In this document: in pieces, positions 1 to 64,000 of the stretch
Layout: every line of letters begins with the position of its first letter
How positions within the stretch are numbered: the stretch's first letter is position 1
From: Vulcanimicrobiota bacterium
Lineage (GTDB): Bacteria > Vulcanimicrobiota > Vulcanimicrobiia > Vulcanimicrobiales > Vulcanimicrobiaceae
Assembly: GCA_013036095.1 (NCBI GenBank)
Contig: JAAXCW010000003.1
Location: 62,001 to 126,000 of the forward strand
Length of the DNA: 64,000 nucleotides
Direction: 5' to 3'
The notes under the pieces: model-generated
What the model was told of the DNA's origin: nothing
Database searches by the model: none
Seen by the model: only the letters and a program-made list of their open reading frames with translations
Translations under genes and position numbers: made by a program

Positions 1-205
1 ACAAGGCGACCGTCGCGTAGGTGATCATGCTGTGCAGCGGCAGGTTCATCGGCGCGATGTTTTGTGCGTAGAGCGCCGTCCAGACCGACCGCAGCAGATA
101 AACCCGCACGATCAGCGAGCCGATCTCGGTGAAAACCTCGAGCCGGTACGTCGCTTCGCGCGCGAACGCTTTCTTCGCGAACTCGACGTAGGGCGCCAGA
201 TTCAT
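1..205 (-). CDS. ABC-2 type transporter permease (N-terminal part only)
   Basis: The first 68 codons of a gene that runs off the left edge. It starts MNLAPYVEFAKKAFAREA, followed by a hydrophobic segment with interspersed arginines, as in permeases that pair with COG4586-type ATPases. The start ATG overlaps the stop of the hexapeptide gene by 4 bases (ATGA), so it is translationally coupled to it and to the ATPase further upstream. The inferred role is one membrane subunit of a drug, lipid or polysaccharide exporter. The family call rests mainly on the ATPase context because only the N-terminus is present. Confidence 0.65.
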   Translation of the reverse strand, partial: MNLAPYVEFAKKAFAREATYRLEVFTEIGSLIVRVYLLRSVWTALYAQNIAPMNLPLHSMITYATVAL

Positions 206-972
206 CGCTTGGTTTTCTTCTCGCGCTCGATTGCGGCTTCGCGACGCAACCGCGCTTCCTCCAACTCAACGAACATGACGTCGACGACTTTTTCGACTTC
301 GGTCGCCTGGGTCGGCGGCGGCTCTTCGTTCTTGCGCTGCGGCGCCTTCTGCGCGGCCTTTTTCGGCGCTTCGCCGATCACGGCGTCCTGCGCGTGCGCC
401 TTGCGCAAGAACTTCGAGTAGCCTTCGGCCGCTTTCGCGCGCACGTCGTCCGAATCGGGCAAGTTGAAGACGTCCTGGAAGAAGTGCATCTTGCCGTGCA
501 CCTCCTCTGCCTGCCGCGGAGAGTAGATCGTGGCTGGGTCGCCGTGCGCGATGTTCAGCATCGGCACGTGTTGGCCAGTTTTGACGCGCGTGTTCACATG
601 CACGATGGCGCCGACCGCCACACTCACGCCTTCCTCCACGGTCGCGCCGTTGAAGATGCGCGCGGCCGATGCGATGAAGGAGCCCGGCTCGATCGTTGCG
701 CCTACGACGTATGCACCGGGCCCGATGATGCAGCTTTCGCCGACCGAGCATGGAAACTGCATGACTTTTCCGCCGCTGGATTTGACGATGGCGTTCTCCA
801 TCACCACGCTGTTGGCGCCGATAGTAACCGGCGCGCCCTCCGCGCTGATGACCGCGCCAAACAACACGGCGCAGCCTTCTTCAACGGTAACGTCGCCGCT
901 GATCGTCGCCGTCGGCGCGACGTATGCGCTCGCGTGGATGGTCGGCTTTTTCGTTCCGCTCGAAACAATCAC
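202..972 (-). CDS. left-handed beta-helix (hexapeptide repeat, gamma-carbonic-anhydrase-like) protein
   Basis: A 256-residue protein. Residues about 8-150 show repeated hexapeptides with small or aliphatic residues (GDVTVEEG, VTIGANSVV, CSVGESCIIGPGA, ATIEPGSF), the signature of the left-handed parallel beta helix of gamma-carbonic anhydrases and acyltransferases. The His ligands expected after the second turn (VIHGD type) are not seen, so carbonic anhydrase activity is doubtful. The C-terminal 60 residues are a charged K/A/E/P-rich tail ending in a probable coiled coil, which is unusual for the family. The GTG start overlaps the ATPase stop and the gene's own stop overlaps the permease start, so it sits between the two halves of an exporter. 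It may be an accessory or modifying subunit (inference). Confidence 0.7.
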   Translation of the reverse strand: MIVSSGTKKPTIHASAYVAPTATISGDVTVEEGCAVLFGAVISAEGAPVTIGANSVVMENAIVKSSGGKVMQFPCSVGESCIIGPGAYVVGATIEPGSFIASAARIFNGATVEEGVSVAVGAIVHVNTRVKTGQHVPMLNIAHGDPATIYSPRQAEEVHGKMHFFQDVFNLPDSDDVRAKAAEGYSKFLRKAHAQDAVIGEAPKKAAQKAPQRKNEEPPPTQATEVEKVVDVMFVELEEARLRREAAIEREKKTKR

Positions 973-1973
973 GTGTTTACCGGCTCCTGCTCGTAGCCTT
1001 CGACGTAGATTCTCCGGATTATCGATTCCAAGTCAGGCTCCTCGATGCTGATGTCGCGCAGTTCGTAGTGTCCGGTGGCTTCGCGGATCAACTGATCGGG
1101 CCGCACGCGCCGCCGGTCGAAGCGGTAGCGCACTAAACCGCGATCGTTGGATTCGATCTCGGCGCCTTCCAGCACCGGATTCACATGCGGCGCGGTCAGC
1201 GTCAAGACGAGCGTTCGGTGCGTGCCGTACTGCTCTTTGATGTTCTCGACGGTGCCGTCGAAGATGATCGTGCCTTCGTCGATCAGGATAATGCGGCGGC
1301 AGAGCCGTTCGACGTCGGCCAGGTCATGTGTCGTCAGGATGATCGTCGTGCCGCGGTCTTGGTTGATGTGGCGGACGAATTCGCGGATCGCTTCTTTCGC
1401 GACCACGTCGAGTCCGATCGTCGGTTCGTCCAAATAGACGATGCGCGGATTGTGCAGCATAGCCGCGGCGAAATCTCCGCGCATTCGCTGCCCCAGCGAG
1501 AGCTGGCGCACGGGCGTGCGCAGGAAGGGCTCCATTTCCAGCATCTCGATGAAGCGCTGCAGGTTCTCGCGATAGCGATCCTTCGGAATCGAATAAATGG
1601 CGCGCAGCAATTCGAACGATTCGACCAGCGGCAGATCCCAATAGAGTTGGCTACGCTGGCCGAAGACGACGCCGATGTTGCGCGCATTTTCATTGCGGCG
1701 GTCGTACGGCACCAGTCCGGCGACTTCGATCGAGCCCGCAGTCGGCACCAGAATGCCGGTCAACATTTTGATCGTCGTGGATTTGCCCGCTCCGTTCGGC
1801 CCGATGTAGCCGACGAGCTCGCCCGGCTCGAGTTCCATAGTGACGTCGCGGACGGCGACTTTTTCTTCGTAGGCGCGCGAAAAGAGCGTGCGCAGCGCGC
1901 CGCCAACGCCGGGCCGTCGTTTCGGCGAGCGAAAGGTCTTGCGCAAATCGTGCGTCCGAATGATTGGCGGCAT
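969..1973 (-). CDS. ABC-2 exporter ATP-binding protein (COG4586-like)
   Basis: A 334-residue ATPase. The Walker A motif GPNGAGKST lies near residue 58. The signature LSLGQRMRGD, Walker B IVYLDEPTIGLD and the switch-His region TTHDLADVERL follow. The long N-terminal lead-in before the Walker domain (SPKRRPGVGGALRTLF) and the sequence VVFGQRSQLYWDLP are typical of the uncharacterised ABC-2 ATPases that partner six-helix permeases. A C-terminal domain of about 90 residues follows the core. It is the first gene of a tightly overlapping minus-strand operon (ATPase, hexapeptide protein, permease). The substrate cannot be told from the sequence. Confidence 0.9.
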   Translation of the reverse strand: MPPIIRTHDLRKTFRSPKRRPGVGGALRTLFSRAYEEKVAVRDVTMELEPGELVGYIGPNGAGKSTTIKMLTGILVPTAGSIEVAGLVPYDRRNENARNIGVVFGQRSQLYWDLPLVESFELLRAIYSIPKDRYRENLQRFIEMLEMEPFLRTPVRQLSLGQRMRGDFAAAMLHNPRIVYLDEPTIGLDVVAKEAIREFVRHINQDRGTTIILTTHDLADVERLCRRIILIDEGTIIFDGTVENIKEQYGTHRTLVLTLTAPHVNPVLEGAEIESNDRGLVRYRFDRRRVRPDQLIREATGHYELRDISIEEPDLESIIRRIYVEGYEQEPVNT

Positions 1974-2027
1974 CTTCTGGCCCTGTTATCCCGAGGCTCG
2001 CGGAGGCCCTCGGAGAAAGACGCGAGC

Positions 2028-2630
2028 GTGGTCATCACGATCTCCAACCGGTACGGCTGCGGCGCGCTCGCGATCGCGCAGCGCGTTGCCGAACGGCTCG
2101 GATACGAATTCGTCGACGAGCAGCTGCCCGTGGTCGTCGCAAAACGGTTGCGGACCTCGCCCGAAGCGGTCGAGGAGGCCGAAGACCTCGGCCGCACGAT
2201 GAGCGAGCGCATGTTGCGCGGGCTCGAGCTCGGCACGCCCGAAATCCAGTCGGAAGGCGGGCCATCCTTCGACGAAGAGTGCCTGCGCGAAGTGCAAGAA
2301 GCAGTGCGCGAATACGCGGCGCACGGCAATGTGGTCATCATCGGCCGCGGCGCGCATGCGATTCTGGGGCGCGGGCCCGGTGTGCTGCGCGTCTTCATGA
2401 CCGCGCCGCGCGAGTGGCGCATACACCATCTGATGGAAGCCGCCGGCGCCGACGAGAAAACCGCCGCTGCGGAGCTCGACCGCATCGACCGCGCGCGCCG
2501 TGAGTATCTGCGCGCGTACTACGACCTCGACTGGAACGATCCGCAGACCTACGATCTCGCCCTCGACACTTCGACGTTCAGCGTCGAGCGCGCGGCCGAG
2601 ATCATCGTAAGCGCGGCCGGCGCACGGTGA
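2028..2630 (+). CDS. cytidylate kinase-like family protein
   Basis: A 200-residue P-loop-like protein beginning VVITISNRYGCGALAIAQ, with RVAERLGYEFVDEQL, the opening of the cytidylate-kinase-like family (AAK_6 / PF13189 type). The typical central IIGRGAHAIL and the C-terminal DLALDTSTFSVERAAEII are present. The normal GSGKGT P-loop of true Cmk is replaced by RYGCGA, so the nucleotide substrate is uncertain. The frame is open further upstream, but homology starts at this GTG, with GGAGA about 11 bases before it. The gene is divergent from the ABC exporter and overlaps the MFS gene by 4 bases (GTGA). Confidence 0.75.
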   Translation: MVITISNRYGCGALAIAQRVAERLGYEFVDEQLPVVVAKRLRTSPEAVEEAEDLGRTMSERMLRGLELGTPEIQSEGGPSFDEECLREVQEAVREYAAHGNVVIIGRGAHAILGRGPGVLRVFMTAPREWRIHHLMEAAGADEKTAAAELDRIDRARREYLRAYYDLDWNDPQTYDLALDTSTFSVERAAEIIVSAAGAR

Positions 2631-3877
2631 GCGTCAGCGTCGAGCGCGGACTTCCGCGCCGCCGCATTACCATATTCTCGGCGCTGCGCTTTCACGATTT
2701 CCGGTTGTTGTGGATCGGACTGCTGGTCTCCAATGTCGGATCGTGGATGCAGCTGACCGCGACGGGCTATTTCATCGCAAGGCTCGCCGGCGACGCGCAC
2801 ACCGCCGCTTTATACCTGGGCTTCCAAGGATTAGCCCGCGCGATTCCGGTGCTGCTACTCTCGCCGATCGCCGGCGTGGCTGCCGACGTCTGGCCGCGCC
2901 GCCGTCTCCTGTTCATCACGAATTCGATCATGGCGCTGTTGGCGCTCGTACTCGCGGTCTTCACGAGCTTGGGCTGGATGAACATCCTGGGATTGATTCT
3001 GATCAACGCCGCGAGCGCGACGGTCTTGGCCTTTGACTCGCCTGCGCGGCAAAGCTGGGTGCCGCTCATGGTTGAGCGCGAGTACGTCGGCAACGCCATC
3101 GGGTTGAACTCGGTCGCCTTCAATGCGCCGGCCGTAATCGGGCCCGCCATCGCCGGCGTCCTGATCATCTCAGTCGGCATTGCGGGCTCGTTTTACGTGA
3201 ACGCAGTGGCGACGCTCGCCGTCATTTTTGCGCTCGTCTTCATGAAACCGGCACCGCCGAGCACCGGGCGCCCAGAAAATTGGCTCGCCTCGATTGCGTA
3301 TGGCTTGCGATTTCTACGCGAGCATCCCATCCTCAAATGGATCGTCGCCATTTTCGTGGTGACGGCGCTGCTGGTGCGGCCGTATAGCATGCTGCTACCT
3401 GCGTTTGTGGTCAACACGCTGCACGGCAACGCCTTGGACCTCAGCTTTGCGATCTCGGCCACCGGTGTCGGCGGTTTTGCCGGTGCGCTGCTGACCGCGT
3501 ACCTTGGTGCGCGGGAGCGCCGTGGAACCATTTGGCTGCTTTCCGCGATGGTGATGTCGCTCGGCGTGCTGAGTTTGGGATTCATCTGGAATCTCTGGCT
3601 GGCGCTCCCGGTGCTGTTTCTGATCGGCACGGCCACGATGACGCTGCTTGGCGCCTCGAACACGCTGATCCAAACGCTCTCACCCGATCACGTGCGCGGA
3701 CGTGCGATTTCGGTCTACACGATGGTGGCGATCGGATTAGTGCCGGGCGGCGCGCTCATCGTCGGCGCGATCGGCTCGCTCATCGGCCTGCACATGGCGT
3801 TTCTCATCGTCGGCGTCGCCACCGCGCTCTTCACCTTATGGCCGTGGCTGACACGGCCGGTGCTGCGGACGGTTTAG
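2627..3877 (+). CDS. MFS transporter (EntS/MFS_3-like exporter)
   Basis: A 416-residue polytopic protein with about 12 hydrophobic segments. It opens with FRLLWIGLLVSNVGSWMQLTATGYF, the N-terminal motif of the MFS_3/EntS-like family, and has the first cytoplasmic loop motif with basic residues (DVWPRRRLLF, residues about 88-97). The second half carries SPDHVRGRAISVYTM, a conserved stretch of the same family. The GTG start overlaps the kinase-like gene's stop, so the two are coupled. Efflux of a small molecule is likely; the substrate is unknown. It converges with the next gene and overlaps its stop codon by 4 bases. Confidence 0.88.
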   Translation: MSVSVERGLPRRRITIFSALRFHDFRLLWIGLLVSNVGSWMQLTATGYFIARLAGDAHTAALYLGFQGLARAIPVLLLSPIAGVAADVWPRRRLLFITNSIMALLALVLAVFTSLGWMNILGLILINAASATVLAFDSPARQSWVPLMVEREYVGNAIGLNSVAFNAPAVIGPAIAGVLIISVGIAGSFYVNAVATLAVIFALVFMKPAPPSTGRPENWLASIAYGLRFLREHPILKWIVAIFVVTALLVRPYSMLLPAFVVNTLHGNALDLSFAISATGVGGFAGALLTAYLGARERRGTIWLLSAMVMSLGVLSLGFIWNLWLALPVLFLIGTATMTLLGASNTLIQTLSPDHVRGRAISVYTMVAIGLVPGGALIVGAIGSLIGLHMAFLIVGVATALFTLWPWLTRPVLRTV

Positions 3878-4275
3878 GGCCATGGCATCGGGTTTCTTCT
3901 CGCCCACGTTGAGCCGTCATCAAAGACAACATTTTCGATGACGCACTCCACGCCGCGATAGTCGGCTACCCACTCTCTGCCCACGTAGAATTCGAACCGC
4001 AGCTTCGCCGAGCGCTTAGGCAGAATGTGAACGGCGTACTCTTGGTGCTCAGCGCCTGTGGCGCCATAGTAGCCGCTTTCATCGCGCGTCGCAAACATGA
4101 GGCTCAGGTGACGGATCGCACGCTCCGCCGAATCGGTAGCATCGAATGACCCGACGGCGAGTTCACCGCGAATCTTCGCGTTGCAATGGCTTGTTATAGC
4201 CGGCTCATTTTGTGCACAGGGACGCCAGTAGTACCAGTGCGCCAAGAATAGAGCCTCGAGTCCAGCGGCTAACAA
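3874..4275 (-). CDS. hypothetical protein
   Basis: An open frame of 133 codons with a TTG start. I do not recognise a family. The C-terminal half (alternating hydrophobic and charged residues, KLRFEFYVGREWVADYRGVE) reads like a beta-rich domain, and the first 20 residues could be a poor signal sequence. It converges tail to tail with the MFS gene, sharing 4 bases. No strong ribosome binding site is seen, so the start may lie further in. Upstream is a copy of the dispersed repeat. Confidence 0.45.
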   Translation of the reverse strand: MLAAGLEALFLAHWYYWRPCAQNEPAITSHCNAKIRGELAVGSFDATDSAERAIRHLSLMFATRDESGYYGATGAEHQEYAVHILPKRSAKLRFEFYVGREWVADYRGVECVIENVVFDDGSTWARRNPMPWP

Positions 4276-4325
4276 TCGGCGCCATCGCTAGCGTGATTCA
4301 GTCCCACTAACCATCGTTCATGCGG

Positions 4326-4452
4326 CCCTCGTCATGCGCCCTATGGGCGCTGCTCGGGCGTCCTTCGACTCCGCATTTCGCTGAAGGCGAAATGCTCCGC
4401 TCAGGATGACACAATTGCAGGCGCGCCTCTCGGCGCGCCGCTCACCATGACA
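4326..4452 (-). repeat. dispersed two-hairpin repeat, copy 1 (composite)
   Basis: Read on the minus strand this contains TGTCATGGTGAGC plus a GGCGCGCC hairpin, then TGTCATCCTGAGC, an ATTTCGC/GCGAAAT hairpin, GTCGAAGGAC, CGAGCAGC, a GCGCCC/GGGCGC hairpin and a degenerate GACGAGGG end. This is the same order of blocks as in the other copies; here a partial element is stacked in front of a full one. It occupies most of the gap between the hypothetical gene and the histone-like gene. Confidence 0.85.
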
Positions 4453-4470
4453 AATGGGGCGTCCGGGAAT

Positions 4471-4500
4471 AAAAAAAGCGCGCCGGACGACGGCGCGCTA
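4471..4500 (-). terminator. Rho-independent terminator of the histone-like gene
   Basis: On the minus strand the arms GCGCGCCG and CGGCGCGC enclose a short loop and are followed directly by seven T residues. A second small hairpin with a TTCG loop (AAACGC/GCGTTT) lies between it and the stop codon. This is the clearest intrinsic terminator in the left half of the window. Confidence 0.9.
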
Positions 4501-4526
4501 AAGGAAAAACGCCGAAGCGTTTTTAG

Positions 4527-4697
4527 TTAGGCGGCCTTTTTCCGGCGGCGCCGGCGGGTCGTCTTTTTGCGAGCCGTTGTCTTGCGAGCGGCTTTGCGTG
4601 CACCTTTACGGCGTCCGCCCTTGCGCGCTGCCTTACGGCGCTTACGCGGAGCTGCTTTTTTTGCAGCTGCCTTTTTCCTTCTACGTTTGACTGCCAT
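4527..4697 (-). CDS. small histone-H1-like Lys/Arg-rich DNA-binding protein
   Basis: A 56-residue protein, MAVKRRRKKAAAKKAAP at the start and RRRRRKKAA at the end, made almost entirely of Lys, Arg, Ala, Thr and Gly with repeated (R/K)KAA(R/K)K blocks. Such compositions occur in bacterial histone-H1-like and Hc1-like nucleoid proteins, so non-specific DNA or RNA binding is the likely role (inference). AAAGGA lies about 15 bases before this ATG. A TTGTCA-N17-TATAAC promoter lies upstream and a strong terminator downstream, so it is a monocistronic and probably highly expressed gene. A longer overlapping frame starting 14 bases earlier is a shadow: it is Arg/Gln-rich and lacks the AAK periodicity. 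Confidence 0.85.
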   Translation of the reverse strand: MAVKRRRKKAAAKKAAPRKRRKAARKGGRRKGARKAARKTTARKKTTRRRRRKKAA

Positions 4698-4749
4698 TTA
4701 AGTTCAGTCATCCTTTCTCTGGCTAGGTAAGTAGCCAGGGGTGTTGCCT

Positions 4750-5562
4750 ATGTTATACAGTATTACGAGCGCCGTGACAAGTTTTTACGTTGACGGAGCC
4801 GAGCTCGATGTCGCGACCGATGGCGACGGCGACGCGATTGTTCTGATTCACGGCTTTCCGCTGACGCGCGAAATCTGGAACGCGCAGACTTCGGAGCTTG
4901 CGAAAACGCATCGCGTGATTCGTCCGGATCTGCGTGGCATGGGACGATCGAGCGCACCTGACGGACCGTACTTGATGGAAACGCTCGCGGGCGATCTGGC
5001 TGCGATCTTGGATGCGATGGCGATTGATCGCGCAGCGATCGTGGGTCATTCGCTCGGCGGATTCGTCGCATTGGCGTTCGCGCGCATGTATACGGAGCGT
5101 GTTTTGCGCTTAGCGCTGGTTTGTAGCCGCCTTGGTGCGGATTCGCCTGAAATAGCAGGCTTTCGGAACGATCTGGCAGATCGGCTCGAACGCGAGAATA
5201 GCATCGAACCGGCGGTCGAAAGTTACATTCCGAAGCTGTTTTCGGACGAATCGCTGCAAAAGAATTCCGGCGCCATCGAACGCGCGCGCGCGATCGCGCG
5301 ATCGAATTCTCCGCGCGGCGCAGCGGCGATGTTGCGGGGTATGGCGCAGCGGGTGGAATCCTACGACATCGCCGCGGATCTGGCGATGCCGGTGCTGATC
5401 GTCGCCGGCGTCGGCGACAAACTCGTGCCGCCCGCGGAAGCTGAAACAATGCGCGCCGCCTTTCCGGCGGCGCGGCCGGCGCTCATGAGAAGCAGCGGGC
5501 ACCTTCCGATGCTCGAGGAACCGGAGGCGCTGGCGGCCGAGCTGGTCGCGTTCGTTCGTTAG
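4750..5562 (+). CDS. alpha/beta-hydrolase
   Basis: A 270-residue alpha/beta-hydrolase fold enzyme. The oxyanion-hole motif HGFPLTREIW lies near residue 33, the nucleophile elbow GHSLGG near 100, an acid region around VGDKLVPP, and the catalytic His in SSGHLPMLEEP near the C-terminus. It resembles 3-oxoadipate enol-lactonase and haloperoxidase-type members, but the substrate is not determined. The ATG at 4750 has AGGGG 8 bases upstream. A GTG at 4774 fits the homologous region equally well and would remove eight residues. The gene is divergent from the histone-like gene. Confidence 0.87.
   Translation: MLYSITSAVTSFYVDGAELDVATDGDGDAIVLIHGFPLTREIWNAQTSELAKTHRVIRPDLRGMGRSSAPDGPYLMETLAGDLAAILDAMAIDRAAIVGHSLGGFVALAFARMYTERVLRLALVCSRLGADSPEIAGFRNDLADRLERENSIEPAVESYIPKLFSDESLQKNSGAIERARAIARSNSPRGAAAMLRGMAQRVESYDIAADLAMPVLIVAGVGDKLVPPAEAETMRAAFPAARPALMRSSGHLPMLEEPEALAAELVAFVR
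4752..4780 (-). promoter_or_regulatory. sigma70-type promoter of the histone-like gene
   Basis: On the minus strand TTGTCA (-35) is separated by exactly 17 bases from TATAAC (-10), about 55 bases before the histone-like start codon. It overlaps the first codons of the divergent hydrolase gene, so transcription of the two may interfere. Confidence 0.7.
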
Positions 5563-5753
5563 CCCCGGTAGCGGGTGATCGCGGCCGAGCTTGTGCGCCG
5601 CCGGAACAGATTCACAAGGAAGAGCACGCCGACGACGAGCGCTGCGATGATCAGCGCCGGCACGACCACGTGCACTACCAGGAACGAGACAACGAACAGC
5701 ACGACGAGCACGATGGCGACCAGGATCGTCAAGCGCATGAAAAGACTGAGCAT
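5559..5753 (-). CDS. small hydrophobic membrane protein
   Basis: A 64-residue protein with a long run of Leu/Val/Ile (residues about 6-50), enough for two membrane passes. It ends in a basic tail with an RRRTSSAA stretch. An internal ATG gives MRLTILVAIV as an alternative start. It converges with the hydrolase and shares 4 bases at the stop codons. No family is recognised; it may be a small inner-membrane protein. Confidence 0.55.
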   Translation of the reverse strand: MLSLFMRLTILVAIVLVVLFVVSFLVVHVVVPALIIAALVVGVLFLVNLFRRRTSSAAITRYRG

Positions 5754-5814
5754 GCCTCATACTACCGGGGAAGTGGCGGACGGGTTTCGCCCCGGCCGGA
5801 CCGAAGTTTCCTCT

Positions 5815-6567
5815 ATGAACCGACACCTTCATATAATCTGTGCGTTTGCTTTACTCTGCGGGCTTGCGAGCACCACTGCGGGCGCCCAGCAGAAGGCGAT
5901 GCGCCATTTGGCCTATACCTTTGATATCAGCATTACGTCGGATCTCACGGTGCATTCTTCGGGCATCGGCGAGGCCGGCGGCGGCACCGGCAGCGGCATG
6001 ACGCACTATCCGGGGAGCAACAGCGACAAGGGCACCATAACGGTCGACGTTATGGGCGTCCAGCCGGACACGGGATTGGTGGTCAGTGTCGCCGAGCAAG
6101 GCCGCGGCAATCGGACTGCGGCGCCGGCGACCTGCGTCGTCTACGGGATCGGCAGCGTCATCTGCGATCCGAACGCGAAGGTCAACGAAGAAGAGATGTC
6201 CCTCATGCGCGTGCTCGGACGCAATTTTGTGAACCCGTCGACCATCGACAGTAACCACCATTGGCAGAACATCGAGAGCGGCGCCGGCGGCAAGGAAATC
6301 AACGATTACACGATCTCAAGCGATAACCACGACGGCCTGCTCGGCATCGACTTCCAACGCGTCCTTACGGTTGAAGGAGCGGGCGGCTATCGTGCGGATA
6401 CGCACGGTTCGCTGGCCTACAATCAAAAGCTGAGCGTGCCGACGCAGGTTAAGGAAGACACGGTGACCCGTACTCACCCTGGGCAAGGCCAGGATAACCG
6501 CGTCGAGCAGCAGCTGACTCTGACCCTGACGACCGACTCGCTCGCGCAAGCCGTCACCACTCCGTAG
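5815..6567 (+). CDS. secreted protein of unknown function
   Basis: A 250-residue protein with a clear signal peptide (MNRHLHIICAFALLCGLAST, cleavage near TAGA-QQ). The mature part is rich in Gly, Thr and Asp and mostly predicted beta, with two Cys about 14 residues apart near the middle. I do not recognise the family. The frame is open upstream, but the signal peptide fixes the start at this ATG. It stands alone between the small membrane protein and the helicase gene. Confidence 0.75.
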   Translation: MNRHLHIICAFALLCGLASTTAGAQQKAMRHLAYTFDISITSDLTVHSSGIGEAGGGTGSGMTHYPGSNSDKGTITVDVMGVQPDTGLVVSVAEQGRGNRTAAPATCVVYGIGSVICDPNAKVNEEEMSLMRVLGRNFVNPSTIDSNHHWQNIESGAGGKEINDYTISSDNHDGLLGIDFQRVLTVEGAGGYRADTHGSLAYNQKLSVPTQVKEDTVTRTHPGQGQDNRVEQQLTLTLTTDSLAQAVTTP

Positions 6568-6605
6568 CAGAAAGCGGCGGCGCCGTCGAACAGGCGTTCG
6601 TACTA

Positions 6606-9200
6606 ATGGAGCCGCTTTTTGACGCCCTGCATCCTGACGTCGCGCGCTGGTGCCGCGATGTCTTAAAGGAAGCCACAGAACCCCAGCGCGCCGCCATTCC
6701 CTCCGGTCTCGAGCGCCGGAACGTTCTGGTCTCCTCGCCGACCGGCACCGGGAAAACGCTCGCAGCCTTCTTGCCGGTCATATCGGCACTTGCGTACCGG
6801 CGCGACGAGGACAGGCTCTTTCCGCGCACCTTTGCGCTCTATATCTCCCCCCTTCGCGCCCTCGGCTACGACGTCGAGCATAACGTTCGCGCGCCGCTGC
6901 GCGAGATGGGCCTGCTGGAGCGGCCGAATTCGCCGCGCGCGCGGCTCCGCCGGGGGCGCGTCCGCGAGACGCACGTCCGGACAGGCGTGCGCACGGGAGA
7001 TACGCCCAAGGACGAGCGGCGCTTGATGCTCTCCCGCCCTCCGCACATTTTGATGACGACGCCGGAGTCGCTCGCGGTGATGCTGGCTATGGAGTCGTAC
7101 CGCAAGACGCTGCGCACGGTCGAGACGGTCATCATCGACGAGGTGCACGCTCTGGCGACCAACAAGCGGGGCGCGCAGCTCGCGCTCTTGCTCGAATCGT
7201 TGGAAGAGTTGGCCGAATCGCCGTTCAACCGCATCGGCCTTTCTGCGACGATCAGCCCGCTCGATCGGGTCGCGAAATTTTTGGTGGGCACCGATCGCGA
7301 GTGCGAGATCGTCGACGCGCGCCGTCTGCGGTCCATCTCCATCGACGTGCTGGCTCCATTCCCCAACGCGATGGCGCCCCTCGCGACGGTCGCGCAGGCG
7401 GCGGCGCGCCTTACCCGGGAAGAACGCACGACGCTCGTCTTCACGAACGTGCGCAGCCAAGCGGAGCTTATCGCTCACGGCATGGCGCAGATCCTAGAGC
7501 CGGAAAGCGTCGAAGAAGTCAACGGCCAGACGCGCGAACGGCAGTACGATTCGCGCATCGGCGTGCATCACAGCGCGCTCGAGCGCAACGTGCGCCATCG
7601 CGTGGAAGCGGCGCTGCGCGCGGGCAAGCTGCGTACGGTCGTTTGCAGTTCGAGTTTAGAACTCGGCGTCGACATCGGATTCATCGATCGCGCGGTGGTC
7701 ATCGGCGGCGCCCGCGGCATGACGCCGACGCTCCAGCGCATCGGACGCGCGGGTCATCGTCCAGGCGCGGTGGCGCGCGGTACCGTGATCGCGCAAGATC
7801 GCGACGACATCGTAGAAGCCGCCGCAACAAAACGCTGCATTGCGGACGGCATTCTCGAAGAGGCCGCGATTCCGGAAGCGCCGCTGGACGTGCTGGCGCA
7901 GTGGCTGGTAGGCAGCGTCTGTTACGACCGGCGGCTTACGATCGACGATGCGCTGCGGATAGCACGGCGCGCCTCTCCGTTCGCGCAGCTCGAGCGCAGC
8001 GATCTCGTCGCGTGCGCGCGTTATCTCTCCGGCGGCGGCGTAGGCGAAGAGGAAGCGCACGTCCGGCGGCTGGGATTTGACGGGGAGGCGCTCTACGGAC
8101 TCGGCCGCGAAGTTTGCGCCGCTTTCTTCGAAAACGTCGGAACGATTCCGGACGAGCAGCACGTCTCAGTAACGCTCAAAGGCGCGCGCCATGCGATCGG
8201 CCGCGTCGAGGAAAGTTTCTTGAGCGAAATCCGGCAGGGCGACGTCTTTGTCCTGAACGGCCGCACGCTGCGCGTAAAAGAATTGACGAGCACGGGCATC
8301 ATCGTCGAACCGCACGCCGGCCGTCCGACCGTTCCGCAATGGAGTTCGCACTTGCGCGGCATCCCCACCGCGCTCGCGGCCGAAATCCATACCCTTCGCA
8401 ACGGTGTGGCAGACCTGCTACGCGGCGAGGGGAGCGCGCTCGAATACCTTCGCACCCGCTACGGGCTCGGAGGCTTGGAAGCGGGGCACGTGGTTCGTTA
8501 TATCGCCGAGCAGATTGCGCTCTCCGATGTGCCGGACGCCACACATCCGGTGATCGAAATCTACCGCGTCGATCGCAAGCAATGCGCGGTCTTTCATACC
8601 GGTGCGGGGCGGCGGATCAACGAAACGCTCGCGCGTGCAATTGCAACGCGCATATTTTGGCAGGTCCGCGCGAACGTGCAGCTCACTACCGACGACAACG
8701 GTTTTCTCCTAACGCTGCCGGCCGGCAAATCGATGCGCGATGAGTCATGGACCAAACTCTTGCACGCGCACGACTTCGAGCGCGATTTGCTTGCGGGACT
8801 GCGCAGCTCGCATTTGCTGCGCAATCATTTTCGCTACGTGGCAAATACCGGTCTTCTCGTACTGCGCCGCGCCGGCGGGAAGACGCTGCGGCGCCGGGCG
8901 CTCTTTTGGAACTCGCAGCGCATCTTTGAGCGCATCTTTGCAAGCGATCGCGATTTTCCGCTGCTGCGCGAAACGCTACGCACGGTAACGCGCGATCTGC
9001 TGGACGCGCCAGGTGCGCTCGCTTATCTGGAATCGATCGAGCATCCCATCCGGCTCTTTCATCCCAAAGCCGCTTCGCCGTTTACGTTCGGCATCATCAC
9101 CTCGAGCTTCGGCGACGCGGTGGTGCTGGACGATCGCTCAAGCATGGTCGAAGCCCTGCACCAACGCGTTCAGGAAGTGATGGAACGCCGTGCTTCGTGA
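6606..9200 (+). CDS. lhr: Lhr-type ATP-dependent helicase (ligase-associated DEXH-box family)
   Basis: An 864-residue superfamily 2 helicase. SPTGTGKT (motif I) lies near residue 44, followed by YISPLRAL (Ia), TTPESL, IIDEVHAL (II), GLSATISP (III), SSSLELGVDIG (V) and QRIGRAGHRPG (VI). After the two RecA domains come the winged-helix and long C-terminal regions of Lhr-core proteins. Length and the following PdeM gene place it in the ligase-associated DNA damage response group, where helicase, phosphoesterase, exonuclease and ATP-dependent ligase usually lie together. Here the exonuclease and a broken ligase are about 14 kb away. The last 11 bases overlap pdeM. Confidence 0.92.
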   Translation: MEPLFDALHPDVARWCRDVLKEATEPQRAAIPSGLERRNVLVSSPTGTGKTLAAFLPVISALAYRRDEDRLFPRTFALYISPLRALGYDVEHNVRAPLREMGLLERPNSPRARLRRGRVRETHVRTGVRTGDTPKDERRLMLSRPPHILMTTPESLAVMLAMESYRKTLRTVETVIIDEVHALATNKRGAQLALLLESLEELAESPFNRIGLSATISPLDRVAKFLVGTDRECEIVDARRLRSISIDVLAPFPNAMAPLATVAQAAARLTREERTTLVFTNVRSQAELIAHGMAQILEPESVEEVNGQTRERQYDSRIGVHHSALERNVRHRVEAALRAGKLRTVVCSSSLELGVDIGFIDRAVVIGGARGMTPTLQRIGRAGHRPGAVARGTVIAQDRDDIVEAAATKRCIADGILEEAAIPEAPLDVLAQWLVGSVCYDRRLTIDDALRIARRASPFAQLERSDLVACARYLSGGGVGEEEAHVRRLGFDGEALYGLGREVCAAFFENVGTIPDEQHVSVTLKGARHAIGRVEESFLSEIRQGDVFVLNGRTLRVKELTSTGIIVEPHAGRPTVPQWSSHLRGIPTALAAEIHTLRNGVADLLRGEGSALEYLRTRYGLGGLEAGHVVRYIAEQIALSDVPDATHPVIEIYRVDRKQCAVFHTGAGRRINETLARAIATRIFWQVRANVQLTTDDNGFLLTLPAGKSMRDESWTKLLHAHDFERDLLAGLRSSHLLRNHFRYVANTGLLVLRRAGGKTLRRRALFWNSQRIFERIFASDRDFPLLRETLRTVTRDLLDAPGALAYLESIEHPIRLFHPKAASPFTFGIITSSFGDAVVLDDRSSMVEALHQRVQEVMERRAS

Positions 9201-9999
9201 ATCCGCCGCGCGCAGGGCGCAGCTCGTCGACGGAATCGACGCCGTCGCGCCCGGACTGCTCTGGCTGCGCGAAACGCGGACGATCGTCGCGGCCGACGCC
9301 CACCTCGCCTACGAAGATGTCATCGGCGGCGCGCTGCCGACGTGGAGCACGACAGACGCTATCTCGGTGCTGCTGAAGGCGGCGGAAGAATTCGGAGCGC
9401 GAGAATTTCTTTTTCTCGGAGACATCATCCACGGCAGCCGGATGAGCGAAGGCGCCGCAAATGGCGTGCAAGCCGGGCTCGACCGGCTGCGCGCGCTCGC
9501 TACCGTAACGCTAGTTGCCGGCAATCACGAGGGCCGAACGCGCGGCGCGGACGTGCTCGGCGAGACGGTCGAATACGCCGAGCGCTCCGGCTGGCTTCTG
9601 ATCCACGGCGACAAACTACCGTGTCATCGTGAGCGGGCGCCATTAGGCGCCCCAGTCGAACCACGCCCGAGCTTCTCGAGGGCCCGCGTAATCATCGGTC
9701 ACCTACATCCGAGTATCCGGAGTAACGGAACCTCGGCGCCGGCATTTCTCGCCGGCGGCGGAGTTATTGTGGTGCCGGCGCTAACGCCGTATTCCGAGGG
9801 CCTGGATGTATGCGGCGAAAATTGCTTCGAAGCGCTGCAAGTTTTCGGTGTGCGAGCGCGCAACGAACTTCAGGTTGTCGCCGCCACTCACGAGCTCGTC
9901 TATCCACTCGGTTCGCTTTCGGGGCTGCGCCAGGAATTGCGCCGTCCTTCGCAGCCGCCACAGCATCGGTACCGCCGAAAGTTTTTGCGGCCGGACTGA
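9190..9999 (+). CDS. pdeM: ligase-associated metallophosphoesterase PdeM
   Basis: A 269-residue calcineurin-like phosphoesterase. Metal-binding motifs appear in order: DAHLAYED near residue 37, FLGDIIHG near 76, GNHEGRTRG near 114 and VIIGHLHPSI near 170. It starts inside the helicase gene (11-base overlap). Family members act with the Lhr-type helicase, exonuclease and ligase in DNA repair. Residues about 145-165 are encoded by a copy of the dispersed repeat that lies between GDKLP and the RVIIGH motif without breaking the frame. The C-terminus is followed within a few bases by another repeat copy. Confidence 0.87.
   Translation: MLRESAARRAQLVDGIDAVAPGLLWLRETRTIVAADAHLAYEDVIGGALPTWSTTDAISVLLKAAEEFGAREFLFLGDIIHGSRMSEGAANGVQAGLDRLRALATVTLVAGNHEGRTRGADVLGETVEYAERSGWLLIHGDKLPCHRERAPLGAPVEPRPSFSRARVIIGHLHPSIRSNGTSAPAFLAGGGVIVVPALTPYSEGLDVCGENCFEALQVFGVRARNELQVVAATHELVYPLGSLSGLRQELRRPSQPPQHRYRRKFLRPD
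9622..9683 (+). repeat. dispersed repeat, copy 2, inside pdeM
   Basis: The blocks are TGTCATCGTGAGC, a hairpin with arms GGGCGCC and GGCGCCC, GTCGAACCACGCCCGAGC, then CTCGAGGGC. The first block and hairpin match, nearly base for base, the outer part of the copy at 35.9 kb. It lies wholly within the coding sequence and is read as about 21 extra residues. Confidence 0.8.
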
Positions 10000-10001
10000 T
10001 C

Positions 10002-10088
10002 TCCTCGACATGCGCCCATTCTGGGCGCTGCTCGGGGTCCTTCGACACGCCTTCATCCTTATCGGATGAAGCGCGGCTCAGGATGACA
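10002..10088 (-). repeat. dispersed repeat, copy 3 (full-length type)
   Basis: On the minus strand: TGTCATCCTGAGC, a hairpin with arms CTTCATCC and GGATGAAG, GTCGAAGGACCCCGAGCAG, a hairpin with arms GCGCCCA and TGGGCGC, and GTCGAGGA. This is a complete example of the two-hairpin architecture. It fills the space between pdeM and the NUDIX gene, and its TCCTGA supplies the NUDIX stop codon. Confidence 0.9.
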
Positions 10089-10644
10089 ACTTAAACCGAT
10101 CCAGCATCAGGTAAATCGATGCGACGTGCGCCACGGAATCGATCGTTCCGTCGCGCACAAAGCTATGCAATTCTTCGAGCGTTGCCAGCTCCACGGTGAT
10201 GTCTTCACCCAGTCCGAGATTCTGTTTCCCCGCGAGCGTGACGTTCGGCGCGTAGAAAAGGTGAGCGACGGTGTCTGCGTTCGTAGGGTCGGTGCAAAAG
10301 CTGTGTACGTGCTCCATAACGCCTTCGTAGCCGGTCTCTTCCGAAAACTCGCGCAGGGCAGTCTGTAGCGGCTGCTCGCCGGGGTCGATCGCGCCGGCCG
10401 GCAATTCCAGCAAGACTCTGCCGACACCGTGCTTGTACTGACGCACCAAAACGACGCGGCGGTCGGGCGCCGTCGCAAAAATAACAGCGAAACCGCGGCT
10501 TTCCCGAACGTAGTAGTCCTCGATGTTCCGGCCGTTGGGGAGTTCGATGCGGTCTTTGCGCAAGCGCAAGTGCTGCGTGTCCACGACGTAAGACGAAGAA
10601 GTCACGCGCCAACGCGGTTCGTCCATTCTCGCGCCCTTCGGCAT
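10078..10644 (-). CDS. NUDIX hydrolase (ADP-ribose pyrophosphatase-like)
   Basis: A 188-residue protein with a full Nudix box: G-X5-E-X7-REFSEETGYEG, residues about 86-109. The N-terminal strand region (VVDTQHLRLRKDRIELPNG) and the VVLVRQYKHG lead are typical of ADP-sugar pyrophosphatases. It would cleave nucleoside-diphosphate-X compounds to a monophosphate plus a phosphorylated product. The last codons and the stop come from the dispersed repeat (TGTCATCCTGA read as LSS-stop), so the original C-terminus may have been altered. It converges with pdeM and is divergent from the fatty-acyl-CoA dehydrogenase gene. Confidence 0.85.
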   Translation of the reverse strand: MPKGARMDEPRWRVTSSSYVVDTQHLRLRKDRIELPNGRNIEDYYVRESRGFAVIFATAPDRRVVLVRQYKHGVGRVLLELPAGAIDPGEQPLQTALREFSEETGYEGVMEHVHSFCTDPTNADTVAHLFYAPNVTLAGKQNLGLGEDITVELATLEELHSFVRDGTIDSVAHVASIYLMLDRFKLSS

Positions 10645-10676
10645 GGACCGCGGCCGTCCCCGAACAAAGAGTAAGT

Positions 10677-12302
10677 GTGGCTTCCGTATTGGTGGTAGGA
10701 GGCGGGACGATGGGCGCCGGCATTGCGGCGGTCGCGGCGCTTGCCGGAGATGATGTAGCGCTAATCGAGCCGGATGCGGCCGCCCGCGAACGGGCGCGCG
10801 GTATCATTGCGAGTGCGGCGAACGAGCGCGCCGGCAAGGTGCAATTCTACGACGTGATTCCAGGAGGGATCCGAGCTGATCTTGCAATCGAAGCGGTTAC
10901 CGAACGTATCGATGTGAAGCGTTCCGTCTTCGCGGAACTCGCCAAAGCGCTTGGACCGCAAGCGCTGCTTGCGACCAACACATCGTCGCTCTCGGTTAGC
11001 GAGATCGCCGAAGGAGTTGAAAATCCCGAACGCGTGTTGGGATTACATTTCTTTAATCCGCCGGCGGCGATGAGACTCGTCGAGGTCGTACGCGGCGATG
11101 AGACGAGCGACGAAGCCGTCGAACGCGCAAACGCGGTAGCGGTGCGTTTCGGAAAAACCGCCGTCGTTGTAGCGGATACACCCGGCTTCATCGTGAACCG
11201 CGTGGCGCGTCCGTTTTATTTGCAGGCCATGCGCGCGTACGACGCCGGCGTCGGCACCCTCGACGAGCTCGACCTTCTGGCGCGCGGCGCCGGTTTTCGC
11301 ATGGGACCTTTCGAGCTGATGGATATGATCGGCCTCGACGTGAACCTCGCGACGTCGGATTCGATTTACGAACGCACCGGAGCGGCGCGATTGAAGCCGG
11401 TCGAACTGCAGCGCGATCTCGTGCGCGCGGAAAAACTTGGCCGCAAAAGCGGCGCTGGCTTTTACGATTACAGCGCCGCGACGCCGAAACACGACGATTC
11501 GCCGCCGCAGCTTCCGCGTGAGTTGAATCAGGACGAGCGGATCTTAATTGTCGGTCTGGCAAACGCGGCGATCGAAATGCGCGAAGCGCTCGACAAAACT
11601 TATGCTCACGTGAACGTTTGCGAGAATGCCGAAGCCGTCGAAGAGATGCCGCTGGATTCGACCGTCGTCATCGACGGCGGCGACGGCGTGAGCGATCGGG
11701 GCTCGTTTATCGCCGAGCTGGATGCCCTGTTTGCCCCCGAAACCGTTATTCTCGTCGACGCCTATGCAACCGACCTCATAGCGCTCGCGAAACGTCTGCG
11801 TCATCCGGAAAGGGTTGTCGGTTTTGGCCTGCTCGGATCGCTCGCGCGCCAGAGCGCGATTGAGATCGTCGATGCAGAAGAAACGAGCGACGATGCGCTC
11901 GAGCTGGCGCAAGAACTCTTCGAGTCGATCGGCAAACGTGTGGTCCTCGTTGGGAACAGTCCGGGGCTGTTTCTCGGCCGCACGGTGGGTTCGATCGTCA
12001 ACGAAGCGGTCTGCATCGTGCAGGAAGATGTCGCGACGCCCGACGACGTCGACCTTGCAATGCGACTGGGGACGAACTACCCGCTCGGACCCATCGCCTG
12101 GGGCCGCGAAATCGGCGGCGACCGCGTCGTTCGAATACTCCAGCGGCTCGCCGGCGACGAAGGCGCAGCCTTCGCGCCGCATCGCGCGTTGTGGGTGTTG
12201 GATGTGGAGAGCGAACAAGACCCGATGGACGTCGCCGTCGCCGAAGGCGTCGTCGAATCGAAATCCGGCGGCAGCGCGATCTATCCTGGCATGCCGTTTT
12301 GA
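10677..12302 (+). CDS. 3-hydroxyacyl-CoA dehydrogenase (PaaH-like, two-module)
   Basis: A 541-residue NAD-dependent dehydrogenase. The Rossmann motif [13 protein letters not shown] is at the N-terminus, the conserved [11 protein letters not shown] and [17 protein letters not shown] follow, and the substrate domain has [15 protein letters not shown] second, shorter dehydrogenase-like module (residues about 280-541, with [18 protein letters not shown]) follows, as in PaaH/PaaC-type enzymes. It oxidises 3-hydroxyacyl-CoA to 3-oxoacyl-CoA. The start is a GTG. It is the first gene of an operon with thiolase (2-base gap) and aldehyde dehydrogenase, which points to degradation of a CoA-activated ring or fatty acid. 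Confidence 0.9.
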
Positions 12303-12304
12303 AA

Positions 12305-13474
12305 ATGCGTGAGGTGGTCGTGGTCGGCGCGGTGCGCACTCCGATCGGAAGATACGGCGGCGCGCTTGCACAGGTTCGCCCGGATGATCTCGCGGCACTC
12401 GTCATAAAATCCATCGTCGAACGCTCCGGCATCGATCCGGAGAAGATCGAAGATGTTTTTTTCGGCGCTGCCAATCAAGCCGGCGAAGACAACCGTAACG
12501 TCGCGCGGATGGCTGCACTGCTGGCGGGTTTGCCGGTTGAAACCGGCGGAGCGACGATCAACCGGTTGTGCGGCAGCAGCTTGCAAGCCCTCAACTCGGC
12601 GGCGCACGCTATCGCTTACGGCGAAAGCGATGTCATTATCGCGGGCGGCGTCGAATCGATGACGCGCGCGCCCTTCGTGCAGCTGAAAGCCGAAAAGCCG
12701 TTCGAGCGCGCTCCCGAGCTTTACGACACCACTCTCGGCTGGCGCATGGTGAACCCGCGAATGCAGGAGATGTATCCGCCCATCACACTCGGTGCGACGG
12801 CGGAAAATGTTGCCGAGCGTTACCGCATTTCGCGCGAAGAGCAAGACCGCTTCGCATATGAATCACAGATGCGCGTAAAGGCAGCGGTCGCTAAAGGTGC
12901 TTTCACAGACGAACTCATCTCCGTGGACGGCGTCGGGGCGGACGAACATCCGCGCCCCGAGACAACGCTCGAGGCCTTAGCGAAACTCAAGCCCGCGTTT
13001 AAAACGAACGGCACGGTTACCGCGGGGAACTCCTCCGGAATGAACGACGGCGCCGCCGCGCTGCTTCTCTGCGAAGCCGAAGCTGCGAAGGGACTTGGCC
13101 TTCGCCCGATAGCACGCGTGGTTGCGACGGCGTCGGCAGGAGTACACCCCGACTTCATGGGCCTGGGACCCGTTCCGGCGACGCGCAAAGCGCTGGCACA
13201 CGTGGGGTTGACGATGGATGCTATAGACCTGGTCGAGATCAACGAAGCGTTCGCAGCCCAATCGATTGCATGCTTGCGCGACCTGGAGATTGACCCGGCC
13301 AAGGCGAACGTCAACGGCGGCGCGATTGCGCTCGGGCATCCGCTCGGTGCGAGCGGCGCGCGCATCGCTACGACGCTGCTTCATGAACTGCGGCGCCGCG
13401 GCGGGCGTTACGGTTTGGCAACGATGTGTATCGGCGTCGGACAAGGCGTCAGCACGATTTTCGAAAGGCTTTAA
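12305..13474 (+). CDS. acetyl-CoA acyltransferase / thiolase (PaaJ/FadA-like)
   Basis: A 389-residue thiolase. The N-terminal [15 protein letters not shown], active Cys in [10 protein letters not shown] near residue 91, NEAFAAQS, active His in [16 protein letters not shown] near residue 345 and second Cys in MCIGVGQG near 375 are all present. It cleaves 3-oxoacyl-CoA with CoA. The family is closest in look to 3-oxoadipyl-CoA thiolase ([12 protein letters not shown] and [15 protein letters not shown]). The frame is open upstream, but the ATG two bases after the preceding stop fits the family start. The aldehyde dehydrogenase start overlaps its stop. Confidence 0.92.
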
Positions 13475-14967
13475 TGGCGGTAACTGCAGCGGCTCCAAAA
13501 ACTGAACTCTTCATCGGCAATCAATGGTCGGGCTCATCTGATGGTGCGACCTATGACGACACCAATCCCGCCACCGGTGCGCTCATCGCTCAGGTCGCAA
13601 ACGCGTCAGCCGCCGACGTCGACCGCGCCGTAACCGCCGCGCGCGACGCGCTTGAGCGCGGAAAATGGGCCACGATGGCCGCATCGCGCCGCGCAAAGAT
13701 CATCTACAAGATTGCGCAGCTGATCGCCGACCGCGCAAACGACATCGCGCTGCTTGAAGTGCGCGACAACGGCAAGACTTTGGGCACTGCCAAGGGCGAG
13801 TTGAGCGCTATCGTCGATTGCTTCGAATTCTACGCCGGCGCCGCAACGAAAAATTACGGCAACAGCTTGCCGGGTCCGCTGCCCAACTATCTCGCGCAAA
13901 CGGTGCGCGAACCGGTCGGCGTGGTCGGCGCGATCGTGCCGTGGAATTTTCCGCTGCTGCTCGCGTCTTGGAAAGTTGCGCCGGCGCTGGCCGCTGGCTG
14001 CACGGTCGTGTTGAAGCCGGCCGGACAAACGCCGCTCTCCGCGCTCGAGCTCGCGAAGATCGCGCTCGAAGCCGGCTTACCGGAAGGTGTGCTCAACGTC
14101 ATTACGGGCGAGGGTCGGGATTTGGGACAAGCGATCGTCGAGCACCCCGGCATCGACAAGATCGCGTTTACCGGGAGCACGGCAACGGGAAAGCGCGTTG
14201 CGGCAACCGCGGCGCAAACGGTGAAGCGGGTGACCCTCGAGCTTGGCGGCAAGTCGCCCTCGATCGTCTTCGAGGACGCCGACGTTACGCAAGCCGTCAA
14301 CGGCGCGCTCTACGGCATTTTTTATAACGCGGGGCAATGCTGCGAAGCGCGCTCGCGCGTTTTAGTTCACGAGAGTATCGCCGGCGAATTCATCGCGGCG
14401 TTTACGGCTAAGGCGCGCAAACTGCGCGTCGGCAATCCGGAGGATCCGCAGACACAGATCGGCGCGATCACGACGCAAGAACAGTACGACAAGATCAAAT
14501 CGTACTGCGAGATCGGTGCGGGCGAAGGCGCGAAGCTGCTGCTCGGCGGTGAAGCGGCGAATGTGGGCGATGCATTCAAGGACGGCAAGTTCTGGAGCGT
14601 CAGCGCCTATGAAGCGCAGCCGGCACACCGCATTTCGCGCGAAGAGGTCTTCGGGCCGGTCGCCACGATTACGCGCTTTAAAGATGAAGCTGAAGCGATT
14701 GCGTTCGCAAACGACAGCGAGTACGGTTTGTCGGCCAGCATCTGGACGCAAAACCTCGGACGTGCGGGCCGCACGGCCAAAGCGCTGCGCACGGGAACCG
14801 TTGCGATCAACACGCCGTACTCGGTTTTTCCGGGAGTGCCGTTCGGCGGTTACAAACAGTCGGGATACGGGCGTGAGCTAGGCATTGAAACGATGGCGCT
14901 GTACTCGGAAGTGAAAAGTATCATTACGTATATCGGCGAGAAGCCGATCGATCCGTTTGGAGTTTAA
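13474..14967 (+). CDS. NAD(P)-dependent aldehyde dehydrogenase
   Basis: A 497-residue aldehyde dehydrogenase. It has GNQWSGSSDGATYDDTNPATG at the N-terminus, VPWNFPLLLASWKVAPAL, the cofactor-loop FTGSTATGKRV, catalytic Glu in LELGGKSPSIVF and catalytic Cys in NAGQCCEARSR. C-terminal EEVFGPV and GVPFGGYKQSGYGRELG are also present. It oxidises an aldehyde to its acid. It shares one base with the thiolase stop, so it is coupled to the CoA-ester genes; a semialdehyde intermediate of ring cleavage is a plausible substrate (inference). Confidence 0.93.
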   Translation: MAVTAAAPKTELFIGNQWSGSSDGATYDDTNPATGALIAQVANASAADVDRAVTAARDALERGKWATMAASRRAKIIYKIAQLIADRANDIALLEVRDNGKTLGTAKGELSAIVDCFEFYAGAATKNYGNSLPGPLPNYLAQTVREPVGVVGAIVPWNFPLLLASWKVAPALAAGCTVVLKPAGQTPLSALELAKIALEAGLPEGVLNVITGEGRDLGQAIVEHPGIDKIAFTGSTATGKRVAATAAQTVKRVTLELGGKSPSIVFEDADVTQAVNGALYGIFYNAGQCCEARSRVLVHESIAGEFIAAFTAKARKLRVGNPEDPQTQIGAITTQEQYDKIKSYCEIGAGEGAKLLLGGEAANVGDAFKDGKFWSVSAYEAQPAHRISREEVFGPVATITRFKDEAEAIAFANDSEYGLSASIWTQNLGRAGRTAKALRTGTVAINTPYSVFPGVPFGGYKQSGYGRELGIETMALYSEVKSIITYIGEKPIDPFGV

Positions 14968-15292
14968 GCCAATAGAAGCTCTGAGAATCGGCACAACGTA
15001 TCAAACCACGTACGGCACGCTGTGGAAAGACGGAACGTTTTTTCCGCGCGGCACGCGCGTCTTGGTCGTCGGACTGCACCTCGTCGAAGGCTTTTGCGTC
15101 CGGTTTCCGGCTGAAATAGACGGCGAGCCGCTCGAGACGTGGGAGGATTGGGAAGAGAGTGATTTCCTGGCCGAGGAAGGCGAGATAGAATCGGTGCCGC
15201 CGGTTTCACAGGCGATGCTCTCCGAAGCCCAAGAGGTTTTACGCGACGCTGAAGACGGCTGTCATCTGCATTTCCACGAAGACGCTGACTAA
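14957..15292 (+). CDS. small acidic protein of unknown function
   Basis: A 111-residue acidic protein that starts at a TTG inside the end of the aldehyde dehydrogenase gene. It has a beta-rich N-terminal half (GTTYQTTYGTLWKDGTFFPRGTRVLVVGLHLVEG) and a Glu/Asp-rich C-terminal half ending CHLHFHEDAD. The terminal Cys-His-x-His-x-His cluster could bind a metal. No family is recognised. The overlap suggests co-translation with the dehydrogenase operon. Confidence 0.6.
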   Translation: MEFKPIEALRIGTTYQTTYGTLWKDGTFFPRGTRVLVVGLHLVEGFCVRFPAEIDGEPLETWEDWEESDFLAEEGEIESVPPVSQAMLSEAQEVLRDAEDGCHLHFHEDAD

Positions 15293-15301
15293 ATAAGAAG
15301 A

Positions 15302-15319
15302 GCCGCCTGATTAGGCGGC
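15302..15319 (-). terminator. hairpin, possible terminator
   Basis: Perfect arms GCCGCC and GGCGGC enclose a six-base loop. On the minus strand it is followed by a moderately T-rich tract (TCTTCTTATTT), which would serve the tRNA-like gene. On the plus strand it closes the dehydrogenase operon but lacks a T run. Confidence 0.4.
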
Positions 15320-15402
15320 CCCTCGCGTAGCGTAATCGCCGTGTCGCCGTAGCAATTCTAGCACGCGAGGGGCCTGGGCGGAAGACCCAACTATGTTGGG
15401 CC

Positions 15403-15474
15403 TGGAGCCGGCGGCACTCGAACCCGCACCTTCGAGTTGGCGACACGACGCGCTACCAATTGCGCTACGGCCCC
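15403..15474 (-). tRNA. tRNA-like gene with non-canonical arms (anticodon reads GCC, Gly)
   Basis: A 72-base cloverleaf on the minus strand. The acceptor GGGGCCG/CGGCTCC has seven pairs including one G-U, the D arm is GCGC-AATTGGTA-GCGC, and the T loop is TTCGAGT. The anticodon stem has one T-T mismatch, position 33 is C rather than the universal T, and the T stem has a G-G mismatch at 53-61. The loop TCGCCAA would give anticodon GCC. Two mismatches plus C33 suggest either a decaying or an unusual tRNA. A CCCAAC/GTTGGG hairpin follows the 3' end. The isotype is provisional. Confidence 0.5.
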
Positions 15475-15585
15475 GACCCAATCCAGGACGATAGCGGCGG
15501 CTTGTTGCCGTGGAATGCCCGGGTCGTTTCCGTTCCGCGCTACCTTCCGCGAGGCTCGGAGCCCATGTTGGTATAAGGAGTATTG

Positions 15586-16704
15586 ATGGCGCGCATCGCG
15601 ACGTTTGATGACTGGCTGGCTCTGCTGGCGGATTGGCAAAACGATATCGGCTTGAACAAAGAGCTGATCGATCGCTACATGCCCGGCTACCAATTCGAGG
15701 CGAAATACGGCGAGCTGCCGACCGGCGAAATTTATTTTGGCGATTTCAAAGGACAGTCGCGCTGGGAAAAACTTATGGAAGTGCCCGACCAGCGCATGCG
15801 CGACGCTCTTATGAATATGATCGTTTATCAGGGTGACACGGAATTCGCTTCCAACGAACAGCAGCGCTTCCTCGTAAACAATGCGCCGTCAGAATACGAC
15901 CTTGCCTCGCTCGTGCGAATCATGGTTGAAGAGACCCGTCACGGTTACCAGATGTGCCATTTGCTGATCAAGCATTTCGGAAACGACGGAAAAATCGAGG
16001 CGCAGAAGCTGCTCGAACGGCGCGCTTACGGGAAGAAGAACCGCCTGCTCAACGCATTTAACGACGACGTCACCCATTGGCTCGATTTCTTTGCGTATAC
16101 GAATTTTATGGATCGCGACGGCAAGTTCCAGCTCACGATGCTTTCGCACTCCGGCTTCGCACCGCTCGCACAATCTATGGGGCCGATGCTGCGCGAAGAG
16201 TCCTACCACATGGGAACCGGCATTTCAGGGTTGCGCCGCATCGCGCAGGCCGGCGTCATTCCAGTCGAGCTGCAGCAAAAATATTACAACAAATGGATTT
16301 CTGGTTCGCTCGATCTGTTCGGGACCGATCACTCCGGCTCGGCTCAATGGGCGTATACTTGGGGCATTAAGGGGCGCGTCGACGAAGATAAGACGGCCGA
16401 GACCGCTGATAAGGAACATCTGAACGAGCGGGCCCGCGGCCAGTTCTACGACGAGATCGGGAAGACGGTCGAGCGCGTGAACGCAGTCAACGTCTCGGAT
16501 ACGAAGCTCTACGTCCCGGACATCCGCTTCAATCGCAAGATCGGGGAATTTGCAGGCCAGTACTGGAGCATCGACGGGCGCTCGTTGACGCAAGCCGAAT
16601 GGGAGGCATACCTTCCCACCGTGCTGCCGAACGCACAAGACGAGAGAGCCGTCCAGGAATTGACCAAAGACTCGAGTTGGATCGCACCCAAAGGAAAAGA
16701 TTAA
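15586..16704 (+). CDS. BoxB-like diiron oxygenase (benzoyl-CoA/phenylacetyl-CoA epoxidase family)
   Basis: A 372-residue protein. Diiron ligand motifs are visible as Glu in QGDTEFASNEQQ, ExxH in EETRHGYQMCHLL (near residue 113), Asp in NFMDRDGKFQL and ExxH in REESYHMGTG (near residue 208). This order and the stretch GAFNDD(V)THWLDFFAYTNFMDRDGK resemble BoxB, the oxygenase of benzoyl-CoA 2,3-epoxidase, but the protein is about 100 residues shorter. The reductase BoxA is not in the window. AAGGAG lies 5 bases before the ATG. It is coupled to the enoyl-CoA hydratase and follows dehydrogenase and thiolase genes. The substrate is inferred to be an aromatic or other CoA thioester. Confidence 0.75.
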   Translation: MARIATFDDWLALLADWQNDIGLNKELIDRYMPGYQFEAKYGELPTGEIYFGDFKGQSRWEKLMEVPDQRMRDALMNMIVYQGDTEFASNEQQRFLVNNAPSEYDLASLVRIMVEETRHGYQMCHLLIKHFGNDGKIEAQKLLERRAYGKKNRLLNAFNDDVTHWLDFFAYTNFMDRDGKFQLTMLSHSGFAPLAQSMGPMLREESYHMGTGISGLRRIAQAGVIPVELQQKYYNKWISGSLDLFGTDHSGSAQWAYTWGIKGRVDEDKTAETADKEHLNERARGQFYDEIGKTVERVNAVNVSDTKLYVPDIRFNRKIGEFAGQYWSIDGRSLTQAEWEAYLPTVLPNAQDERAVQELTKDSSWIAPKGKD

Positions 16705-17564
16705 TGGCTACTACCGTAAATGGCCCCGCCGCGGCGCAGACCCCGTTCGGGCGCGAAGCACGCGGTTTCGACGGAAAGCGCGTCATCAACTATACGAAGG
16801 ACGGACACGTCGCCATCATCGAGATGGACGATCCGCCGGCGAATACATACACGCACGAGATGATGCGCCAGCTCGACGAGGCGATCTTGGACGCGCGCTT
16901 CGACCAAGAGGTCGAAGTGATCGTGCTCACCGGCAAGGGCGAGAAGTTCTTTTCGGCCGGCGCCAACATCGCGATGCTGAACTCGGTCACCCCGGAATTT
17001 AAGTACAATTTCTGCCTGCACGCCAACGAGACGCTCTCAAAGCTCGAACAGACGCCAAAACTCGTTATCGCGGCGCTGAACGGCCATTGCGTCGGCGGCG
17101 GCTTAGAGATCGCGATGGCGTGCGACATTCGCATTGGACGGCAAGACGCCGGGAAAATCGGCCTGCCCGAAGTCGCGCTCGGCGTATTGCCGGGGACCGG
17201 TGGGACGCAAAGGCTCGCGCGCCTGGTCGGCAAGTCGCGCGCGATCGAACTGATGGCGCTGGGCCGCACGTTCAGCTTCGAACAAGCGCTGGAGTGGGGC
17301 ATCGTCAACGACGTGTACGAAGGCGACGCGGCGAGCTTCCGCGATCAAACGCTCACCTACGCCAAGCAATTCACGTCGCCGAACAAAGCGCCGATGGCCG
17401 TCGGACATATCAAACGCGCCGTGCAGACCGGCATGGAATTGCCGCTGCAAGATGCGCTGGCGCTGGAACGCGAGCTGCAGTCGCTGCTCTTCAAGAGCGA
17501 GGACGCCAAAGAAGGATTGGCTTCATACAACGAAAAGCGCACCGCGCGCTTCAAGAACAAGTAA
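16704..17564 (+). CDS. enoyl-CoA hydratase/isomerase
   Basis: A 286-residue crotonase-fold enzyme. It has FFSAGANIAML, the oxyanion GHCVGGGLEIAMACDIRI with the first catalytic Glu, and GLPEVALGVLPGTGGTQRLARLVG with the second. It hydrates 2-enoyl-CoA, or carries out related chemistry. About 30 residues precede the core. The ATG shares one base with the stop of the BoxB-like gene, so the two are co-translated. BoxC, the ring-opening partner of BoxB, is about twice as long, so this is not a typical BoxC. Confidence 0.9.
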   Translation: MATTVNGPAAAQTPFGREARGFDGKRVINYTKDGHVAIIEMDDPPANTYTHEMMRQLDEAILDARFDQEVEVIVLTGKGEKFFSAGANIAMLNSVTPEFKYNFCLHANETLSKLEQTPKLVIAALNGHCVGGGLEIAMACDIRIGRQDAGKIGLPEVALGVLPGTGGTQRLARLVGKSRAIELMALGRTFSFEQALEWGIVNDVYEGDAASFRDQTLTYAKQFTSPNKAPMAVGHIKRAVQTGMELPLQDALALERELQSLLFKSEDAKEGLASYNEKRTARFKNK

Positions 17565-17565
17565 T

Positions 17566-18735
17566 ATTCTCACCCTTGCGCGCAAGACGCTGTTCGAAGA
17601 CCTGCCGCGCTTTTTCGTGGCGCTTTGCGGCATCGTCTTCGCGGTCACGTTGCTTACCGTTCAAGTAGCGCTCTTCAACGGCTTCTCGAATTCCACCACC
17701 CTCCCTATTGTCGAATCGAGCGCCGACGTCTGGGTCTCCGCACCAGAGATGCTCTACTTCGAAGGCACGCTGCCGCTCGAGTACGGTACGGTTGCTAAAG
17801 TGCGCGCCGTTCCCGGCGTTGCGCGCGCGGAAGCACTTTCGCTCGGCGTCGCGCGCTGGCGCAGCCCGCATGACGAATTGGCGCTCGGCCGTGTGATCGG
17901 ATTTGACCCGGGCGGAACGCTCTTCAATCCCGGTAACGCCGATCGCGCGACCCTAAATCTCTTGCAAAAGCCGTACGCGTTCGCGGTCGACGCCACGCAA
18001 CTGCATATCTTGAACCTGCGGCTCGGCCAGAGCGGCGTCATCGGCGCGCTGCCGGCGCATCTGGCTTACGTGACGCATGGCACCCAGCCAATCGTTTCAG
18101 CGACATTTTTCTACACGTCGCTCGAAAGCGCGAACGCATACACGCCGTCGGCGCTTTCTTTTTTCTCGCCGCCCGGATCGGCACCGCCGCCGCTGGAAGA
18201 GACCGACCCTATCATGTACGTGATGGTGAAGGCGAAGAACCCGGCCGCTTCCGCGCAACTTGCGGCCGCGATCCAGCGCAGCATTCCGCACGTGCGCGCC
18301 ATGACACGCGATCAGATGATCGCCGCGACCCGCGACTACTGGGTCAAGCGAACAGGCATCGGTTTTATTTTGTCGCTAATTGCGCTGATGGGTGCCTTTG
18401 TTGGAGTGGTCGTCGTTGGCCAGATTCTCTACACGTCGATCAACGAGCATTTCCAGGAGTACGGAACGCTCAAAGCGATCGGCGTCAACGACAGCTATTT
18501 GTACGGCGTCATTGCGTTGCAAGCGACGTGCATGGCGCTAATCGGATACGTTCTCAGTTTGGCGCTCACGTTCGCGATTCGTGCTATCGCGGCCGAGCGC
18601 GGCGTCGACATCCTGATCACGCCCGCTGGAGCGCTCGTGGTGCTCGCGGCTGCGCTGGTTATTTGCATCGGGGCGGGGATGGTCGCGATGCAGCGCGTGG
18701 TTCGCTCCGATCCCGCTTTGGTGTTCCGAGCTTAA
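17566..18735 (+). CDS. DevC/FtsX-type ABC transporter permease
   Basis: About 389 residues. It has one N-terminal membrane segment (ALCGIVFAVTLLTVQVALFNG), a large periplasmic domain, then three C-terminal membrane segments (FILSLIALMGAFVGVVVVG and two more). This is the MacB/FtsX topology, and the sequence resembles DevC. The start is uncertain: the frame has no ATG, GTG or TTG between 17452 and 17617. Homology begins at about 17566 (an ATT codon just after the hydratase stop). A GTG at 17617 would cut the first membrane segment. It pairs with the next ATPase; the usual DevB membrane fusion protein is not adjacent. Confidence 0.8.
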   Translation: MLTLARKTLFEDLPRFFVALCGIVFAVTLLTVQVALFNGFSNSTTLPIVESSADVWVSAPEMLYFEGTLPLEYGTVAKVRAVPGVARAEALSLGVARWRSPHDELALGRVIGFDPGGTLFNPGNADRATLNLLQKPYAFAVDATQLHILNLRLGQSGVIGALPAHLAYVTHGTQPIVSATFFYTSLESANAYTPSALSFFSPPGSAPPPLEETDPIMYVMVKAKNPAASAQLAAAIQRSIPHVRAMTRDQMIAATRDYWVKRTGIGFILSLIALMGAFVGVVVVGQILYTSINEHFQEYGTLKAIGVNDSYLYGVIALQATCMALIGYVLSLALTFAIRAIAAERGVDILITPAGALVVLAAALVICIGAGMVAMQRVVRSDPALVFRA

Positions 18736-18737
18736 AC

Positions 18738-19409
18738 ATGCTTGATAAAATAGCGGTGGCCGCACACGACCTGAGCATGACGTATGCAAGTACGAAACCT
18801 GTGCACGCGCTCAAAGGCGTTTCGATCGATATCCGGCAGGGCGAGCTGCTACTGATCATGGGCCCGTCCGGTTCGGGAAAGAGTACGCTGCTCTCTATCA
18901 TCGGAGGGTTGCTCACGCCGACTGCCGGCAGCGTAGCCGTAGCAGGAACCGAGATCACGCGCTTAAGGCGTAAGGAACTATCGCGCTTCCGCTTACGGAA
19001 TTTCGGGTATGTTTTTCAGGGATTCAATCTCTTTAACGCGATGACCGGAGCGGAGAACGTCGAGCTCGCCTACAACGTCCGCGGAGTTCGCGGCCGGCGC
19101 GCGCGCAAGGCGTCGCGCGACTTGCTCGCTCAGCTCGGTTTGGAAGAACATGCGAACCGGCCAGCGCGCGAACTTTCCGGGGGTGAGAAGCAGCGCGTCG
19201 CGATCGCGCGGGCGCTAGCCGGCGACCCATGCGCGATTCTCGCCGACGAGCCGACTTCGCAGCTCGATGCCGAGAACGGCGCGATCGTCACGAATATTTT
19301 GACTGACCTGGCGCGGAAGCGCGGGACGACCGTCGTGATTACGTCGCACGACTACAGGATCCGCCGCGCCGCCGAACGCGTCGTTTTGCTCGACGATGGG
19401 AGACTCTAA
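18738..19409 (+). CDS. ABC transporter ATPase (DevA/LolD-like)
   Basis: A 223-residue ATPase. It has Walker A GPSGSGKST near residue 42, a Q-loop in FGYVFQGFNLFNAMT, signature LSGGEKQRVAIARAL, Walker B CAILADEPTSQLD and switch VITSHDYRIRR. This is the MacB/LolD/DevA subfamily that energises FtsX-fold permeases. The ATG lies two bases after the permease stop. It is followed by a small secreted protein gene, also closely spaced, which may be a partner of the exporter. Confidence 0.9.
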   Translation: MLDKIAVAAHDLSMTYASTKPVHALKGVSIDIRQGELLLIMGPSGSGKSTLLSIIGGLLTPTAGSVAVAGTEITRLRRKELSRFRLRNFGYVFQGFNLFNAMTGAENVELAYNVRGVRGRRARKASRDLLAQLGLEEHANRPARELSGGEKQRVAIARALAGDPCAILADEPTSQLDAENGAIVTNILTDLARKRGTTVVITSHDYRIRRAAERVVLLDDGRL

Positions 19410-19410
19410 A

Positions 19411-19890
19411 ATGCGCTTAATCTCTGCGGGTGCCGCGATTTTCGTCCTCGTGACCGCGCTGTTTGCGCCGGCGCAGTCACGCTGCGGACGCGGATCATAC
19501 AAGACGTTCTTGCACGGATTCGAATCGGCGCGCGATTCGATGCGCTCGAAACCGCAGCAGGCCTACACGGCCTTTGTCGCGCTAAAATCCCAAGCCGAGA
19601 GGTGCGGAAGCGGCGAAGACCGCGCCGACGTCCGCTACAAGCTGCAACTCTTCGAAACAGGGTTGGATGCGTATATCGGCGCAGCCGACGCCGAACGCGG
19701 AAATGTCGCGCGCGGCCGCGCGCAAGCCGGCGCGGCGATGACGCAGGCGCTCGCGCTCGAGCGCGCTCACCATTCCAAGCCCTCCGAGCTGCGGCTCGCG
19801 CAAGAACTCGTCGCCCAGCTGAGAACGCCGCTGCAGATTATCGACGCCTTACAACGCTCGCCTTCGCCCGAGCCGAGGACGACGCCATGA
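19411..19890 (+). CDS. secreted helical protein of unknown function
   Basis: A 159-residue protein with an N-terminal signal peptide (MRLISAGAAIFVLVTALFAP, cleavage near AQS-RC). The mature part is Ala- and Glu-rich and probably helical, with two Cys about 35 residues apart. GGGAG lies just upstream of the chosen ATG; another ATG 15 bases earlier is possible. It directly follows the DevA-type ATPase and probably shares its transcript. No family is recognised. Confidence 0.65.
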   Translation: MRLISAGAAIFVLVTALFAPAQSRCGRGSYKTFLHGFESARDSMRSKPQQAYTAFVALKSQAERCGSGEDRADVRYKLQLFETGLDAYIGAADAERGNVARGRAQAGAAMTQALALERAHHSKPSELRLAQELVAQLRTPLQIIDALQRSPSPEPRTTP

Positions 19891-20367
19891 TTAATGCTTG
19901 GCGCAGACGCTGCGCGTGAGGACCTTCTTGCCCTGAACGTTGCCGCTGACGTCTATTGTGTACTGCGTCGGCGTCACTCGGTTATAAACGACGGACAGCG
20001 CGAGCTTCGGATAAACCGCATGGAAGGCAATATGGCTGCTTCCCGACGCCGTCCCGTGTAGCACGTCATAGCTGCCCGGTAGGAACGCGTCGAGAACGAC
20101 CCAGGTGCTGTCGGCCTTATTGAACGTCACGGTATGTTCCCCGGTCACTTGTCCTTTGGTACTGTCGGTCGCGCGCAGCCACGTGCCGCCGAAGACGGCA
20201 GTCCAATCTTGATCGTACGTTCCGGCCGAACTGCCGGTTTGCGCGCAGACCCAGTGTCCTTTTAACTGCAGCGCGACCAGGGGTGACGCCGCCGTTTTTG
20301 CTTGCGCTGCCGCAAAGCCGCTCGCAAGCACGACGGCCATACCTGTCAACAAAAGTCTTCCAATCAT
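19891..20367 (-). CDS. secreted lipocalin-like protein of unknown function
   Basis: A 158-residue protein with a signal peptide (MIGRLLLTGMAVVLASGFAAA). The mature domain starts with LKGHWVCAQ and is beta-rich, ending in LTRSVCAKH, so the two Cys could bridge the ends of a barrel. AAGGGG precedes the ATG. The layout resembles the lipoprotein gene between nuoF and nuoG (GSWNCVV at the start, IEACTR at the end), so the two may be distant paralogues. It lies immediately after the broken DNA ligase and converges with the previous gene without a gap. Confidence 0.65.
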   Translation of the reverse strand: MIGRLLLTGMAVVLASGFAAAQAKTAASPLVALQLKGHWVCAQTGSSAGTYDQDWTAVFGGTWLRATDSTKGQVTGEHTVTFNKADSTWVVLDAFLPGSYDVLHGTASGSSHIAFHAVYPKLALSVVYNRVTPTQYTIDVSGNVQGKKVLTRSVCAKH

Positions 20368-20368
20368 A

Positions 20369-20873
20369 TCAAGCCCCTTCACCGCATTCGGGATTTGTAC
20401 CCACCCCGGAAAGCCCCTCGCGCGCCAGCATCTCCCGGTAGATTTCCTCGACCCGGGCGATGCCGTCGATTTCTTCTGCCGGCTTGTCGTTGCGAAGGCG
20501 TACGATGCGGGGGAAGCGCAGGGCAAAGCCGCTCTCATGCAGCGTACTCGGCTGGATGATGTCGAAGGCGACCTCCAACACGATTCTCGGCTCGACCGCG
20601 ATGGCATGGCCACGCTTTCCTCGCTCATGGGCGAGGAACCACGGCGTGAGCTCCGCGATCTCCGCGTCGGTTAAGCCCGAGTACGCTTTGCCGATCGTCT
20701 GCAGTTCGCCGCCGTGTCCGCGCACCGCGAACGTATAATCGGAAAGCACCTTGGCGCGCTTTCCATGTCCCCACTCAACCGCGACAACGACGACGTCGAG
20801 TGTGGAAAGCTCGCGTTTGAGTTTGAGCCACCATTTGCCGCGCCGTCCAGGATGGTACGGCGAGTCGAGATCT
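20369..20873 (-). pseudogene. ATP-dependent DNA ligase, C-terminal fragment
   Basis: About 168 codons with clear homology to the C-terminus of LigB-like and archaeal-type ATP-dependent ligases. They read LDSPYHPGRRGKWWLKLK (nucleotidyltransferase motif V region), VVAVEWGHGKRAKVLSDYTF, then the OB-fold with RFPRIVRLRNDKPAEEID. Going upstream the frame meets a TAA at about 20875, precisely where homology ends. The N-terminal half of the same gene is at 23.6-24.2 kb. The catalytic KxDG region and the rest of the adenylation domain are missing between them. The downstream secreted-protein gene starts 2 bases after the ligase stop. Confidence 0.85.
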
Positions 20874-20928
20874 TATAATGAGTATAACTGTTCCATATAT
20901 ACGAGCATCGTCGTTGAATGCAACACAA

Positions 20929-20992
20929 GGGCTCGGGTTTGCATGCTCGGCGATTGGGGTCTAGTATAAAAAGGCGCAGGCAAACCGAGCCC
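20929..20992. repeat. inverted repeat near the left end of the foreign segment
   Basis: The arms GGGCTCGGGTTTGC and GCAAACCGAGCCC form a 13-pair stem with one bulged G. They enclose about 37 bases that include a TAGTATAAA promoter-like stretch. It lies about 55 bases inside the left junction. It could be a recombination or regulatory site; nothing further can be said. Confidence 0.5.
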
Positions 20993-21264
20993 TACCCTGA
21001 GATTATTAAGGCCGAGATCTGGTCGACATAAGAGTGGCCCACTTTCTCCCCTTATAGCGCGGCATGACATGAAAGTGTCGATACCTGTCCCAGAATAGAG
21101 GTCTGCCGTCGCGGCGTCAAGGCTGCTCCCATAGACAGGACTGGGTTAATCCGGGAGACCCATTTCGAATTCGGGGCGCGGCTCCTAGAGCTCGCGCGCA
21201 TGAAACTACGGCTAGTAGTCCGCTTCTTTGCACGAATTGTCGGGGATTGGCCGAACAGAGGATC

Positions 21265-21726
21265 ATGGTGCTGTCAATCGACGTCGGAGATGATGTCTAT
21301 CCACTAGAATTTAAGACCTTAGACAAGCTAATAGGCGCTATCAACAAACTCTTATCCGCCCAGACGGCCGATCGCATAAGACTGGTGGACGACGTGGGCG
21401 CCACGGTTTCGTTTAAGATGGCTGCCTTTCGTGGACTTCAACTGAGCATGCATCCGTCTGGCACAAGCACTGCTCGCGCCGCCATTTACACTCTTGAGGC
21501 GCTTGTGCTCATACTTGGTCCGCCCAGTTGTACACGTGTGGCTGCTGTGGGCGGTTCAGCTGAACTTGGACACGCCGTCAGGCTACGACCACTTCATCAT
21601 CGCAAAGTGATGGTCTGGAATTGTTATTCCGCGCAAAGCGAGCAGTGCGTCGCGGAGCAGGTTGGACCGAATAAATGGAGGTTACGTCCGTGCGCCTGCC
21701 ATACCGCGCTCGGCCGTTGTCCCTGA
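21265..21726 (+). CDS. orphan hypothetical protein
   Basis: An open frame of 153 codons. The first 55 residues (MVLSIDVGDDVYPLEFKTLD and onward) look protein-like with regular hydrophobic spacing. The C-terminal part is His/Cys/Arg-rich (CACHTALGRCP) and less convincing. A TTG 18 bases earlier is an alternative start. No family is recognised. It may be a degenerate or real small gene of the foreign segment. Confidence 0.35.
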   Translation: MVLSIDVGDDVYPLEFKTLDKLIGAINKLLSAQTADRIRLVDDVGATVSFKMAAFRGLQLSMHPSGTSTARAAIYTLEALVLILGPPSCTRVAAVGGSAELGHAVRLRPLHHRKVMVWNCYSAQSEQCVAEQVGPNKWRLRPCACHTALGRCP

Positions 21727-21741
21727 ATCGGCGGCGTGATC

Positions 21742-22674
21742 TTAATCTAAAATATCGTTGCAGTGTCCTTCAGCTGACGAGAACAAGTGTAACAAGGCAC
21801 CGAACGCAAAGTATCTAGAGCTAAAATCGACTGGCGGGCCGGGCGGATACTGGCCGTTGATTCCGGGGAAATCACCCGGATAGTACCACTGGTTCGTACC
21901 GGGGGCCGCACCGATGTTTCCGTGTCTTGCATTACCGTTACTAAACTTATCGAGATAATGGGCAATAGCCCAGCCGGCGGACTGGGGATTGTTGCACGTG
22001 ACCCACCATTCTAGGTTTGTAAGTCTAGAGCCCAAAAACAAATCTGCATCCGTGTAAGTCGGACCCGAGGCATTATCGAAGCAGTCAAGGTAGTCGGAAG
22101 TAAAGTCGATCTCGCAGGCGAACCCATCATGAAAGCCTATATAGCCTGTGCCCGTACCATCACCGTCGGTACTGCTATAAGCTCCGCACGGAGCAGACAT
22201 TACACAGTCCCCATTCGAATTTACACAATTGCCGTCAAGAATTTCGCAATCGCTCCCACCGCTGCACATGGGATGAATACCAACACTGAGCGGCGTCACG
22301 GTACACAACGGCTTAATTGCGCCGATATTCGGTGGCTGAACTTCGAATGTTGAGCGCATTGGAACAGAAGTAAGGTCGATCGCCGTTGTTCCGTCTGCAG
22401 TTACGTGCCATACACCTCGGATGATTGAGCGAGTGTACTGCATGTCCAGATTTGGAGCTCGAACCGAGAGCCAGGTCTGCCCGGCTCGGTCGTTCTTGAA
22501 GCTAAGGTAGGCCTTTTGAAAAGTTACCTCGTGCCCATTTGTGAACGAGATCCGATAGTCCGACGGGCTTAAGCCCAGCGATGCTGCAGCCAACGGCGGC
22601 GAAACGCGACTGCCGCAGCCGGATAATGAAAAAATCAATGCGAAAACGATTCCTAGAAAGGGAAATCTAGACAT
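21742..22674 (-). CDS. lipoprotein of unknown function in the foreign segment
   Basis: A 310-residue protein with a lipoprotein signal (MSRFPFLGIVFALIFSLSGC, lipobox LSGC). The mature part is rich in Asn, Gly, Ser, Asp and Cys (eight or more Cys between residues about 130 and 215), which suggests a disulphide-stabilised extracytoplasmic domain. The last third contains NPQSAGWAIAHYLDKF and WYYPGDFPGINGQYPPGPP. AAGGAGA is well placed before the ATG. No family is recognised. Codon use is less GC-biased than in the neighbours, in line with a separate origin. Confidence 0.7.
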   Translation of the reverse strand: MSRFPFLGIVFALIFSLSGCGSRVSPPLAAASLGLSPSDYRISFTNGHEVTFQKAYLSFKNDRAGQTWLSVRAPNLDMQYTRSIIRGVWHVTADGTTAIDLTSVPMRSTFEVQPPNIGAIKPLCTVTPLSVGIHPMCSGGSDCEILDGNCVNSNGDCVMSAPCGAYSSTDGDGTGTGYIGFHDGFACEIDFTSDYLDCFDNASGPTYTDADLFLGSRLTNLEWWVTCNNPQSAGWAIAHYLDKFSNGNARHGNIGAAPGTNQWYYPGDFPGINGQYPPGPPVDFSSRYFAFGALLHLFSSAEGHCNDILD

Positions 22675-22802
22675 GGGCACGCTCTCCTTAAAGCAAACAA
22701 GCGAGCCTCTGCCAGCGACTAATGCGAAAGCAAGTGGCCGTCTGGTAGGAGCTGAAATTGTACCGCGGGCACTCAGAGACGTCAACTCTAGATTGGGTTG
22801 CG

Positions 22803-23477
22803 ATGCTGGTCTCTGAGGAGGCTCTTCAGGCGTGTATTAATCACGTGGCGGCAGCATATAGCGCCGCCGATCACTTGCGGGTGTCCTTCACGCGGCATAC
22901 GTCCGTGACTAGCGGTGCCATCTCTATCGACGACACAAGGGCGCTCTCTGTAACGTTGCCGGCGGACGAAGTGCCAAGTATTTCTGAAGCGCAGCGCATT
23001 GTCATACGCGTTTCGCCGGCATTCAATCCGTTCCGCGAACTGTCCCTAAACGGCTATTGGTACGACTGGCGGGGGCTCCGTATGACGATCACGGAGGGCC
23101 GCTCTCTGCAGCACGTTGTTCCCAGTGCGGCGGAGCTGAGCGTGAACGCCGTCGCATTCGGCTTTGCTCATTACTCAGTGTTTCCGGTCGAGCAGCCAGG
23201 GAGAGATGTTCAGGCCTTTGATATTCAACCCACGAACGTTTACAGATCAGAAGCCACTCTGTGGCTTCGGTACGCCCAGTTCACATCAACTTGCGAGCCG
23301 GAAGTAGTCATCTTGGAAGGCCCAAACGATCGCGAGCTCACCTTTCAATACACGAAGTCGCCGTTTAGTGTGCCGCTTATTGGGAGAATGACGTTTGCGG
23401 AAACACTTCCTCGGACTCACCAGCCGTTGTCGCTTGTCGCAGATTTTAGCAAAATGCAAGTAGATGCGCCGAAATAG
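22803..23477 (+). CDS. orphan hypothetical protein in the foreign segment
   Basis: A 224-residue protein, divergent from the lipoprotein gene. It starts MLVSEEALQACINHVAAAYS and is mixed alpha/beta, with WYDWRGLRMTITEGRSL and FGFAHYSVFPVEQPGRD in the middle. An earlier TTG would add 15 residues. No signal peptide or known motif is seen. Composition matches the rest of the segment rather than the flanking genes. Confidence 0.55.
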   Translation: MLVSEEALQACINHVAAAYSAADHLRVSFTRHTSVTSGAISIDDTRALSVTLPADEVPSISEAQRIVIRVSPAFNPFRELSLNGYWYDWRGLRMTITEGRSLQHVVPSAAELSVNAVAFGFAHYSVFPVEQPGRDVQAFDIQPTNVYRSEATLWLRYAQFTSTCEPEVVILEGPNDRELTFQYTKSPFSVPLIGRMTFAETLPRTHQPLSLVADFSKMQVDAPK

Positions 23478-23485
23478 ACGCGATA

Positions 23486-23530
23486 GGCTCCGGACGTTGG
23501 GCCTGAAACCACGACCCGCTGATTAACAGT
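23486..23530 (-). other. tRNA-Asn-like 3'-half remnant
   Basis: On the minus strand the bases CTGTTAATCAGCGGGTCGTG match the anticodon loop (GTT, Asn), variable loop and start of the T arm of a tRNA. A degenerate T arm and GGAGCC follow. The 5' half is absent and the T stem has two mismatches. Such 3'-half tRNA copies are common at attachment sites of integrating elements. It sits about 160 bases inside the right junction of the foreign segment. The 165 bases around it hold no gene. Confidence 0.45.
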
Positions 23531-23642
23531 TAGGTGAATCCTAAGCGCCTTACGCCGTACATTTATTCAGCAATCGTGCCGATAAGAGTCAATCCGTGGC
23601 GGGGTCTAATGGTGCGGTTATCGACGCTAGCGAAGAACTAGT

Positions 23643-24209
23643 TCATAAGAACAAAGTCCGAGCCGCTTCGCGCTGGAACGCTGCGGCGACCGCGTCGGCG
23701 ACGAGCCCTTCGCGTAAGCCGATGCGAAGATCGCCCGTCATGATTTTGATAACGTACGTGGCTTCGGTTGCATCCGTGCACGCGCGCAGAATCCGCTCGC
23801 AAAGCACTTCGCGTTTTCGTCCGGCTGCTTTGCCGCGCGCCCGGGCGATCTCTTCGAAAAGCGAATAGAGTGAAGCGGGCGTCAGCGTCTCGGAGAATAG
23901 CGCCAAGTCCATCGCCGGGCGGACGAACGGCCCGAGCGCCGCGCCAAGGTCGCCGTGTTCGCGATAATTCGCGCCCAGTTCGACGTCGTGAAATCCCCAT
24001 GCGCTCTGCGCGGCCGCCACGATGGTGCGCCAGCCGATGCCCAGGCTGCGGTCGTCGCGCGCCGCGAACGGACTGCCTGTAAAAAAGCGCGCCGCCGCGC
24101 TAAGATCGGCGTCATCGAGCGAACGCAGATACGCTGCAAGGAGTGCGATCTTTTCGAGCTTTCCGGCGCGAGCCGCGATCGCCGCGCAGGTTTCCCCGAA
24201 GCGCCGCAT
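23643..24209 (-). pseudogene. ATP-dependent DNA ligase, N-terminal fragment
   Basis: A 188-residue frame matching the N-terminal DNA-binding domain of ATP-dependent ligases. It shows KLEKIALLAAYLRSL, LGIGWRTIVAAAQ, EIARARGKAAGRKREVLCERI and the conserved TYVIKIMTGDLRIGLREGLV. Homology stops at about AAAFQREAAR, after which five foreign codons lead to a stop. The adenylation domain that should follow is missing. The gene begins 3 bases after the exonuclease stop, as in intact ligase-associated repair operons. The fragment has no catalytic Lys and could not seal nicks. Confidence 0.85.
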
Positions 24210-24212
24210 TCC

Positions 24213-25247
24213 TTAAAAAAGCGCCAGCTGCGTGTGTTCCTCTAAGTACTCCGCATCGATGCCCAGGCGCCGCAAACGGTAGACGAAATCCGGCCAGCCG
24301 TGGTTGAGCAGCACTTTCTTGGGCTGCGCCAATTCGATGTAGCGAAGAAGGGCCGGATAATCTGCGTGATCGGAGAGCGGGAAGCAGCGATCGACGCCGT
24401 AGCGGAACCTTGCGCTGCGATCCATCGACCATCCCGTTAAAACGGCGGTACGCACGGGCCTTCCACGCAAAGCTTTCGGCAAGGCCTTTCCCGAAGGCGG
24501 CCAGACGACGGCGCCGTTTGCGTTAAACGTCAGCACATCGTAGCGCTCGTACTTCGGAAGCTGCACACCGCACGTTTCATAGACGCGGCATAACGTTTCG
24601 ATGGCGCCGTGCACGGTCACGCCGATCTGCGCGTTGCCCAGAATTGCGACCGCTTCTTGCGCCTTGCCCAAAGAGTAAGCGAAGAAGACGGGCACGGCTC
24701 CGGCCTCGAGCGCATCGCGTGCGAACGCGATCATTTCGGCAGCTACTTCTTCGCGCGGAGGAAAGGCATACTGGGGCCGGCCGAAGGTGCATTCCATCAG
24801 CACGAGATCGCACGGCTTTACCTCGGGCGGGTCGGCGGTTATCGACGTGTCGAGTTTGAAGTCGCCGGTGTACACGAAACTGCCGTGCTCGCCCTCGATC
24901 ATGATCTGCGAGCTGCCGAGCACGTGACCTGCGGAGAACAGTGTCAGCCGGTGGTTTCCGCTGACCCACGGTTCGTTAAACCCGTGTTCTTCGAAGATAC
25001 TCGGGGGGCGCGGCGGCTCCGGCGTTTTGAAACCGGCGAGCAGCGAGGGCTGCGTGGCGCGCGCTGCGCGGCGCGCGAACTTCGCGCGGCAGATCGCAGC
25101 GGTGTTCGGAGTCGAGACGATCGTGTCGTGCTCGCGCGCGTGATCGGAGTGACCGTGCGACACGTAGCAGCGGCCGCGCGAACGCATCGAGTCGATCCAA
25201 AGATCGATCGCTTCCACATAGAGCGACTTGTCGGCGAGGGAGAACAC
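24213..25247 (-). CDS. ligase-associated metallo-beta-lactamase-fold exonuclease
   Basis: A 344-residue protein with the metal-binding motif [14 protein letters not shown] near residue 30. It also has [25 protein letters not shown] and the C-terminal [28 protein letters not shown] of the beta-CASP/Mbl nuclease group that accompanies ATP-dependent ligases. Expected activity is DNA end processing. The start is a GTG. It is the first gene of a minus-strand operon with the (now broken) ligase. Its helicase and PdeM partners are at 6.6-10 kb on the other strand. Confidence 0.87.
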
Positions 25248-25318
25248 CGCTCTATTTTCCGTCGGGGCGGGGGCGCGGCCTGTGCAGCTTTTACCGAACG
25301 GGCACGGTTCATGGTTGC

Positions 25319-26281
25319 ATGAGCCGCATTTATGAAAATCTGGCCGATTCGTTCGGCAACACGCCGCTTGTCAAACTTCCCCGGCTGGCCAAGGGTCTGC
25401 CCGGAACGGTCGCCGTAAAGATGGAGTCGTTTAACCCGGCGGGTTCGGTGAAGGACCGCATCGGGATCTCGATGATCGAAGCCGCCGAACGCGAGGGCCG
25501 CCTGCGCCCGGACTCGGTGATCATCGAGCCGACCAGCGGAAACACCGGCATCGCGCTCGCCTTCGTGGCCGCCGCCAAGGGCTATCCGCTGATTTTGGTC
25601 ATGCCTGATACGATGACCGTCGAACGCCGGAACCTCCTTAAAGCTTACGGCGCACAGGTGGTGCTGACGCCGGGTGCTGAGGGGATGAAGGGCGCCATTG
25701 CCAAGGCAAACGAGATTCACGCGAGCGACCCGCCCAAATACTTCATGCCGCAGCAGTTCGAAAACCCGGCGAATCCCGAGATCCATCGCCGAACGACGGC
25801 CGAAGAGATCTGGCGCGATACCGACGGCACGGTCGACGTCTTCGTGGCGGCTGTTGGAACGGGCGGAACGATTACCGGCGTCGGAGAGGTGCTGCGCGAG
25901 CGGAAGCCCGGTTCGCGGATTATCGCGGTCGAACCCGATGCCTCGCCGGTGCTTTCCGGCGGCACTCCAGGCCCGCATAAGATCCAGGGAACCGGAGCGG
26001 GGTTTGTTCCGAAGATTCTCAACACAAGAGTTTATGACGAGGTGATCCGCGTCACCGATGCGGACGCGATCGCGATGACGCGCCGCGCGGCTCGCGAAGA
26101 AGGCATGCTTGTAGGAATCTCTTCGGGAGCGAACATCTGGGCGGCGTTGCAAGTCGCCGCACGGTCCGAGTCGAAAGGCAAGCTCATCGTGACCGTTGCT
26201 GCCGACACCGGCGAACGCTATCTTTCCAACCCGGTATTCGCCGAACAAGAAACGCGGATTGTCGAAGCGGCCCTCGTTTAG
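25319..26281 (+). CDS. cysK: cysteine synthase (O-acetylserine sulfhydrylase)
   Basis: A 320-residue PLP enzyme. The Lys that binds PLP is in [11 protein letters not shown] near residue 44, the substrate loop is [14 protein letters not shown], and the phosphate-binding loop is [26 protein letters not shown] near residue 222 is also typical. It makes cysteine from O-acetylserine and sulfide in the cytoplasm. The next gene (asparaginase) starts inside its last codons, and metH follows, giving a sulfur amino acid operon. Confidence 0.95.
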
Positions 26282-27245
26282 CGTTCAGGTTTCTCGCGGC
26301 GGTATCGTGGAGTCGATCCACGCTATCGCCGCGTGCGCTGTCGATGCGCAGGAAAAAACGGTGCTCGCATATGGGGACGTCGACGATTTTCCCGTTTTTT
26401 TGCGTTCGAGCGCGAAGCCGTTCATCGCGGCGGCCGTTATCGAAGCCGGGGCGCGCGAACGCTTTGGGCTCGAGCCGCGCGAGATCGCCGTCATGGCAGG
26501 CTCGCATTTCGGCCAACCCTTCCACGTTGAAGCCGTGCGATCGATTCTCCGGAAGATCGACATGCCCGAGGACGCGCTGCAATGCGGCGTACATCCGCCC
26601 TACAACACTGCGGCGGCGCTCGAGCTGGAACGCGCCGGCCTTCCGCTGACGCCCATCTACAATAACTGTTCCGGCAAACATGCGGGCATTTTGGCACTGT
26701 GTAAGATCATGAATGTGGACGCGCGGACGTACCTGGAAGCCGAGAACCCGGCGGAGCAGCGGATCTTGGATTTTTGCGCGCGCGTCTCGGACGTGAAGGC
26801 CGCCCAGATGCCGGTCGCCATCGACGGCTGCGGCATTCCCGTCTATGCCGTACCGCTGCGCAACGGGGCCCTGTCGTTTTTGCGGCTGGCAACGCTCGAA
26901 GGCCCGCTCCGCGTTGTCCGCGACGCGATGATCGCGTTTCCCGAATACGTTTCGGGCACCGGTGAATTCGATGCCCGCTTGATGGAAGCCGGAGGCGGCT
27001 CCGTCGTCTGCAAAGCCGGCGCCGAAGGCGTTCATGGCGCCGGCGCGGCAAACGCCGGGCTTGGCCTGGTTTGCAAGGTGCTTGACGGAACGGCGCGCGC
27101 GCGCGGCCCGGCGGTCTTAACCATGCTGAAGGGTCTCGGCGTGCTGTCGCCCGCGCAGCTGACGAAACTCGCCGACCTAGAACACCCGATAGTATATAAT
27201 CGGGCTGGGCGCGCCGTGGGCGAAATCAGCGCCCGCGAAGGATAA
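26259..27245 (+). CDS. asparaginase II-family protein (PF06089 type)
   Basis: A 328-residue protein. It has [19 protein letters not shown] at the N-terminus, [44 protein letters not shown] and [15 protein letters not shown], all hallmarks of the R. etli-type asparaginase II family. It would hydrolyse asparagine to aspartate and ammonia, or act on a related amide. The TTG start at 26259 overlaps cysK by 23 bases and puts the conserved RGGIVES at residue 14. It lies between cysK and metH. Confidence 0.87.
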
Positions 27246-27247
27246 TT

Positions 27248-30200
27248 TTGGCGGACTACCTGCAACTCTTGGGCGAGCGGGTGCTCGTTTTCGACGGGGC
27301 CATGGGCACGCAAATCATGGACCTCGAACTCACCGCCGACGATTTCGGCGGTGTTCGCTATCAGGGCTGCAACGAAGCTCTCGTTTTGACGCGCCCCGAC
27401 ATCGTCCGCGACATCCACGAAAAATACTTAGAAGCCGGCGCCGACGTTCTCGAAACCGACACGTTTACGGCATCACGCTTAAAGCTTGACGAATACGAAC
27501 TCGGCAGCAAAGTTGCCGAGGTCAACCATACCGCCGCGCAGCTGGCTCGCGCAGCGTGCGAAAAATATTCCACGCCCGATCGCCCGCGCTTCGTTGCGGG
27601 CTCCATGGGACCGACCGGCATGCTGATCTCGTCGTCGGATCCGTCGCTCTCGAAGATCACGTTTGAAGAGCTCGTCACAATTTACGGCGAGCAGGCTCGC
27701 CATCTCGTTGAAGGCGGCTCGGATTTTCTACTGCTCGAGACGATGCAAGATCTTCTGGAGCTCAAAGCGGCCGTCGCCGGCATCACGCGCGAATTCGCCA
27801 AGGGACTGCGCCGCGTTCCGATTCAAGCCCAGCCGACGCTGATCACCGAAGGGCGTATGCTGCTCGGCACGGACATTCGCGCGATCTGCGCGACCCTCGG
27901 TGCTTTGCCGGTCGACGTGATCGGCTTGAATTGTTCGACCGGACCGTCGCAGATGCGCGATCCGATCCGCTACCTCTGCGAAAACTCGGACCGGTACATT
28001 AGCGTCATTCCGAATGCCGGACTGCCGCTGATGGGGCCGCGTGGCGAAACCATCTATCCCGAAACGCCGGCCGAACTTTCGCGTGAATTGGCCGAATTCG
28101 TGCGCGACTTCGGCGTGAACGTGGTGGGCGGCTGCTGCGGCACGACGCCCGAGCATATCGCGGCGATCCGCGCGGAGGTCGACGCGCTGGCACGCGCGGG
28201 CAAGCGCGGCCGTATTCCGGTTGCGCAACCGAAGCAGTTTGCGGCGTCGGCTATGACGGCTATCGCACTCGAACAGGAACCGCGGCCGCTCCTTGTCGGC
28301 GAGCGCATCAACTCGCAAGGTTCGCGCAAGATCAAACGCCTGCTGCTCGAGGAGAATTTCGACGACATTACGCTCGTCGCGCGCGAGCAGGTCGAAGGCG
28401 GCGCACACGCGCTCGACGTTTGCTGTGCGCTGACGGAGCGGACAGACGAAGACGAGCAGATGCGCCTTATGGTCCGAAAGCTCGCGCAGTCGGTCGAGGT
28501 TCCGCTGATGATCGACTCGACCGAACCGAAGGTGCTGCAGGCCGCGCTCGAAGCCTATCCCGGACGCGCGATCGTCAATTCCGTCCATCTCGAGAGCGGA
28601 CGCGCGAAGATCGACGCGGTTCTGCCGCTGGCGATGGAACACGGCGCGGCCGTGGTCGCGCTCACGATCGACGAAACCGGGATGGCGAAAACCGCGGAGC
28701 GAAAGCTCGAAGTCGCCAAGCGCATTTACGAGATCGTCGTCGGCGAATATGGATTGCCGCCCGGCGCGTTGATCTTCGACGATTTGACCTTCACGCTAGC
28801 GACCGGCGACGAAGAATATATCAATTCGGCGGTCGACACGATCGAAGGCATCAAAGCGATCAAAGAGGCGCTGCCGGGCGTGCTGACCTCGCTCGGCGTC
28901 AGCAACGTCTCGTTCGGATTGAATCCGGCGGCGCGGGCGGCACTGAATTCGGTCTTTCTCCATCATTGCGTTCAGGCGGGTCTCGATATGGCGCTCGTCT
29001 ATGCCAAAGAGATTACGCCGTACGCCGAGCTCGACTCGACCGAGCGCGAACTCTGCGACGATATGGTTTTTAACCGCCGGCCCGACGCCTTGCAGCGGTT
29101 AATCGAACACTATGAAGGCGCGGTTGCCACGACCGACGGCAAGGGCGAGAAAAAGGACGACGACGCGGAGGCACCACCGGCCGACCGTATTCACAACGCG
29201 ATCCTGCGCCGCCGCAAAGACGGAATCGAAGCCAAGATCGACGAGGCGCTGCTGACGCGCGGCCCGGTCGAGGTGCTCAACGAAATACTGCTGCCCGCCA
29301 TGAAGGAAGTCGGCGATAAGTTCGGCGCGGGCGAGCTGATTTTACCGTTTGTGCTGCAGTCGGCCGAAGTCATGAAAAAGGCCGTCGCGCATCTGGAACA
29401 ATTCCTCGAGAAAAAAGAAGGCCAGACCAAAGGGAAGGTCGTGCTCGCGACCGTTTTCGGCGACGTGCACGACATCGGCAAAAATCTCGTACACACGATT
29501 CTGGCCAACAACGGCTACACGGTTTTCGATCTCGGGAAACAAGTACCGATGAATACGATTCTAGAGAAGGCGGTCGAAGTAAAGGCCGACGCGATCGGAC
29601 TTTCGGCGCTGCTCGTCTCCACGAGCAAACAGATGCCGGTTTGCGTGCAAGAGCAAGACACGCGCGGTTTGGAGTTTCCGGTCCTCGTTGGCGGCGCGGC
29701 GATCAATCGCGATTTCGGCCGCCGGATCTCCGTGCTCGAAGGCAACCGCTACTTTGAGCCGGGTCTGTTTTATGCCAAGGATGCCTTCGAAGGTTTGCAG
29801 GTGATGGAGACGCTGACCGGCGATCCCGCAGAGCGCGAAAAATTCATCGAGCAGGCAAAACGCGAGGCGCTCGCACCGCGTGCTGCGCAACAGCCTGTGG
29901 CGGCGACCAACGGAGCCCTTCAATACTCAGCGGTGAAAGCCGACCACGCTACGATTCCCAAGCCGCCGTTCTTGGGAGCGCGCTCCATGCGCGACGTCGA
30001 CCCGGCCAAACTTTGGCCGTGTTTCGACATGCGCAGTTTGTACCGGCTCTCGTGGGGAGCGGCGAACACCAAAGGCGAGGCGTTCGAAAAACTGGTGCGC
30101 GAAGAGTTCGAGCCGCGCTTACATCGCTATCAGGAATCGGCTGCAGAGTTTTTGGATCCGCGCTTCGTTTACGGCTACTTCCCGGCAGCGGGCAGCGGCA

Positions 30201-30736
30201 ACGACGCGATCGTCTACGATCCGGAAGATTCTTCGCGAGAAATCGCGCGCTTCACGTTCACGCGGCAAGCCGGCGGCGAGCACTTGTCGCTGGCGGATTA
30301 TCTGCGCGAACCGGAAAACGGCCGCGGCGCAGATGTCGTGGCGCTGCAGGTCGTTACCGTCGGATCGCGGGCGTCGGAACGAATCGCCGAACTGCATGCC
30401 GCCGGCGATTACAGCGAATCGTATTTCTTGCACGGTTTTTCGGTGCAGAGCGCCGAGGCACTGGCTGAATGCGCTCACCGCCACATTCGATCGGAATTGG
30501 GTTTACCAGCTGACCGCGGAAAGCGCTATTCGTGGGGATACGGCGCATGCCCTGACCTCTCGCAACACGAAACCGCGTTCCGTTTGCTCGACGCCGGCAA
30601 CGCGATCGGCGTGAAACTGACCGAGGCTTTCCAAATCGTTCCGGAGCAATCGACCGCGGCCATTATCATGCACCATCCCAAAGCGACCTACTTCAATGCA
30701 GCCGCCGTGAGGGAACTCGAACCAGCTTCAGCGTAA
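27248..30736 (+). CDS. metH: cobalamin-dependent methionine synthase
   Basis: A 1162-residue, four-module enzyme. The homocysteine domain (residues 1-310) has FDGAMGTQIMD and zinc Cys in GLNCSTGP and VGGCCGTTPEH (296-297). The folate domain (about 345-610) has LVGERINSQGSRK. The B12 domain (about 650-890) has DVHDIGKNLV with the cobalt-binding His at about 741. The activation domain (about 915-1162) has RYSWGYGACPDLSQHE. It transfers methyl from methyltetrahydrofolate to homocysteine. The TTG start has AAGGA 6 bases upstream. Its B12 need explains the btu genes at 44-49 kb. It is slightly shorter than the E. coli enzyme. Confidence 0.95.
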   Translation: MADYLQLLGERVLVFDGAMGTQIMDLELTADDFGGVRYQGCNEALVLTRPDIVRDIHEKYLEAGADVLETDTFTASRLKLDEYELGSKVAEVNHTAAQLARAACEKYSTPDRPRFVAGSMGPTGMLISSSDPSLSKITFEELVTIYGEQARHLVEGGSDFLLLETMQDLLELKAAVAGITREFAKGLRRVPIQAQPTLITEGRMLLGTDIRAICATLGALPVDVIGLNCSTGPSQMRDPIRYLCENSDRYISVIPNAGLPLMGPRGETIYPETPAELSRELAEFVRDFGVNVVGGCCGTTPEHIAAIRAEVDALARAGKRGRIPVAQPKQFAASAMTAIALEQEPRPLLVGERINSQGSRKIKRLLLEENFDDITLVAREQVEGGAHALDVCCALTERTDEDEQMRLMVRKLAQSVEVPLMIDSTEPKVLQAALEAYPGRAIVNSVHLESGRAKIDAVLPLAMEHGAAVVALTIDETGMAKTAERKLEVAKRIYEIVVGEYGLPPGALIFDDLTFTLATGDEEYINSAVDTIEGIKAIKEALPGVLTSLGVSNVSFGLNPAARAALNSVFLHHCVQAGLDMALVYAKEITPYAELDSTERELCDDMVFNRRPDALQRLIEHYEGAVATTDGKGEKKDDDAEAPPADRIHNAILRRRKDGIEAKIDEALLTRGPVEVLNEILLPAMKEVGDKFGAGELILPFVLQSAEVMKKAVAHLEQFLEKKEGQTKGKVVLATVFGDVHDIGKNLVHTILANNGYTVFDLGKQVPMNTILEKAVEVKADAIGLSALLVSTSKQMPVCVQEQDTRGLEFPVLVGGAAINRDFGRRISVLEGNRYFEPGLFYAKDAFEGLQVMETLTGDPAEREKFIEQAKREALAPRAAQQPVAATNGALQYSAVKADHATIPKPPFLGARSMRDVDPAKLWPCFDMRSLYRLSWGAANTKGEAFEKLVREEFEPRLHRYQESAAEFLDPRFVYGYFPAAGSGNDAIVYDPEDSSREIARFTFTRQAGGEHLSLADYLREPENGRGADVVALQVVTVGSRASERIAELHAAGDYSESYFLHGFSVQSAEALAECAHRHIRSELGLPADRGKRYSWGYGACPDLSQHETAFRLLDAGNAIGVKLTEAFQIVPEQSTAAIIMHHPKATYFNAAAVRELEPASA

Positions 30737-30745
30737 CCCGCCCGC

Positions 30746-31999
30746 ATGCGTCTGATACTTGCAACCGTCGCGCTGACGGCGCTGGCGGCGTGTTCTGGTG
30801 CGAACAACGCCTCAACCTCGAAAAACACTACGACGACCACGACCGCGGTGACCGCGGCTCCGAGTCCGGTGCCCCCGGGGCAAGTCGTAAAGATCGGAAT
30901 CGATTTGCCGCTCTCAGGTGGCGATGCGTCGGTCGGAATTAGCACCGAGCAAGGCGCGCTGCTCGCCATCGATCAGGCGCAGAAAAATATGCCGCGCGGA
31001 TATACGCTGCAAGGCGAGGCGCTCGACGATGCGGTGCAAGGGGTGCATAATCCCGAGCAGGGCGTCTCCAACGTGCGCAGTTTCATCAGCGACCAGGACG
31101 TGCTGGCGGTTGTCGGACCGTACAATTCCAATGTCGCGCGCGCGGAGATTCCGGTGACGAACGCAGCCGGACTGGCGCAGGTCGGTCCGTCGGTCGTTGC
31201 CGATAACCTTACGCTTGGACCGGAAGCCGCGCAGCTGCGGCGTGTGAATCCATCGCTAAACACGTTTTTCCGCGTCTGCACGACGGATTCACGCCAAGGC
31301 TCCGCGCTCGCGCAATTCGCGCGGTCACTTGGATTCAAGCGCGCGTACATCATCGACGACAACGAAACGTACGGACTCGACTTGGCCGATCGCTTCGAGA
31401 AAGATTTCACGAACGACGGGGGCACCGTTCTCGCGCGCGATCATCTCGCCAAGAACACGCAAGACTTTAAATCGCTGCTGCTCAAAGTGCTCGCTGCGAA
31501 ACCCGACGTCGTGTTTTTTGGCGGCGTCACCAGCACCGGTGGCGGGTTGATCCGCAAGCAAATGTTCGGCATCGGACTCGGAAAGACCGCATACATGGGC
31601 GGCGACGGTTTGGCGGATCTCGCGACGGTGGCGGCGGCGCAGGCCGACGGGAGTTATTATACCGTGGCCGCGCCGAACGCGACGAAGCTACCTTCGGCGC
31701 AGGCGTTCGTCAAAGCGTACCGCGCGAAATATAAGGCGGACATCGGACCGTACAGCGCCAATGCCTACGCTGCGGCTCAAGTCGCGGCGAGCGCCATCAT
31801 TCAGGCAATCCGGAGCGGCCACGGCGCGCTGCCTGCACGCACGGCCGTCGTCGGCAATGTCGCGTCGACGAGGCTCGAAACACCGATCGGGCCCATCAGT
31901 TTCGACAAGTTCGGCGACGTCACGAATCCGGTGCTCAGTCTCTACGGCTTTAAGAACGGCCAATCGTACTTTATCCGGCAGATCCAACTGAAGCTCTAG
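30746..31999 (+). CDS. livK: branched-chain amino acid ABC transporter, substrate-binding lipoprotein
   Basis: A 417-residue lipoprotein (MRLILATVALTALAAC, lipobox LAAC) followed by a Ser/Thr-rich linker. The periplasmic-binding-protein type 1 fold begins VVKIGIDLPLSGGDASVGIS, with VLAVVGPYNSNVARAEIPVTNAAGLAQVGPS and RAYIIDDNETYGLDLADRFEKDF typical of Leu/Ile/Val-binding proteins. It delivers amino acids to the LivHM permease. It is the first gene of livKHMGF, separated from livH by a copy of the dispersed repeat. Confidence 0.92.
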   Translation: MRLILATVALTALAACSGANNASTSKNTTTTTTAVTAAPSPVPPGQVVKIGIDLPLSGGDASVGISTEQGALLAIDQAQKNMPRGYTLQGEALDDAVQGVHNPEQGVSNVRSFISDQDVLAVVGPYNSNVARAEIPVTNAAGLAQVGPSVVADNLTLGPEAAQLRRVNPSLNTFFRVCTTDSRQGSALAQFARSLGFKRAYIIDDNETYGLDLADRFEKDFTNDGGTVLARDHLAKNTQDFKSLLLKVLAAKPDVVFFGGVTSTGGGLIRKQMFGIGLGKTAYMGGDGLADLATVAAAQADGSYYTVAAPNATKLPSAQAFVKAYRAKYKADIGPYSANAYAAAQVAASAIIQAIRSGHGALPARTAVVGNVASTRLETPIGPISFDKFGDVTNPVLSLYGFKNGQSYFIRQIQLKL

Positions 32000-32005
32000 C
32001 CCGCT

Positions 32006-32068
32006 TGTCATGGTGAGCCTGTCGAACCACCCCGAGCAGCGTGCCGTAGGCAGGCAAGTCGAGGGGGG
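32006..32068 (+). repeat. dispersed repeat, copy 4, between livK and livH
   Basis: The blocks are TGTCATGGTGAGC, TGTCGAACCACCCCGAGCAG, a small hairpin GTGCC/GGCA(G)GC and GTCGAGGGGGG. The first hairpin is absent in this copy. It fills almost the entire gap between the two genes. Confidence 0.88.
32061..32068 (+). promoter_or_regulatory. ribosome binding site of livH supplied by the repeat
   Basis: The G-rich end of the repeat (GAGGGGGG) lies 5 bases before the livH ATG and is the only Shine-Dalgarno-like sequence there. Confidence 0.65.
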
Positions 32069-32073
32069 CAGCG

Positions 32074-32985
32074 ATGCATGAGTTCCTAGCGCAGCTGATC
32101 AACGGCATCTCCCTCGGCGGCATCTACGCGCTGATTGCACTTGGCTACACGATGGTCTATGGCATCATCGGACTGATAAACTTCGCACATGGCGACGTAT
32201 ACACGCTCGGTTCGTTCTTCGCATTGACGATATTGACGGCGCTCGGGGTTTCCGGTGAACTGCACGGCGTCGCCCTCGTTGTGGACGTCGCAATCGCATT
32301 GATCGGAGCGGCGCTCCTGTGCGGCATTGTCGGCGTGCTCATCGAGCGGCTCGCGTACCGGCGCCTGCGTAATGCGCCGCGTTTGGCGCCGCTCATCACC
32401 GCCATCGGCGTCTCGTTCATCCTGGAAAATATCATGCAGATATGGAAAGGGCCGGCACAGGTTCCGTTTCCCGCGGTCGTGCCGAATCCGTCGATCGTGT
32501 TCGCGGGCGTGGCTATCGGGGCTCAGCAGTTTCTGCTGGTCGGGCTAGCCGTAGTGATGATGGTCGCGCTGCAGCTCTTCATCCACAACACCCGACTCGG
32601 CCGAGCGATGCGCGCCACAGCAGAAGATCGCGACGCCGCCCAGCTGATGGGCATCAACATCAACAAAACCATCATGCTGACGTTTTTGATCGGCAGCGCG
32701 CTGGCAGGCGTGGCGGGATTTGTCTCGGGTGTCTACTATCAGTCGACGTGGTTTTTCAACGGCTTCGGAGCCGGACTGAAAGCGTTCACCGCGGCGGTGC
32801 TCGGCGGGATCGGGAACATCGCGGGAGCGATGCTGGGCGGCTTTCTGATCGGCATCATCGAGTCGTTTGCGACCTGGAAGTTCGGCGGCCAATGGAGCAA
32901 CGTCACGGTCTTCGCGATTCTGATTCTGGTGCTCGTGTTTCGTCCGTCGGGCCTGCTCGGTGAAGCGGTGTACGAGCGCGCATGA
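32074..32985 (+). CDS. livH: branched-chain amino acid ABC transporter permease LivH
   Basis: A 303-residue, 8-helix permease. It begins with INGISLGGIYALIALGYTMVYGIIGLINFAHGD, the diagnostic LivH motif, and has the coupling-loop region AMRATAEDRDAAQLMGININ near residue 175. It ends with GLLGEAVYERA. It forms the inner-membrane channel with LivM. The start follows the repeat-derived binding site. Its stop overlaps the livM start by 4 bases (ATGA). Confidence 0.95.
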   Translation: MHEFLAQLINGISLGGIYALIALGYTMVYGIIGLINFAHGDVYTLGSFFALTILTALGVSGELHGVALVVDVAIALIGAALLCGIVGVLIERLAYRRLRNAPRLAPLITAIGVSFILENIMQIWKGPAQVPFPAVVPNPSIVFAGVAIGAQQFLLVGLAVVMMVALQLFIHNTRLGRAMRATAEDRDAAQLMGININKTIMLTFLIGSALAGVAGFVSGVYYQSTWFFNGFGAGLKAFTAAVLGGIGNIAGAMLGGFLIGIIESFATWKFGGQWSNVTVFAILILVLVFRPSGLLGEAVYERA

Positions 32986-34040
32986 TCTACGCATATTTCC
33001 TGGTTGCGATCGCCGTCATCGTCGTTGCGCAGCGTTTGCCGGGCGTGCGCGCCAAGCGCACGCTATTTTTGCTGCTCGGTGCCGTGCTCTTGTGCGCTCC
33101 GCTCTTCGATCGCAACGACGCGACCTTCAACGTGCTCGCGGACGCCGGCATTTTCGTGCTGCTGGCGCTCGGCCTGAACATCGTCGTCGGCTTTGCCGGG
33201 CTGCTCGATCTCGGATATGCGGCGTTCTTCGCGATCGGCGCTTACACGTACGCGATGATGGCCAGCCCGCAGTTTAGTCTGCATCTGCCGTTTTGGCTGC
33301 TGCTGTTTTTGGCGGCCGCATTTGCCGCGGTCTTCGGTATCATTTTGGGTGCGCCGACCCTACGATTGCGCGGAGATTACCTGGCCATCGTCACGCTGGG
33401 CTTCGGCGAAATCGTTCCGCAGATTTTTCAAAACCTTACCAAGTACACAGGCGGTCCAAACGGGATCGGTGCGCTTGATTTCCCTTCGTTTTTCGGACGC
33501 TCGTTCGGCCAGAATTCGATTCCATATTATTACGTTGTACTCGCTTTGATCGCGCTGGCGTTATTCTTCGCCTACAATTTGCGTGACAGCCGCCTTGGGC
33601 GCGCGTGGATGGCGATCCGCGAAGATGAGCTGGCCGCGCGTCACATGGGGATCAACACCACGGCCGTCAAGCTCGCCGCCTTCGCGCTGGGCGCGTCATT
33701 CAGCGGGTTGGCCGGGGTGGTCTTTGCCGCCAAACTGAGTCTAGTCTCGCCCGACCTCTTTCAATTTCAAGTGAGCGTGTTGATCGTTTCGATGCTCGTG
33801 CTGGGCGGAATGGGAAACATTCCGGGAGTCATCGTTGGGGCGCTGGTGCTGGTGCTCGTCAATAACGTTGTGCTGCCGCAAGCGAATACCATCGCCGCGA
33901 GCGCCGGTCTGCATGTGGATTTCGGCAACTACCATTTCTTTATCTACGGCGCGATCTTAGTCGGCATCATGCTTTTTCGGCCGGAGGGACTGCTGCCGAG
34001 CCGTCAGCGCAAAGAGGAGCTGCATCATGCTGCGGCTTGA
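32982..34040 (+). CDS. livM: branched-chain amino acid ABC transporter permease LivM
   Basis: A 352-residue polytopic protein. It has LNIVVGFAGLLDLGYAAFFAIGAYTYA, the LivM signature, and LRGDYLAIVTLGFGEIVPQIFQNL. The ATPase-coupling region RLGRAWMAIREDELAARHMGINT is near residue 205. It is the second channel subunit. The start overlaps livH (ATGA) and its end overlaps livG by 14 bases. Confidence 0.95.
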   Translation: MIYAYFLVAIAVIVVAQRLPGVRAKRTLFLLLGAVLLCAPLFDRNDATFNVLADAGIFVLLALGLNIVVGFAGLLDLGYAAFFAIGAYTYAMMASPQFSLHLPFWLLLFLAAAFAAVFGIILGAPTLRLRGDYLAIVTLGFGEIVPQIFQNLTKYTGGPNGIGALDFPSFFGRSFGQNSIPYYYVVLALIALALFFAYNLRDSRLGRAWMAIREDELAARHMGINTTAVKLAAFALGASFSGLAGVVFAAKLSLVSPDLFQFQVSVLIVSMLVLGGMGNIPGVIVGALVLVLVNNVVLPQANTIAASAGLHVDFGNYHFFIYGAILVGIMLFRPEGLLPSRQRKEELHHAAA

Positions 34041-34785
34041 GGGGGTCACAAAGCGGTTCGGCGAGCTGGTCGCTGTAAGCAATCTATCGCTGAACGTCCG
34101 TTCCGGAAGCATCTCGGCGATCATCGGTCCCAACGGCGCCGGAAAATCTACCGTCTTCAATATGGCCAGCGGCGTTTACCGGCCGAGCGCCGGTGAAATA
34201 TTCTTCGAAGATGCGCGTATTGACGGATGGCCGGCGCATCGCATCGCAGCCGCCGGCGTCGCGCGGACGTTTCAGAACATCAGGCTCTTTTCGTTCATGG
34301 CGGTAATCGATAACGTGCTCGCCGGGGAAGATGCGCATCTGCATGCGCGACTGTGGGATTCGCTCTTGCACACGCCGCGACAGCGACGTGAGGAGAAGGC
34401 AGCGCGCGAACGCGCCCGCGAGTTGCTGCGATTCGTGGGCCTCGAGGGCCTCGCTGAAACGTACGCTCGCAATCTGCCCTACGGTTCGCAGCGGCGGCTG
34501 GAAATCGCGCGCGCGTTGGCGAGCCGCCCCAAGTTGCTGCTGCTCGACGAGCCGGCCGCCGGCATGAATCCGCGCGAAAAGGGCGAGCTGGCGGATCTGG
34601 TCGCTGCAATTCGCGAGCGCGGGATCACCGTGCTGCTGATCGAGCACGACATGGGGCTGGTCATGCGCGTCAGCGATGAGATAACGGTGCTCGACTACGG
34701 CGAAAGGATAGCGTCCGGCAAACCGGCGGAGATTCGCAACGACCCGCGCGTCATTGCGGCTTATCTGGGAACTGCCGTAGCGTGA
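34027..34785 (+). CDS. livG: branched-chain amino acid ABC transporter ATPase LivG
   Basis: A 252-residue ATPase. It has Walker A GPNGAGKST near residue 36, GVARTFQNIRLFSFM (Q loop), the signature NLPYGSQRRLEIARAL and Walker B LLLLDEPAAGMNPREK, with the LivG-specific AAGMNP. Switch His is in LIEHDMGLVM. It powers import with LivF. The start lies inside livM, and the stop overlaps the livF GTG. Confidence 0.95.
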   Translation: MLRLEGVTKRFGELVAVSNLSLNVRSGSISAIIGPNGAGKSTVFNMASGVYRPSAGEIFFEDARIDGWPAHRIAAAGVARTFQNIRLFSFMAVIDNVLAGEDAHLHARLWDSLLHTPRQRREEKAARERARELLRFVGLEGLAETYARNLPYGSQRRLEIARALASRPKLLLLDEPAAGMNPREKGELADLVAAIRERGITVLLIEHDMGLVMRVSDEITVLDYGERIASGKPAEIRNDPRVIAAYLGTAVA

Positions 34786-35516
34786 GCCCTTCGTCAGGCT
34801 CAGGACAGGCTTTTCTTGAGGTTCGCGATCTCAGCGTCGCGTACGGCGGTATCCGCGCGCTGCGCGATGTTTCGCTACGCGTGGAAGAGGGCGAGATCGT
34901 CGCGCTGCTCGGTTCAAACGGCGCCGGCAAGACGACGACGCTGCGCGCGATCAGCGGACTCGTTCCCTACGCCGGTTCGGTGACATTTGACGGCAACGAT
35001 CTGCGCAAATGTTCGCCCGACCAAATTGTGCGGCTAGGCTTAGGACACGCGCCGGAGGGTCGCCGTGTTTTTACGCGCATGACGGTTCGCGAAAATCTTG
35101 CGCTTGGTGCGTATACGGTTCGTTCGAATAGCGAGATTGAGCGGCGGTTGGCATTCGTCATCGACAACTTTCCGCGGCTCGAGGAGCGCCTCTCTCAATC
35201 AGCAGGCACGCTGTCGGGAGGCGAGCAGCAAATGCTGGCGATCGGGCGCGCGCTCATGAGTGCACCGCGCTTGCTGATGCTCGATGAGCCGTCATTGGGG
35301 CTCGCACCAATTATCGTTCAAACAATTTTCAGCGTCATCAAGTTATTGAACGCGAATGGCACGACCATTCTCTTGGTAGAGCAAAACGCGCAACAGGCTT
35401 TGCGCATCGCAAATCGGGGCTACGTCTTGGAGACCGGCGAAATGCGCTTCGAAGATACCGGCACCGCATTATTGGAGAACCCGGCTGTAGCAGAGGCCTA
35501 TTTGGGTAGCCTCTAG
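34782..35516 (+). CDS. livF: branched-chain amino acid ABC transporter ATPase LivF
   Basis: A 244-residue ATPase. It has LSVAYGGIRALRDVSL, Walker A GSNGAGKTT near residue 46, the LivF-type GLGHAPEGRRVFTRMTVRENL, signature LSGGEQQMLAIGRAL and Walker B LLMLDEPSLGLAP. The first dozen residues (SPSSGSGQAF) are unlike the family and are encoded by a half-copy of the dispersed repeat. The homologous part starts at FLEVRDLSV. The GTG start overlaps livG by 4 bases, so the repeat lies within the translated region. Confidence 0.94.
   Translation: MSPSSGSGQAFLEVRDLSVAYGGIRALRDVSLRVEEGEIVALLGSNGAGKTTTLRAISGLVPYAGSVTFDGNDLRKCSPDQIVRLGLGHAPEGRRVFTRMTVRENLALGAYTVRSNSEIERRLAFVIDNFPRLEERLSQSAGTLSGGEQQMLAIGRALMSAPRLLMLDEPSLGLAPIIVQTIFSVIKLLNANGTTILLVEQNAQQALRIANRGYVLETGEMRFEDTGTALLENPAVAEAYLGSL
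34787..34811 (-). repeat. dispersed repeat, copy 5 (half-copy) at the start of livF
   Basis: CCTTCGTCAGGCTCAGGACAGG, the compact CTTCG-x-CAGGCTCAGGA form of the repeat core without hairpins. It is read as residues 3-10 of LivF. Confidence 0.65.
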
Positions 35517-35532
35517 CTATCGGCAAGCTGGA

Positions 35533-35919
35533 ATGTTTGTAAGATTTGTTGTTTTCGAGCGCGACTCCGATTCGGGCGTACACCAAGGGCTATTCCAAGC
35601 TGTGGCCGCCCTTCGCAGATCGGGCAAAATAATCAAATCTGATGATGACCGCGTTGTCGTTATCCGCGAATGGTTTAACGAGAACCTCGAAAGGCCGTTG
35701 CGTTTTAATCGGTCGCGGAAGCCCAATCGAAAGAAAAAAGCGATCAGTTGGTTTAAGAGCGGCGCGAGACGGTATCTCTCAAAGATTCGCGAGCTTCAGA
35801 TCATTCTAGAATCGTATGGAATGCATGTCGCGATGGTGAAGACAAGACGGCCCGGCTACATTCTTTACGAGGACGAGTTTCAGGTCACGGCCGAACCGTT
35901 TCGGGACACCGCTACTTAA
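35533..35919 (+). CDS. conserved-looking hypothetical protein
   Basis: A 128-residue basic protein starting MFVRFVVFERDSDSGVHQGLF. It has AAxALRRSGKI, then a central REWFNENLERPLRF and an Arg/Lys-rich stretch. The C-terminal RPGYILYEDEFQVTAEPFRDT is well structured. I do not recognise a named family, but the even residue spacing and the run of conserved-type motifs argue for a real gene. It follows livF by 16 bases and may be read on the same transcript. A repeat copy lies directly after it. Confidence 0.7.
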   Translation: MFVRFVVFERDSDSGVHQGLFQAVAALRRSGKIIKSDDDRVVVIREWFNENLERPLRFNRSRKPNRKKKAISWFKSGARRYLSKIRELQIILESYGMHVAMVKTRRPGYILYEDEFQVTAEPFRDTAT

Positions 35920-35933
35920 CCAAGTTCTGCGAG

Positions 35934-36017
35934 CGGGCCTCGACTACGCTCGCCGTCCTTCGCCCTTCGGGAAACTCAGGATGACCTGGCGCCTAATGGC
36001 GCCCGCTCAGGATGACA
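35934..36017 (-). repeat. dispersed repeat, copy 6 (composite)
   Basis: On the minus strand: TGTCATCCTGAGC with a GGCGCC hairpin, a second GTCATCCTGAG with a CCCGAAGGG hairpin, then CGAAGGAC and GTCGAGGCCC. Two starts are stacked, as in copy 1. It separates two convergent genes. Confidence 0.85.
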
Positions 36018-36038
36018 TGAGAAAAGCGACGCCCAGAG

Positions 36039-36791
36039 CTAGAAGTGCGTGTTCGTCGACCGCATCAGCCCGCCGAACTGTTCGCGCGCCACTTCATAGC
36101 ACTCGCAGGATGCGCCCTCAAGTCCCTCGCGATCGAGAATCGTGATAACGCCACGTGCGTAGCGAATGAAGCCGGCTTGCTGCAACGTGCCCGCCGCAAT
36201 GGTGACGCCGGAGCGCTGCGTACCGAGCATCATCGCAAGATATTCGTGCGTCAGCCCTATTTCATTTGTTCCGACACGGTCCTGGGTCATAAGTAGCCAC
36301 CGGGCGCAGCGTTCGTAAACGTTGTGAAGCCGGTTGCACGCGGCGAGCTGGCCGAGCATGTTCACGTACGCTTGCACGTATCGGTCGAGCAAGTGACCGA
36401 ACTTCTGGTTCGCTCGAAGCGACTGGAAAACGTCCGCGCCGATCTTTAGTGCCGTCCCTCCAACCTGACAGTAGGACTCATTCGCCGTCGTCGTTGCGCC
36501 TAAGAGCAAGGGTATGGCCGAGCAGCCTTCCCGGCCAACCGTGCCGACCTCGATGGCGTTGCCGTCCCTCATGCGCGTGACGATCGAGAGCACACAGTCA
36601 AACGGAAAGAAGACTTCGCTAATCCTTTCGTTTGGCTGATAGATCCGGTCCCGAACCGCGAGATCTACCAATTCGGCGCCGTCCAGAACGGTCGCCGTTT
36701 CGCGCGGATCCAAACCATGAAGGATGGCATTCATCGCGAGGTGGCGCGGGGTCGCCGCTGGGGAGTCTACAGGCGTTACTGATTTTCGCAC
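36039..36791 (-). CDS. Crp/Fnr-family transcriptional regulator
   Basis: A 250-residue protein. The N-terminal cyclic-nucleotide-binding-like beta roll shows YQPNERISEVFFPFDCVLSIVT and EVGTVGREGCSAIPLLLG. The C-terminal helix-turn-helix is LTHEYLAMMLGTQRSGVTIAAGTLQQAGFIRYARGVI. No Fnr-type Cys cluster is seen at the N-terminus. The subgroup (EGxxAxxLLLG) is common in soil bacteria, with unknown effector. The GTG start is used. A TGTGT-N5-ACACA palindrome about 57 bases upstream may be its own operator. Confidence 0.87.
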   Translation of the reverse strand: MRKSVTPVDSPAATPRHLAMNAILHGLDPRETATVLDGAELVDLAVRDRIYQPNERISEVFFPFDCVLSIVTRMRDGNAIEVGTVGREGCSAIPLLLGATTTANESYCQVGGTALKIGADVFQSLRANQKFGHLLDRYVQAYVNMLGQLAACNRLHNVYERCARWLLMTQDRVGTNEIGLTHEYLAMMLGTQRSGVTIAAGTLQQAGFIRYARGVITILDREGLEGASCECYEVAREQFGGLMRSTNTHF

Positions 36792-36847
36792 TTTTCTTCA
36801 TCCATGATGCTAGGGCTACATTTAGGCGTGCGCCGGGCTCCGTTCCT

Positions 36848-36862
36848 TGTGTTAAAAACACA
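36848..36862. promoter_or_regulatory. possible Crp/Fnr-type operator
   Basis: A perfect inverted repeat TGTGT-TAAAA-ACACA in the gap between the regulator gene and the divergent stalk-domain gene. The shape fits Crp/Fnr-type sites, though the classical spacing is slightly different. Control of either gene is inference. Confidence 0.35.
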
Positions 36863-37025
36863 CGATAAGTAAGCACTTGGTTAAAAATGCGCAGACGCTT
36901 TTCGGCGGTCAGTCCATACTAGGCATATATGGCAAGCGGAATTCGTCGTGCATCTCTCATGTCACGCGCTGGCCAGAAAGTTTCCGGTCTTTTTTGGTGA
37001 TGTGCTATTGGAATTTAGGTGAGCA

Positions 37026-38297
37026 ATGGTAAGTAAGACGATGTATGTGGCGGCAGCGATGCTTCTGGCTTTGCTGCTGGGCGGGTTTCCGTCTGCGGCT
37101 CGCGCAGGAGCCGCTCAAGTAGCGCAGGCATCTCCTGCACCTCCGCCCGCCTTCGGCACTCCGCCCTCGGGCGAAATTCCAATTCTTTACAATGACCACA
37201 CTGTCTACGCTAAGCCCGATGTTCTGAAACAAGGTCGCGTCCTTGCCGCCTTGGTGAAGAACGGTCAGATCTACGTGCCGCTGCGCAGCATGTTCGAACA
37301 GATGGGTGCCACGGTCTCGGCATCGGCCGACGGCAAAACGGTAACCGCCACGAAGAGCGGCGCAACCGTTTCGGTCACGCTCGATAAACCCGAAGTCGTC
37401 ATCAATGGCGAAACGCGGCCGCTCGACGTGCCTCCCATCCTTTATAAGGGCATCTTGCTCGTTCCGGTGCGCGTGATCTCCGAAGGCATGGGCGCCTACG
37501 TGCAATGGGTTCCCACAAGACGGCTGGTCGTCGTGCGTTACATTCCGCCGACGCCGCCGCCGACACCGGCGCCCACCGCTGCCCCAACGATCGCTCCTGT
37601 GCCGACACCGGTGCCGACCGAACCGCCCTATACGATGTTCGTTCAAGCCGCCGTCGGCCATCATATGAACTACAATGAGTTCTCGGCCGGTCAATACTGC
37701 CGCTCGCTCTTGGCAGCGGCTGCTATCGCATTTAGAAATTCGCCGTTTGCCGTCAAAGTCGATTACCGCTTGGATTCGTATGTCACCAGCGATAATCTGA
37801 CCGATCTCAACGGCAACCATTTCACGAAGTTCAGCACGATCGACGGCGGCTCGGCTTACACTCCCGTATTCATGGCGCGGCAAAGCAGCCTGGATGCGCG
37901 TTTGGAGTATAAAATCGCCGATCCGCGGATCTACATCGGCGCCGGCTACCTGCAAACCTCGACCAACTACGGCTATCCGAAGCTGACCGGGGTCGGCGTC
38001 GGAATCGAAAAACTTCCCGACCTTACCAAGGGGATCAGTTTCTTCGGCTCCGCGTTCTACTACCCGTCGGCAAGCGGCACGTACACGATCGCTAATGCGG
38101 CGAGCGCGAACAACGGCAAGTCTTATCGCCAGCAATTCGCGATCACGAAATACGATATCGGCCTCGCTCTCGTCTTAGAGCACTTCCCAGTCTATCTCTA
38201 TGGCGGGTTCAGCGCGGACCAGTATCAAGTGAAGCAAAACGCACCAATCGGTCAAACCCATAACGGTCCGTACATCGGGCTCGGAGTGAAGATCTAG
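37026..38297 (+). CDS. stalk-domain (copper amine oxidase N-like) protein with C-terminal beta-barrel-like region
   Basis: A 423-residue exported protein. It has a signal peptide (MYVAAAMLLALLLGGFPSAARA), then a copper-amine-oxidase-N/stalk domain (residues about 50-175: VKNGQIYVPLRSMFEQMGATVS and LVPVRVISEGMGAYVQW). A Pro/Thr linker (about 178-202) follows. The last 215 residues are alternating aromatic and small strands ending in YIGLGVKI, as in outer membrane or autotransporter-like barrels. It could anchor or bind the envelope surface. It is followed 1 base later by the ice-binding protein gene. Confidence 0.75.
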   Translation: MVSKTMYVAAAMLLALLLGGFPSAARAGAAQVAQASPAPPPAFGTPPSGEIPILYNDHTVYAKPDVLKQGRVLAALVKNGQIYVPLRSMFEQMGATVSASADGKTVTATKSGATVSVTLDKPEVVINGETRPLDVPPILYKGILLVPVRVISEGMGAYVQWVPTRRLVVVRYIPPTPPPTPAPTAAPTIAPVPTPVPTEPPYTMFVQAAVGHHMNYNEFSAGQYCRSLLAAAAIAFRNSPFAVKVDYRLDSYVTSDNLTDLNGNHFTKFSTIDGGSAYTPVFMARQSSLDARLEYKIADPRIYIGAGYLQTSTNYGYPKLTGVGVGIEKLPDLTKGISFFGSAFYYPSASGTYTIANAASANNGKSYRQQFAITKYDIGLALVLEHFPVYLYGGFSADQYQVKQNAPIGQTHNGPYIGLGVKI

Positions 38298-38298
38298 A

Positions 38299-39273
38299 AT
38301 GATGAACATGAAAAAAACTCCGCGCTTTCTACACGCTTTGCGCCTGGCTGCGCTCGTTATTCTGATCGCGCCCGCGGCGCTGGCCGCTTGCAGCGGCGGG
38401 AGCGGCGGATGCGGCAGCAATTGCACCGTGCCGGCTTTTAATGCGCCGGCAACGGGCGCGCCCGGCCCGGTTATCACGCCGACGCCGACGCCGACGCCGG
38501 TACCGACACCGACTCCGACCATTGCCCCATTGGTGGCGTGCAGCCAAGGCGTTGGCGGAAATAACATCGTATTGGGACCGGCGCTAGCGCCATTCGCAGT
38601 GCTGGCCGGCTCTACAATCACCAACGTCGGTAATACACTCGTGACATTTGGTCCCGGCGCGGTTACGGGCAGTACCAATGACGATCTCATGGGCGTCTCG
38701 CCGGGAAGCGCAGTCACGGGATTCTATCCGCCTGGAACCGACACGGACGGCCCGAACGCCATCTACGCTGCCGGCTTTAATACGAACACCGCGGTACCGC
38801 TGGCTGCCCAAAATGCCCTCACGACCGCCTATAACGCCGCCGCCGGAAAGCCGGCGACGAACACTGTTGCGGGGGACCTGGGCGGGCTAGTCCTGCCGGC
38901 GGGCGTCTACAAATCGACTTCGACGCTTGCGATTGCGTCTGGAAACCTCACGCTCGACGGCGGCGGCAACCCGCAAAGCGTCTTCATCTTCCAGATCGCA
39001 TCCGCGCTAACGACTGTTCTGAACGGGTCAGCCGGCGGCAACGTGATCCTGCAAAATGGCGCCAGCGCTTGCAATATCTATTGGCAGGTCGGCAGTTCAG
39101 CGACGCTCGGAGGCGCAACCTTCAGCGGGAATGTATTGGCGTTCTCGTCAATCACGATAAACGCCACGACGTTCAATGGCCGGGCACTAGCCGGTGGTGC
39201 TTCGTTGGGAACGGGCGCGGTTTCAATTCCCGTCATCGGTGGTTCGCGCATTACAAACCCCGGCGGCTCATAA
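38299..39273 (+). CDS. DUF3494 ice-binding-like lipoprotein
   Basis: A 324-residue protein with a lipoprotein-like signal (LVILIAPAALAACSGG) and a Pro/Thr repeat linker (TPTPTPTPVPTPTPT, residues about 58-75). The following DUF3494 domain shows LGPALAPFAVLAGSTITNVGN, GVSPGSAVTGFYPPG, GLVLPAGVYKSTSTL and IYWQVGSSATLGGATFSGNVLA. This is the ice-binding/antifreeze-like beta-solenoid fold, found in cold-adapted microbes and also as an adhesin. It follows the barrel protein directly, so both are probably surface proteins of one operon ending at the terminator near 39.3 kb. Confidence 0.88.
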   Translation: MMNMKKTPRFLHALRLAALVILIAPAALAACSGGSGGCGSNCTVPAFNAPATGAPGPVITPTPTPTPVPTPTPTIAPLVACSQGVGGNNIVLGPALAPFAVLAGSTITNVGNTLVTFGPGAVTGSTNDDLMGVSPGSAVTGFYPPGTDTDGPNAIYAAGFNTNTAVPLAAQNALTTAYNAAAGKPATNTVAGDLGGLVLPAGVYKSTSTLAIASGNLTLDGGGNPQSVFIFQIASALTTVLNGSAGGNVILQNGASACNIYWQVGSSATLGGATFSGNVLAFSSITINATTFNGRALAGGASLGTGAVSIPVIGGSRITNPGGS

Positions 39274-39307
39274 GCGGCCAAGATCAGTTTCGATCCTTCT
39301 CGGGTTT

Positions 39308-39338
39308 GGCGGCCCACGCTAAGGGGCCGCCTTTTTTT
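39308..39338 (+). terminator. Rho-independent terminator after the ice-binding gene
   Basis: The arms GGCGGCCC and GGGCCGCC are followed by eight T residues. The end overlaps the stop codon of the convergent nagA gene. Confidence 0.9.
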
Positions 39339-40485
39339 ATGCCGCGGCGGGTGCGAAAACGTCGCCGAAAACGGTGGTCCCGCCGACCATCGTGCCGATG
39401 ACGTTGAATTCGGCGTCCCAGAACGAGAGATCTGCGCGTGCCCCCGGAGCGACGCGCCCCATCTCGCGATCGAGTGCGAGAAGTTTTGCGGGCGCGTGCG
39501 TTGCGGCGACGATTGCTTTTGCAAACGGCAGCTCGGTGTAAGCCATGAAGTTGCGTACGGCGTCGTCCATGCGCAGCGCACTGCCGGCGATCGTGCCGTC
39601 CTCAGCACGCATCACGCCGCCTGAAATGTGGTAGCCCGGCCCCGCTGACGGCATGATATCGCTAGCAAGAATCAGGCGCTCGTGCAGGGTTCGGTACAGC
39701 AGATCGACCATGACCGGCGCGACGTGAATGCCGTCGCAGATGACTTGCACCGTCGTGCGGCCGTCTTGAATGAAGGCCGCCAGAATAGACGGATCGCGAT
39801 GGTCGAGCGGCGGCATCGCGTTGAACGCGTGCGTCAGCGAGCGAAAGCCCAAGCCGATGGCGAGCATGCCTTCGCGATAGCGCGCCGCGGTGTGGCCGGC
39901 CGAACAGACGATGCCGTGTTCCATGAAAAACCGCGCCGCGTCGGAGACGCCGTCGACTTCGGGCGCCATGGTGACCATCAGGCACGCGCCTTTACACGAC
40001 TCAACGAGCGCCCGCGTTCGCTCGCGCGTCGCCGGCAAGATCCATTGCTGCTGATGCACGCGCCGGAACTTTGGATTGAGAAACGGCCCCTCGAAATGAA
40101 TGCCCAGGCACCGGGCGCCGCGCGGTAGATCCTCTTCGAGTTGGTGAGCCGCTTCCACAACTTCTCCCGCCGCGTGAAGCATAGACTCCCACGGTGCCGT
40201 CATGATGCCGGCCAGGAAAGCGGTCGTGCCTTGCCGCGCATATTCCACGGCTGCAACGGGAACCGCGTAGCCTTGATCGCGATTGAACAAGAATTCGCCG
40301 GCGCCGTTGGTATGGATATCGATCAAGCCCGGCGCGATGCGCGTGCCGGCAGGCAAACGATGATCGGTCGGGCCGCCGGCGGGCAAAATGCCCGTGATGT
40401 GACCGTTTTCCACGGCGATGCGCCCCTCAAGCGATGAACCGTCGCCGATAGCAATCTCGGCCGGCCCAAGAACGAACGCATTCAC
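39337..40485 (-). CDS. nagA: N-acetylglucosamine-6-phosphate deacetylase
   Basis: A 382-residue amidohydrolase. It has PGLIDIHTNGAGEF near residue 53 (metal), GIHFEGPFLNPKF (metal Glu), CSAGHTAARYREG and LTHAFNAMPPLDHR (His ligands), and the catalytic Asp in LASDIMPSAG. It removes acetyl from GlcNAc-6-P in the cytoplasm, in cell-wall or chitin recycling. The GTG start overlaps the phosphomannomutase stop (GTGA), so the two are co-translated. The nagB deaminase is not adjacent. Confidence 0.92.
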   Translation of the reverse strand: MNAFVLGPAEIAIGDGSSLEGRIAVENGHITGILPAGGPTDHRLPAGTRIAPGLIDIHTNGAGEFLFNRDQGYAVPVAAVEYARQGTTAFLAGIMTAPWESMLHAAGEVVEAAHQLEEDLPRGARCLGIHFEGPFLNPKFRRVHQQQWILPATRERTRALVESCKGACLMVTMAPEVDGVSDAARFFMEHGIVCSAGHTAARYREGMLAIGLGFRSLTHAFNAMPPLDHRDPSILAAFIQDGRTTVQVICDGIHVAPVMVDLLYRTLHERLILASDIMPSAGPGYHISGGVMRAEDGTIAGSALRMDDAVRNFMAYTELPFAKAIVAATHAPAKLLALDREMGRVAPGARADLSFWDAEFNVIGTMVGGTTVFGDVFAPAAA

Positions 40486-41831
40486 GAGCGTATCAATCCT
40501 AACGCCTCGTCACGGTGCTTCTCCATGAGTGTGCGCGTGTCGCCTTCAACGTTGAGTCTCAGCAGCGGCTCCGTGTTTGAAGGGCGCACGTTCAACCACC
40601 AGTCCGGATAGGAAACTGTTACGCCGTCCAAATGATCGACCTCGGCACCCTTGTAAAATTCTTCGATCTCCCGCATTTTACCCGCGACGTCTTTGACCAC
40701 CGTGTTAATCTCCCCCGACCGGAAACGAGCGTCGATTGGCGTGATGAATTCGCTTACCGGCTTGACGGTTTCGCTGAAGAGTTCCAGGCACTGCATCAGC
40801 GCGATCATTCCCGAGTCGGCGTACCAATTATCGCGGAAGTAGAAGTGCCCGCTGTGCTCGCCCCCGAAAACGACGTCTTTCTCGCGCATCGTCTGCTTGA
40901 TGAGCGAATGCCCCACTTGGGAGCGAATGGGAATCCCGCCGTTTGCCTTGATGAGCTCGGGAACGCTACGGCTGCAAATGAGATTGTACAGAATCTTGCT
41001 GCCGGGGTAGCGCTTGAGGGTGTTGAGGGCTACGAGCGCCGTAACGGTGCTGCCGTCGATAAGGTCGCCTTTCTCGTCGACGATGAACATGCGGTCCGCG
41101 TCGCCGTCAAAGGCAGCTCCGAGATCGCAGCTGTGTTTACGCACGGCGGCCTGCAGGTCGATCATGTTTTCGGGTTCGATCGGGCTGGCCGGATGATTCG
41201 GAAAACTACCGTTGAGTTCGAAGTAGAGCGGCACGACCTCGCAGGGCAAGTGCTTGAAGACGTGCGGTACGGTTTCGCCCGCCATGCCGTTTCCGGCGTC
41301 GATCGCGATTTTGAACGGTTTGATCTTTGCGGGCTCGATGAACGAGAGGCAGTGTATCGCGAATTCATCTAAAATGTTGCGGCGCGTGATCTGTCCCCGG
41401 GCTGCGGCGGCCGGCGGCGGCAGATTTCCAGACGCAATCTGATCGCGAATCTGCGCGAGCCCCGTATCCAGTGAAATCGCTTGGGCCTGCGAGCCCGTAA
41501 ACTTCATGCCGTTATAGTTGGCGGGATTGTGCGATGCGGTGATCATGACGCCGCCGTCAAGCCCGTATTTGCCGACTGCGAAGTAGAGCGCGTCGGTCGA
41601 AACGCGGCCTACGTCGAGTACGTTTCCGCCCGCTTCCGATGCGCCGCGCGCAAATGCCTCGAAAAGGCTGTTGCCGGAGTCGCGCATGTCGCGCCCGACG
41701 GCGACGTTCTTCGCTTTGAGGAGCGGAATGAAGCAGCGTCCGATTTTGTAGGCCAGGTCGTCGTTGAGTTGGTCGGGATAGATGCCGCGTACGTCATAAC
41801 TTTTAAAGATGGCCAGCGACCACGTCGGCAT
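40482..41831 (-). CDS. manB: phosphomannomutase/phosphoglucomutase
   Basis: A 449-residue alpha-D-phosphohexomutase. It has KSYDVRGIYPDQLN at the N-terminus, the catalytic phosphoserine in ITASHNPANYNG near residue 104, metal loop DGDADRMF, sugar loop GGEHSGHFYFRD and phosphate-binding RPSNTEPLLRLNVE. It interconverts hexose-6-P and hexose-1-P for sugar nucleotides. The gene is co-translated with nagA. Its start is 17 bases from the start of the divergent secreted-protein gene, which is a very small gap. Confidence 0.92.
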   Translation of the reverse strand: MPTWSLAIFKSYDVRGIYPDQLNDDLAYKIGRCFIPLLKAKNVAVGRDMRDSGNSLFEAFARGASEAGGNVLDVGRVSTDALYFAVGKYGLDGGVMITASHNPANYNGMKFTGSQAQAISLDTGLAQIRDQIASGNLPPPAAAARGQITRRNILDEFAIHCLSFIEPAKIKPFKIAIDAGNGMAGETVPHVFKHLPCEVVPLYFELNGSFPNHPASPIEPENMIDLQAAVRKHSCDLGAAFDGDADRMFIVDEKGDLIDGSTVTALVALNTLKRYPGSKILYNLICSRSVPELIKANGGIPIRSQVGHSLIKQTMREKDVVFGGEHSGHFYFRDNWYADSGMIALMQCLELFSETVKPVSEFITPIDARFRSGEINTVVKDVAGKMREIEEFYKGAEVDHLDGVTVSYPDWWLNVRPSNTEPLLRLNVEGDTRTLMEKHRDEALGLIRS

Positions 41832-41848
41832 GATCTGCCCGTTCGGAG

Positions 41849-42715
41849 ATGCTGTTGTCCGGCCCTACAGAGGGGTGCACCAGTTCCTCGGTTGCCGCCG
41901 CGCAAACCGGAATCGCATACGATGAAGTCTCCGAGATCTACACTGCTCGCCCGCTTCCGCTGCCCACGGATTTTGCTAAGGTTTACAGCGATGTAGATAA
42001 TTCAGCGCACGCTCAGGGCCGGCGCGTCTTTCATATGGCGTTCCTCGGCAATCTTCGCCGGACTGAGTCCGGCGACGGCATGGCCGTTACAATCGATAGG
42101 CCGGATATCGGAAAATATCTTGTCCTTAGTCCGGCAAAAAAGACATACTGGACGGAGCCTTTCGTTTCCAGAGAGACTTACGCTGTAGGATCTCTGCCGC
42201 CATCGCCTGCGCCGAACGCGCCCCGGGTTACCGCTTTTGTTCAAGGCGTTCATGACAGTTGGCCGCAGCAAACGATTGACGGTCGCACCGTAGCGGGAAT
42301 GAGCGCCCGGATCATTATCGGGGTCCCGGACGGCGGCGGCTGCAACCTGGCCGAAACGCTTGGCTTCGTAACAGTCTTCACGACGAATGCCTTACCCGAG
42401 CAAGAGTTTAACGGTGACATTTATGCTGCGCCGCTGAATTTTGCGCCGACTATTCTCAGCGGGCTCAGCGGCTGTAACGTCCAAAGCCCACCGGATCTAT
42501 TGAAGCAGTTTCCGATGTATCCAAATTTTGTTCTTTATCGGGCGATCTCGGTACGATCTGCACGGGCGAACCTTCAATTTACGGAAATGGGTAGCGTCGT
42601 GCCAACATTTCTGGTGATGCGCGGCAATTTGCGAGTCCTTAGCGATGCTGATAAAGCGCTGTTCGAGGTCCCGCCGGGTTACTCGCTCGTTCCACGTCCA
42701 GCTCCCACGCAATAG
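41849..42715 (+). CDS. probable exported protein, N-terminus possibly truncated
   Basis: A 288-residue frame. The body from TGIAYDEVSEIYTARPLPLP is well formed and beta-rich, with IGKYLVLSPAKKTYWTEPF and CNLAETLGFVTVFTTNALPEQEFNGDIYAAP. The N-terminus lacks a hydrophobic signal segment but has GCTSSSVAAAQ, like the end of a lipoprotein signal, so the start may have been lost or the true start disrupted. Only 17 bases separate it from manB. No family is recognised. A short hairpin ends the transcript. Confidence 0.6.
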   Translation: MLLSGPTEGCTSSSVAAAQTGIAYDEVSEIYTARPLPLPTDFAKVYSDVDNSAHAQGRRVFHMAFLGNLRRTESGDGMAVTIDRPDIGKYLVLSPAKKTYWTEPFVSRETYAVGSLPPSPAPNAPRVTAFVQGVHDSWPQQTIDGRTVAGMSARIIIGVPDGGGCNLAETLGFVTVFTTNALPEQEFNGDIYAAPLNFAPTILSGLSGCNVQSPPDLLKQFPMYPNFVLYRAISVRSARANLQFTEMGSVVPTFLVMRGNLRVLSDADKALFEVPPGYSLVPRPAPTQ

Positions 42716-42718
42716 AAC

Positions 42719-42749
42719 GTAAGAGGCCCCGTTAGAGGCCTCTTATGCT
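42719..42749. terminator. hairpin between convergent genes
   Basis: The arms TAAGAGGCC and GGCCTCTTA are perfectly complementary with an eight-base loop. The hairpin sits between the ends of the secreted-protein gene and glnA. A short T-rich arm end gives a weak bidirectional terminator. Confidence 0.6.
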
Positions 42750-42767
42750 GGCTTACCGTGCCCTAGC

Positions 42768-44261
42768 TTATGCGTCGTAGTAGAGATAGAATTCGTAGGG
42801 ATGCGGACGAATCTCCACCGGCTTCAGCTCGCGCTCGGTCTTGTAGGCGATCCACAAGTCGATGAAGTCGTCGGTAAAGACGCCGGTTTCGGTGAGGTAT
42901 TCGTGATCGCCGCGCAGCGCATCGAGCGACTGGCGCAGCGAACCCGGAACCGAGCGAATCTTCGCGGCCTTCTCGGGCGGAAGGTCGTAGATGTTTTCTT
43001 CGAGCGGTCCGAAACCGGCCGCGACCGGATCGATCTTGCGCTTGATACCGTCGAGTCCCGCGCAGAGGAGCGCGGAGAACGCCAGGTACGGATTCGCCGT
43101 CGGATCGGGGGGCCGGAACTCGAGGCGCTTCGCTTTCGGATTGCCTTGGAAGAACATCGGAATGCGAATCGCAGCCGAACGGTTGCGAGCCGAAAACGCG
43201 ACGTTCACCGGCGCCTCGTAGTGCGGTACGAGACGCTTGTACGAGTTGGTCGTCGGCGCACAGAACGCCATCAGCGAATCGATGTGCGTGAGCAGGCCGC
43301 CGATGTAGTAGAGCATCGTCTGCGAACACTCGGCGTAGCCGTCCTTGTCGTAGAAGAGCGGCTCGCCTTCGTTCCACAGCGATTGATGCACGTGCATGCC
43401 GCTGCCGTTATCGCCGAAGACCGGCTTGGGCATGAAGGTCACGCTCTTGCCGTAACGCGCCGCGACGCTGCGCACCACGTATTTGAAGGTCATCAGGTTG
43501 TCAGCCGTCTTTAGCAGTGAGTCGAAACGGAAGTCGATCTCAGCCTGACCCGGCGCGCCCACCTCGTGGTGCTGCATCTCGACGTTGATGCCCCACTCTT
43601 TGAGAACGAGTGCCGTTTCAGCGCGGACGTCGCCGGTCGTGTCCGCCGGACCCGCGGGGAAATAGCCTTCCTTCGGGCGCAGTGTGTAACCGCGCGAGCC
43701 TTGCTCGTTTCCGCTGTTCCAGCTGGCTTCGTTCGAATCGATTTCGTAGTACGAGCGGTTTGGAGAGTTCTCGTACGAAACGCGATCGAAGTAATGGAAC
43801 TCGGCCTCGGGGCCAAAGTACGCTGTCGTGGCGATCCCCGTCGAGCGCAGGTACGCTTCGGCCTTGCGCGCGATGTTGCGCGGATCGCGGTGGTACAGTT
43901 CTTTCGCAATCGGATCGAAGACGTCACAGATCATGGAAAGCGTCGGAACGCCGCAGAAGCTGTCGACCTCGGCCGAACTCACGTCGGGCTTCAGAATCAT
44001 ATCGGATTCGTGGATCGCCTGGAAGCCGCGAATCGACGAACCGTCGAAGCCGATTCCCGCTGCCAGCAGATCCTCGTCGACTTGATCGGCCGGCACGCTC
44101 GTGTGCTGCCAGGTTCCCGGAACGTCGGTGAACTTGAAGTCCACCATTTTGATGCCCGTCTTCTTGATGTACTCGACGAGCGCTTTGGGCGAGCTCTTCC
44201 GGTGCACGCCGTTGCCATTCGACGAAACCTTCGCTTTGAGCTCTGCGGAGGTGATTGCCAT
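42768..44261 (-). CDS. glnA: glutamine synthetase type I
   Basis: A 497-residue enzyme. It has FKFTDVPGTWQHTSVPADQ, GFDGSSIRGFQAIHESDM, EAEFHYFD, the ATP-site NGSGMHVHQSLW-like GDNGSGMHVHQ, KRLVPHYEAPVNVAFSARNRSAAIRIP and the tail RPHPYEFYLYYDA. The Tyr of the adenylylation loop is present (ENIYDLPPE), suggesting control by covalent modification (inference). It makes glutamine from glutamate, ammonia and ATP. The ATG at 44261 has GAGGGAGA upstream. A longer upstream frame exists but is not family-like. Confidence 0.96.
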   Translation of the reverse strand: MAITSAELKAKVSSNGNGVHRKSSPKALVEYIKKTGIKMVDFKFTDVPGTWQHTSVPADQVDEDLLAAGIGFDGSSIRGFQAIHESDMILKPDVSSAEVDSFCGVPTLSMICDVFDPIAKELYHRDPRNIARKAEAYLRSTGIATTAYFGPEAEFHYFDRVSYENSPNRSYYEIDSNEASWNSGNEQGSRGYTLRPKEGYFPAGPADTTGDVRAETALVLKEWGINVEMQHHEVGAPGQAEIDFRFDSLLKTADNLMTFKYVVRSVAARYGKSVTFMPKPVFGDNGSGMHVHQSLWNEGEPLFYDKDGYAECSQTMLYYIGGLLTHIDSLMAFCAPTTNSYKRLVPHYEAPVNVAFSARNRSAAIRIPMFFQGNPKAKRLEFRPPDPTANPYLAFSALLCAGLDGIKRKIDPVAAGFGPLEENIYDLPPEKAAKIRSVPGSLRQSLDALRGDHEYLTETGVFTDDFIDLWIAYKTERELKPVEIRPHPYEFYLYYDA

Positions 44262-44382
44262 GCGCGTTCTCCCTCTAGATAAGAAAGGCGGCTTTTGACA
44301 ATCTTGCCATGATGGGGCGCCGGACGCCTTAGCCACCCGGTAAAAGGTTGGGGGCGCGGGTTATGCGGCGTGTCGAGCCGGG

Positions 44383-45153
44383 TCAGCTTGATGAGGGAAA
44401 TATCCGGTTCACGCCTGAGGCGGTGGTGATCGATTCCATCTTGAGGCCGTAGGCCCGCTCGAGCAAGGCCGGCGTGAGAGCGCGTTCCTTTGCCTCGAAC
44501 GCCAGCACGGCGCCGCCGGCTAGGAGCATGGCCCGGTCGGCATATGCTGCGGCTTCGTTCGGATCGTGCAGCACGCAGACGACGGTTTTGCCGGCGTCCA
44601 CTTGTTCGCGCAGCAGCTTCAGAACGTGCTGCGCCGCGCGTAGATCGAGATGGTTGGTCGGCTCGTCCAGAAAAAGAAGCGGAGCTTCTTGCGCAATCGC
44701 CAGCGCGATCCAGACGCGCTGCCGTTCGCCGCTGGAAAGCGTCGTAAATTCGCGGCCGGCGAAGCTCTGCAGCTCGACCGCCTCGAGCGCGTTACGGATT
44801 GCTGTGGCGTCATGCGGTTCTTGCGTCCACTGCCACCAGCGATGATGCGGGTACCGCCCGGCCGATACAACGTCGCGCACGGTGAGGCGATCCGCGAAGA
44901 CGTCATCGCTCGTGACAAAAGCGATCGCGCGGCTGCGTTCCGCAGGCGGCATCGCAGCGATGGCGCGCGAATTCAGCGAGACGCTTCCGGCATCGGCCGG
45001 ACGCAGCCCCGCCAGCGCGCGAAGGAGCGTTGTCTTTCCGGCGCCGTTGCGTCCGAGGATCCCCACAAACTCGCCGGCTCCGATTTCGAACGACATGCTC
45101 GCGAGCAACGGCTTTCCGGCAACCCGCAGCTCGAGATCGCGAACCGCTATCAC
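44383..45153 (-). CDS. btuD: vitamin B12 ABC transporter ATPase
   Basis: A 256-residue FecE/BtuD-type ATPase. It has Walker A GRNGAGKTT near residue 35, signature LSSGERQRVWIALAI, Walker B LLFLDEPTNHLDLRAAQ and switch VLHDPNEAAAYADR. The GTG start overlaps the btuC stop. It is the last gene of the riboswitch-led btuBCD operon. The family also includes iron-siderophore importers; the B12 assignment rests on the riboswitch. Confidence 0.87.
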   Translation of the reverse strand: MIAVRDLELRVAGKPLLASMSFEIGAGEFVGILGRNGAGKTTLLRALAGLRPADAGSVSLNSRAIAAMPPAERSRAIAFVTSDDVFADRLTVRDVVSAGRYPHHRWWQWTQEPHDATAIRNALEAVELQSFAGREFTTLSSGERQRVWIALAIAQEAPLLFLDEPTNHLDLRAAQHVLKLLREQVDAGKTVVCVLHDPNEAAAYADRAMLLAGGAVLAFEAKERALTPALLERAYGLKMESITTASGVNRIFPSSS

Positions 45154-46133
45154 GCGGCCGCCGTCCGTTTGTCGTGATAATAGAGGTAGAGGAAGGCGGG
45201 CACGCCGATGAACGCCAGCAATACGCCGACCGGAATCTCCGCGGGGGCAAGAAGCGTGCGGCTTAGTGCATCGGCAACGATCGTTAGCGTTGCACCGAGC
45301 AAAGCGGACGCGGCCAACACGTAGCGGGCGTCCGATCCCACCAAGCGCCTCGCCACGTGCGGTACGATCAAGCCGACAAAACCGATCGTCCCCGATAGCG
45401 TGACCGCAGAAGCCGCAAGGAGTGAAGATGAAGCGAGGACCGTCCATTGCGCACGCCCGACATCGACTCCGACGGCCGCCGCGCGCACGTCGCCCAGACG
45501 CAGTGCGTTGAGCGCCGGCGCGCTTAAGAAAGCCAAGAGCGCGCCGAGAAACGCATAAGGCGCTGCGAACAGCAGGTCACCCCAAGAGCGTCCCGAGAGC
45601 GTACCGGCAAGCCAACTGACGATCGCGGGCGCGCTGCCTCCGCCTTGCACGCGCGTCAACACCAGCGCGATGATTGCAGCGAAGAGGGACGAGAGCGACA
45701 CGCCAGCGAGGATGAGACGCGTTGCGTCGAGGCTCGCACCGCGCCGCGCCAACGCCGCAACCGTAATCGCAGTCGCGAGGCCGGCCGCAAAGCCGAGCGC
45801 CGGAACGGCTGCCGCAGCGACGCCGGCGGAGATCGAGAGAACGATCGCAACCGCCGCGCCGGCGCTAACGCCGGTCAGGTACGGATCGACCAGCGGATTG
45901 CGCAGCAATCCCTGTAAGAGCGCGCCCGCGATCGCCAGCGCCGCGCCGACGAATGCGCCGATGGCGATGCGCGGCAGCCTCAGTTGCCAAACGATCGTTG
46001 CGATCTCGCCGCTGTTCGGATGCAGCAGCGCATTCCAGATCGCGGCGGGCGAAACTTCCGTGCCGCCCACGAGCAGGGCCCCCGCGGCCACGGCCAGCAA
46101 GCCGCCTGCCAGCGCGGCGAATCGGAGAATCAC
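45150..46133 (-). CDS. btuC: vitamin B12 ABC transporter permease (FecCD family)
   Basis: A 327-residue polytopic protein. FecCD signatures are [47 protein letters not shown] in order (residues about 46-95), [12 protein letters not shown] and [16 protein letters not shown]. It forms the translocation channel with BtuD. The GTG start is one base after the TonB receptor stop; its own stop overlaps btuD. Substrate is inferred from the riboswitch and TonB receptor. Confidence 0.88.
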   Translation of the reverse strand: [327 protein letters not shown]

Positions 46134-46134
46134 G

Positions 46135-47919
46135 CTAACGCGTGGAGAGCTCGAACGCGAACGTGCGGCCCGGCATCGGGAATCCGCTTACGGCTTCGTA
46201 ACGCGCGTTTCCGAAATTGTATGCGCGAAGCGTCAAGAGCACGTTCGGCGCCGCGCGCAGCGAGAGATAGGCGTCGGCGCGCGTAAATGCACCGGCGCCG
46301 TGCGGCCCGGCCGAGTGTACCGACGCGCCCGCTGCTTCCACGAGGCCTCCGCCAGCATAGTCGAGTCCGAGGTTCGCCGTAAAGACGGGATCGTCGGGAA
46401 GACGCGACTGCGTATCGAGATTCTGCGCGCGATAGAGATCCGTAATATTGAACGAAGCCGTAAAGCCGTGCGACGGCAGCGTCCTGGCGTCGAGCGTCAG
46501 GCCCTCGATCAGCGCATGCCCGATATTTTCCGGCGCGAATATGAAGTTGACCGGATCGATCAGCGTCGTAACGATCAAGTTGTTCGTGCGATCGCCGAAC
46601 CATCCAATCGAGACGCCGCCCAGCACCGCCGAATCGACCATCGTCAAGTCGGCGACTCTTGCGCGCTCGGGCTTGAGCGCCGGATTGCCAAAGAACGGAA
46701 AGTAGAGCTCGCTCGCGTTCGGCGCGCGGAACGCAGTCGCGACATTGCCCTTGAGTGCGGACGCATGTGAGAGCCGCAAGACAAATCCGGCCGAGGGCGA
46801 GAATTCGCCGCCGAGCGCACCGTCGCGCTCCCCACGCAATCCCGCGTAGGCATTTCCCCAGCGCGTCGTGAATTTTTGCTGTACGTAGGCAGCCGCTTGT
46901 GCCAGCGAGTTGGTCGAAAACAGACCGCCGGCGTCGCCGCGCACCGTTCCGCGTGCGAGGTCGATGCCGTAAAGCAGCTGTTCGTTCTCTCCGCTGACGA
47001 CATTACGCGCGTCAAAGTCGAGACGGCTTTCGGTATCGAGCGATTGCGCCGTCTGGAAACAGTTCGAATCGGTGACGGCGTTGCATTCGAAGGTGATCTG
47101 CTGGCGCGTTCCGCCCAGCTGGACCGTGAACTCCGCCTGCCGCGTCCGATGTGTGAGCGTTACATTGGCGTCCGCGTTGAGATCCGTTTGGCGCGATGTC
47201 GGCGAAGTGAATTCCAGCGGGCCCGGCGCTCCGCCGCGATCGCTCGAGATGCCGGCGCGCAGCACGGCGTCGAAAGAACCAACGCGTGTGCCGGCGTTGG
47301 CGTGCAATGCCGAGATCTGATAATCGCTGTCGGGACGTGCCGATCCATCCGTGAGTTTGAAGTCGTTGCGCGCCACGATTCGCGAGAATTGAACGCTCGG
47401 CGAGCGCAGTTCGAAAGACGTGTCGTCTAACGATCCGGCGCGAAGCGTCGCGCCCGTTGCGGCTTTGCGATTGGTGATGACGTTGACGATGCCGCCTATC
47501 GCTCCCGTCCCGTACAGTGTGGAGCCGCCGCCTTCAACGAGTTCGATGCGTTCGACGCCGGTGGTGGACATCGTGCCGAGCTCCACGGAATTCGCGAACG
47601 AGCCCGGCGCGGGCAGCCCGTCGACGAGCACCAGGACCTGCGCGCTGTTCGTACCGCGTACACCGTATTGCGCGCTGCTGCCGATCGGCCCGTAAGGAGA
47701 ATATTCGAAGGCTGGTAACCCTTCGAGCGCTTCGCCGACCGTGCGGTATCCGTGGCGCGCGATCTCGGCGCGCGTGACGATATAGGTCGTGCGCGCGGCA
47801 TTGTTCAGCGTTTCGTCGGTGCGGTCGCTTGTGAAGACGTGCGCGATCTCCGGTAACGGCGATGGGGATGGAGACGCCGCGGCGGCGCCGATCGTGATCA
47901 GAAATAGAAGCGGAAACAT
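46135..47919 (-). CDS. btuB: TonB-dependent outer membrane receptor (BtuB-type)
   Basis: A 594-residue protein with a signal peptide (MFPLLFLITIGAAAASPSP). The plug domain has TVGEALEGLPAFEY, QYGVRGTNSAQVLVLVDGLPAPG and GVERIELVEGGGSTLYGTGAIGGIVNVIT. A 22-strand barrel follows, with the FRAPNASELYFPFFGNPALKPE motif near residue 400. It ends FAFELSTR rather than an aromatic residue. It carries B12 across the outer membrane with TonB energy. It is the first gene after the cobalamin riboswitch and is directly followed by btuC. Confidence 0.92.
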   Translation of the reverse strand: MFPLLFLITIGAAAASPSPSPLPEIAHVFTSDRTDETLNNAARTTYIVTRAEIARHGYRTVGEALEGLPAFEYSPYGPIGSSAQYGVRGTNSAQVLVLVDGLPAPGSFANSVELGTMSTTGVERIELVEGGGSTLYGTGAIGGIVNVITNRKAATGATLRAGSLDDTSFELRSPSVQFSRIVARNDFKLTDGSARPDSDYQISALHANAGTRVGSFDAVLRAGISSDRGGAPGPLEFTSPTSRQTDLNADANVTLTHRTRQAEFTVQLGGTRQQITFECNAVTDSNCFQTAQSLDTESRLDFDARNVVSGENEQLLYGIDLARGTVRGDAGGLFSTNSLAQAAAYVQQKFTTRWGNAYAGLRGERDGALGGEFSPSAGFVLRLSHASALKGNVATAFRAPNASELYFPFFGNPALKPERARVADLTMVDSAVLGGVSIGWFGDRTNNLIVTTLIDPVNFIFAPENIGHALIEGLTLDARTLPSHGFTASFNITDLYRAQNLDTQSRLPDDPVFTANLGLDYAGGGLVEAAGASVHSAGPHGAGAFTRADAYLSLRAAPNVLLTLRAYNFGNARYEAVSGFPMPGRTFAFELSTR

Positions 47920-47953
47920 TGCAACCCTTTCCCTTACGCGAGGCGGTTGTGTG

Positions 47954-48096
47954 ATGCGTTTGCGCTGGTATCCTGACTTGCGGATCCTAGCCTAGTGCCC
48001 GTGCCTTCCCCCAATAAGGAGTGACATCGGGCGGCTCCCCGCCTACAGTGGCGCGACCGTGCCGGCATTCGACCGGCTTCCCGCGCGCAAACGTTA
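47954..48096 (-). promoter_or_regulatory. cobalamin riboswitch upstream of btuB
   Basis: On the minus strand the P1 arms GTTTGCGC and GCGCAAAC enclose GGGAAGCCGG-TCGAATGCCGGC, the GCCACTGT element, a GGCGGGGAGCCGCC stem, GGGGGAAGGC and the B12 box AGTCAGGATACC. This is a textbook cobalamin (AdoCbl-type) riboswitch, with all core blocks in order. It ends about 35 bases before the btuB start. When B12 is present it is expected to reduce btuBCD expression. Confidence 0.95.
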
Positions 48097-48135
48097 TGAC
48101 TCTGATACAGCGGTGCAGGCTAGCCTTCCTGGTCC

Positions 48136-48987
48136 GTGAAAGCTCGCGTGGTGAAAAGTTCTTTGGCCGCGGCGCTCCTAGCCGCGGTTTTCGCCGGCTG
48201 CGCTTCGTCGAACGCGCCGCCGGCGCAGAGCGGGCGCCCGCGCATCGTTTCGCTCATCCCATCGCTGACGGAAGATCTCTGTGCGATTGGCGCGGCAAAA
48301 CAGCTGGTGGGCGTCTCGCAATTCAGTTCGAGCATCCCCTGTGCGAAAGGCTTGCCGGAAGTTAACGACGCGTCGAGCGTCGACGCCGAAAAGGTCGTCG
48401 CGCTTCATCCCGACGTGGTGGTCGGCATCCCCTCACAAGCTCGCGCCGTCTCCGCGCTGCAGCGCGCCGGGCTCAAGATTTCGCTGCTGCGCGACGACAG
48501 CTACGCGGACCTGTTTGACGACATAAACAGACTTGGCTCGCTTAGCGGGCACGTGAGCGAGTCACGCTTGCTGATTGCGAGTTTGCGAGCGAAAACGCAA
48601 AAACTGCAAGCGTCGGAGCATTTTGCGCGACGGCCCACGGTCTTCGTCGTGTTGCAGACCAATCCGATTTGGACGGTTGGTCCGCATTCCTATATTTCGT
48701 CGCTGATCTCGCTGGCAGGCGGACGTAACGCCGTCGCTGCGCTGCCGCAGTCGTACGCGCAATTCAGCGGGGAAGCGCTGCTGCGGCTCCAGCCGGACGC
48801 ACTCTTGGCCGCGCGCGACGCGCAACTCGTACAAAGCCTAGGCCGCGAGCCCTGGCGATCTTTAGAAGCCGTCGGCGCAAGGCGGGTGCTGATCGCGCCC
48901 GATCCGGATCTGCTGTATCGTCCTGGACCGCGCTACAACCAAGCTCTGTCATGGCTCATCGAACGCCTTCGCCCGATCGCTCGCTAA
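48136..48987 (+). CDS. btuF: vitamin B12-binding lipoprotein
   Basis: A 283-residue protein with a lipoprotein signal (LAAALLAAVFAGCASS). The BtuF/FecB fold shows RIVSLIPSLTEDLCAIGAAKQLVGVSQFSS, VVALHPDVVVGIPS and VFVVLQTNPIWTVGPHSYISSLISLAGG. It is divergent from btuB across the riboswitch region, so it is not under riboswitch control, but it is the binding protein of the same transporter. The GTG start is used. The hflX-like gene begins within its last 37 bases. Confidence 0.88.
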   Translation: MKARVVKSSLAAALLAAVFAGCASSNAPPAQSGRPRIVSLIPSLTEDLCAIGAAKQLVGVSQFSSSIPCAKGLPEVNDASSVDAEKVVALHPDVVVGIPSQARAVSALQRAGLKISLLRDDSYADLFDDINRLGSLSGHVSESRLLIASLRAKTQKLQASEHFARRPTVFVVLQTNPIWTVGPHSYISSLISLAGGRNAVAALPQSYAQFSGEALLRLQPDALLAARDAQLVQSLGREPWRSLEAVGARRVLIAPDPDLLYRPGPRYNQALSWLIERLRPIAR

Positions 48988-50684
48988 GAACGGGAGCGCT
49001 GGTCGTCGCGGTCGACACCGGCGATCCGGCGCGTCCGGTCGAGCCCGAACTTGCGGAGCTCGAAGCGCTCGCCGAAGCTTCGGGCGTGAAGTCGGTGGGA
49101 ACGATCGTGCAGCGCCGCGCGCGCGTCGATCCGTCAACGCTCGTCGGCACCGGAAAAGCCCACGAAATTGCGGAGCTCGCGCAATCACTGCGCGCCGCAT
49201 TGGTGCTCGTTCTCAACGATCTGCGTCCAAGGCAGCGGAAGAATCTCGAGAAGATCATCCTTCTGCCGATCGTCGATCGCACGATGCTCATCCTCGACGT
49301 TTTCGCGCGGCATGCGCGCAGCCGCGAAGGCAAGCTGCAAGTCGAACTGGCGCAGCTGCGCTACCGGCAGTCGAATCTGATCGGCGCCGGCGCAGATCTC
49401 TCGCGGCTGGGCGGCGGCATCGGTACACGCGGCCCGGGCGAAACGAAACTGGAAGTCGACCGGCGCCGTATTCAAGCGCGGATAAGCATATTGAACAAAC
49501 AATTGGAAGAGGTGCGCCGCCAGCGCACGACGCGCCGCGGGAACAACGGACGCGAGCATCTGGCCGCGCTCGTGGGTTACACGAACGCAGGGAAGACCTC
49601 GCTGCTCAATTGTTTGGCGCGCTCGAAAGCGTTTGTCGCCGACCAACCGTTTGCCACGCTCGATCCAACCGTGCGCCGTGTCTGGTTTGGAGAAGGCCGG
49701 TACGTCCGTATCGTCGATACCGTCGGCTTCATCACCGACCTGCCGAAGGATTTGCTCAACGCATTTCGCGCAACGCTCGAGGAATTAGCCGAAGCCGATT
49801 TGCTCGTGCATGTGGTCGACGCTTCCAATCCCGATTGGCCGCGCCAAATGACGGCCGTAGAAAACACGCTTGCCGCATTGCACTTGGAATCTCAGCGGTG
49901 CGTTGTTGCGTTCAATAAGTGTGACTCCGTCGAGGAAATACCGCATCGCGGGCAATCGCTTGCCGTCAGCGCTCGCACCGGAGCGGGCCTTGCGCAATTG
50001 AAGGCGGCGATCGCGAGCGCCCTGCTCCTCCTGGGGGCATGCGCGCAGCCCAAGCCCGCGGACGATGCGTTCGTCGCCGCTGCCGCTAGGCTGCGCCCGG
50101 CGACGATTTTGTTGACCATGAACGTGCCCGGCGATACGAAGAAGAGCGGACCCGACACCGAGTATGCGAGCGGCGTCGTCGTCGCTAGTGGAAATTGGGG
50201 AAGCGATATCCTGACCGTGGAGCACGCGCTCGAAAATACGTGGAATCGCGTCGCGACGATCGGTAACAAGCGCAAGGTTCCGTTTCGCATAATCGCGCGC
50301 GACGGCGATCTCGACGTGGCGCTCGTCCGTACGGCCGCTAAAAATCTCCCGGTGGCAACGCTCGGTTCCAGCGCCGATGCGCGGCCGGGCGCTTCGATCG
50401 GTCTGCTCGGCTATCCGATTCCGGACGAATTCGATAACGAGGGGCTTGGCCTGGCGACGTCGCTGAACTCTGGGCGCGTCTCTGCGCTTCGACGCGAAGC
50501 GATCGAAGTAACGCTGCCGATCGTGCCCGGTGAAAGCGGAGGCCCGGTGTTTCTCGCAGCAACCGGTGAAGTGATCGGCATCGCCGAGTCGCGATTCGAA
50601 GATGAACGATCGATTGGGTTCGCGTTGCCAATCAACGACGCGAAGCGTTTTCTCCACAAGCACGACGCAGCACATGGGTTTTAA
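48951..50684 (+). CDS. hflX: HflX-like GTPase read in frame into a lipoprotein trypsin-like protease
   Basis: A 577-codon frame with two parts. Residues 1-356: HflX, with the N-terminal VDPSTLVGTGKAHEIAEL and QLRYRQSNLIGAGADLSRLGGG, G1 GYTNAGKT (209-216), DTVGF, NKCD and SARTG. It is a ribosome-splitting GTPase family. Residues about 364-577: a serine protease with His425, Asp455 and Ser529 in VEHAL, LDVAL and GESGGP. The join is LKAAIASALLLLGAC: it is both the HflX C-terminal helix and a lipoprotein signal peptide. TTG at 49998 could start the protease alone. No stop separates the two parts. Confidence 0.85.
   Translation: MAHRTPSPDRSLRTGALVVAVDTGDPARPVEPELAELEALAEASGVKSVGTIVQRRARVDPSTLVGTGKAHEIAELAQSLRAALVLVLNDLRPRQRKNLEKIILLPIVDRTMLILDVFARHARSREGKLQVELAQLRYRQSNLIGAGADLSRLGGGIGTRGPGETKLEVDRRRIQARISILNKQLEEVRRQRTTRRGNNGREHLAALVGYTNAGKTSLLNCLARSKAFVADQPFATLDPTVRRVWFGEGRYVRIVDTVGFITDLPKDLLNAFRATLEELAEADLLVHVVDASNPDWPRQMTAVENTLAALHLESQRCVVAFNKCDSVEEIPHRGQSLAVSARTGAGLAQLKAAIASALLLLGACAQPKPADDAFVAAAARLRPATILLTMNVPGDTKKSGPDTEYASGVVVASGNWGSDILTVEHALENTWNRVATIGNKRKVPFRIIARDGDLDVALVRTAAKNLPVATLGSSADARPGASIGLLGYPIPDEFDNEGLGLATSLNSGRVSALRREAIEVTLPIVPGESGGPVFLAATGEVIGIAESRFEDERSIGFALPINDAKRFLHKHDAAHGF
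49998..50684 (+). CDS. trypsin-like protease lipoprotein (alternative internal start)
   Basis: From the TTG at 49998 the frame gives a 228-residue product with an ideal lipoprotein signal: (M)KAAIASALLLLGAC, lipobox LGAC. A periplasmic trypsin-fold domain follows: GVVVASGNWGSDILTVEHAL with the His, DGDLDVALV with the Asp, and VPGESGGPVFLA with the Ser. Family members (S1C/HtrA-like without a PDZ domain) act in the periplasm, whereas HflX is cytosolic, so a fused product would be hard to place. GGAG is about 15 bases upstream, rather far. Internal initiation is inferred, not shown. Confidence 0.55.
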   Translation: MKAAIASALLLLGACAQPKPADDAFVAAAARLRPATILLTMNVPGDTKKSGPDTEYASGVVVASGNWGSDILTVEHALENTWNRVATIGNKRKVPFRIIARDGDLDVALVRTAAKNLPVATLGSSADARPGASIGLLGYPIPDEFDNEGLGLATSLNSGRVSALRREAIEVTLPIVPGESGGPVFLAATGEVIGIAESRFEDERSIGFALPINDAKRFLHKHDAAHGF

Positions 50685-51754
50685 TGGCGGCGCAGGATAC
50701 TCCGGTCGCCGACCCACTGCACCGGCGGAATCTCCAGCCAGCGTGCGAGGGTGTTGAGATGCACCGCGTACGTTCGGCGTAAATCATAGAAGCGTTTCCA
50801 GGCCCCGTTGCCGTCACGCAGCTTGTATCCCACGTGCGTTAATTCGTCGCAAGCAGCCTCAAACTCGGCGCGCTCGATTCCGGCACCGCTCTCCGGCTCC
50901 TTGAAACCGAAGTAGTTGGTGAAATCGTGCGTCAAGTGCCGCCCGAGATTATACGCGATGTGCGCTTGACCCCGAATGGCATCGTCCACTTCAACGGTTG
51001 TTAACACCAGCGCCGCGGCATCGAGCAGAGTTCCGAGCGTTCCCACCCACGATTCATAGTCGTGGCTGGAACGAAAGAGCGTGAGGATCGGATAGGCGAG
51101 GTGACTCTCCATCACTTCGGCCATCCAATTTTGTCCGTCGCGAAAGACTTGCGCTAAGTCGGGAACGATCGCGGCCTGCGCGTGTTCGATCAATAATCCG
51201 ACGCCGCTTGGCGGCGCTCCCGCATGGGCGCCGAGTGTAACGACGAACCGCTCGCGCTGTTGAAACGCTCCGAAAATCGAAAACAAGAAGGTCGCCACGA
51301 CGGCGACCACCGCCAAGCCGCATGCGCCCGCCACCAGCGACAGCATGTGTGACAGCGTCGTCGTGCCGACGATGTCGCCGTATCCGATGGTGAGAAAAGA
51401 TGCGCCGGCAAAATAGACGCATTCGAAAAACGACAGTCCATCCGGCCGCAGCTGATCGCGAATGCCGTAGAAGATCAAACCCCAACCGGCGATCAGCAGC
51501 ACGACCCAGGTCATGAGATAGATGACGAGCATCAGCGGCGCAAACGTCCCCAGGAAGTTTTCGCGCCGCCGTGCGTCGCGGTAGAGCCGATACGCGATCC
51601 ACGGCCACACGCCCCAGCATCCGCGGTTCAGATAGTGGCTGACGCGGAGCACCGTGTTCTCCGCGCGCGGCACGATGACGCCCTGGAACACGTCGCGCAG
51701 CGCGACGAGCACCAAGAATACACCGGCGGCGATCGCGAGGAGGTTTAGCGCCAC
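50681..51754 (-). CDS. ion-transport-2 family potassium channel-like protein
   Basis: A 357-residue protein. The N-terminal part has five or so membrane segments. The pore signature TIGYGD near residue 121 lies in SFFECVYFAGASFLTIGYGDIVG, as in two-helix K+ channels. The C-terminal 200 residues are cytosolic, helical, and lack a recognisable RCK/NAD domain (FRSSHDYESWVGTLGTLL, YAVHLNTLARWL). The gene converges with the hflX-protease gene and shares 4 bases with it. Its GTG start overlaps the previous gene's stop by one base. Confidence 0.85.
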   Translation of the reverse strand: MALNLLAIAAGVFLVLVALRDVFQGVIVPRAENTVLRVSHYLNRGCWGVWPWIAYRLYRDARRRENFLGTFAPLMLVIYLMTWVVLLIAGWGLIFYGIRDQLRPDGLSFFECVYFAGASFLTIGYGDIVGTTTLSHMLSLVAGACGLAVVAVVATFLFSIFGAFQQRERFVVTLGAHAGAPPSGVGLLIEHAQAAIVPDLAQVFRDGQNWMAEVMESHLAYPILTLFRSSHDYESWVGTLGTLLDAAALVLTTVEVDDAIRGQAHIAYNLGRHLTHDFTNYFGFKEPESGAGIERAEFEAACDELTHVGYKLRDGNGAWKRFYDLRRTYAVHLNTLARWLEIPPVQWVGDRSILRRH

Positions 51755-52203
51755 TACGGCGACGGGCTGTTGCTGCCGGTTGGGCTGGGTTCGGGAGAGA
51801 GAACCGGTGTCGGCGTTGCCGGGCCGGCTGTCGGGGTCGGCGTAGGCGGCGGCGGCGCGGTTGGACCGCCGGAGAGCGGAAGCAGCCGGACGTAGTAGGC
51901 GTTGGTCGTTTGGTCTTTGTGCACGGGGACGGTGACGGTAGTCGTCGAGTAACCGGGCGCGCTCGCGCTGAGGCCTTGGCGCCCAATCGGAATTCCGGTC
52001 AGCGAGAAGGCGCCGTCCGGGTTCGAATAGCCGGTGTAAAGCACGCCGACCGCGACCAGTGCGTTTGGAACCGGACGGTTGTTCGTCGCGTCCAGCACGC
52101 GTCCGACGATCGAGCCGTAGTCCTGCACGCCTCCGCCGTTAGGGTTGTTGCACCCGCCGGCTTGGGCCAAAACAAAGATGATCGCCGCCGCAAACAGTTT
52201 CAT
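51754..52203 (-). CDS. lipoprotein with carboxypeptidase-regulatory-like domain
   Basis: A 149-residue protein with a short signal (MKLFAAAIIFVLAQAGGC, lipobox AGGC). An Ig-like carboxypeptidase regulatory domain follows (IVGRVLDATNNRPVPNALVAVG, YSNPDGAFSLTGIPIG). The Pro/Thr/Ser tail is about 40 residues (PTPTPTAGPATPTPV). It is probably a small surface lipoprotein. It is transcribed with the potassium channel gene and is divergent from nuoA. Confidence 0.75.
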   Translation of the reverse strand: MKLFAAAIIFVLAQAGGCNNPNGGGVQDYGSIVGRVLDATNNRPVPNALVAVGVLYTGYSNPDGAFSLTGIPIGRQGLSASAPGYSTTTVTVPVHKDQTTNAYYVRLLPLSGGPTAPPPPTPTPTAGPATPTPVLSPEPSPTGSNSPSP

Positions 52204-52259
52204 GCAGCTATTCTTTCTTCAAGGGGTTGGGAAAGGCTTGTGAAAACTGTCACAAGCCG

Positions 52260-52613
52260 ATGACCCCCTACGCTCCCGTCGCGATTTTTGCGGCCGTCGC
52301 CGTCGCCGCCGCGCTGGCTTTCAGCCTGCTGCCGGGCCTTCTCGCGCAGCGCAAACCAAATCCGGAAAAAGAGAAGGCTTATGAGTGCGGCGTCGAGCCG
52401 ACATCGGCTATTGCCGGCCGTTTTCCGGTGAAATTTTACCTGATCGCGATGCTCTTTGTGATCCTCGATGTCGAAGCGGCCTCGTTTTATCCGTGGGCCG
52501 TGCAGATGCACGCCTTGCGCATGTTCGGCTTGATCGAAATGGGCGCTTTCATCGTCGTGCTCGGAATTGGCTATGCTTATGTTTGGAAAAAGCGAGGCTT
52601 CGAATGGAGGTAG
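52260..52613 (+). CDS. nuoA: NADH-quinone oxidoreductase subunit A
   Basis: A 117-residue, three-helix membrane subunit. It has the conserved [45 protein letters not shown] (in segments) of complex I subunit A. The ATG chosen gives the family length. A TTG 33 bases earlier has AAGG before it but adds a Cys-rich leader that is not family-like. First gene of the nuoA-L operon; nuoB starts inside its last codons. Confidence 0.93.
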
Positions 52614-53083
52614 GACCGGGGCATTTCCTGTTAGCCAAACTCGACGACGTCGCGCGCTGGGCGCAGAGTTCCAGCGTTTGGCCGCTGACGATGGGTTTGG
52701 CGTGCTGCGCGATCGAGATGATGAGCGCCACGGCTCCGGAGTACGATATCGGGCGCTTAGGTTCCGAAGTCTTTCGGGCGTCGCCCCGGCAAGCAGATCT
52801 GATGATTGTCTCCGGCCGCGTCGCGCAAAAAATGGCGCCGGTCGTGAAGCGCCTCTTCGATCAAATGGCCGACCCGAAGTGGGTAATCTCGATGGGTGCT
52901 TGTGCGAGCTCGGGCGGCGTCTTCGATAATTACGCAATCGTACAGGGCGTCGACACGATCATTCCGGTCGACGTCTACGTTCCCGGCTGCCCGCCGACGC
53001 CCGACGGCTTGCTGTATGCGGTCAATTTGATCCAGCAGCAGATCCGTGAAGGCGGCCGCGGCGGTCTGCTGGCGCGAACCTAA
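52604..53083 (+). CDS. nuoB: NADH-quinone oxidoreductase subunit B
   Basis: A 159-residue iron-sulfur subunit. The N2 cluster Cys are in [11 protein letters not shown] (tandem Cys), [11 protein letters not shown] and [31 protein letters not shown] is also diagnostic. It passes electrons to quinone at the base of the peripheral arm. The start overlaps nuoA by 10 bases. Confidence 0.96.
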
Positions 53084-53091
53084 CGTAGAGC

Positions 53092-53670
53092 GTGCCTAGC
53101 ACACAAACGCCGCCGCTGACGAGAACGGCGATCGATCCGACCGCGCTGCGACCGCCGATCGGCGACGCGGCGATCGAGCGCATCGAACCGGCGAACATCC
53201 ATGCGCGGCTGGCGGAGCTCAAACGCGACGGCTTCACGATTCTCCTCGACGTGGGCGCCGCGGACTATCCGGAACGGAGGCCGCGTTTCGATGTCGTCTA
53301 CCATCTCTTGAATCTACGCGAAACCAAGCGCGTGCGTTTGCTCTGCGGGCTCTCCGATGGCGATCTCAACCTTGCGAGCGCTACCGATTTATGGAAGTCT
53401 GCCGACTGGGCCGAGCGCGAAATCTTCGATCTGTTCGGAATAAAATTCGACGGGCACCCGGATCTGCGCCGTATCCAGATGCCCAACGACTGGGAAGGCC
53501 ACCCGCTGCGTAAAGATTATCCGTTGCGCGGGCCGGCTCGCGAGCGTTCACCGCGTCCGGCGTTTGCGCTCAAGAGCAACGTGCAAGCCGGAACGCCGCC
53601 GTCGGGCCGCACGCTCGAAGCGCTTCAGCAGCAGATCGCCAAAATTCGTGGTCAGGACGGTTCGAAATGA
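53092..53670 (+). CDS. nuoC: NADH-quinone oxidoreductase subunit C
   Basis: A 192-residue subunit. The 30-kDa-type motifs are [19 protein letters not shown] and [42 protein letters not shown] in order. A C-terminal tail of about 45 residues exceeds the minimal family length. The GTG start is used. The stop overlaps nuoD by 4 bases. Confidence 0.94.
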
Positions 53671-54884
53671 GCATGACGACGTCGCCGCTCACGCCGGAGA
53701 TCGTTTCGCACGAAGGCAACGCCATGGTGCTCTCCATGGGGCCGCAGCATCCCTCGACGCATGGCGTGCTGCAGATCATGCTCGAGATCGAAGGCGAAAA
53801 TATCGTCAAAGCTGAGCCCGAGATCGGCTATTTGCATACGGGGATCGAAAAGACCGCCGAAAACTTGTTCTGGTCGCAGGCGCAGACCGTTATCGAGCGC
53901 ATGGATTACTTGGCGCCCAGCAGCAATGCGTACTGCTACTGCTTGGCCGTCGAGCAGCTGCTCGGCATCACCGATCGCATTCCGGAGCGTGCGCGGCAAA
54001 TTCGCGTACTGCAAGCCGAACTCACGCGCATCGCCTCGCACTGCGTCTGGCTGGGAACGCACGGGATCGATTTGGGCGCACTCTCGGCATTTTTCTACTG
54101 CTTCGATATGCGCGAAAAGATTCTCGATCTGCAAGAAGCGGCCGGCGGCGCGCGCATGCATCCGAACTATTTGCGCGTCGGCGGCGTGCAAGCCGATCTT
54201 CCGAGCGGCTTCATGGAGCAGCTCGATGCGCTCATCGCAATGTTTCCCGAGCGCATGCGCGATCTGCGTAAACTGCTGCAGGCCAATCCGATCCTGCAAG
54301 ACCGGCTGATCGACGTCGGCATTATGTCGCAAGAAGAAGCGCAGGATTGGAGCATCACCGGCCCGTCGCTGCGAGCCACCGGCATTGCCTACGACGTGCG
54401 CCGCGCGTTTCCATATGGCGGCTATGAGGAGTACGAATTCGACGTACCGACGCGCGTCGAAGGCGACTCGTATGCGCGCTTTCTTATCCGGCTGGACGAG
54501 ATGGAACAGTCTATGCGCATCGTCCGGCAGGTTCGCGACGCGCTGAAACCTGGACCGATCGCGATCGATGACACCAAAGTCATGCCGCCGCCCAAAGAGA
54601 CGATCGCACTCTCGATGGAAGCGCTGATCCATCACTTCAAGATCATGACCGAGGGTTTTCGCGTACCGCCCGGCGACGTCTATCAGGCCGTCGAGGGGCC
54701 GCGCGGCGAGCTCGGTTATTACGTCGTCTCGGACGGCGGCAACCGCCCGTACCGCGTGCGCACGCGACCGCCTTCGTTGTACAACCTGCAAGCGCTCAAG
54801 GGCCTCGCGCCCGGCAATCTGATTGCGGACCTCGTGGTGATCATCGGCTCACTCGATCCGGTTTTCGGCGAAGTCGATCGATGA
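53667..54884 (+). CDS. nuoD: NADH-quinone oxidoreductase subunit D
   Basis: A 405-residue 49-kDa-type subunit. It has [16 protein letters not shown] with the quinone-site His, [31 protein letters not shown] and the C-terminal [43 protein letters not shown] (in segments). It forms the quinone pocket with NuoB. A repeat copy of about 75 bases separates it from nuoE, unlike the overlaps elsewhere in the operon. Confidence 0.96.
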
Positions 54885-54904
54885 GTACGGCGCTCACCCT
54901 AATG

Positions 54905-54978
54905 TGTCATGGTGACGTGTGTCATCCTGAGCTTGTCGAAGGACCCCGAGCAGCGCGCAAAGCGCGCAAGTCGAGGGG
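54905..54978 (+). repeat. dispersed repeat, copy 7, between nuoD and nuoE
   Basis: A partial TGTCATGGTGA is followed by the full TGTCATCCTGAGC, TTGTCGAAGGACCCCGAGCA, a hairpin GCGCGC/GCGCGC, and GTCGAGGGG. It fills the gap between the two genes. Confidence 0.9.
54973..54978 (+). promoter_or_regulatory. ribosome binding site of nuoE supplied by the repeat
   Basis: GAGGGG at the end of the repeat lies 3 bases before the nuoE ATG (its GAGG core is 5 bases away). It is the only Shine-Dalgarno-like sequence there, as at livH. Confidence 0.65.
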
Positions 54979-54981
54979 CGC

Positions 54982-55722
54982 ATGAGTGACTTCACCGCAC
55001 TGCGCGAGGAGCTCGAGCCGCAATGCGAAGCGATCATCGCGCAGTACGAGCAGCCGCGATCGGCGTTGCTGCCGCTGGTGCATTTGTTTCAAGCGCACGA
55101 GGGCTACGCGAGCGCCGAAGCGCTGCGCGCAGTTTCGGAGATGCTCGACCTCTCGCTTGCCGTCGTCGAATCGACGGTTTCGTTTTACACGCTGTTCTAT
55201 CGCAAGCCCGTCGGAAAATACATGCTGCAAGTTTGCCGCGGTTTGGCCTGTACGCTGAACGGCGCCGAGGATATTATGGCGTATTTTCGCGAGCAGCTCG
55301 GCGTCGGCCACCTGCAGACAACGGACGACGGCGTGTTTTCATATGAAGAAGTCGAGTGCTTGGCGGCGTGCGACCGCGCGACGTGCATGCAAGTAAATTT
55401 AAACTTCGTCTACGATTTGACGCCGCAGGTGATCGACGACATGCTGGCGGCGATGCGGATGGGGAAGTACGGCGTCGCGGCGCTTCCGCAGACGCAAGCG
55501 CCGCCGCGTACCTGGACGCTGCGCCAAGATCTGCAAGTGTCGCATGGCGAGAAGTCGGCCGGAGCGCAAGATCAGTCCGAGCCGAACAACCCGGGAGGAC
55601 TCGATCGCGACGGCATCATCATGCTCGATCGGATACTGTCCGACGAAGCGCGCTTCAAGGGCCGCACGAAAGAACGGCTCGCCAGTGTTGAGCCCGCGAT
55701 GGCGGAGGCGCTCGAAGAATAA
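54982..55722 (+). CDS. nuoE: NADH-quinone oxidoreductase subunit E
   Basis: A 246-residue 24-kDa-type subunit. The thioredoxin-like domain binds the N1a 2Fe-2S cluster with Cys in QVCRGLACTLNGAE and EVECLAACDRATCM. SYTxxFYRKPVGKY-type FYTLFYRKPVGKYML is family-typical. Residues about 165-246 form an extra tail (PQTQAPPRTWTL, then a Pro/Asp/Glu-rich stretch and LDRILSDEARFKGRTKERL) not present in most homologues. Its ATG is preceded by the repeat-derived binding site. Confidence 0.94.
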   Translation: MSDFTALREELEPQCEAIIAQYEQPRSALLPLVHLFQAHEGYASAEALRAVSEMLDLSLAVVESTVSFYTLFYRKPVGKYMLQVCRGLACTLNGAEDIMAYFREQLGVGHLQTTDDGVFSYEEVECLAACDRATCMQVNLNFVYDLTPQVIDDMLAAMRMGKYGVAALPQTQAPPRTWTLRQDLQVSHGEKSAGAQDQSEPNNPGGLDRDGIIMLDRILSDEARFKGRTKERLASVEPAMAEALEE

Positions 55723-56981
55723 TGCCGGTCGTCAAAGTGTTAACCGAAGGGATCGGCGAGGCCGATCTTCGCGACATTAAAGTCTATCGCGATCGCGGCG
55801 GATACAAACAGCTCAAACGCGCGTTCACCGAAATGAAACCGGCCGACGTGCAGGTGATGAGCGATAAATCCGGCCTGCGCGGACGCGGAGGCGCCGGCTT
55901 TCCGACGGGAAAGAAGTGGTCTTTTTTGCCAGCGGGCGTGCGGCCGCGCTACTTGGTCTGCAATTGCGACGAGGCCGAGCCCGGCACGTTCAAAGACCGC
56001 ATGCTGCTCGAAGAGACGCCGCATCAGGTGATCGAAGGTATTTTGCTCGGCGCGTACGCCATCGAGTCGCACCATGCGTTCATTTATATACGCGGCGAAT
56101 TCAAACGCGGCTACGAGATCTTCATGGAAGCGCTCGCGCAAGCGCGCAAAGCCGGATTCGTCGGAAAGAATCTTTTCGGCAGCGGCTTCGATCTCGAACT
56201 GACCGTGCATCGCGGTGCCGGCGCCTATATCTGCGGCGAAGAGACCGCGCTGCTCAACTCGCTCGAAGGGAAACGCGGAGAGCCGCGCCTCAAGCCGCCG
56301 TTTCCGGCTCTGCAGGGCCTCTACAGCAAGCCGACGGTCGTCAACAACGTCGAGACGCTGGCTTATCTCATTCCGATCCTCGAGCGCGGTCCGGAATGGT
56401 TTTCGTCGGCCGGCACCGAGCGCAGCAAAGGATATAAGGTCGTCTCGATCAGCGGCCACGTGCAGAAGCCGGGCAACTACGAAGTTCCGCTGGGCACGCC
56501 CGTGCGCGAACTCATTGAAATCGCCGGCGGTCTACGGCCCGGGCGCAAACTGATGGCGATTCAACCCGGCGGCGGTTCGTCGGCGTGCATCTTCGAAGAA
56601 CAGCTCGATCTGCCATACGATTATGAATCGCTGCAGAAGGCCGGCACGATGCTGGGCTCGGGCGCGATCGTCGTTATGGACGACACCACCGACTTTGTGC
56701 GCGCGGCTTTCAACCTCGTGCGGTTCTTCGCGCACGAATCATGCGGTCAATGCACGCCGTGCCGCGAGGGCGGACACTGGCTCGAACGCGTGCTCCATCG
56801 TTTCCTCGAAAACCGCGGACTCAAATCCGACATCGAAATGCTCGCACGTGTGAGCCACGAGATCACCGGCATCAATCTCTGTCCGCTGGGGGATTCGATA
56901 GAACCGTTCTTGGCCTCAGTCCTCAAGCGCTTTCCCGAGCAGTTTGAAGCTCGCGTCGCGCGCGAGACGGTGCGCGCATGA
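55722..56981 (+). CDS. nuoF: NADH-quinone oxidoreductase subunit F
   Basis: A 419-residue NADH-binding subunit. It has the FMN/NADH loop GLRGRGGAGFPTGKKW, NCDEAEPGTFKDR, GAGAYICGEETALLNSLEG and the N3 4Fe-4S Cys in ESCGQCTPCREGG near residue 345, with a fourth Cys in NLCPLG. It takes electrons from NADH. The ATG overlaps the nuoE stop by one base; the gene ends four bases into the next lipoprotein gene. Confidence 0.96.
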   Translation: MPVVKVLTEGIGEADLRDIKVYRDRGGYKQLKRAFTEMKPADVQVMSDKSGLRGRGGAGFPTGKKWSFLPAGVRPRYLVCNCDEAEPGTFKDRMLLEETPHQVIEGILLGAYAIESHHAFIYIRGEFKRGYEIFMEALAQARKAGFVGKNLFGSGFDLELTVHRGAGAYICGEETALLNSLEGKRGEPRLKPPFPALQGLYSKPTVVNNVETLAYLIPILERGPEWFSSAGTERSKGYKVVSISGHVQKPGNYEVPLGTPVRELIEIAGGLRPGRKLMAIQPGGGSSACIFEEQLDLPYDYESLQKAGTMLGSGAIVVMDDTTDFVRAAFNLVRFFAHESCGQCTPCREGGHWLERVLHRFLENRGLKSDIEMLARVSHEITGINLCPLGDSIEPFLASVLKRFPEQFEARVARETVRA

Positions 56982-57484
56982 AGCTAAGCGCGTCACTTCT
57001 CCTTACGACAGTCGCGTTGAGCGGTTGCGTTCTTCCGAGTCAAGCCGTAACCGGAGCACCTTCGGGGCCATCGCAACAACAAGCAATTGCGGCCCTCCGG
57101 AAGCTCCATTTCATGGCAGGCAGCTGGAACTGTGTCGTTCGCGGTGGTCCTGGGAACGGCTATGCTTCCAAATTGAGCTATTCATTTTCGCCGGATGGGT
57201 TCTGGATGGTCGAGTCTGAAAAAGGTGTTCGCAAAAGCGCATCGGGATGGAGCACGCAGCTGTGGGGTTACGACGTCACCCAACCGGGGTTTAGTGCATA
57301 TCAATTCACGCCCGCTGGTGTTTTTACGAAATCTGTTCGCGGCTGGGAGAATGGCAACTTCGTCAGCACACGTGACGACAATCACGCCATCGTTTCGATT
57401 CGCAAGCGCTCGAACCGCGCATTCGATTGGGTCATTCAATCTGCAGACAAATCATCGACCGTCATCGAGGCTTGCACACGGTAA
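56978..57484 (+). CDS. lipoprotein of unknown function inside the nuo operon
   Basis: A 168-residue lipoprotein (MKLSASLLLTTVALSGC, lipobox LSGC) with a beta-rich mature domain (LHFMAGSWNCVV, FSPDGFWMVESEKG, GFSAYQFTPAGVF, ending IEACTR). It is unrelated to complex I. The ATG overlaps the nuoF stop (ATGA) and nuoG overlaps its own stop, so it is fully embedded in the operon. It resembles the layout of the 19.9 kb secreted protein. Base composition looks a little lower in GC than the nuo genes around it. Confidence 0.8.
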   Translation: MKLSASLLLTTVALSGCVLPSQAVTGAPSGPSQQQAIAALRKLHFMAGSWNCVVRGGPGNGYASKLSYSFSPDGFWMVESEKGVRKSASGWSTQLWGYDVTQPGFSAYQFTPAGVFTKSVRGWENGNFVSTRDDNHAIVSIRKRSNRAFDWVIQSADKSSTVIEACTR

Positions 57485-59865
57485 TGGCCGATCAGCAGCT
57501 CGTTACCGTTACCATCGACGGCACGCAAGTGCAGGTTCCTAAAGGAACGTGGCTCGTTGAAGCGGCGAAGCAAATCAAACGCGAGATTCCCGTCTATTGC
57601 TATCACCGCAAGATGGGGCCCGCGGGGCTGTGCCGCATTTGCCTGGTCGAGATCGAAGGCATGCCGAAGTTGCAGATCGCCTGCAACACCGCGGCGACCG
57701 ACGGCATGGTCGTGCATACACAGAGCGAGAAAGCGTCCGACGGCCGCCGCGCCGTGCTCGAACTGTATCTCGTGAATCATCCGCTGGATTGTCCCATTTG
57801 CGACAAGGGTGGCGAGTGCGATCTGCAAGATTACGCAATGGCGTACGGCCAGGGGTATTCGCGCAGCGTCGATCCCAAAGTCAGCAAACCGAAAGCGGTA
57901 GACTTAGGTCCGACGATCGTGCTCGACGAGGAACGCTGCGTCGTCTGCCAACGCTGCGTGCGCTTCGACGATATGATCGTCGGCGAACGCGAACTGGTCT
58001 TAAAAGATCGGGGCGTGCGCAACATCATCGCGACCGCAAACGGCGAACCGTACCGGCACAACTACACCGGTAATGTAACGGAGCTCTGCCCGGTCGGTGC
58101 GCTGACGTCGAAGACGTACCGGTTCAAGTCGCGCCCGTGGGACCTGCGGCGCACAGCGACGACCTGCACGCAGTGCCCGGTCGGCTGCCAGATGCATGTC
58201 GACGTGCGGGTCGGCGTCGTGCAGCGGACGATGTCGGTTGAAAACGATGACGCCATCAGCGACGGCTGGCTCTGCGACCGCGGACGCTACAACGTCGGTT
58301 TTTACGACGACCCTGCACGCGTTACGCAGCCGATGTACAAACGCGACGGCCGCTGGGTGCAAATAGCCTGGGACGACGCGCTCGATCTTTGGGCAACGGC
58401 AATACGCGAAGCTTGCGCGATCAATCCGGCGTCGGTTGGCGTAGTCGGCGGTGGACGCCTCACAAACGAAGAAGCGTTCTTGCTGCAGCATCTCTTTCGT
58501 GCAAAAGGCGTTGCCAATCTCGATTGGCGCGCCGGGCGTCAGCGCCAGGCTTCGCCGGGGCGCAGCGGCGGAACGCTCCTCGAACTGGAAAGCTGCGATG
58601 CGATTCTGCTGATCGGCGAATCGCCCGCCGAGCGCGCGCCGATCATGGATTTGCGTGTACGCAAAGCTGCGCTTCAAAAGGGCGCCAAACTCATTCGCAT
58701 CGCGTCGGCCGAGCGCCCTTACCCGGCGCCGATTCCTTCGACCGATGTAACCACCGTCGCAGAGGCGATCAAAAGTCTACCGAAAGAACCCAAGCGCATT
58801 GCGGTTGTGTGGGACGGCAGCGATGGCAAACTGGCGGCTTCACTGCTCGAAAAACTTCCCGCCGGAGCGGAAATCCTGACGTACATCACCGGCGAGCAGC
58901 CGAATGCGCGCGGAGCTGAAGCGATGGGCATGTTGCCGTTCGCAAAATCTGGTTACGCCAAAGCCGAGGCCGGACTGGATGCTGCGCAAATGTTCGCCGC
59001 GGCGCGCTCTGGAAAGCTTGCCGTTCTTTCAATCTTCGGCGCCAATCCTGCGCTGCACCGCGCGGATTTTTCGCGCGCATCATTTACGGTGGTCAGCGAT
59101 CTTTTCATGACGGAAACTGCGCAGCTTGCCGATTTGGTGCTGCCGGCAAAGGGACCGTTCGAAAAAACCGGCACGACCACGAACATGGCCGGCGACCTGT
59201 TGCCGGTCAATGCGGCCCACTCGCTCGAGACGCCGGCCGACGCTTTGAGCGATCTCGAGATGATCGTTGCGCTTGCCGAAAAGCTCGGCGTTGAGCTGCC
59301 GGTCGCGGAAGAAGTCGACGCGGCGGTTCTTCGCCACTTAGCGACGGCGCCGGAAGATTTCACCTTGGGCGACGCGCGCTTCGGCGACAGTGTCATGGTG
59401 AGCTTGTCGAACCACCCCGAGAAGCGCCGCAAGGCGCATGCCGAGGGGCCCACGTTTACAGCGATCGTCCAAACGCGCATCTTCGCCGGCGGTGGAACCG
59501 TCGCGCACGACGCGCGGATAGCGGAACTTTGCCCGCTTCCGGCAGCAGCGCTTTCACCTGAAGATGCGGCGGAGCTGGGCGTCAGCACGGGGGATTACGT
59601 CGATCTTGCGGCCCTCGCTTCGTCCTTCGACGACGAGTTCGCAAATGCGAACTCTACTCAGGATGACAATACTAGTGCCGCCGAGCGCGCGGTGTTGCAC
59701 GACTTGTTGGTTGAAGTGCGCAACGGAATGCCGCGTGGAACGGTCGCGCTGATTGGCGGGTTGCCAGACAGTACCGCGAACGGCTTTGACGGCGCGAGCG
59801 TCAGCGTAACGAACATCCGCCGCGCTCCGCAGGAAATTTCCGAACCAATCGGTGCGCCGGCGTGA
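57484..59865 (+). CDS. nuoG: NADH-quinone oxidoreductase subunit G
   Basis: A 793-residue iron-sulfur subunit. The N-terminal ferredoxin-like part has CYHRKMGPAGLCRICLVEIEG, HPLDCPICDKGGECDLQDYA and a four-Cys 4Fe-4S region ERCVVCQRCVRFDD, then ELCPVGALTSK. A molybdopterin-oxidoreductase-fold region (about 215-600) follows. The C-terminal region contains two dispersed-repeat copies, read as about 20 residues near 636-656 and about 12 residues near 717-728. Both keep the frame. The start ATG shares one base with the lipoprotein stop. Confidence 0.94.
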   Translation: MADQQLVTVTIDGTQVQVPKGTWLVEAAKQIKREIPVYCYHRKMGPAGLCRICLVEIEGMPKLQIACNTAATDGMVVHTQSEKASDGRRAVLELYLVNHPLDCPICDKGGECDLQDYAMAYGQGYSRSVDPKVSKPKAVDLGPTIVLDEERCVVCQRCVRFDDMIVGERELVLKDRGVRNIIATANGEPYRHNYTGNVTELCPVGALTSKTYRFKSRPWDLRRTATTCTQCPVGCQMHVDVRVGVVQRTMSVENDDAISDGWLCDRGRYNVGFYDDPARVTQPMYKRDGRWVQIAWDDALDLWATAIREACAINPASVGVVGGGRLTNEEAFLLQHLFRAKGVANLDWRAGRQRQASPGRSGGTLLELESCDAILLIGESPAERAPIMDLRVRKAALQKGAKLIRIASAERPYPAPIPSTDVTTVAEAIKSLPKEPKRIAVVWDGSDGKLAASLLEKLPAGAEILTYITGEQPNARGAEAMGMLPFAKSGYAKAEAGLDAAQMFAAARSGKLAVLSIFGANPALHRADFSRASFTVVSDLFMTETAQLADLVLPAKGPFEKTGTTTNMAGDLLPVNAAHSLETPADALSDLEMIVALAEKLGVELPVAEEVDAAVLRHLATAPEDFTLGDARFGDSVMVSLSNHPEKRRKAHAEGPTFTAIVQTRIFAGGGTVAHDARIAELCPLPAAALSPEDAAELGVSTGDYVDLAALASSFDDEFANANSTQDDNTSAAERAVLHDLLVEVRNGMPRGTVALIGGLPDSTANGFDGASVSVTNIRRAPQEISEPIGAPA
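59391..59450 (+). repeat. dispersed repeat, copy 8, inside nuoG
   Basis: The blocks are TGTCATGGTGAGC, TTGTCGAACCACCCCGAGAA, a hairpin GCGCC/GGCGC and CCGAGGGG. It is the same sense and type as copy 4 and is read as VMVSLSNHPEKRRKAHAEG. Confidence 0.88.
59633..59668 (-). repeat. dispersed repeat, copy 9, inside nuoG
   Basis: On the minus strand: TGTCATCCTGAG, a hairpin GAGTTCGCA/TGCGAACTC and GTCGAAGGA. It is in the opposite sense to copy 8, 180 bases away in the same gene. Confidence 0.85.
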
Positions 59866-60866
59866 ACGGATTCCTAACGCCGCAGTCGTCCATCTGGTGG
59901 ATGGTGCTCATCAAGTGCGCCGTACTGCTCCTTGTCGTGATCACGACGTTTGCATACGCGATGCTAGCCGAGCGCAAGGTCATGGGCTGGATGCAGTTGC
60001 GGCCGGGACCGAACCGCGTCGGTCCGTGGGGATTGCTTCAGCCGGCCGTCGATGCCGTCAAGCTGATATTAAAGGAAGATCTGACACCGAAGACAGCCGA
60101 TCCGCTGATTTACCGGCTGGCGCCGTTCATTTCGCTCGTCACCGCGTTTGCGGTCTACGCCGTCATCCCGTTTTCGGAGCCCGGTCCGGGAAACGTGTGG
60201 GCAGTCGGCGACGTCAACGCCGGCATCCTTTTGATCCTCGCCATGACGTCGATCGGTGTCTATGGGATTTCGCTCGGCGGATGGGCGTCCGGCTCGAAGT
60301 ATCCGCTGCTTGGCAGCGTGCGCTCCACCGCGCAACTTGTCAGTTACGAATTGGCAATGGGAATGTCGCTGGTCGGCGTGCTGATCCTCGCGGGCACCAC
60401 GTCGCTGGTCGGCATCGTCAATAGCCAAGCCAAATTGTGGTTCTTCGTTCCCCAATTCATCGGCTTCATGATTTACGTGATTACGGCCGTTGCCGAAACC
60501 AATCGCGCGCCGTTCGACCTGGTTGAAGCCGACGCCGAACTCGTCGGCGGTTTCAACACCGAATATTCCGGGCTGCGTTTCGGCCTATTCTTCATCGCCG
60601 AGTATATTAACATGCTGACCGTCTCTTGTATCGCGACGCTGCTTTTCTTGGGTGGCTGGAATGCGGTTGTGGGCTTGACGATCGTTCCCGGCATCGTGTG
60701 GTTCTTGTTAAAAGTGGCATTCTTTATGTTCGCGTACATCTGGCTACGCTCGACCTTCCCGCGGATCCGGTACGACCGTCTGATGGCGTTCGGCTGGAAA
60801 GTGCTGCTGCCGGTTGCGACGCTCAACCTGATCGCGACGGCGGCCTACGTGGCAGTGCGCGGATGA
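59862..60866 (+). CDS. nuoH: NADH-quinone oxidoreductase subunit H
   Basis: A 334-residue membrane subunit with eight helices. It has AERKVMGWMQLRPGPNRVGPWGLLQP, GGWASGSKYPLLGSVRSTAQLVSYE and the quinone-site AETNRAPFDLVEADAELVGGFNTEYSG (in segments). It links the peripheral arm to the proton-pumping arm. The GTG start overlaps nuoG by 4 bases. Confidence 0.96.
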   Translation: MNGFLTPQSSIWWMVLIKCAVLLLVVITTFAYAMLAERKVMGWMQLRPGPNRVGPWGLLQPAVDAVKLILKEDLTPKTADPLIYRLAPFISLVTAFAVYAVIPFSEPGPGNVWAVGDVNAGILLILAMTSIGVYGISLGGWASGSKYPLLGSVRSTAQLVSYELAMGMSLVGVLILAGTTSLVGIVNSQAKLWFFVPQFIGFMIYVITAVAETNRAPFDLVEADAELVGGFNTEYSGLRFGLFFIAEYINMLTVSCIATLLFLGGWNAVVGLTIVPGIVWFLLKVAFFMFAYIWLRSTFPRIRYDRLMAFGWKVLLPVATLNLIATAAYVAVRG

Positions 60867-61462
60867 GCCGGAAAAATCTCTACAACGTCGGCGCGCTCCT
60901 GGCCGGGCTCGGCGTCACGTTGAAGTTCATGTTTAAGCGCAAGCCGACGATTCAATATCCGTCGCGCAAGAAGAAGCACGCGCCGCGTTTCCACGGATTG
61001 CACGAACTGCGCCGCTATGGCGACGGCAAGGAGCGCTGCATCGGCTGCGAACTGTGCTCCAGTGTTTGCCCGGCTAACGCGATCACCGTCATCGGCGCGG
61101 AGAACTCACCTGCGGATCGCCGTTCTCCCGGCGAGCGTTACGCCGCGCGTTATGAAATCGACGAGCTGCGCTGCATTTTCTGCGGCATGTGCGAGGAAGC
61201 GTGTCCGACCGACGCGATCGTCCTTACGCCGCGGTTCGAGATGTCCGATTACCGCCGCGGCTCGTTCATTTATTCCAAAGACCGCCTTCTCGTGCCGCCC
61301 GAAGCCGGCACCGGCGTGGCCCCGGACGATCGGCCCAACGGCATTCCGTCCGATCTCGGGCGCGTAGCGGAAATTAAATCTACCGTGGACACCGCTGAAG
61401 GCTACGATGCGACTTGGCGCGGCACGATTCTCAAGACGCAAACCAAAGGCTTGGCCGAATGA
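60863..61462 (+). CDS. nuoI: NADH-quinone oxidoreductase subunit I
   Basis: A 199-residue subunit with two 4Fe-4S motifs: CIGCELCSSVCPANAI and CIFCGMCEEACPTDAI. RFHGLHELRRYGDGKERC before them is typical. Clusters N6a/N6b pass electrons towards NuoB. The ATG overlaps the nuoH stop; the frame is open upstream but not family-like. The stop overlaps nuoJ. Confidence 0.96.
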   Translation: MSRKNLYNVGALLAGLGVTLKFMFKRKPTIQYPSRKKKHAPRFHGLHELRRYGDGKERCIGCELCSSVCPANAITVIGAENSPADRRSPGERYAARYEIDELRCIFCGMCEEACPTDAIVLTPRFEMSDYRRGSFIYSKDRLLVPPEAGTGVAPDDRPNGIPSDLGRVAEIKSTVDTAEGYDATWRGTILKTQTKGLAE

Positions 61463-62061
61463 CCGTCGCGTTCTGGGTATTGGCGATGCTGCTGATCGCG
61501 TCGGCAATTTTCGTGATTACGGCGCAGAAGCCGGTCTACAGCGTTGCCGGTCTCCTGGCGCATTTTCTTTTTCTGGCGATCACCTACTTCATGCTCTCTG
61601 CCGAATTTTTGGCGGTCATTCAGCTGATCGTGTACAGTGGCGCGATTCTGATGCTGTTCGTTTTCGTTATCGCGCTACTTTCGAGCGGCGTTGCGCCATT
61701 TTCGGTTGGACCGGATCGTCTGCCGAAGATCGCCGCGCCTGCCATCGTCATCATCACGATTCTCCTGGGCTTCGTCGCTTATGCCGTCTCGCGCGAACCC
61801 GCCGTAACGCCGGCGCTGAACGGGGTTGTTACTGGGCCGGTCGGGACGGCCGGCGTGTTCGGTTCCGTGGCTGATTTCGGCCACGCGCTCTTCACGCTGA
61901 ACCTGCTGCCGTTTGAAATCACGGCGCTCATTCTCATGGTTGCCGTCGTCGGCGTGATCTTGCTGGCAGGCGATCACGTCCCCTACGTGCCGACCCGGCG
62001 CCGCGCTCGCGTCGTCGAACGCGACATGCGCGAGGCTATCGTGCGCGCGGGAGAAGAGTAG
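61459..62061 (+). CDS. nuoJ: NADH-quinone oxidoreductase subunit J
   Basis: A 200-residue, five-helix membrane subunit. It has PVYSVAGLLAHFLFLAITYFMLSAEFLAVIQLIVYSGAILMLFVFVI in order, including the conserved Tyr/Gly of helix 3. The ATG overlaps nuoI. A loop of about 40 residues (VTPALNGVVTGPVGTAGVF) lies between helices 4 and 5. Confidence 0.94.
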   Translation: MTVAFWVLAMLLIASAIFVITAQKPVYSVAGLLAHFLFLAITYFMLSAEFLAVIQLIVYSGAILMLFVFVIALLSSGVAPFSVGPDRLPKIAAPAIVIITILLGFVAYAVSREPAVTPALNGVVTGPVGTAGVFGSVADFGHALFTLNLLPFEITALILMVAVVGVILLAGDHVPYVPTRRRARVVERDMREAIVRAGEE

Positions 62062-62381
62062 TGCACGAGAATCTGCTCCCGGTCGCACTAGCAAATTATG
62101 TCGCTCTCTCGTCGGTCATTTTCTTCATCGGCGTCGCTGGTGTCGTGCTGCGCCGCAACCCGCTCATTATGCTGATGAGTATCGAACTGATGTGGAACGC
62201 GGCCAACCTGTTGTTTCTGGCGTTCGCGCGAGCATGGCTCAACAACGCCGGTCACATTTTCGCTTTTCTCGTCATTACCGTAGCCGCCGCCGAAGCCGCG
62301 ATCGGTTTGGCTATCGTGGTGGTCGTCTTCCGGAGCCGCGCCAACGTTGACGTCGACGAAGTCGCGCTAATGAAAGGATGA
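62061..62381 (+). CDS. nuoK: NADH-quinone oxidoreductase subunit K
   Basis: A 106-residue, three-helix subunit. It has GVVLRRNPLIMLMSIELMWNAANLLF and the buried Glu in AAAEAAIGLAIVVVVFRSR, both needed for proton movement in the family. The GTG start overlaps the nuoJ stop by one base; its stop overlaps nuoL by 4 bases. Confidence 0.96.
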   Translation: MHENLLPVALANYVALSSVIFFIGVAGVVLRRNPLIMLMSIELMWNAANLLFLAFARAWLNNAGHIFAFLVITVAAAEAAIGLAIVVVVFRSRANVDVDEVALMKG

Positions 62382-64000
62382 ACGCAACGCCTCTGCCTCC
62401 CGCCGGCATCCCTCCGTTTCTGGGATCCGGCGGAGACTATCCGCTGCTGTTTCTTATCTGGCTGCTGCCGCTAGCCGGCGCGATTGCTTGTTGGGCATTC
62501 GGCCCGCAGCTGAAACGTGCCGCCGGGATTGTCGGAACTCTTGCTGTCGGAATCCCGTTCATCGCGACAATTCTGTCTTGGCAAGCGGCGAATTATGAAG
62601 AATCAACGTTGGGTAGCCTCGCTACGGGTGCGCGCGGAGAACCTCTGCATTCCGTGTGGGCGGCGTTGGGGCACGGCCAAGGGCTAGGGGTTTACGAGCA
62701 TCTTTTCAACTGGATGCGGGGGTTTGATTTCGGGCTCTTACTAGATCCGCTTTCTTTTATTTGGACGCTCATCATCACAGGCGTCGGCTTTCTCATCTTA
62801 TTGTATTCAATCGGATACATGTGGAACGACGGCGCGATCGCGCGGTTCTTCGCGTACATGAATTTCTTCATCTTCGCGATGCTTACTCTCGTGCTCTCCG
62901 ACAATTTTGTTGGGTTATTGGTCGGCTGGGGACTCGTTGGTTTAGCTTCGTACTTCCTGATTGGCTTCTGGTTTTTCAAGCCTACCGCGGTGGCGGCGGC
63001 GCGCAAGGCGTTTGTCATCAACGTCGTGGGTGACGTCGCGATCATGTTCGCGATTTTCATGATCTTCGCAAGAATCGGATCGATGAGCTTTGTAACGGTT
63101 TTCGCGAACGTGCCCGGCCTCGGCAGCTGGCTCTTCTGGGTTTGCCTGTTTCTGTTTATCGGCGCAGCCGCCAAGTCGGCGCAGATTCCGCTGCATACGT
63201 GGCTTCCCGACGCGATGGAAGGCCCGACGCCCGTTTCGGCGCTGATCCATGCTGCCACAATGGTCACGGCCGGCGTTTATCTCGTCGCCCGCTGCTGGCC
63301 GCTCTGGAGCGCATCGCACGAAGCGCAGCTGCTCGTGGGGACGGTCGGCGGCTTGACCGCGCTCGCCGGCGCGTTGCTCGGCATCGCACAGTGGGACATC
63401 AAACGAATCCTCGCCTATTCGACCATGTCGCAGATCGGCTACATGATCATGGGCGTCGGCGTGACGGCGTATCAAGCCGGCGTCGCGCATTTCTTCACGC
63501 ACGCGTTCTTCAAAGCATGTCTGTTTTTGGGCGCGGGCATCGTGATCCACGAACTCGCCGACGAACAGGATATCCGGCGCATGGGTGGCATGCGTTTACG
63601 CGCGCCCGTTGCGTTCTTTGCGATGTTTGCCGCTGTGCTGGCAATTAGCGGTTTTCCCGGCTTCGCCGGTTTCTTCAGCAAGGACGCGGTCATATTCGGC
63701 GCGCTCGAACATGGTCACCCGTGGCTGTACGTGCTCGGAATCGTCACCGCCGGGATCACCGCCTACTATATGTTCCGATTGTTTTTCGTGACCTTCTTCG
63801 GAACGTATCGCGGCGATTTGGATCCGGCGCAGTTGGGCGTGCTCAACCCGAGCTCACCGGCCGCCCACGAACCCGCGCACGGCGAGACCCACGCTCCCGC
63901 GTGGCTGATGGCCACGCCGGTAGCCATTCTCGGCATCTTTGCGGTCATCGCCGGCTACGTGATGATCGGATCGAATTCGCCCTGGAACCGTTTCTTCGCA
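62378..64000 (+). CDS. nuoL: NADH-quinone oxidoreductase subunit L (C-terminus beyond the window)
   Basis: The first 541 residues of the largest antiporter-like subunit. It has DPLSFIWTLIITGVGFLILLYSIGYM, AKSAQIPLHTWLPDAMEGPTPVSALIHAATMVTAGVYLVAR (in segments), and KRILAYSTMSQIGYMIMGVG. HAFFKACLFLGAG is also typical. It pumps protons and carries the long lateral helix at its C-terminus, which is not in the window. The N-terminus begins with a Pro-rich MNATPLPPAGIPPFLG. Confidence 0.95.
   Translation, partial: MNATPLPPAGIPPFLGSGGDYPLLFLIWLLPLAGAIACWAFGPQLKRAAGIVGTLAVGIPFIATILSWQAANYEESTLGSLATGARGEPLHSVWAALGHGQGLGVYEHLFNWMRGFDFGLLLDPLSFIWTLIITGVGFLILLYSIGYMWNDGAIARFFAYMNFFIFAMLTLVLSDNFVGLLVGWGLVGLASYFLIGFWFFKPTAVAAARKAFVINVVGDVAIMFAIFMIFARIGSMSFVTVFANVPGLGSWLFWVCLFLFIGAAAKSAQIPLHTWLPDAMEGPTPVSALIHAATMVTAGVYLVARCWPLWSASHEAQLLVGTVGGLTALAGALLGIAQWDIKRILAYSTMSQIGYMIMGVGVTAYQAGVAHFFTHAFFKACLFLGAGIVIHELADEQDIRRMGGMRLRAPVAFFAMFAAVLAISGFPGFAGFFSKDAVIFGALEHGHPWLYVLGIVTAGITAYYMFRLFFVTFFGTYRGDLDPAQLGVLNPSSPAAHEPAHGETHAPAWLMATPVAILGIFAVIAGYVMIGSNSPWNRFFA

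Follow-up and report, generated by a model that had tools for sequence, protein, structure and literature searches.

Self-nesting hairpin repeats in a soil bacterium of Candidatus Eremiobacterota, a variant form of the CGTC/TGTC-tagged REPs

The window analyzed here, a stretch of 64,000 nt, belongs to the genome of a soil bacterium of Candidatus Eremiobacterota in which hairpin-forming repeats are dispersed throughout, and it raises the question of what these repeats are and how they came to be inserted. The original prediction placed a repeat family at nine sites in the window, and all nine proved to be real (heads at 4452, 4411, 9622, 10088, 32006, 36017, 54920, 59391 and 59668; Table 1), with a nested head at 35986 within the 36017 site and a broken one at 54905 within the 54920 site. 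The conserved blocks that had been described also exist, but their sequences are looser than those written at the time. Allowing up to two mismatches, GTCATCCTGAGC gave 13 matches in the window against 4.98 expected, a number reached by none of 100 shuffles. Exact CCCGAGCAG gave six matches against 0.67 expected (0/100 shuffles equal) and exact GTCGAGGGG three against 0.47 (1/100), four of the six and two of the three lying inside the nine sites; the seven window matches to GTCGAAGGAC with one mismatch were not above chance (32/100 shuffles equal). The proposed dispersal and stacking of copies were borne out in the window and beyond it. A two-block pattern matched 142 times genome-wide, overlapping heads counted, compared to none for the reversed-pattern control, and a narrower pattern yielded 41 to 118 matches per genome in all seven genomes of the genus, the host genome among them. 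The repeat family was also present in 17 of 30 other genomes of the taxonomic family. Among the open-access papers listed, none was related to the repeat sequences, and none, judged by title and the opening of the abstract, described Eremiobacterota repeats or the peptides they encode; the search for CGTC-tagged REPs surfaced PMC5896051, the subject of which is Coxiella MITEs.

Table 1. Repeat copies and associated features in the window
Feature	Coordinates	Strand	Genome position
Composite copy: both units with inner hairpin, unit 1 of CC class, unit 2 with GCCC/GGGC arms	4322..4411	-	
Stacked on the upstream side of the 4322..4411 copy: a truncated GG-class head and its hairpin	4412..4452	-	
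Composite copy, in frame inside metallophosphoesterase ORF (9190-9999)	9622..9683	+	
Composite copy whose unit 1 (CC class) has an inner hairpin and whose unit 2 has a CCCC 5' arm	10001..10088	-	
Composite copy: GG-class simple unit 1 and CCCC/GGGG unit 2	32006..32066	+	
Host copy interrupted by nested insertion	35936..36017	-	
21-nt unit between GTC and GA of host copy; host arms rejoin exactly	35962..35982	-	G000:C3:97982
Broken GG-class head	54905..54916	+	
Composite copy between nuoD and nuoE	54920..54981	+	
nuoG site A: in-frame composite copy	59391..59449	+	
nuoG site B: unit 1 bearing an inner hairpin	59622..59668	-	
nuoG ORF, 812 aa, open despite two copies	57427..59865	+	

Two hairpins, the first of them optional, had been predicted at the sites; they are copies of one modular unit and not of two kinds. 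Within the unit, the first paired arm leads to GAG(C/T), then to either a loop or an inner hairpin of variable sequence, then to GTCGA and the second paired arm, and the mobile unit can be written 5'-AT-SS-TGAG(C/T)-loop-GTCGAA-SS-(A/G)C-3', where S is C or G and the two SS are complementary. The loop was 4-5 nt long in 90 simple copies; 115 others had longer loops, and in 107 of these the inner stem was perfect over 4 bp or more. Of the AT after the tag, which is fixed by how the search was defined, the T is paired (T-A or T-G) and the A faces C. The 3' ends are AC or GC, followed by CC (75), GG (45), GA (42), GC (24) or others (14; n=200). In 115 of 194 copies, unit 1 was followed by unit 2 in the same orientation, with a match between arms at 3-4 of the 4 positions. 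The arms of unit 2 are of several types (CCCC/GGGG, GGCC/GGCC, GCCC/GGGC and others). Paired copies in opposite orientation also occur.

The predicted co-variation of the two arm classes was upheld: in the analyzed stretches of G000 and G006, the arms were complementary in 187 of 194 copies, where shuffles averaged 110 and never exceeded 131, and a further arm-pair count gave 100 of 115. By alignment, change occurred on both sides in 8 of 12 pairs, or in 4 of 12 in another alignment, and none of 500 shuffles was as high; another measure, that of further pair types, was non-significant (42/500 shuffles as high). We used alignment co-variation in place of an inner-arm shuffle (104/104 observed), which was set aside as circular because the copies had been picked for a perfect stem. 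Folding energy was also dropped as evidence of structure, the 21-nt unit giving a non-significant -1.1 kcal/mol (z -0.15) and no structural signal from energy alone; the outer stem is thermodynamically weak.

Copies inserted into other copies gave the clearest junctions. The nested scans need a recognizable host half and would miss insertions of larger imprecision; within that scope, eight copies were nested in older copies, one of them in the window (Table 1). Each interrupts its host precisely at (T)GTC^GA, neither removes nor duplicates any base, and has host arms on its two sides that are complementary to each other. The inserted unit was 21 nt long with a short loop and 37-39 nt with an inner hairpin. 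The base before GTC was T in seven of the eight and G in one, and an offset scan placed seven of eight matches at offset 0. Thirteen shifted controls gave no match. Three of the eight hosts retained an inner hairpin of their own, so the insert is no mere loop replacement. Since four of the nested copies have a common host form, CCCCGAGCATGTC/GAGGGG, these may be one nested composite that spread, and the distinct host contexts number about five. Over 184 copies, nested ones included, the tetranucleotide before unit 1 was TGTC in 174 and CGTC in six; in copies without unit 2, GA came next in 41 of 75. The TGTC tag behaves as a target site, and the junctions resemble IS200/IS605 or REP insertion.

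Together with these exact nested insertions, presence and absence at orthologous sites bear out the mobility originally proposed; copies are many and are not fixed at all orthologous sites. Such differences were seen in lhr, the metallophosphoesterase gene, nuoG, nuoD-nuoE and at several C1 sites. The metallophosphoesterase copy is a net gain of 51 nt over the 24-nt spacer in the seven outgroup sequences compared. The 32006 copy, flanked by genes for a periplasmic binding protein and a BPD_transp_2 permease, is missing from G004 and has element-bearing counterparts in G006 and G002, and in G001, which lacks the nuoD-nuoE copy, the two genes abut. In nuoG, site A is occupied by the GG or CC class in five of the six genus genomes compared, the window included, and site B carries other unit types in L031, L043 and G002, a remnant in L032 and no element in L033. 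The arms, loops and inner hairpins vary between congeners at the same sites, and many copies are eroded. As the aligned blocks of congeners are 72-88% identical, most junctions in unique DNA are unreadable to the base. One copy inside an ORF, G000:C1:13776, is set apart from the orthologous C2 stretch by precisely 21 nt, which correspond to the unit minus TGTC and lengthen the protein by a net seven residues with the frame kept. Copies in genes add peptides to core proteins such as NuoG while keeping the frame open. Two empty alleles seemed to hold the element's 3' tail before insertion, suggesting a target-derived tail; because the outgroups are without it, we read these tails as deletion scars.

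The closest known kind is that of the CGTC/TGTC-tagged REPs (Di Nocera 2013, PMC3733652), and the repeats described here are a variant form of these. In the available portion of that description, the class includes RPE-4/RPE-6 and dRS3, is listed in five phyla, the host phylum here not among them, and appears with no dedicated transposase and no insertion rule, leaving it an orphan class since 2013. CGTC/TGTC repeats also occur in other lineages, among them Granulicella and alphaproteobacterial genomes. The description of 2013 gives a stem of 8-9 bp whose first two positions are a complementary AT, a loop of 4-5 nt, a 3-nt unpaired tail that is mostly CCA, and dimers that are dominantly head-to-head and negligibly head-to-tail. 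Measured against it, our repeats share the NGTC tag before the hairpin, abundance in the genome, location of some copies in genes and the lack of an associated transposase. In simple copies the stem of about eight pairs, of which two are G.A, and the 5-nt loop come near that description, with AT after the tag by search definition; the A that faces C and the 115 copies with longer loops depart from it. Our repeats differ in forming composite two-unit copies of one orientation with variable inner hairpins and nesting at TGTC^GA, in ending in AC or GC where the tagged REPs have a full AT pair and the CCA tail, which is lacking here, and, if unit 2 counts as a REP unit, in a common head-to-tail arrangement (115/194). 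With the GTAG REPs and their RAYT/TnpAREP, as the available parts of PMC8266576 and PMC6006769 describe them, the common points are a tetranucleotide at the hairpin foot, non-Watson-Crick positions and high copy number; unlike there, the foot is TGTC/CGTC and the host genome and genus have no Y1 match. Rickettsia palindromic elements, in partial accounts, are likewise palindromic inserts in frame within ORFs, but ours belong to another lineage. IS200/IS605 elements, again in partial accounts, insert beside a fixed tetranucleotide and have subterminal hairpins. Their insertion is not known to produce target duplication. In our eight nested copies, too, the insert lies 3' of a fixed tetranucleotide and the target is not duplicated, but our repeats have a single hairpin in place of two ends, lack a transposase gene and are 21-39 nt long.

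We think it probable that the repeats are REP-like hairpin units, mobile but non-autonomous, that insert precisely 3' of TGTC through a putative recombinase other than a detectable Y1. By analogy with IS200/IS605 and REP elements, insertion would involve single-stranded DNA, perhaps at replication, and a recombinase cutting 3' of TGTC; in the nested cases the junction falls at (T)GTC^GA, with no target duplicated or lost. A simple copy usually contains an internal TGTC^GA of its own, so that copies can nest and stack. Since pairing is kept while arm sequence changes, the paired strand and not a fixed arm sequence is presumably what gets recognized or maintained. Copies would later erode or be deleted, leaving the 3' tail at two sites. 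More tentatively, the 21-nt hairpin may itself be the precise self-nesting mobile unit, moved by a putative single-strand recombinase that is neither Y1 nor a reverse transcriptase, with TGTC as the target, outside the element. On that reading, the reported lack of association between CGTC/TGTC REPs and transposase genes would have an explanation, and to our knowledge the unit would rank among the smallest precisely inserting DNA elements known. The nested copies supply a base-resolved rule (TGTC^GA, no duplication, a 21-nt unit). Any genome with repeats of this sort lends itself to testing the rule, and the hunt for the enzyme becomes a defined assay.

The prediction that no transposase lies near the copies agreed with our Pfam scan, which found no transposase family in the 54 window ORFs scanned. 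Its companion, that the host's own REP-type or IS200/IS605-like transposase moves them in trans, was not supported: at E values up to 0.1, the Y1 transposase (PF01797) was absent from all seven genus genomes and from all 12 repeat-rich genomes, which are drafts, three of them below 90% complete (G003 56%, G008 82%, G049 84%). In the same 12 genomes we found no RVT_1 reverse transcriptase and no Y2 match, the Y2 model being silent in 14/14 control genomes as well. Serine resolvases (PF00239) occur in seven of the 12 and are no candidate, as they are missing from G003, G011, G016, G049 and G051. The repeats could instead be a relic of classical RAYT/REP mobilization, in which the genus once had a Y1 HUH transposase that acted in trans on TGTC-tagged REPs and later lost it. 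The tag and hairpin anatomy, tetranucleotide-adjacent insertion and copy number all fit REP biology, the erosion of many copies would follow, and Y1 genes do occur elsewhere in the phylum. We nevertheless regard this as unlikely: Y1 is missing from all 12 repeat-rich genomes while 10 of the 14 class-f3 genomes have it, and just one of those 14 has any repeat copies; the differences in arms, loops and inner hairpins between congeners suggest continued turnover after any loss.

Passive spread through replication or repair (template switching, gene conversion, hairpin slippage), with no dedicated recombinase, would account for tandem stacks such as the 33-bp array of truncated heads at G000:C1:60050 and for orthologous copies that change arm class on both sides, and the perfect inner stems would fit quasipalindrome correction. 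As error-prone repair is not expected to give eight exact, loss-free nested insertions at one site, we rate it quite improbable as the main route, although such processes may underlie arm-class switching after insertion and the stacks. Selection that keeps conserved regulatory elements in place, at the level of RNA or DNA (transcript 3' ends, terminators or sites bound by proteins), is harder still to credit. Stems co-vary, and 29 of 72 intergenic loci in C1, C2 and C3 lie between convergent larger ORFs, but the presence and type of copies differ at orthologous sites, in-ORF copies are mostly antisense in C1 and C2 (17 opposite, 3 same) and not in C3 (1 opposite, 2 same), orientation in C1 and C2 follows region and not gene strand, and an Rfam scan at gathering score returned no family matching the repeats. 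An assembly or binning artefact, for which one might cite the bin's contamination of 6.6% and its two versions, 82.6% identical, of one region, is scarcely conceivable given the family's recurrence across the genus and the taxonomic family and copies in long contigs with open flanking genes.

The repeats are also unevenly oriented from region to region. Head orientation was 57:5 in C1, 42:0 in C2, 21:0 in C12, 2:38 in G006 C8 and 0:15 in G006 C7, with ORFs on both strands of C1 and C2 (plus fractions of 0.44 and 0.40 by greedy ORF calls). Where the absolute GC skew was at least 0.03, the negative-skew strand was favored by 44:3 in G000 and 26:5 in G006, tests that are not independent because the strongly biased regions of the two genomes are orthologous and stacked heads were counted singly. 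Contig C5 (4:14 at -0.017) and G006 C3 (1:7 at -0.006) ran contrary to a weak skew, and G002 showed no such link (28:37). A general replication-strand rule at first fitted C1, C2 and G006; given its absence in G002 and reversal in C5, we keep orientation as a regional bias only. Were GC skew to mark the leading strand, TGTC would lie on the nascent lagging strand, a point against our reading, as IS200/IS605 elements, according to partial accounts, insert into the lagging template.

Sequence pattern scans and reading of the sites showed that all nine places at which the original prediction had located the repeat family in the window are real. A search of the full source genome (G000; 2.58 Mb in 19 contigs, with the window at C3:62001-126000), proposed with that prediction, gave 142 matches to GTCATSSTGAGN{0,60}TCGAASSAC (S, C or G), overlapping heads (5' starts of copies) included, and none with the reversed control. 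We scanned 60 genomes, G000 among them, with the same pattern and N up to 30, and 25 had matches: the genus contributed all seven of its genomes, with between 41 and 118 matches apiece, the rest of the family 17 of 30, and the class's next family one of 14; there were none in the sister family (four genomes) or elsewhere in the phylum (five). Five of 26 genomes of other phyla, reached via NuoG loci, also matched, two of them with many copies: 27 in Granulicella rosea and 17 in an alphaproteobacterial bin. From these counts, the repeat family is patchy and lineage-amplified. For NuoG, the closest relatives come from metagenome genomes of Candidatus Eremiobacterota, with 82-88% identity in the best segments.

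The two hairpins originally described are both present; they are not two kinds and have a common plan of arm, GAG(C/T), loop or inner hairpin, GTCGA and complementary arm. Unit 1, of CC or GG class, reads TGTC-AT-SS-TGAG...TCGAA-SS-(A/G)C. Unit 2 follows 3' in the same orientation, forming a composite, with arms CCCC/GGGG, GGCC/GGCC, GCCC/GGGC and others, and with CGC after it in 60 of 115 cases. The proposed compensating arm changes were upheld: SS arms were complementary in 187 of 194 unit-1 copies from the fetched stretches of G000 and its congener G006 (shuffled mean 110, maximum 131), and unit 2 arms, counted only with three or four of four bases matching, were perfect in 100/115 (shuffled mean 27, maximum 41). 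Two gap-free alignments (17 and 10 distinct 43-mers), which illustrate rather than sample since the sequences were hand-chosen, had both-side changes in 8/12 pairs in one and 4/12 in another (0/500 shuffles as high), and slid structures scored far lower than the true register in both; the count of further pair types in the smaller alignment was not significant (42/500 shuffles as high). T-GAG would lie opposite CGA-A between the unit arms and the inner stem, two G.A pairs being allowed, and the predicted folding energy of the unit is weak. Unit 2 is rare without unit 1: half of the other-armed hairpins (76/152) lay directly 3' of a unit-1 tail, and the other 76 were largely single background matches and a CCCT-armed third family. 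A third related unit, CCTGTC or CCTGCC and then CTGAGC...GTCGAAGGG, is nested in main-family loops with a junction that looks similar by eye. Truncated heads of ~33 bp were also seen in a tandem array stacked ahead of one complete copy, as were tail-to-tail copy pairs with heads ~120-145 bp apart.

Among 200 unit-1 copies with complementary arms, from 1.75 Mb of fetched sequence, seven were nested within an older host copy whose arms rejoined at offset 0; one more match, at offset 27, resembles a double nest, and thirteen shifted controls gave no nested copies. A relaxed scan added a window copy, bringing the nested total to eight. In all eight hosts the break falls after (T)GTC and before GA, the tetranucleotide being GGTC in the window host and TGTC in the other seven, and GTCGA is reconstituted in each with no bases gained or lost, leaving a one-base ambiguity (TGT^CGA). 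Three of the eight kept their own inner hairpin; four have the form CCCCGAGCATGTC/GAGGGG and may be non-independent. TGTC stood 5' of 174/184 unit-1 copies in a separate scan, and GA directly 3' of 41 of the 75 copies without unit 2. Together with the split of the hosts, these counts suggest that the TGTC tag behaves as a target site. Most simple copies would themselves be targets, since TTGTCGA (54/80) or CTGTCGA (23/80) lies inside them.

Orthologous loci, whose comparison had also been proposed, differed between genomes in their copies at nuoG, a metallophosphoesterase and an Lhr-type helicase. At site A of nuoG, a copy is present in the window, in L031, L032 and L033 (the loci of G005, G006 and G001) and, placed by position, in G002; L043, the G004 locus, is without unit 1. 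Composites occupy site B in L031 (GG class), in L043 (CC class, with a second unit nearly as in L031) and in G002 (of another type); the window has a unit with one hairpin there and L032 a remnant, and the site is empty in L033. The class of orthologous copies therefore switches on both arms. The metallophosphoesterase spacer is 24 nt in G001 and the seven outgroup sequences read, 75 nt in the window, 21 nt in G006, 30 nt in G005, where only unit 2 is present, and 24 nt in G004, interpreted there as a degraded copy. The helicase gene (DEAD_assoc, WH_Lhr) carries a copy in four of six genus genomes read (G001, G003, G004, G005) and none in the window genome and G006. On G005 contig C94 (L199 / L178), the helicase ORF is broken at the element, with a stop and two Ns in the assembly. 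One region of G000 occurs in two versions, 82.6% identical, which supply extra orthologous pairs; given this and a contamination of 6.6%, the bin probably mixes two species. At a C1 copy in an open frame on the opposite strand, the two versions differ by exactly 21 nt (...ASHN-VLRQTQDDI-PLHP... vs ...ASHN-GK-PLHP...). Copies also encode the peptides CHPELVEG (G004 helicase) and VMVSLSNHPE (NuoG), both probably frequent in databases.

Heads on the long contigs of the fetched stretches, each stacked head counted singly, run mostly one way (G000: C1 57:5, C2 42:0, C12 21:0, C5 4:14, C3 17:7; G006: C8 2:38, C7 0:15, with C6 mixed at 15:13), and ORF strands are mixed. Copies lay on the negative-skew strand where |GC skew| was at least 0.03, 44:3 in G000 (p 2.5e-10) and 26:5 in G006 (p 1.9e-4), and were of mixed orientation below 0.015 (23:16 and 11:12). 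A general skew-orientation rule is contradicted by C5, which runs in the opposite direction, and by G002 (28:37); the regions that show the bias in G000 are also orthologous to those in G006, which counts against it as well. Replication-coupled insertion is plausible.

As originally noted, no transposase lies near the copies (0/54 window ORFs match a transposase family). The Y1_Tnp profile (PF01797), positive in E. coli and Caulobacter controls, was above cut-off in 15/60 genomes, two of the family's 37 (G042, G048) among them, and in none of the seven genus genomes or the 12 repeat-rich ones (at least 20 copies). RVT_1 (4/60) and Y2_Tnp (2/60, controls silent too) were found in no repeat-rich genome, and Resolvase in 26/60, including 7/12 repeat-rich. 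These absences are not absolute, since three of the 12 repeat-rich genomes are <90% complete. CGTC/TGTC-tagged REPs are defined without a dedicated transposase (Di Nocera et al. 2013, PMC3733652); the repeat family shares this and the tag and departs from them, as there described, in tail and dimer, so that we regard it as a variant of these REPs. The nearest mechanisms by analogy are TnpAREP cleavage, at CT near the GTAG foot (PMC8266576, in part), and IS200/IS605 insertion into the lagging template, adjoining a target tetranucleotide (excerpts of PMC6006769). Coxiella MITEs, as portrayed in part of PMC5896051, had no bearing on the family.

Elsewhere in the window, a TonB-dependent receptor ORF is directly preceded by a cobalamin riboswitch, and a copper amine oxidase N-terminal domain protein adjoins an ice-binding-like (PF11999) protein.

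Coordinates of features in the window and in G000
Feature	Location	Strand
Nested copy from relaxed scan	window 35962-35982	
Cobalamin riboswitch	window 47946-48119	-
TonB-dependent receptor ORF	window 46135-47919	-
Copper amine oxidase/ice-binding-like pair	window 37026-39273	
Third related unit	C1:268695, C1:69758, C3:32993	
Tandem truncated heads	C1:60050-60160	
Tail-to-tail pairs	C3:22985/23122, C1:337762/337889, C3:133336/133481, C1:345028/345150	
Region in two versions	C1:1-82000, C2:229000-307000	
Copy at 21-nt difference between versions	C1:13776
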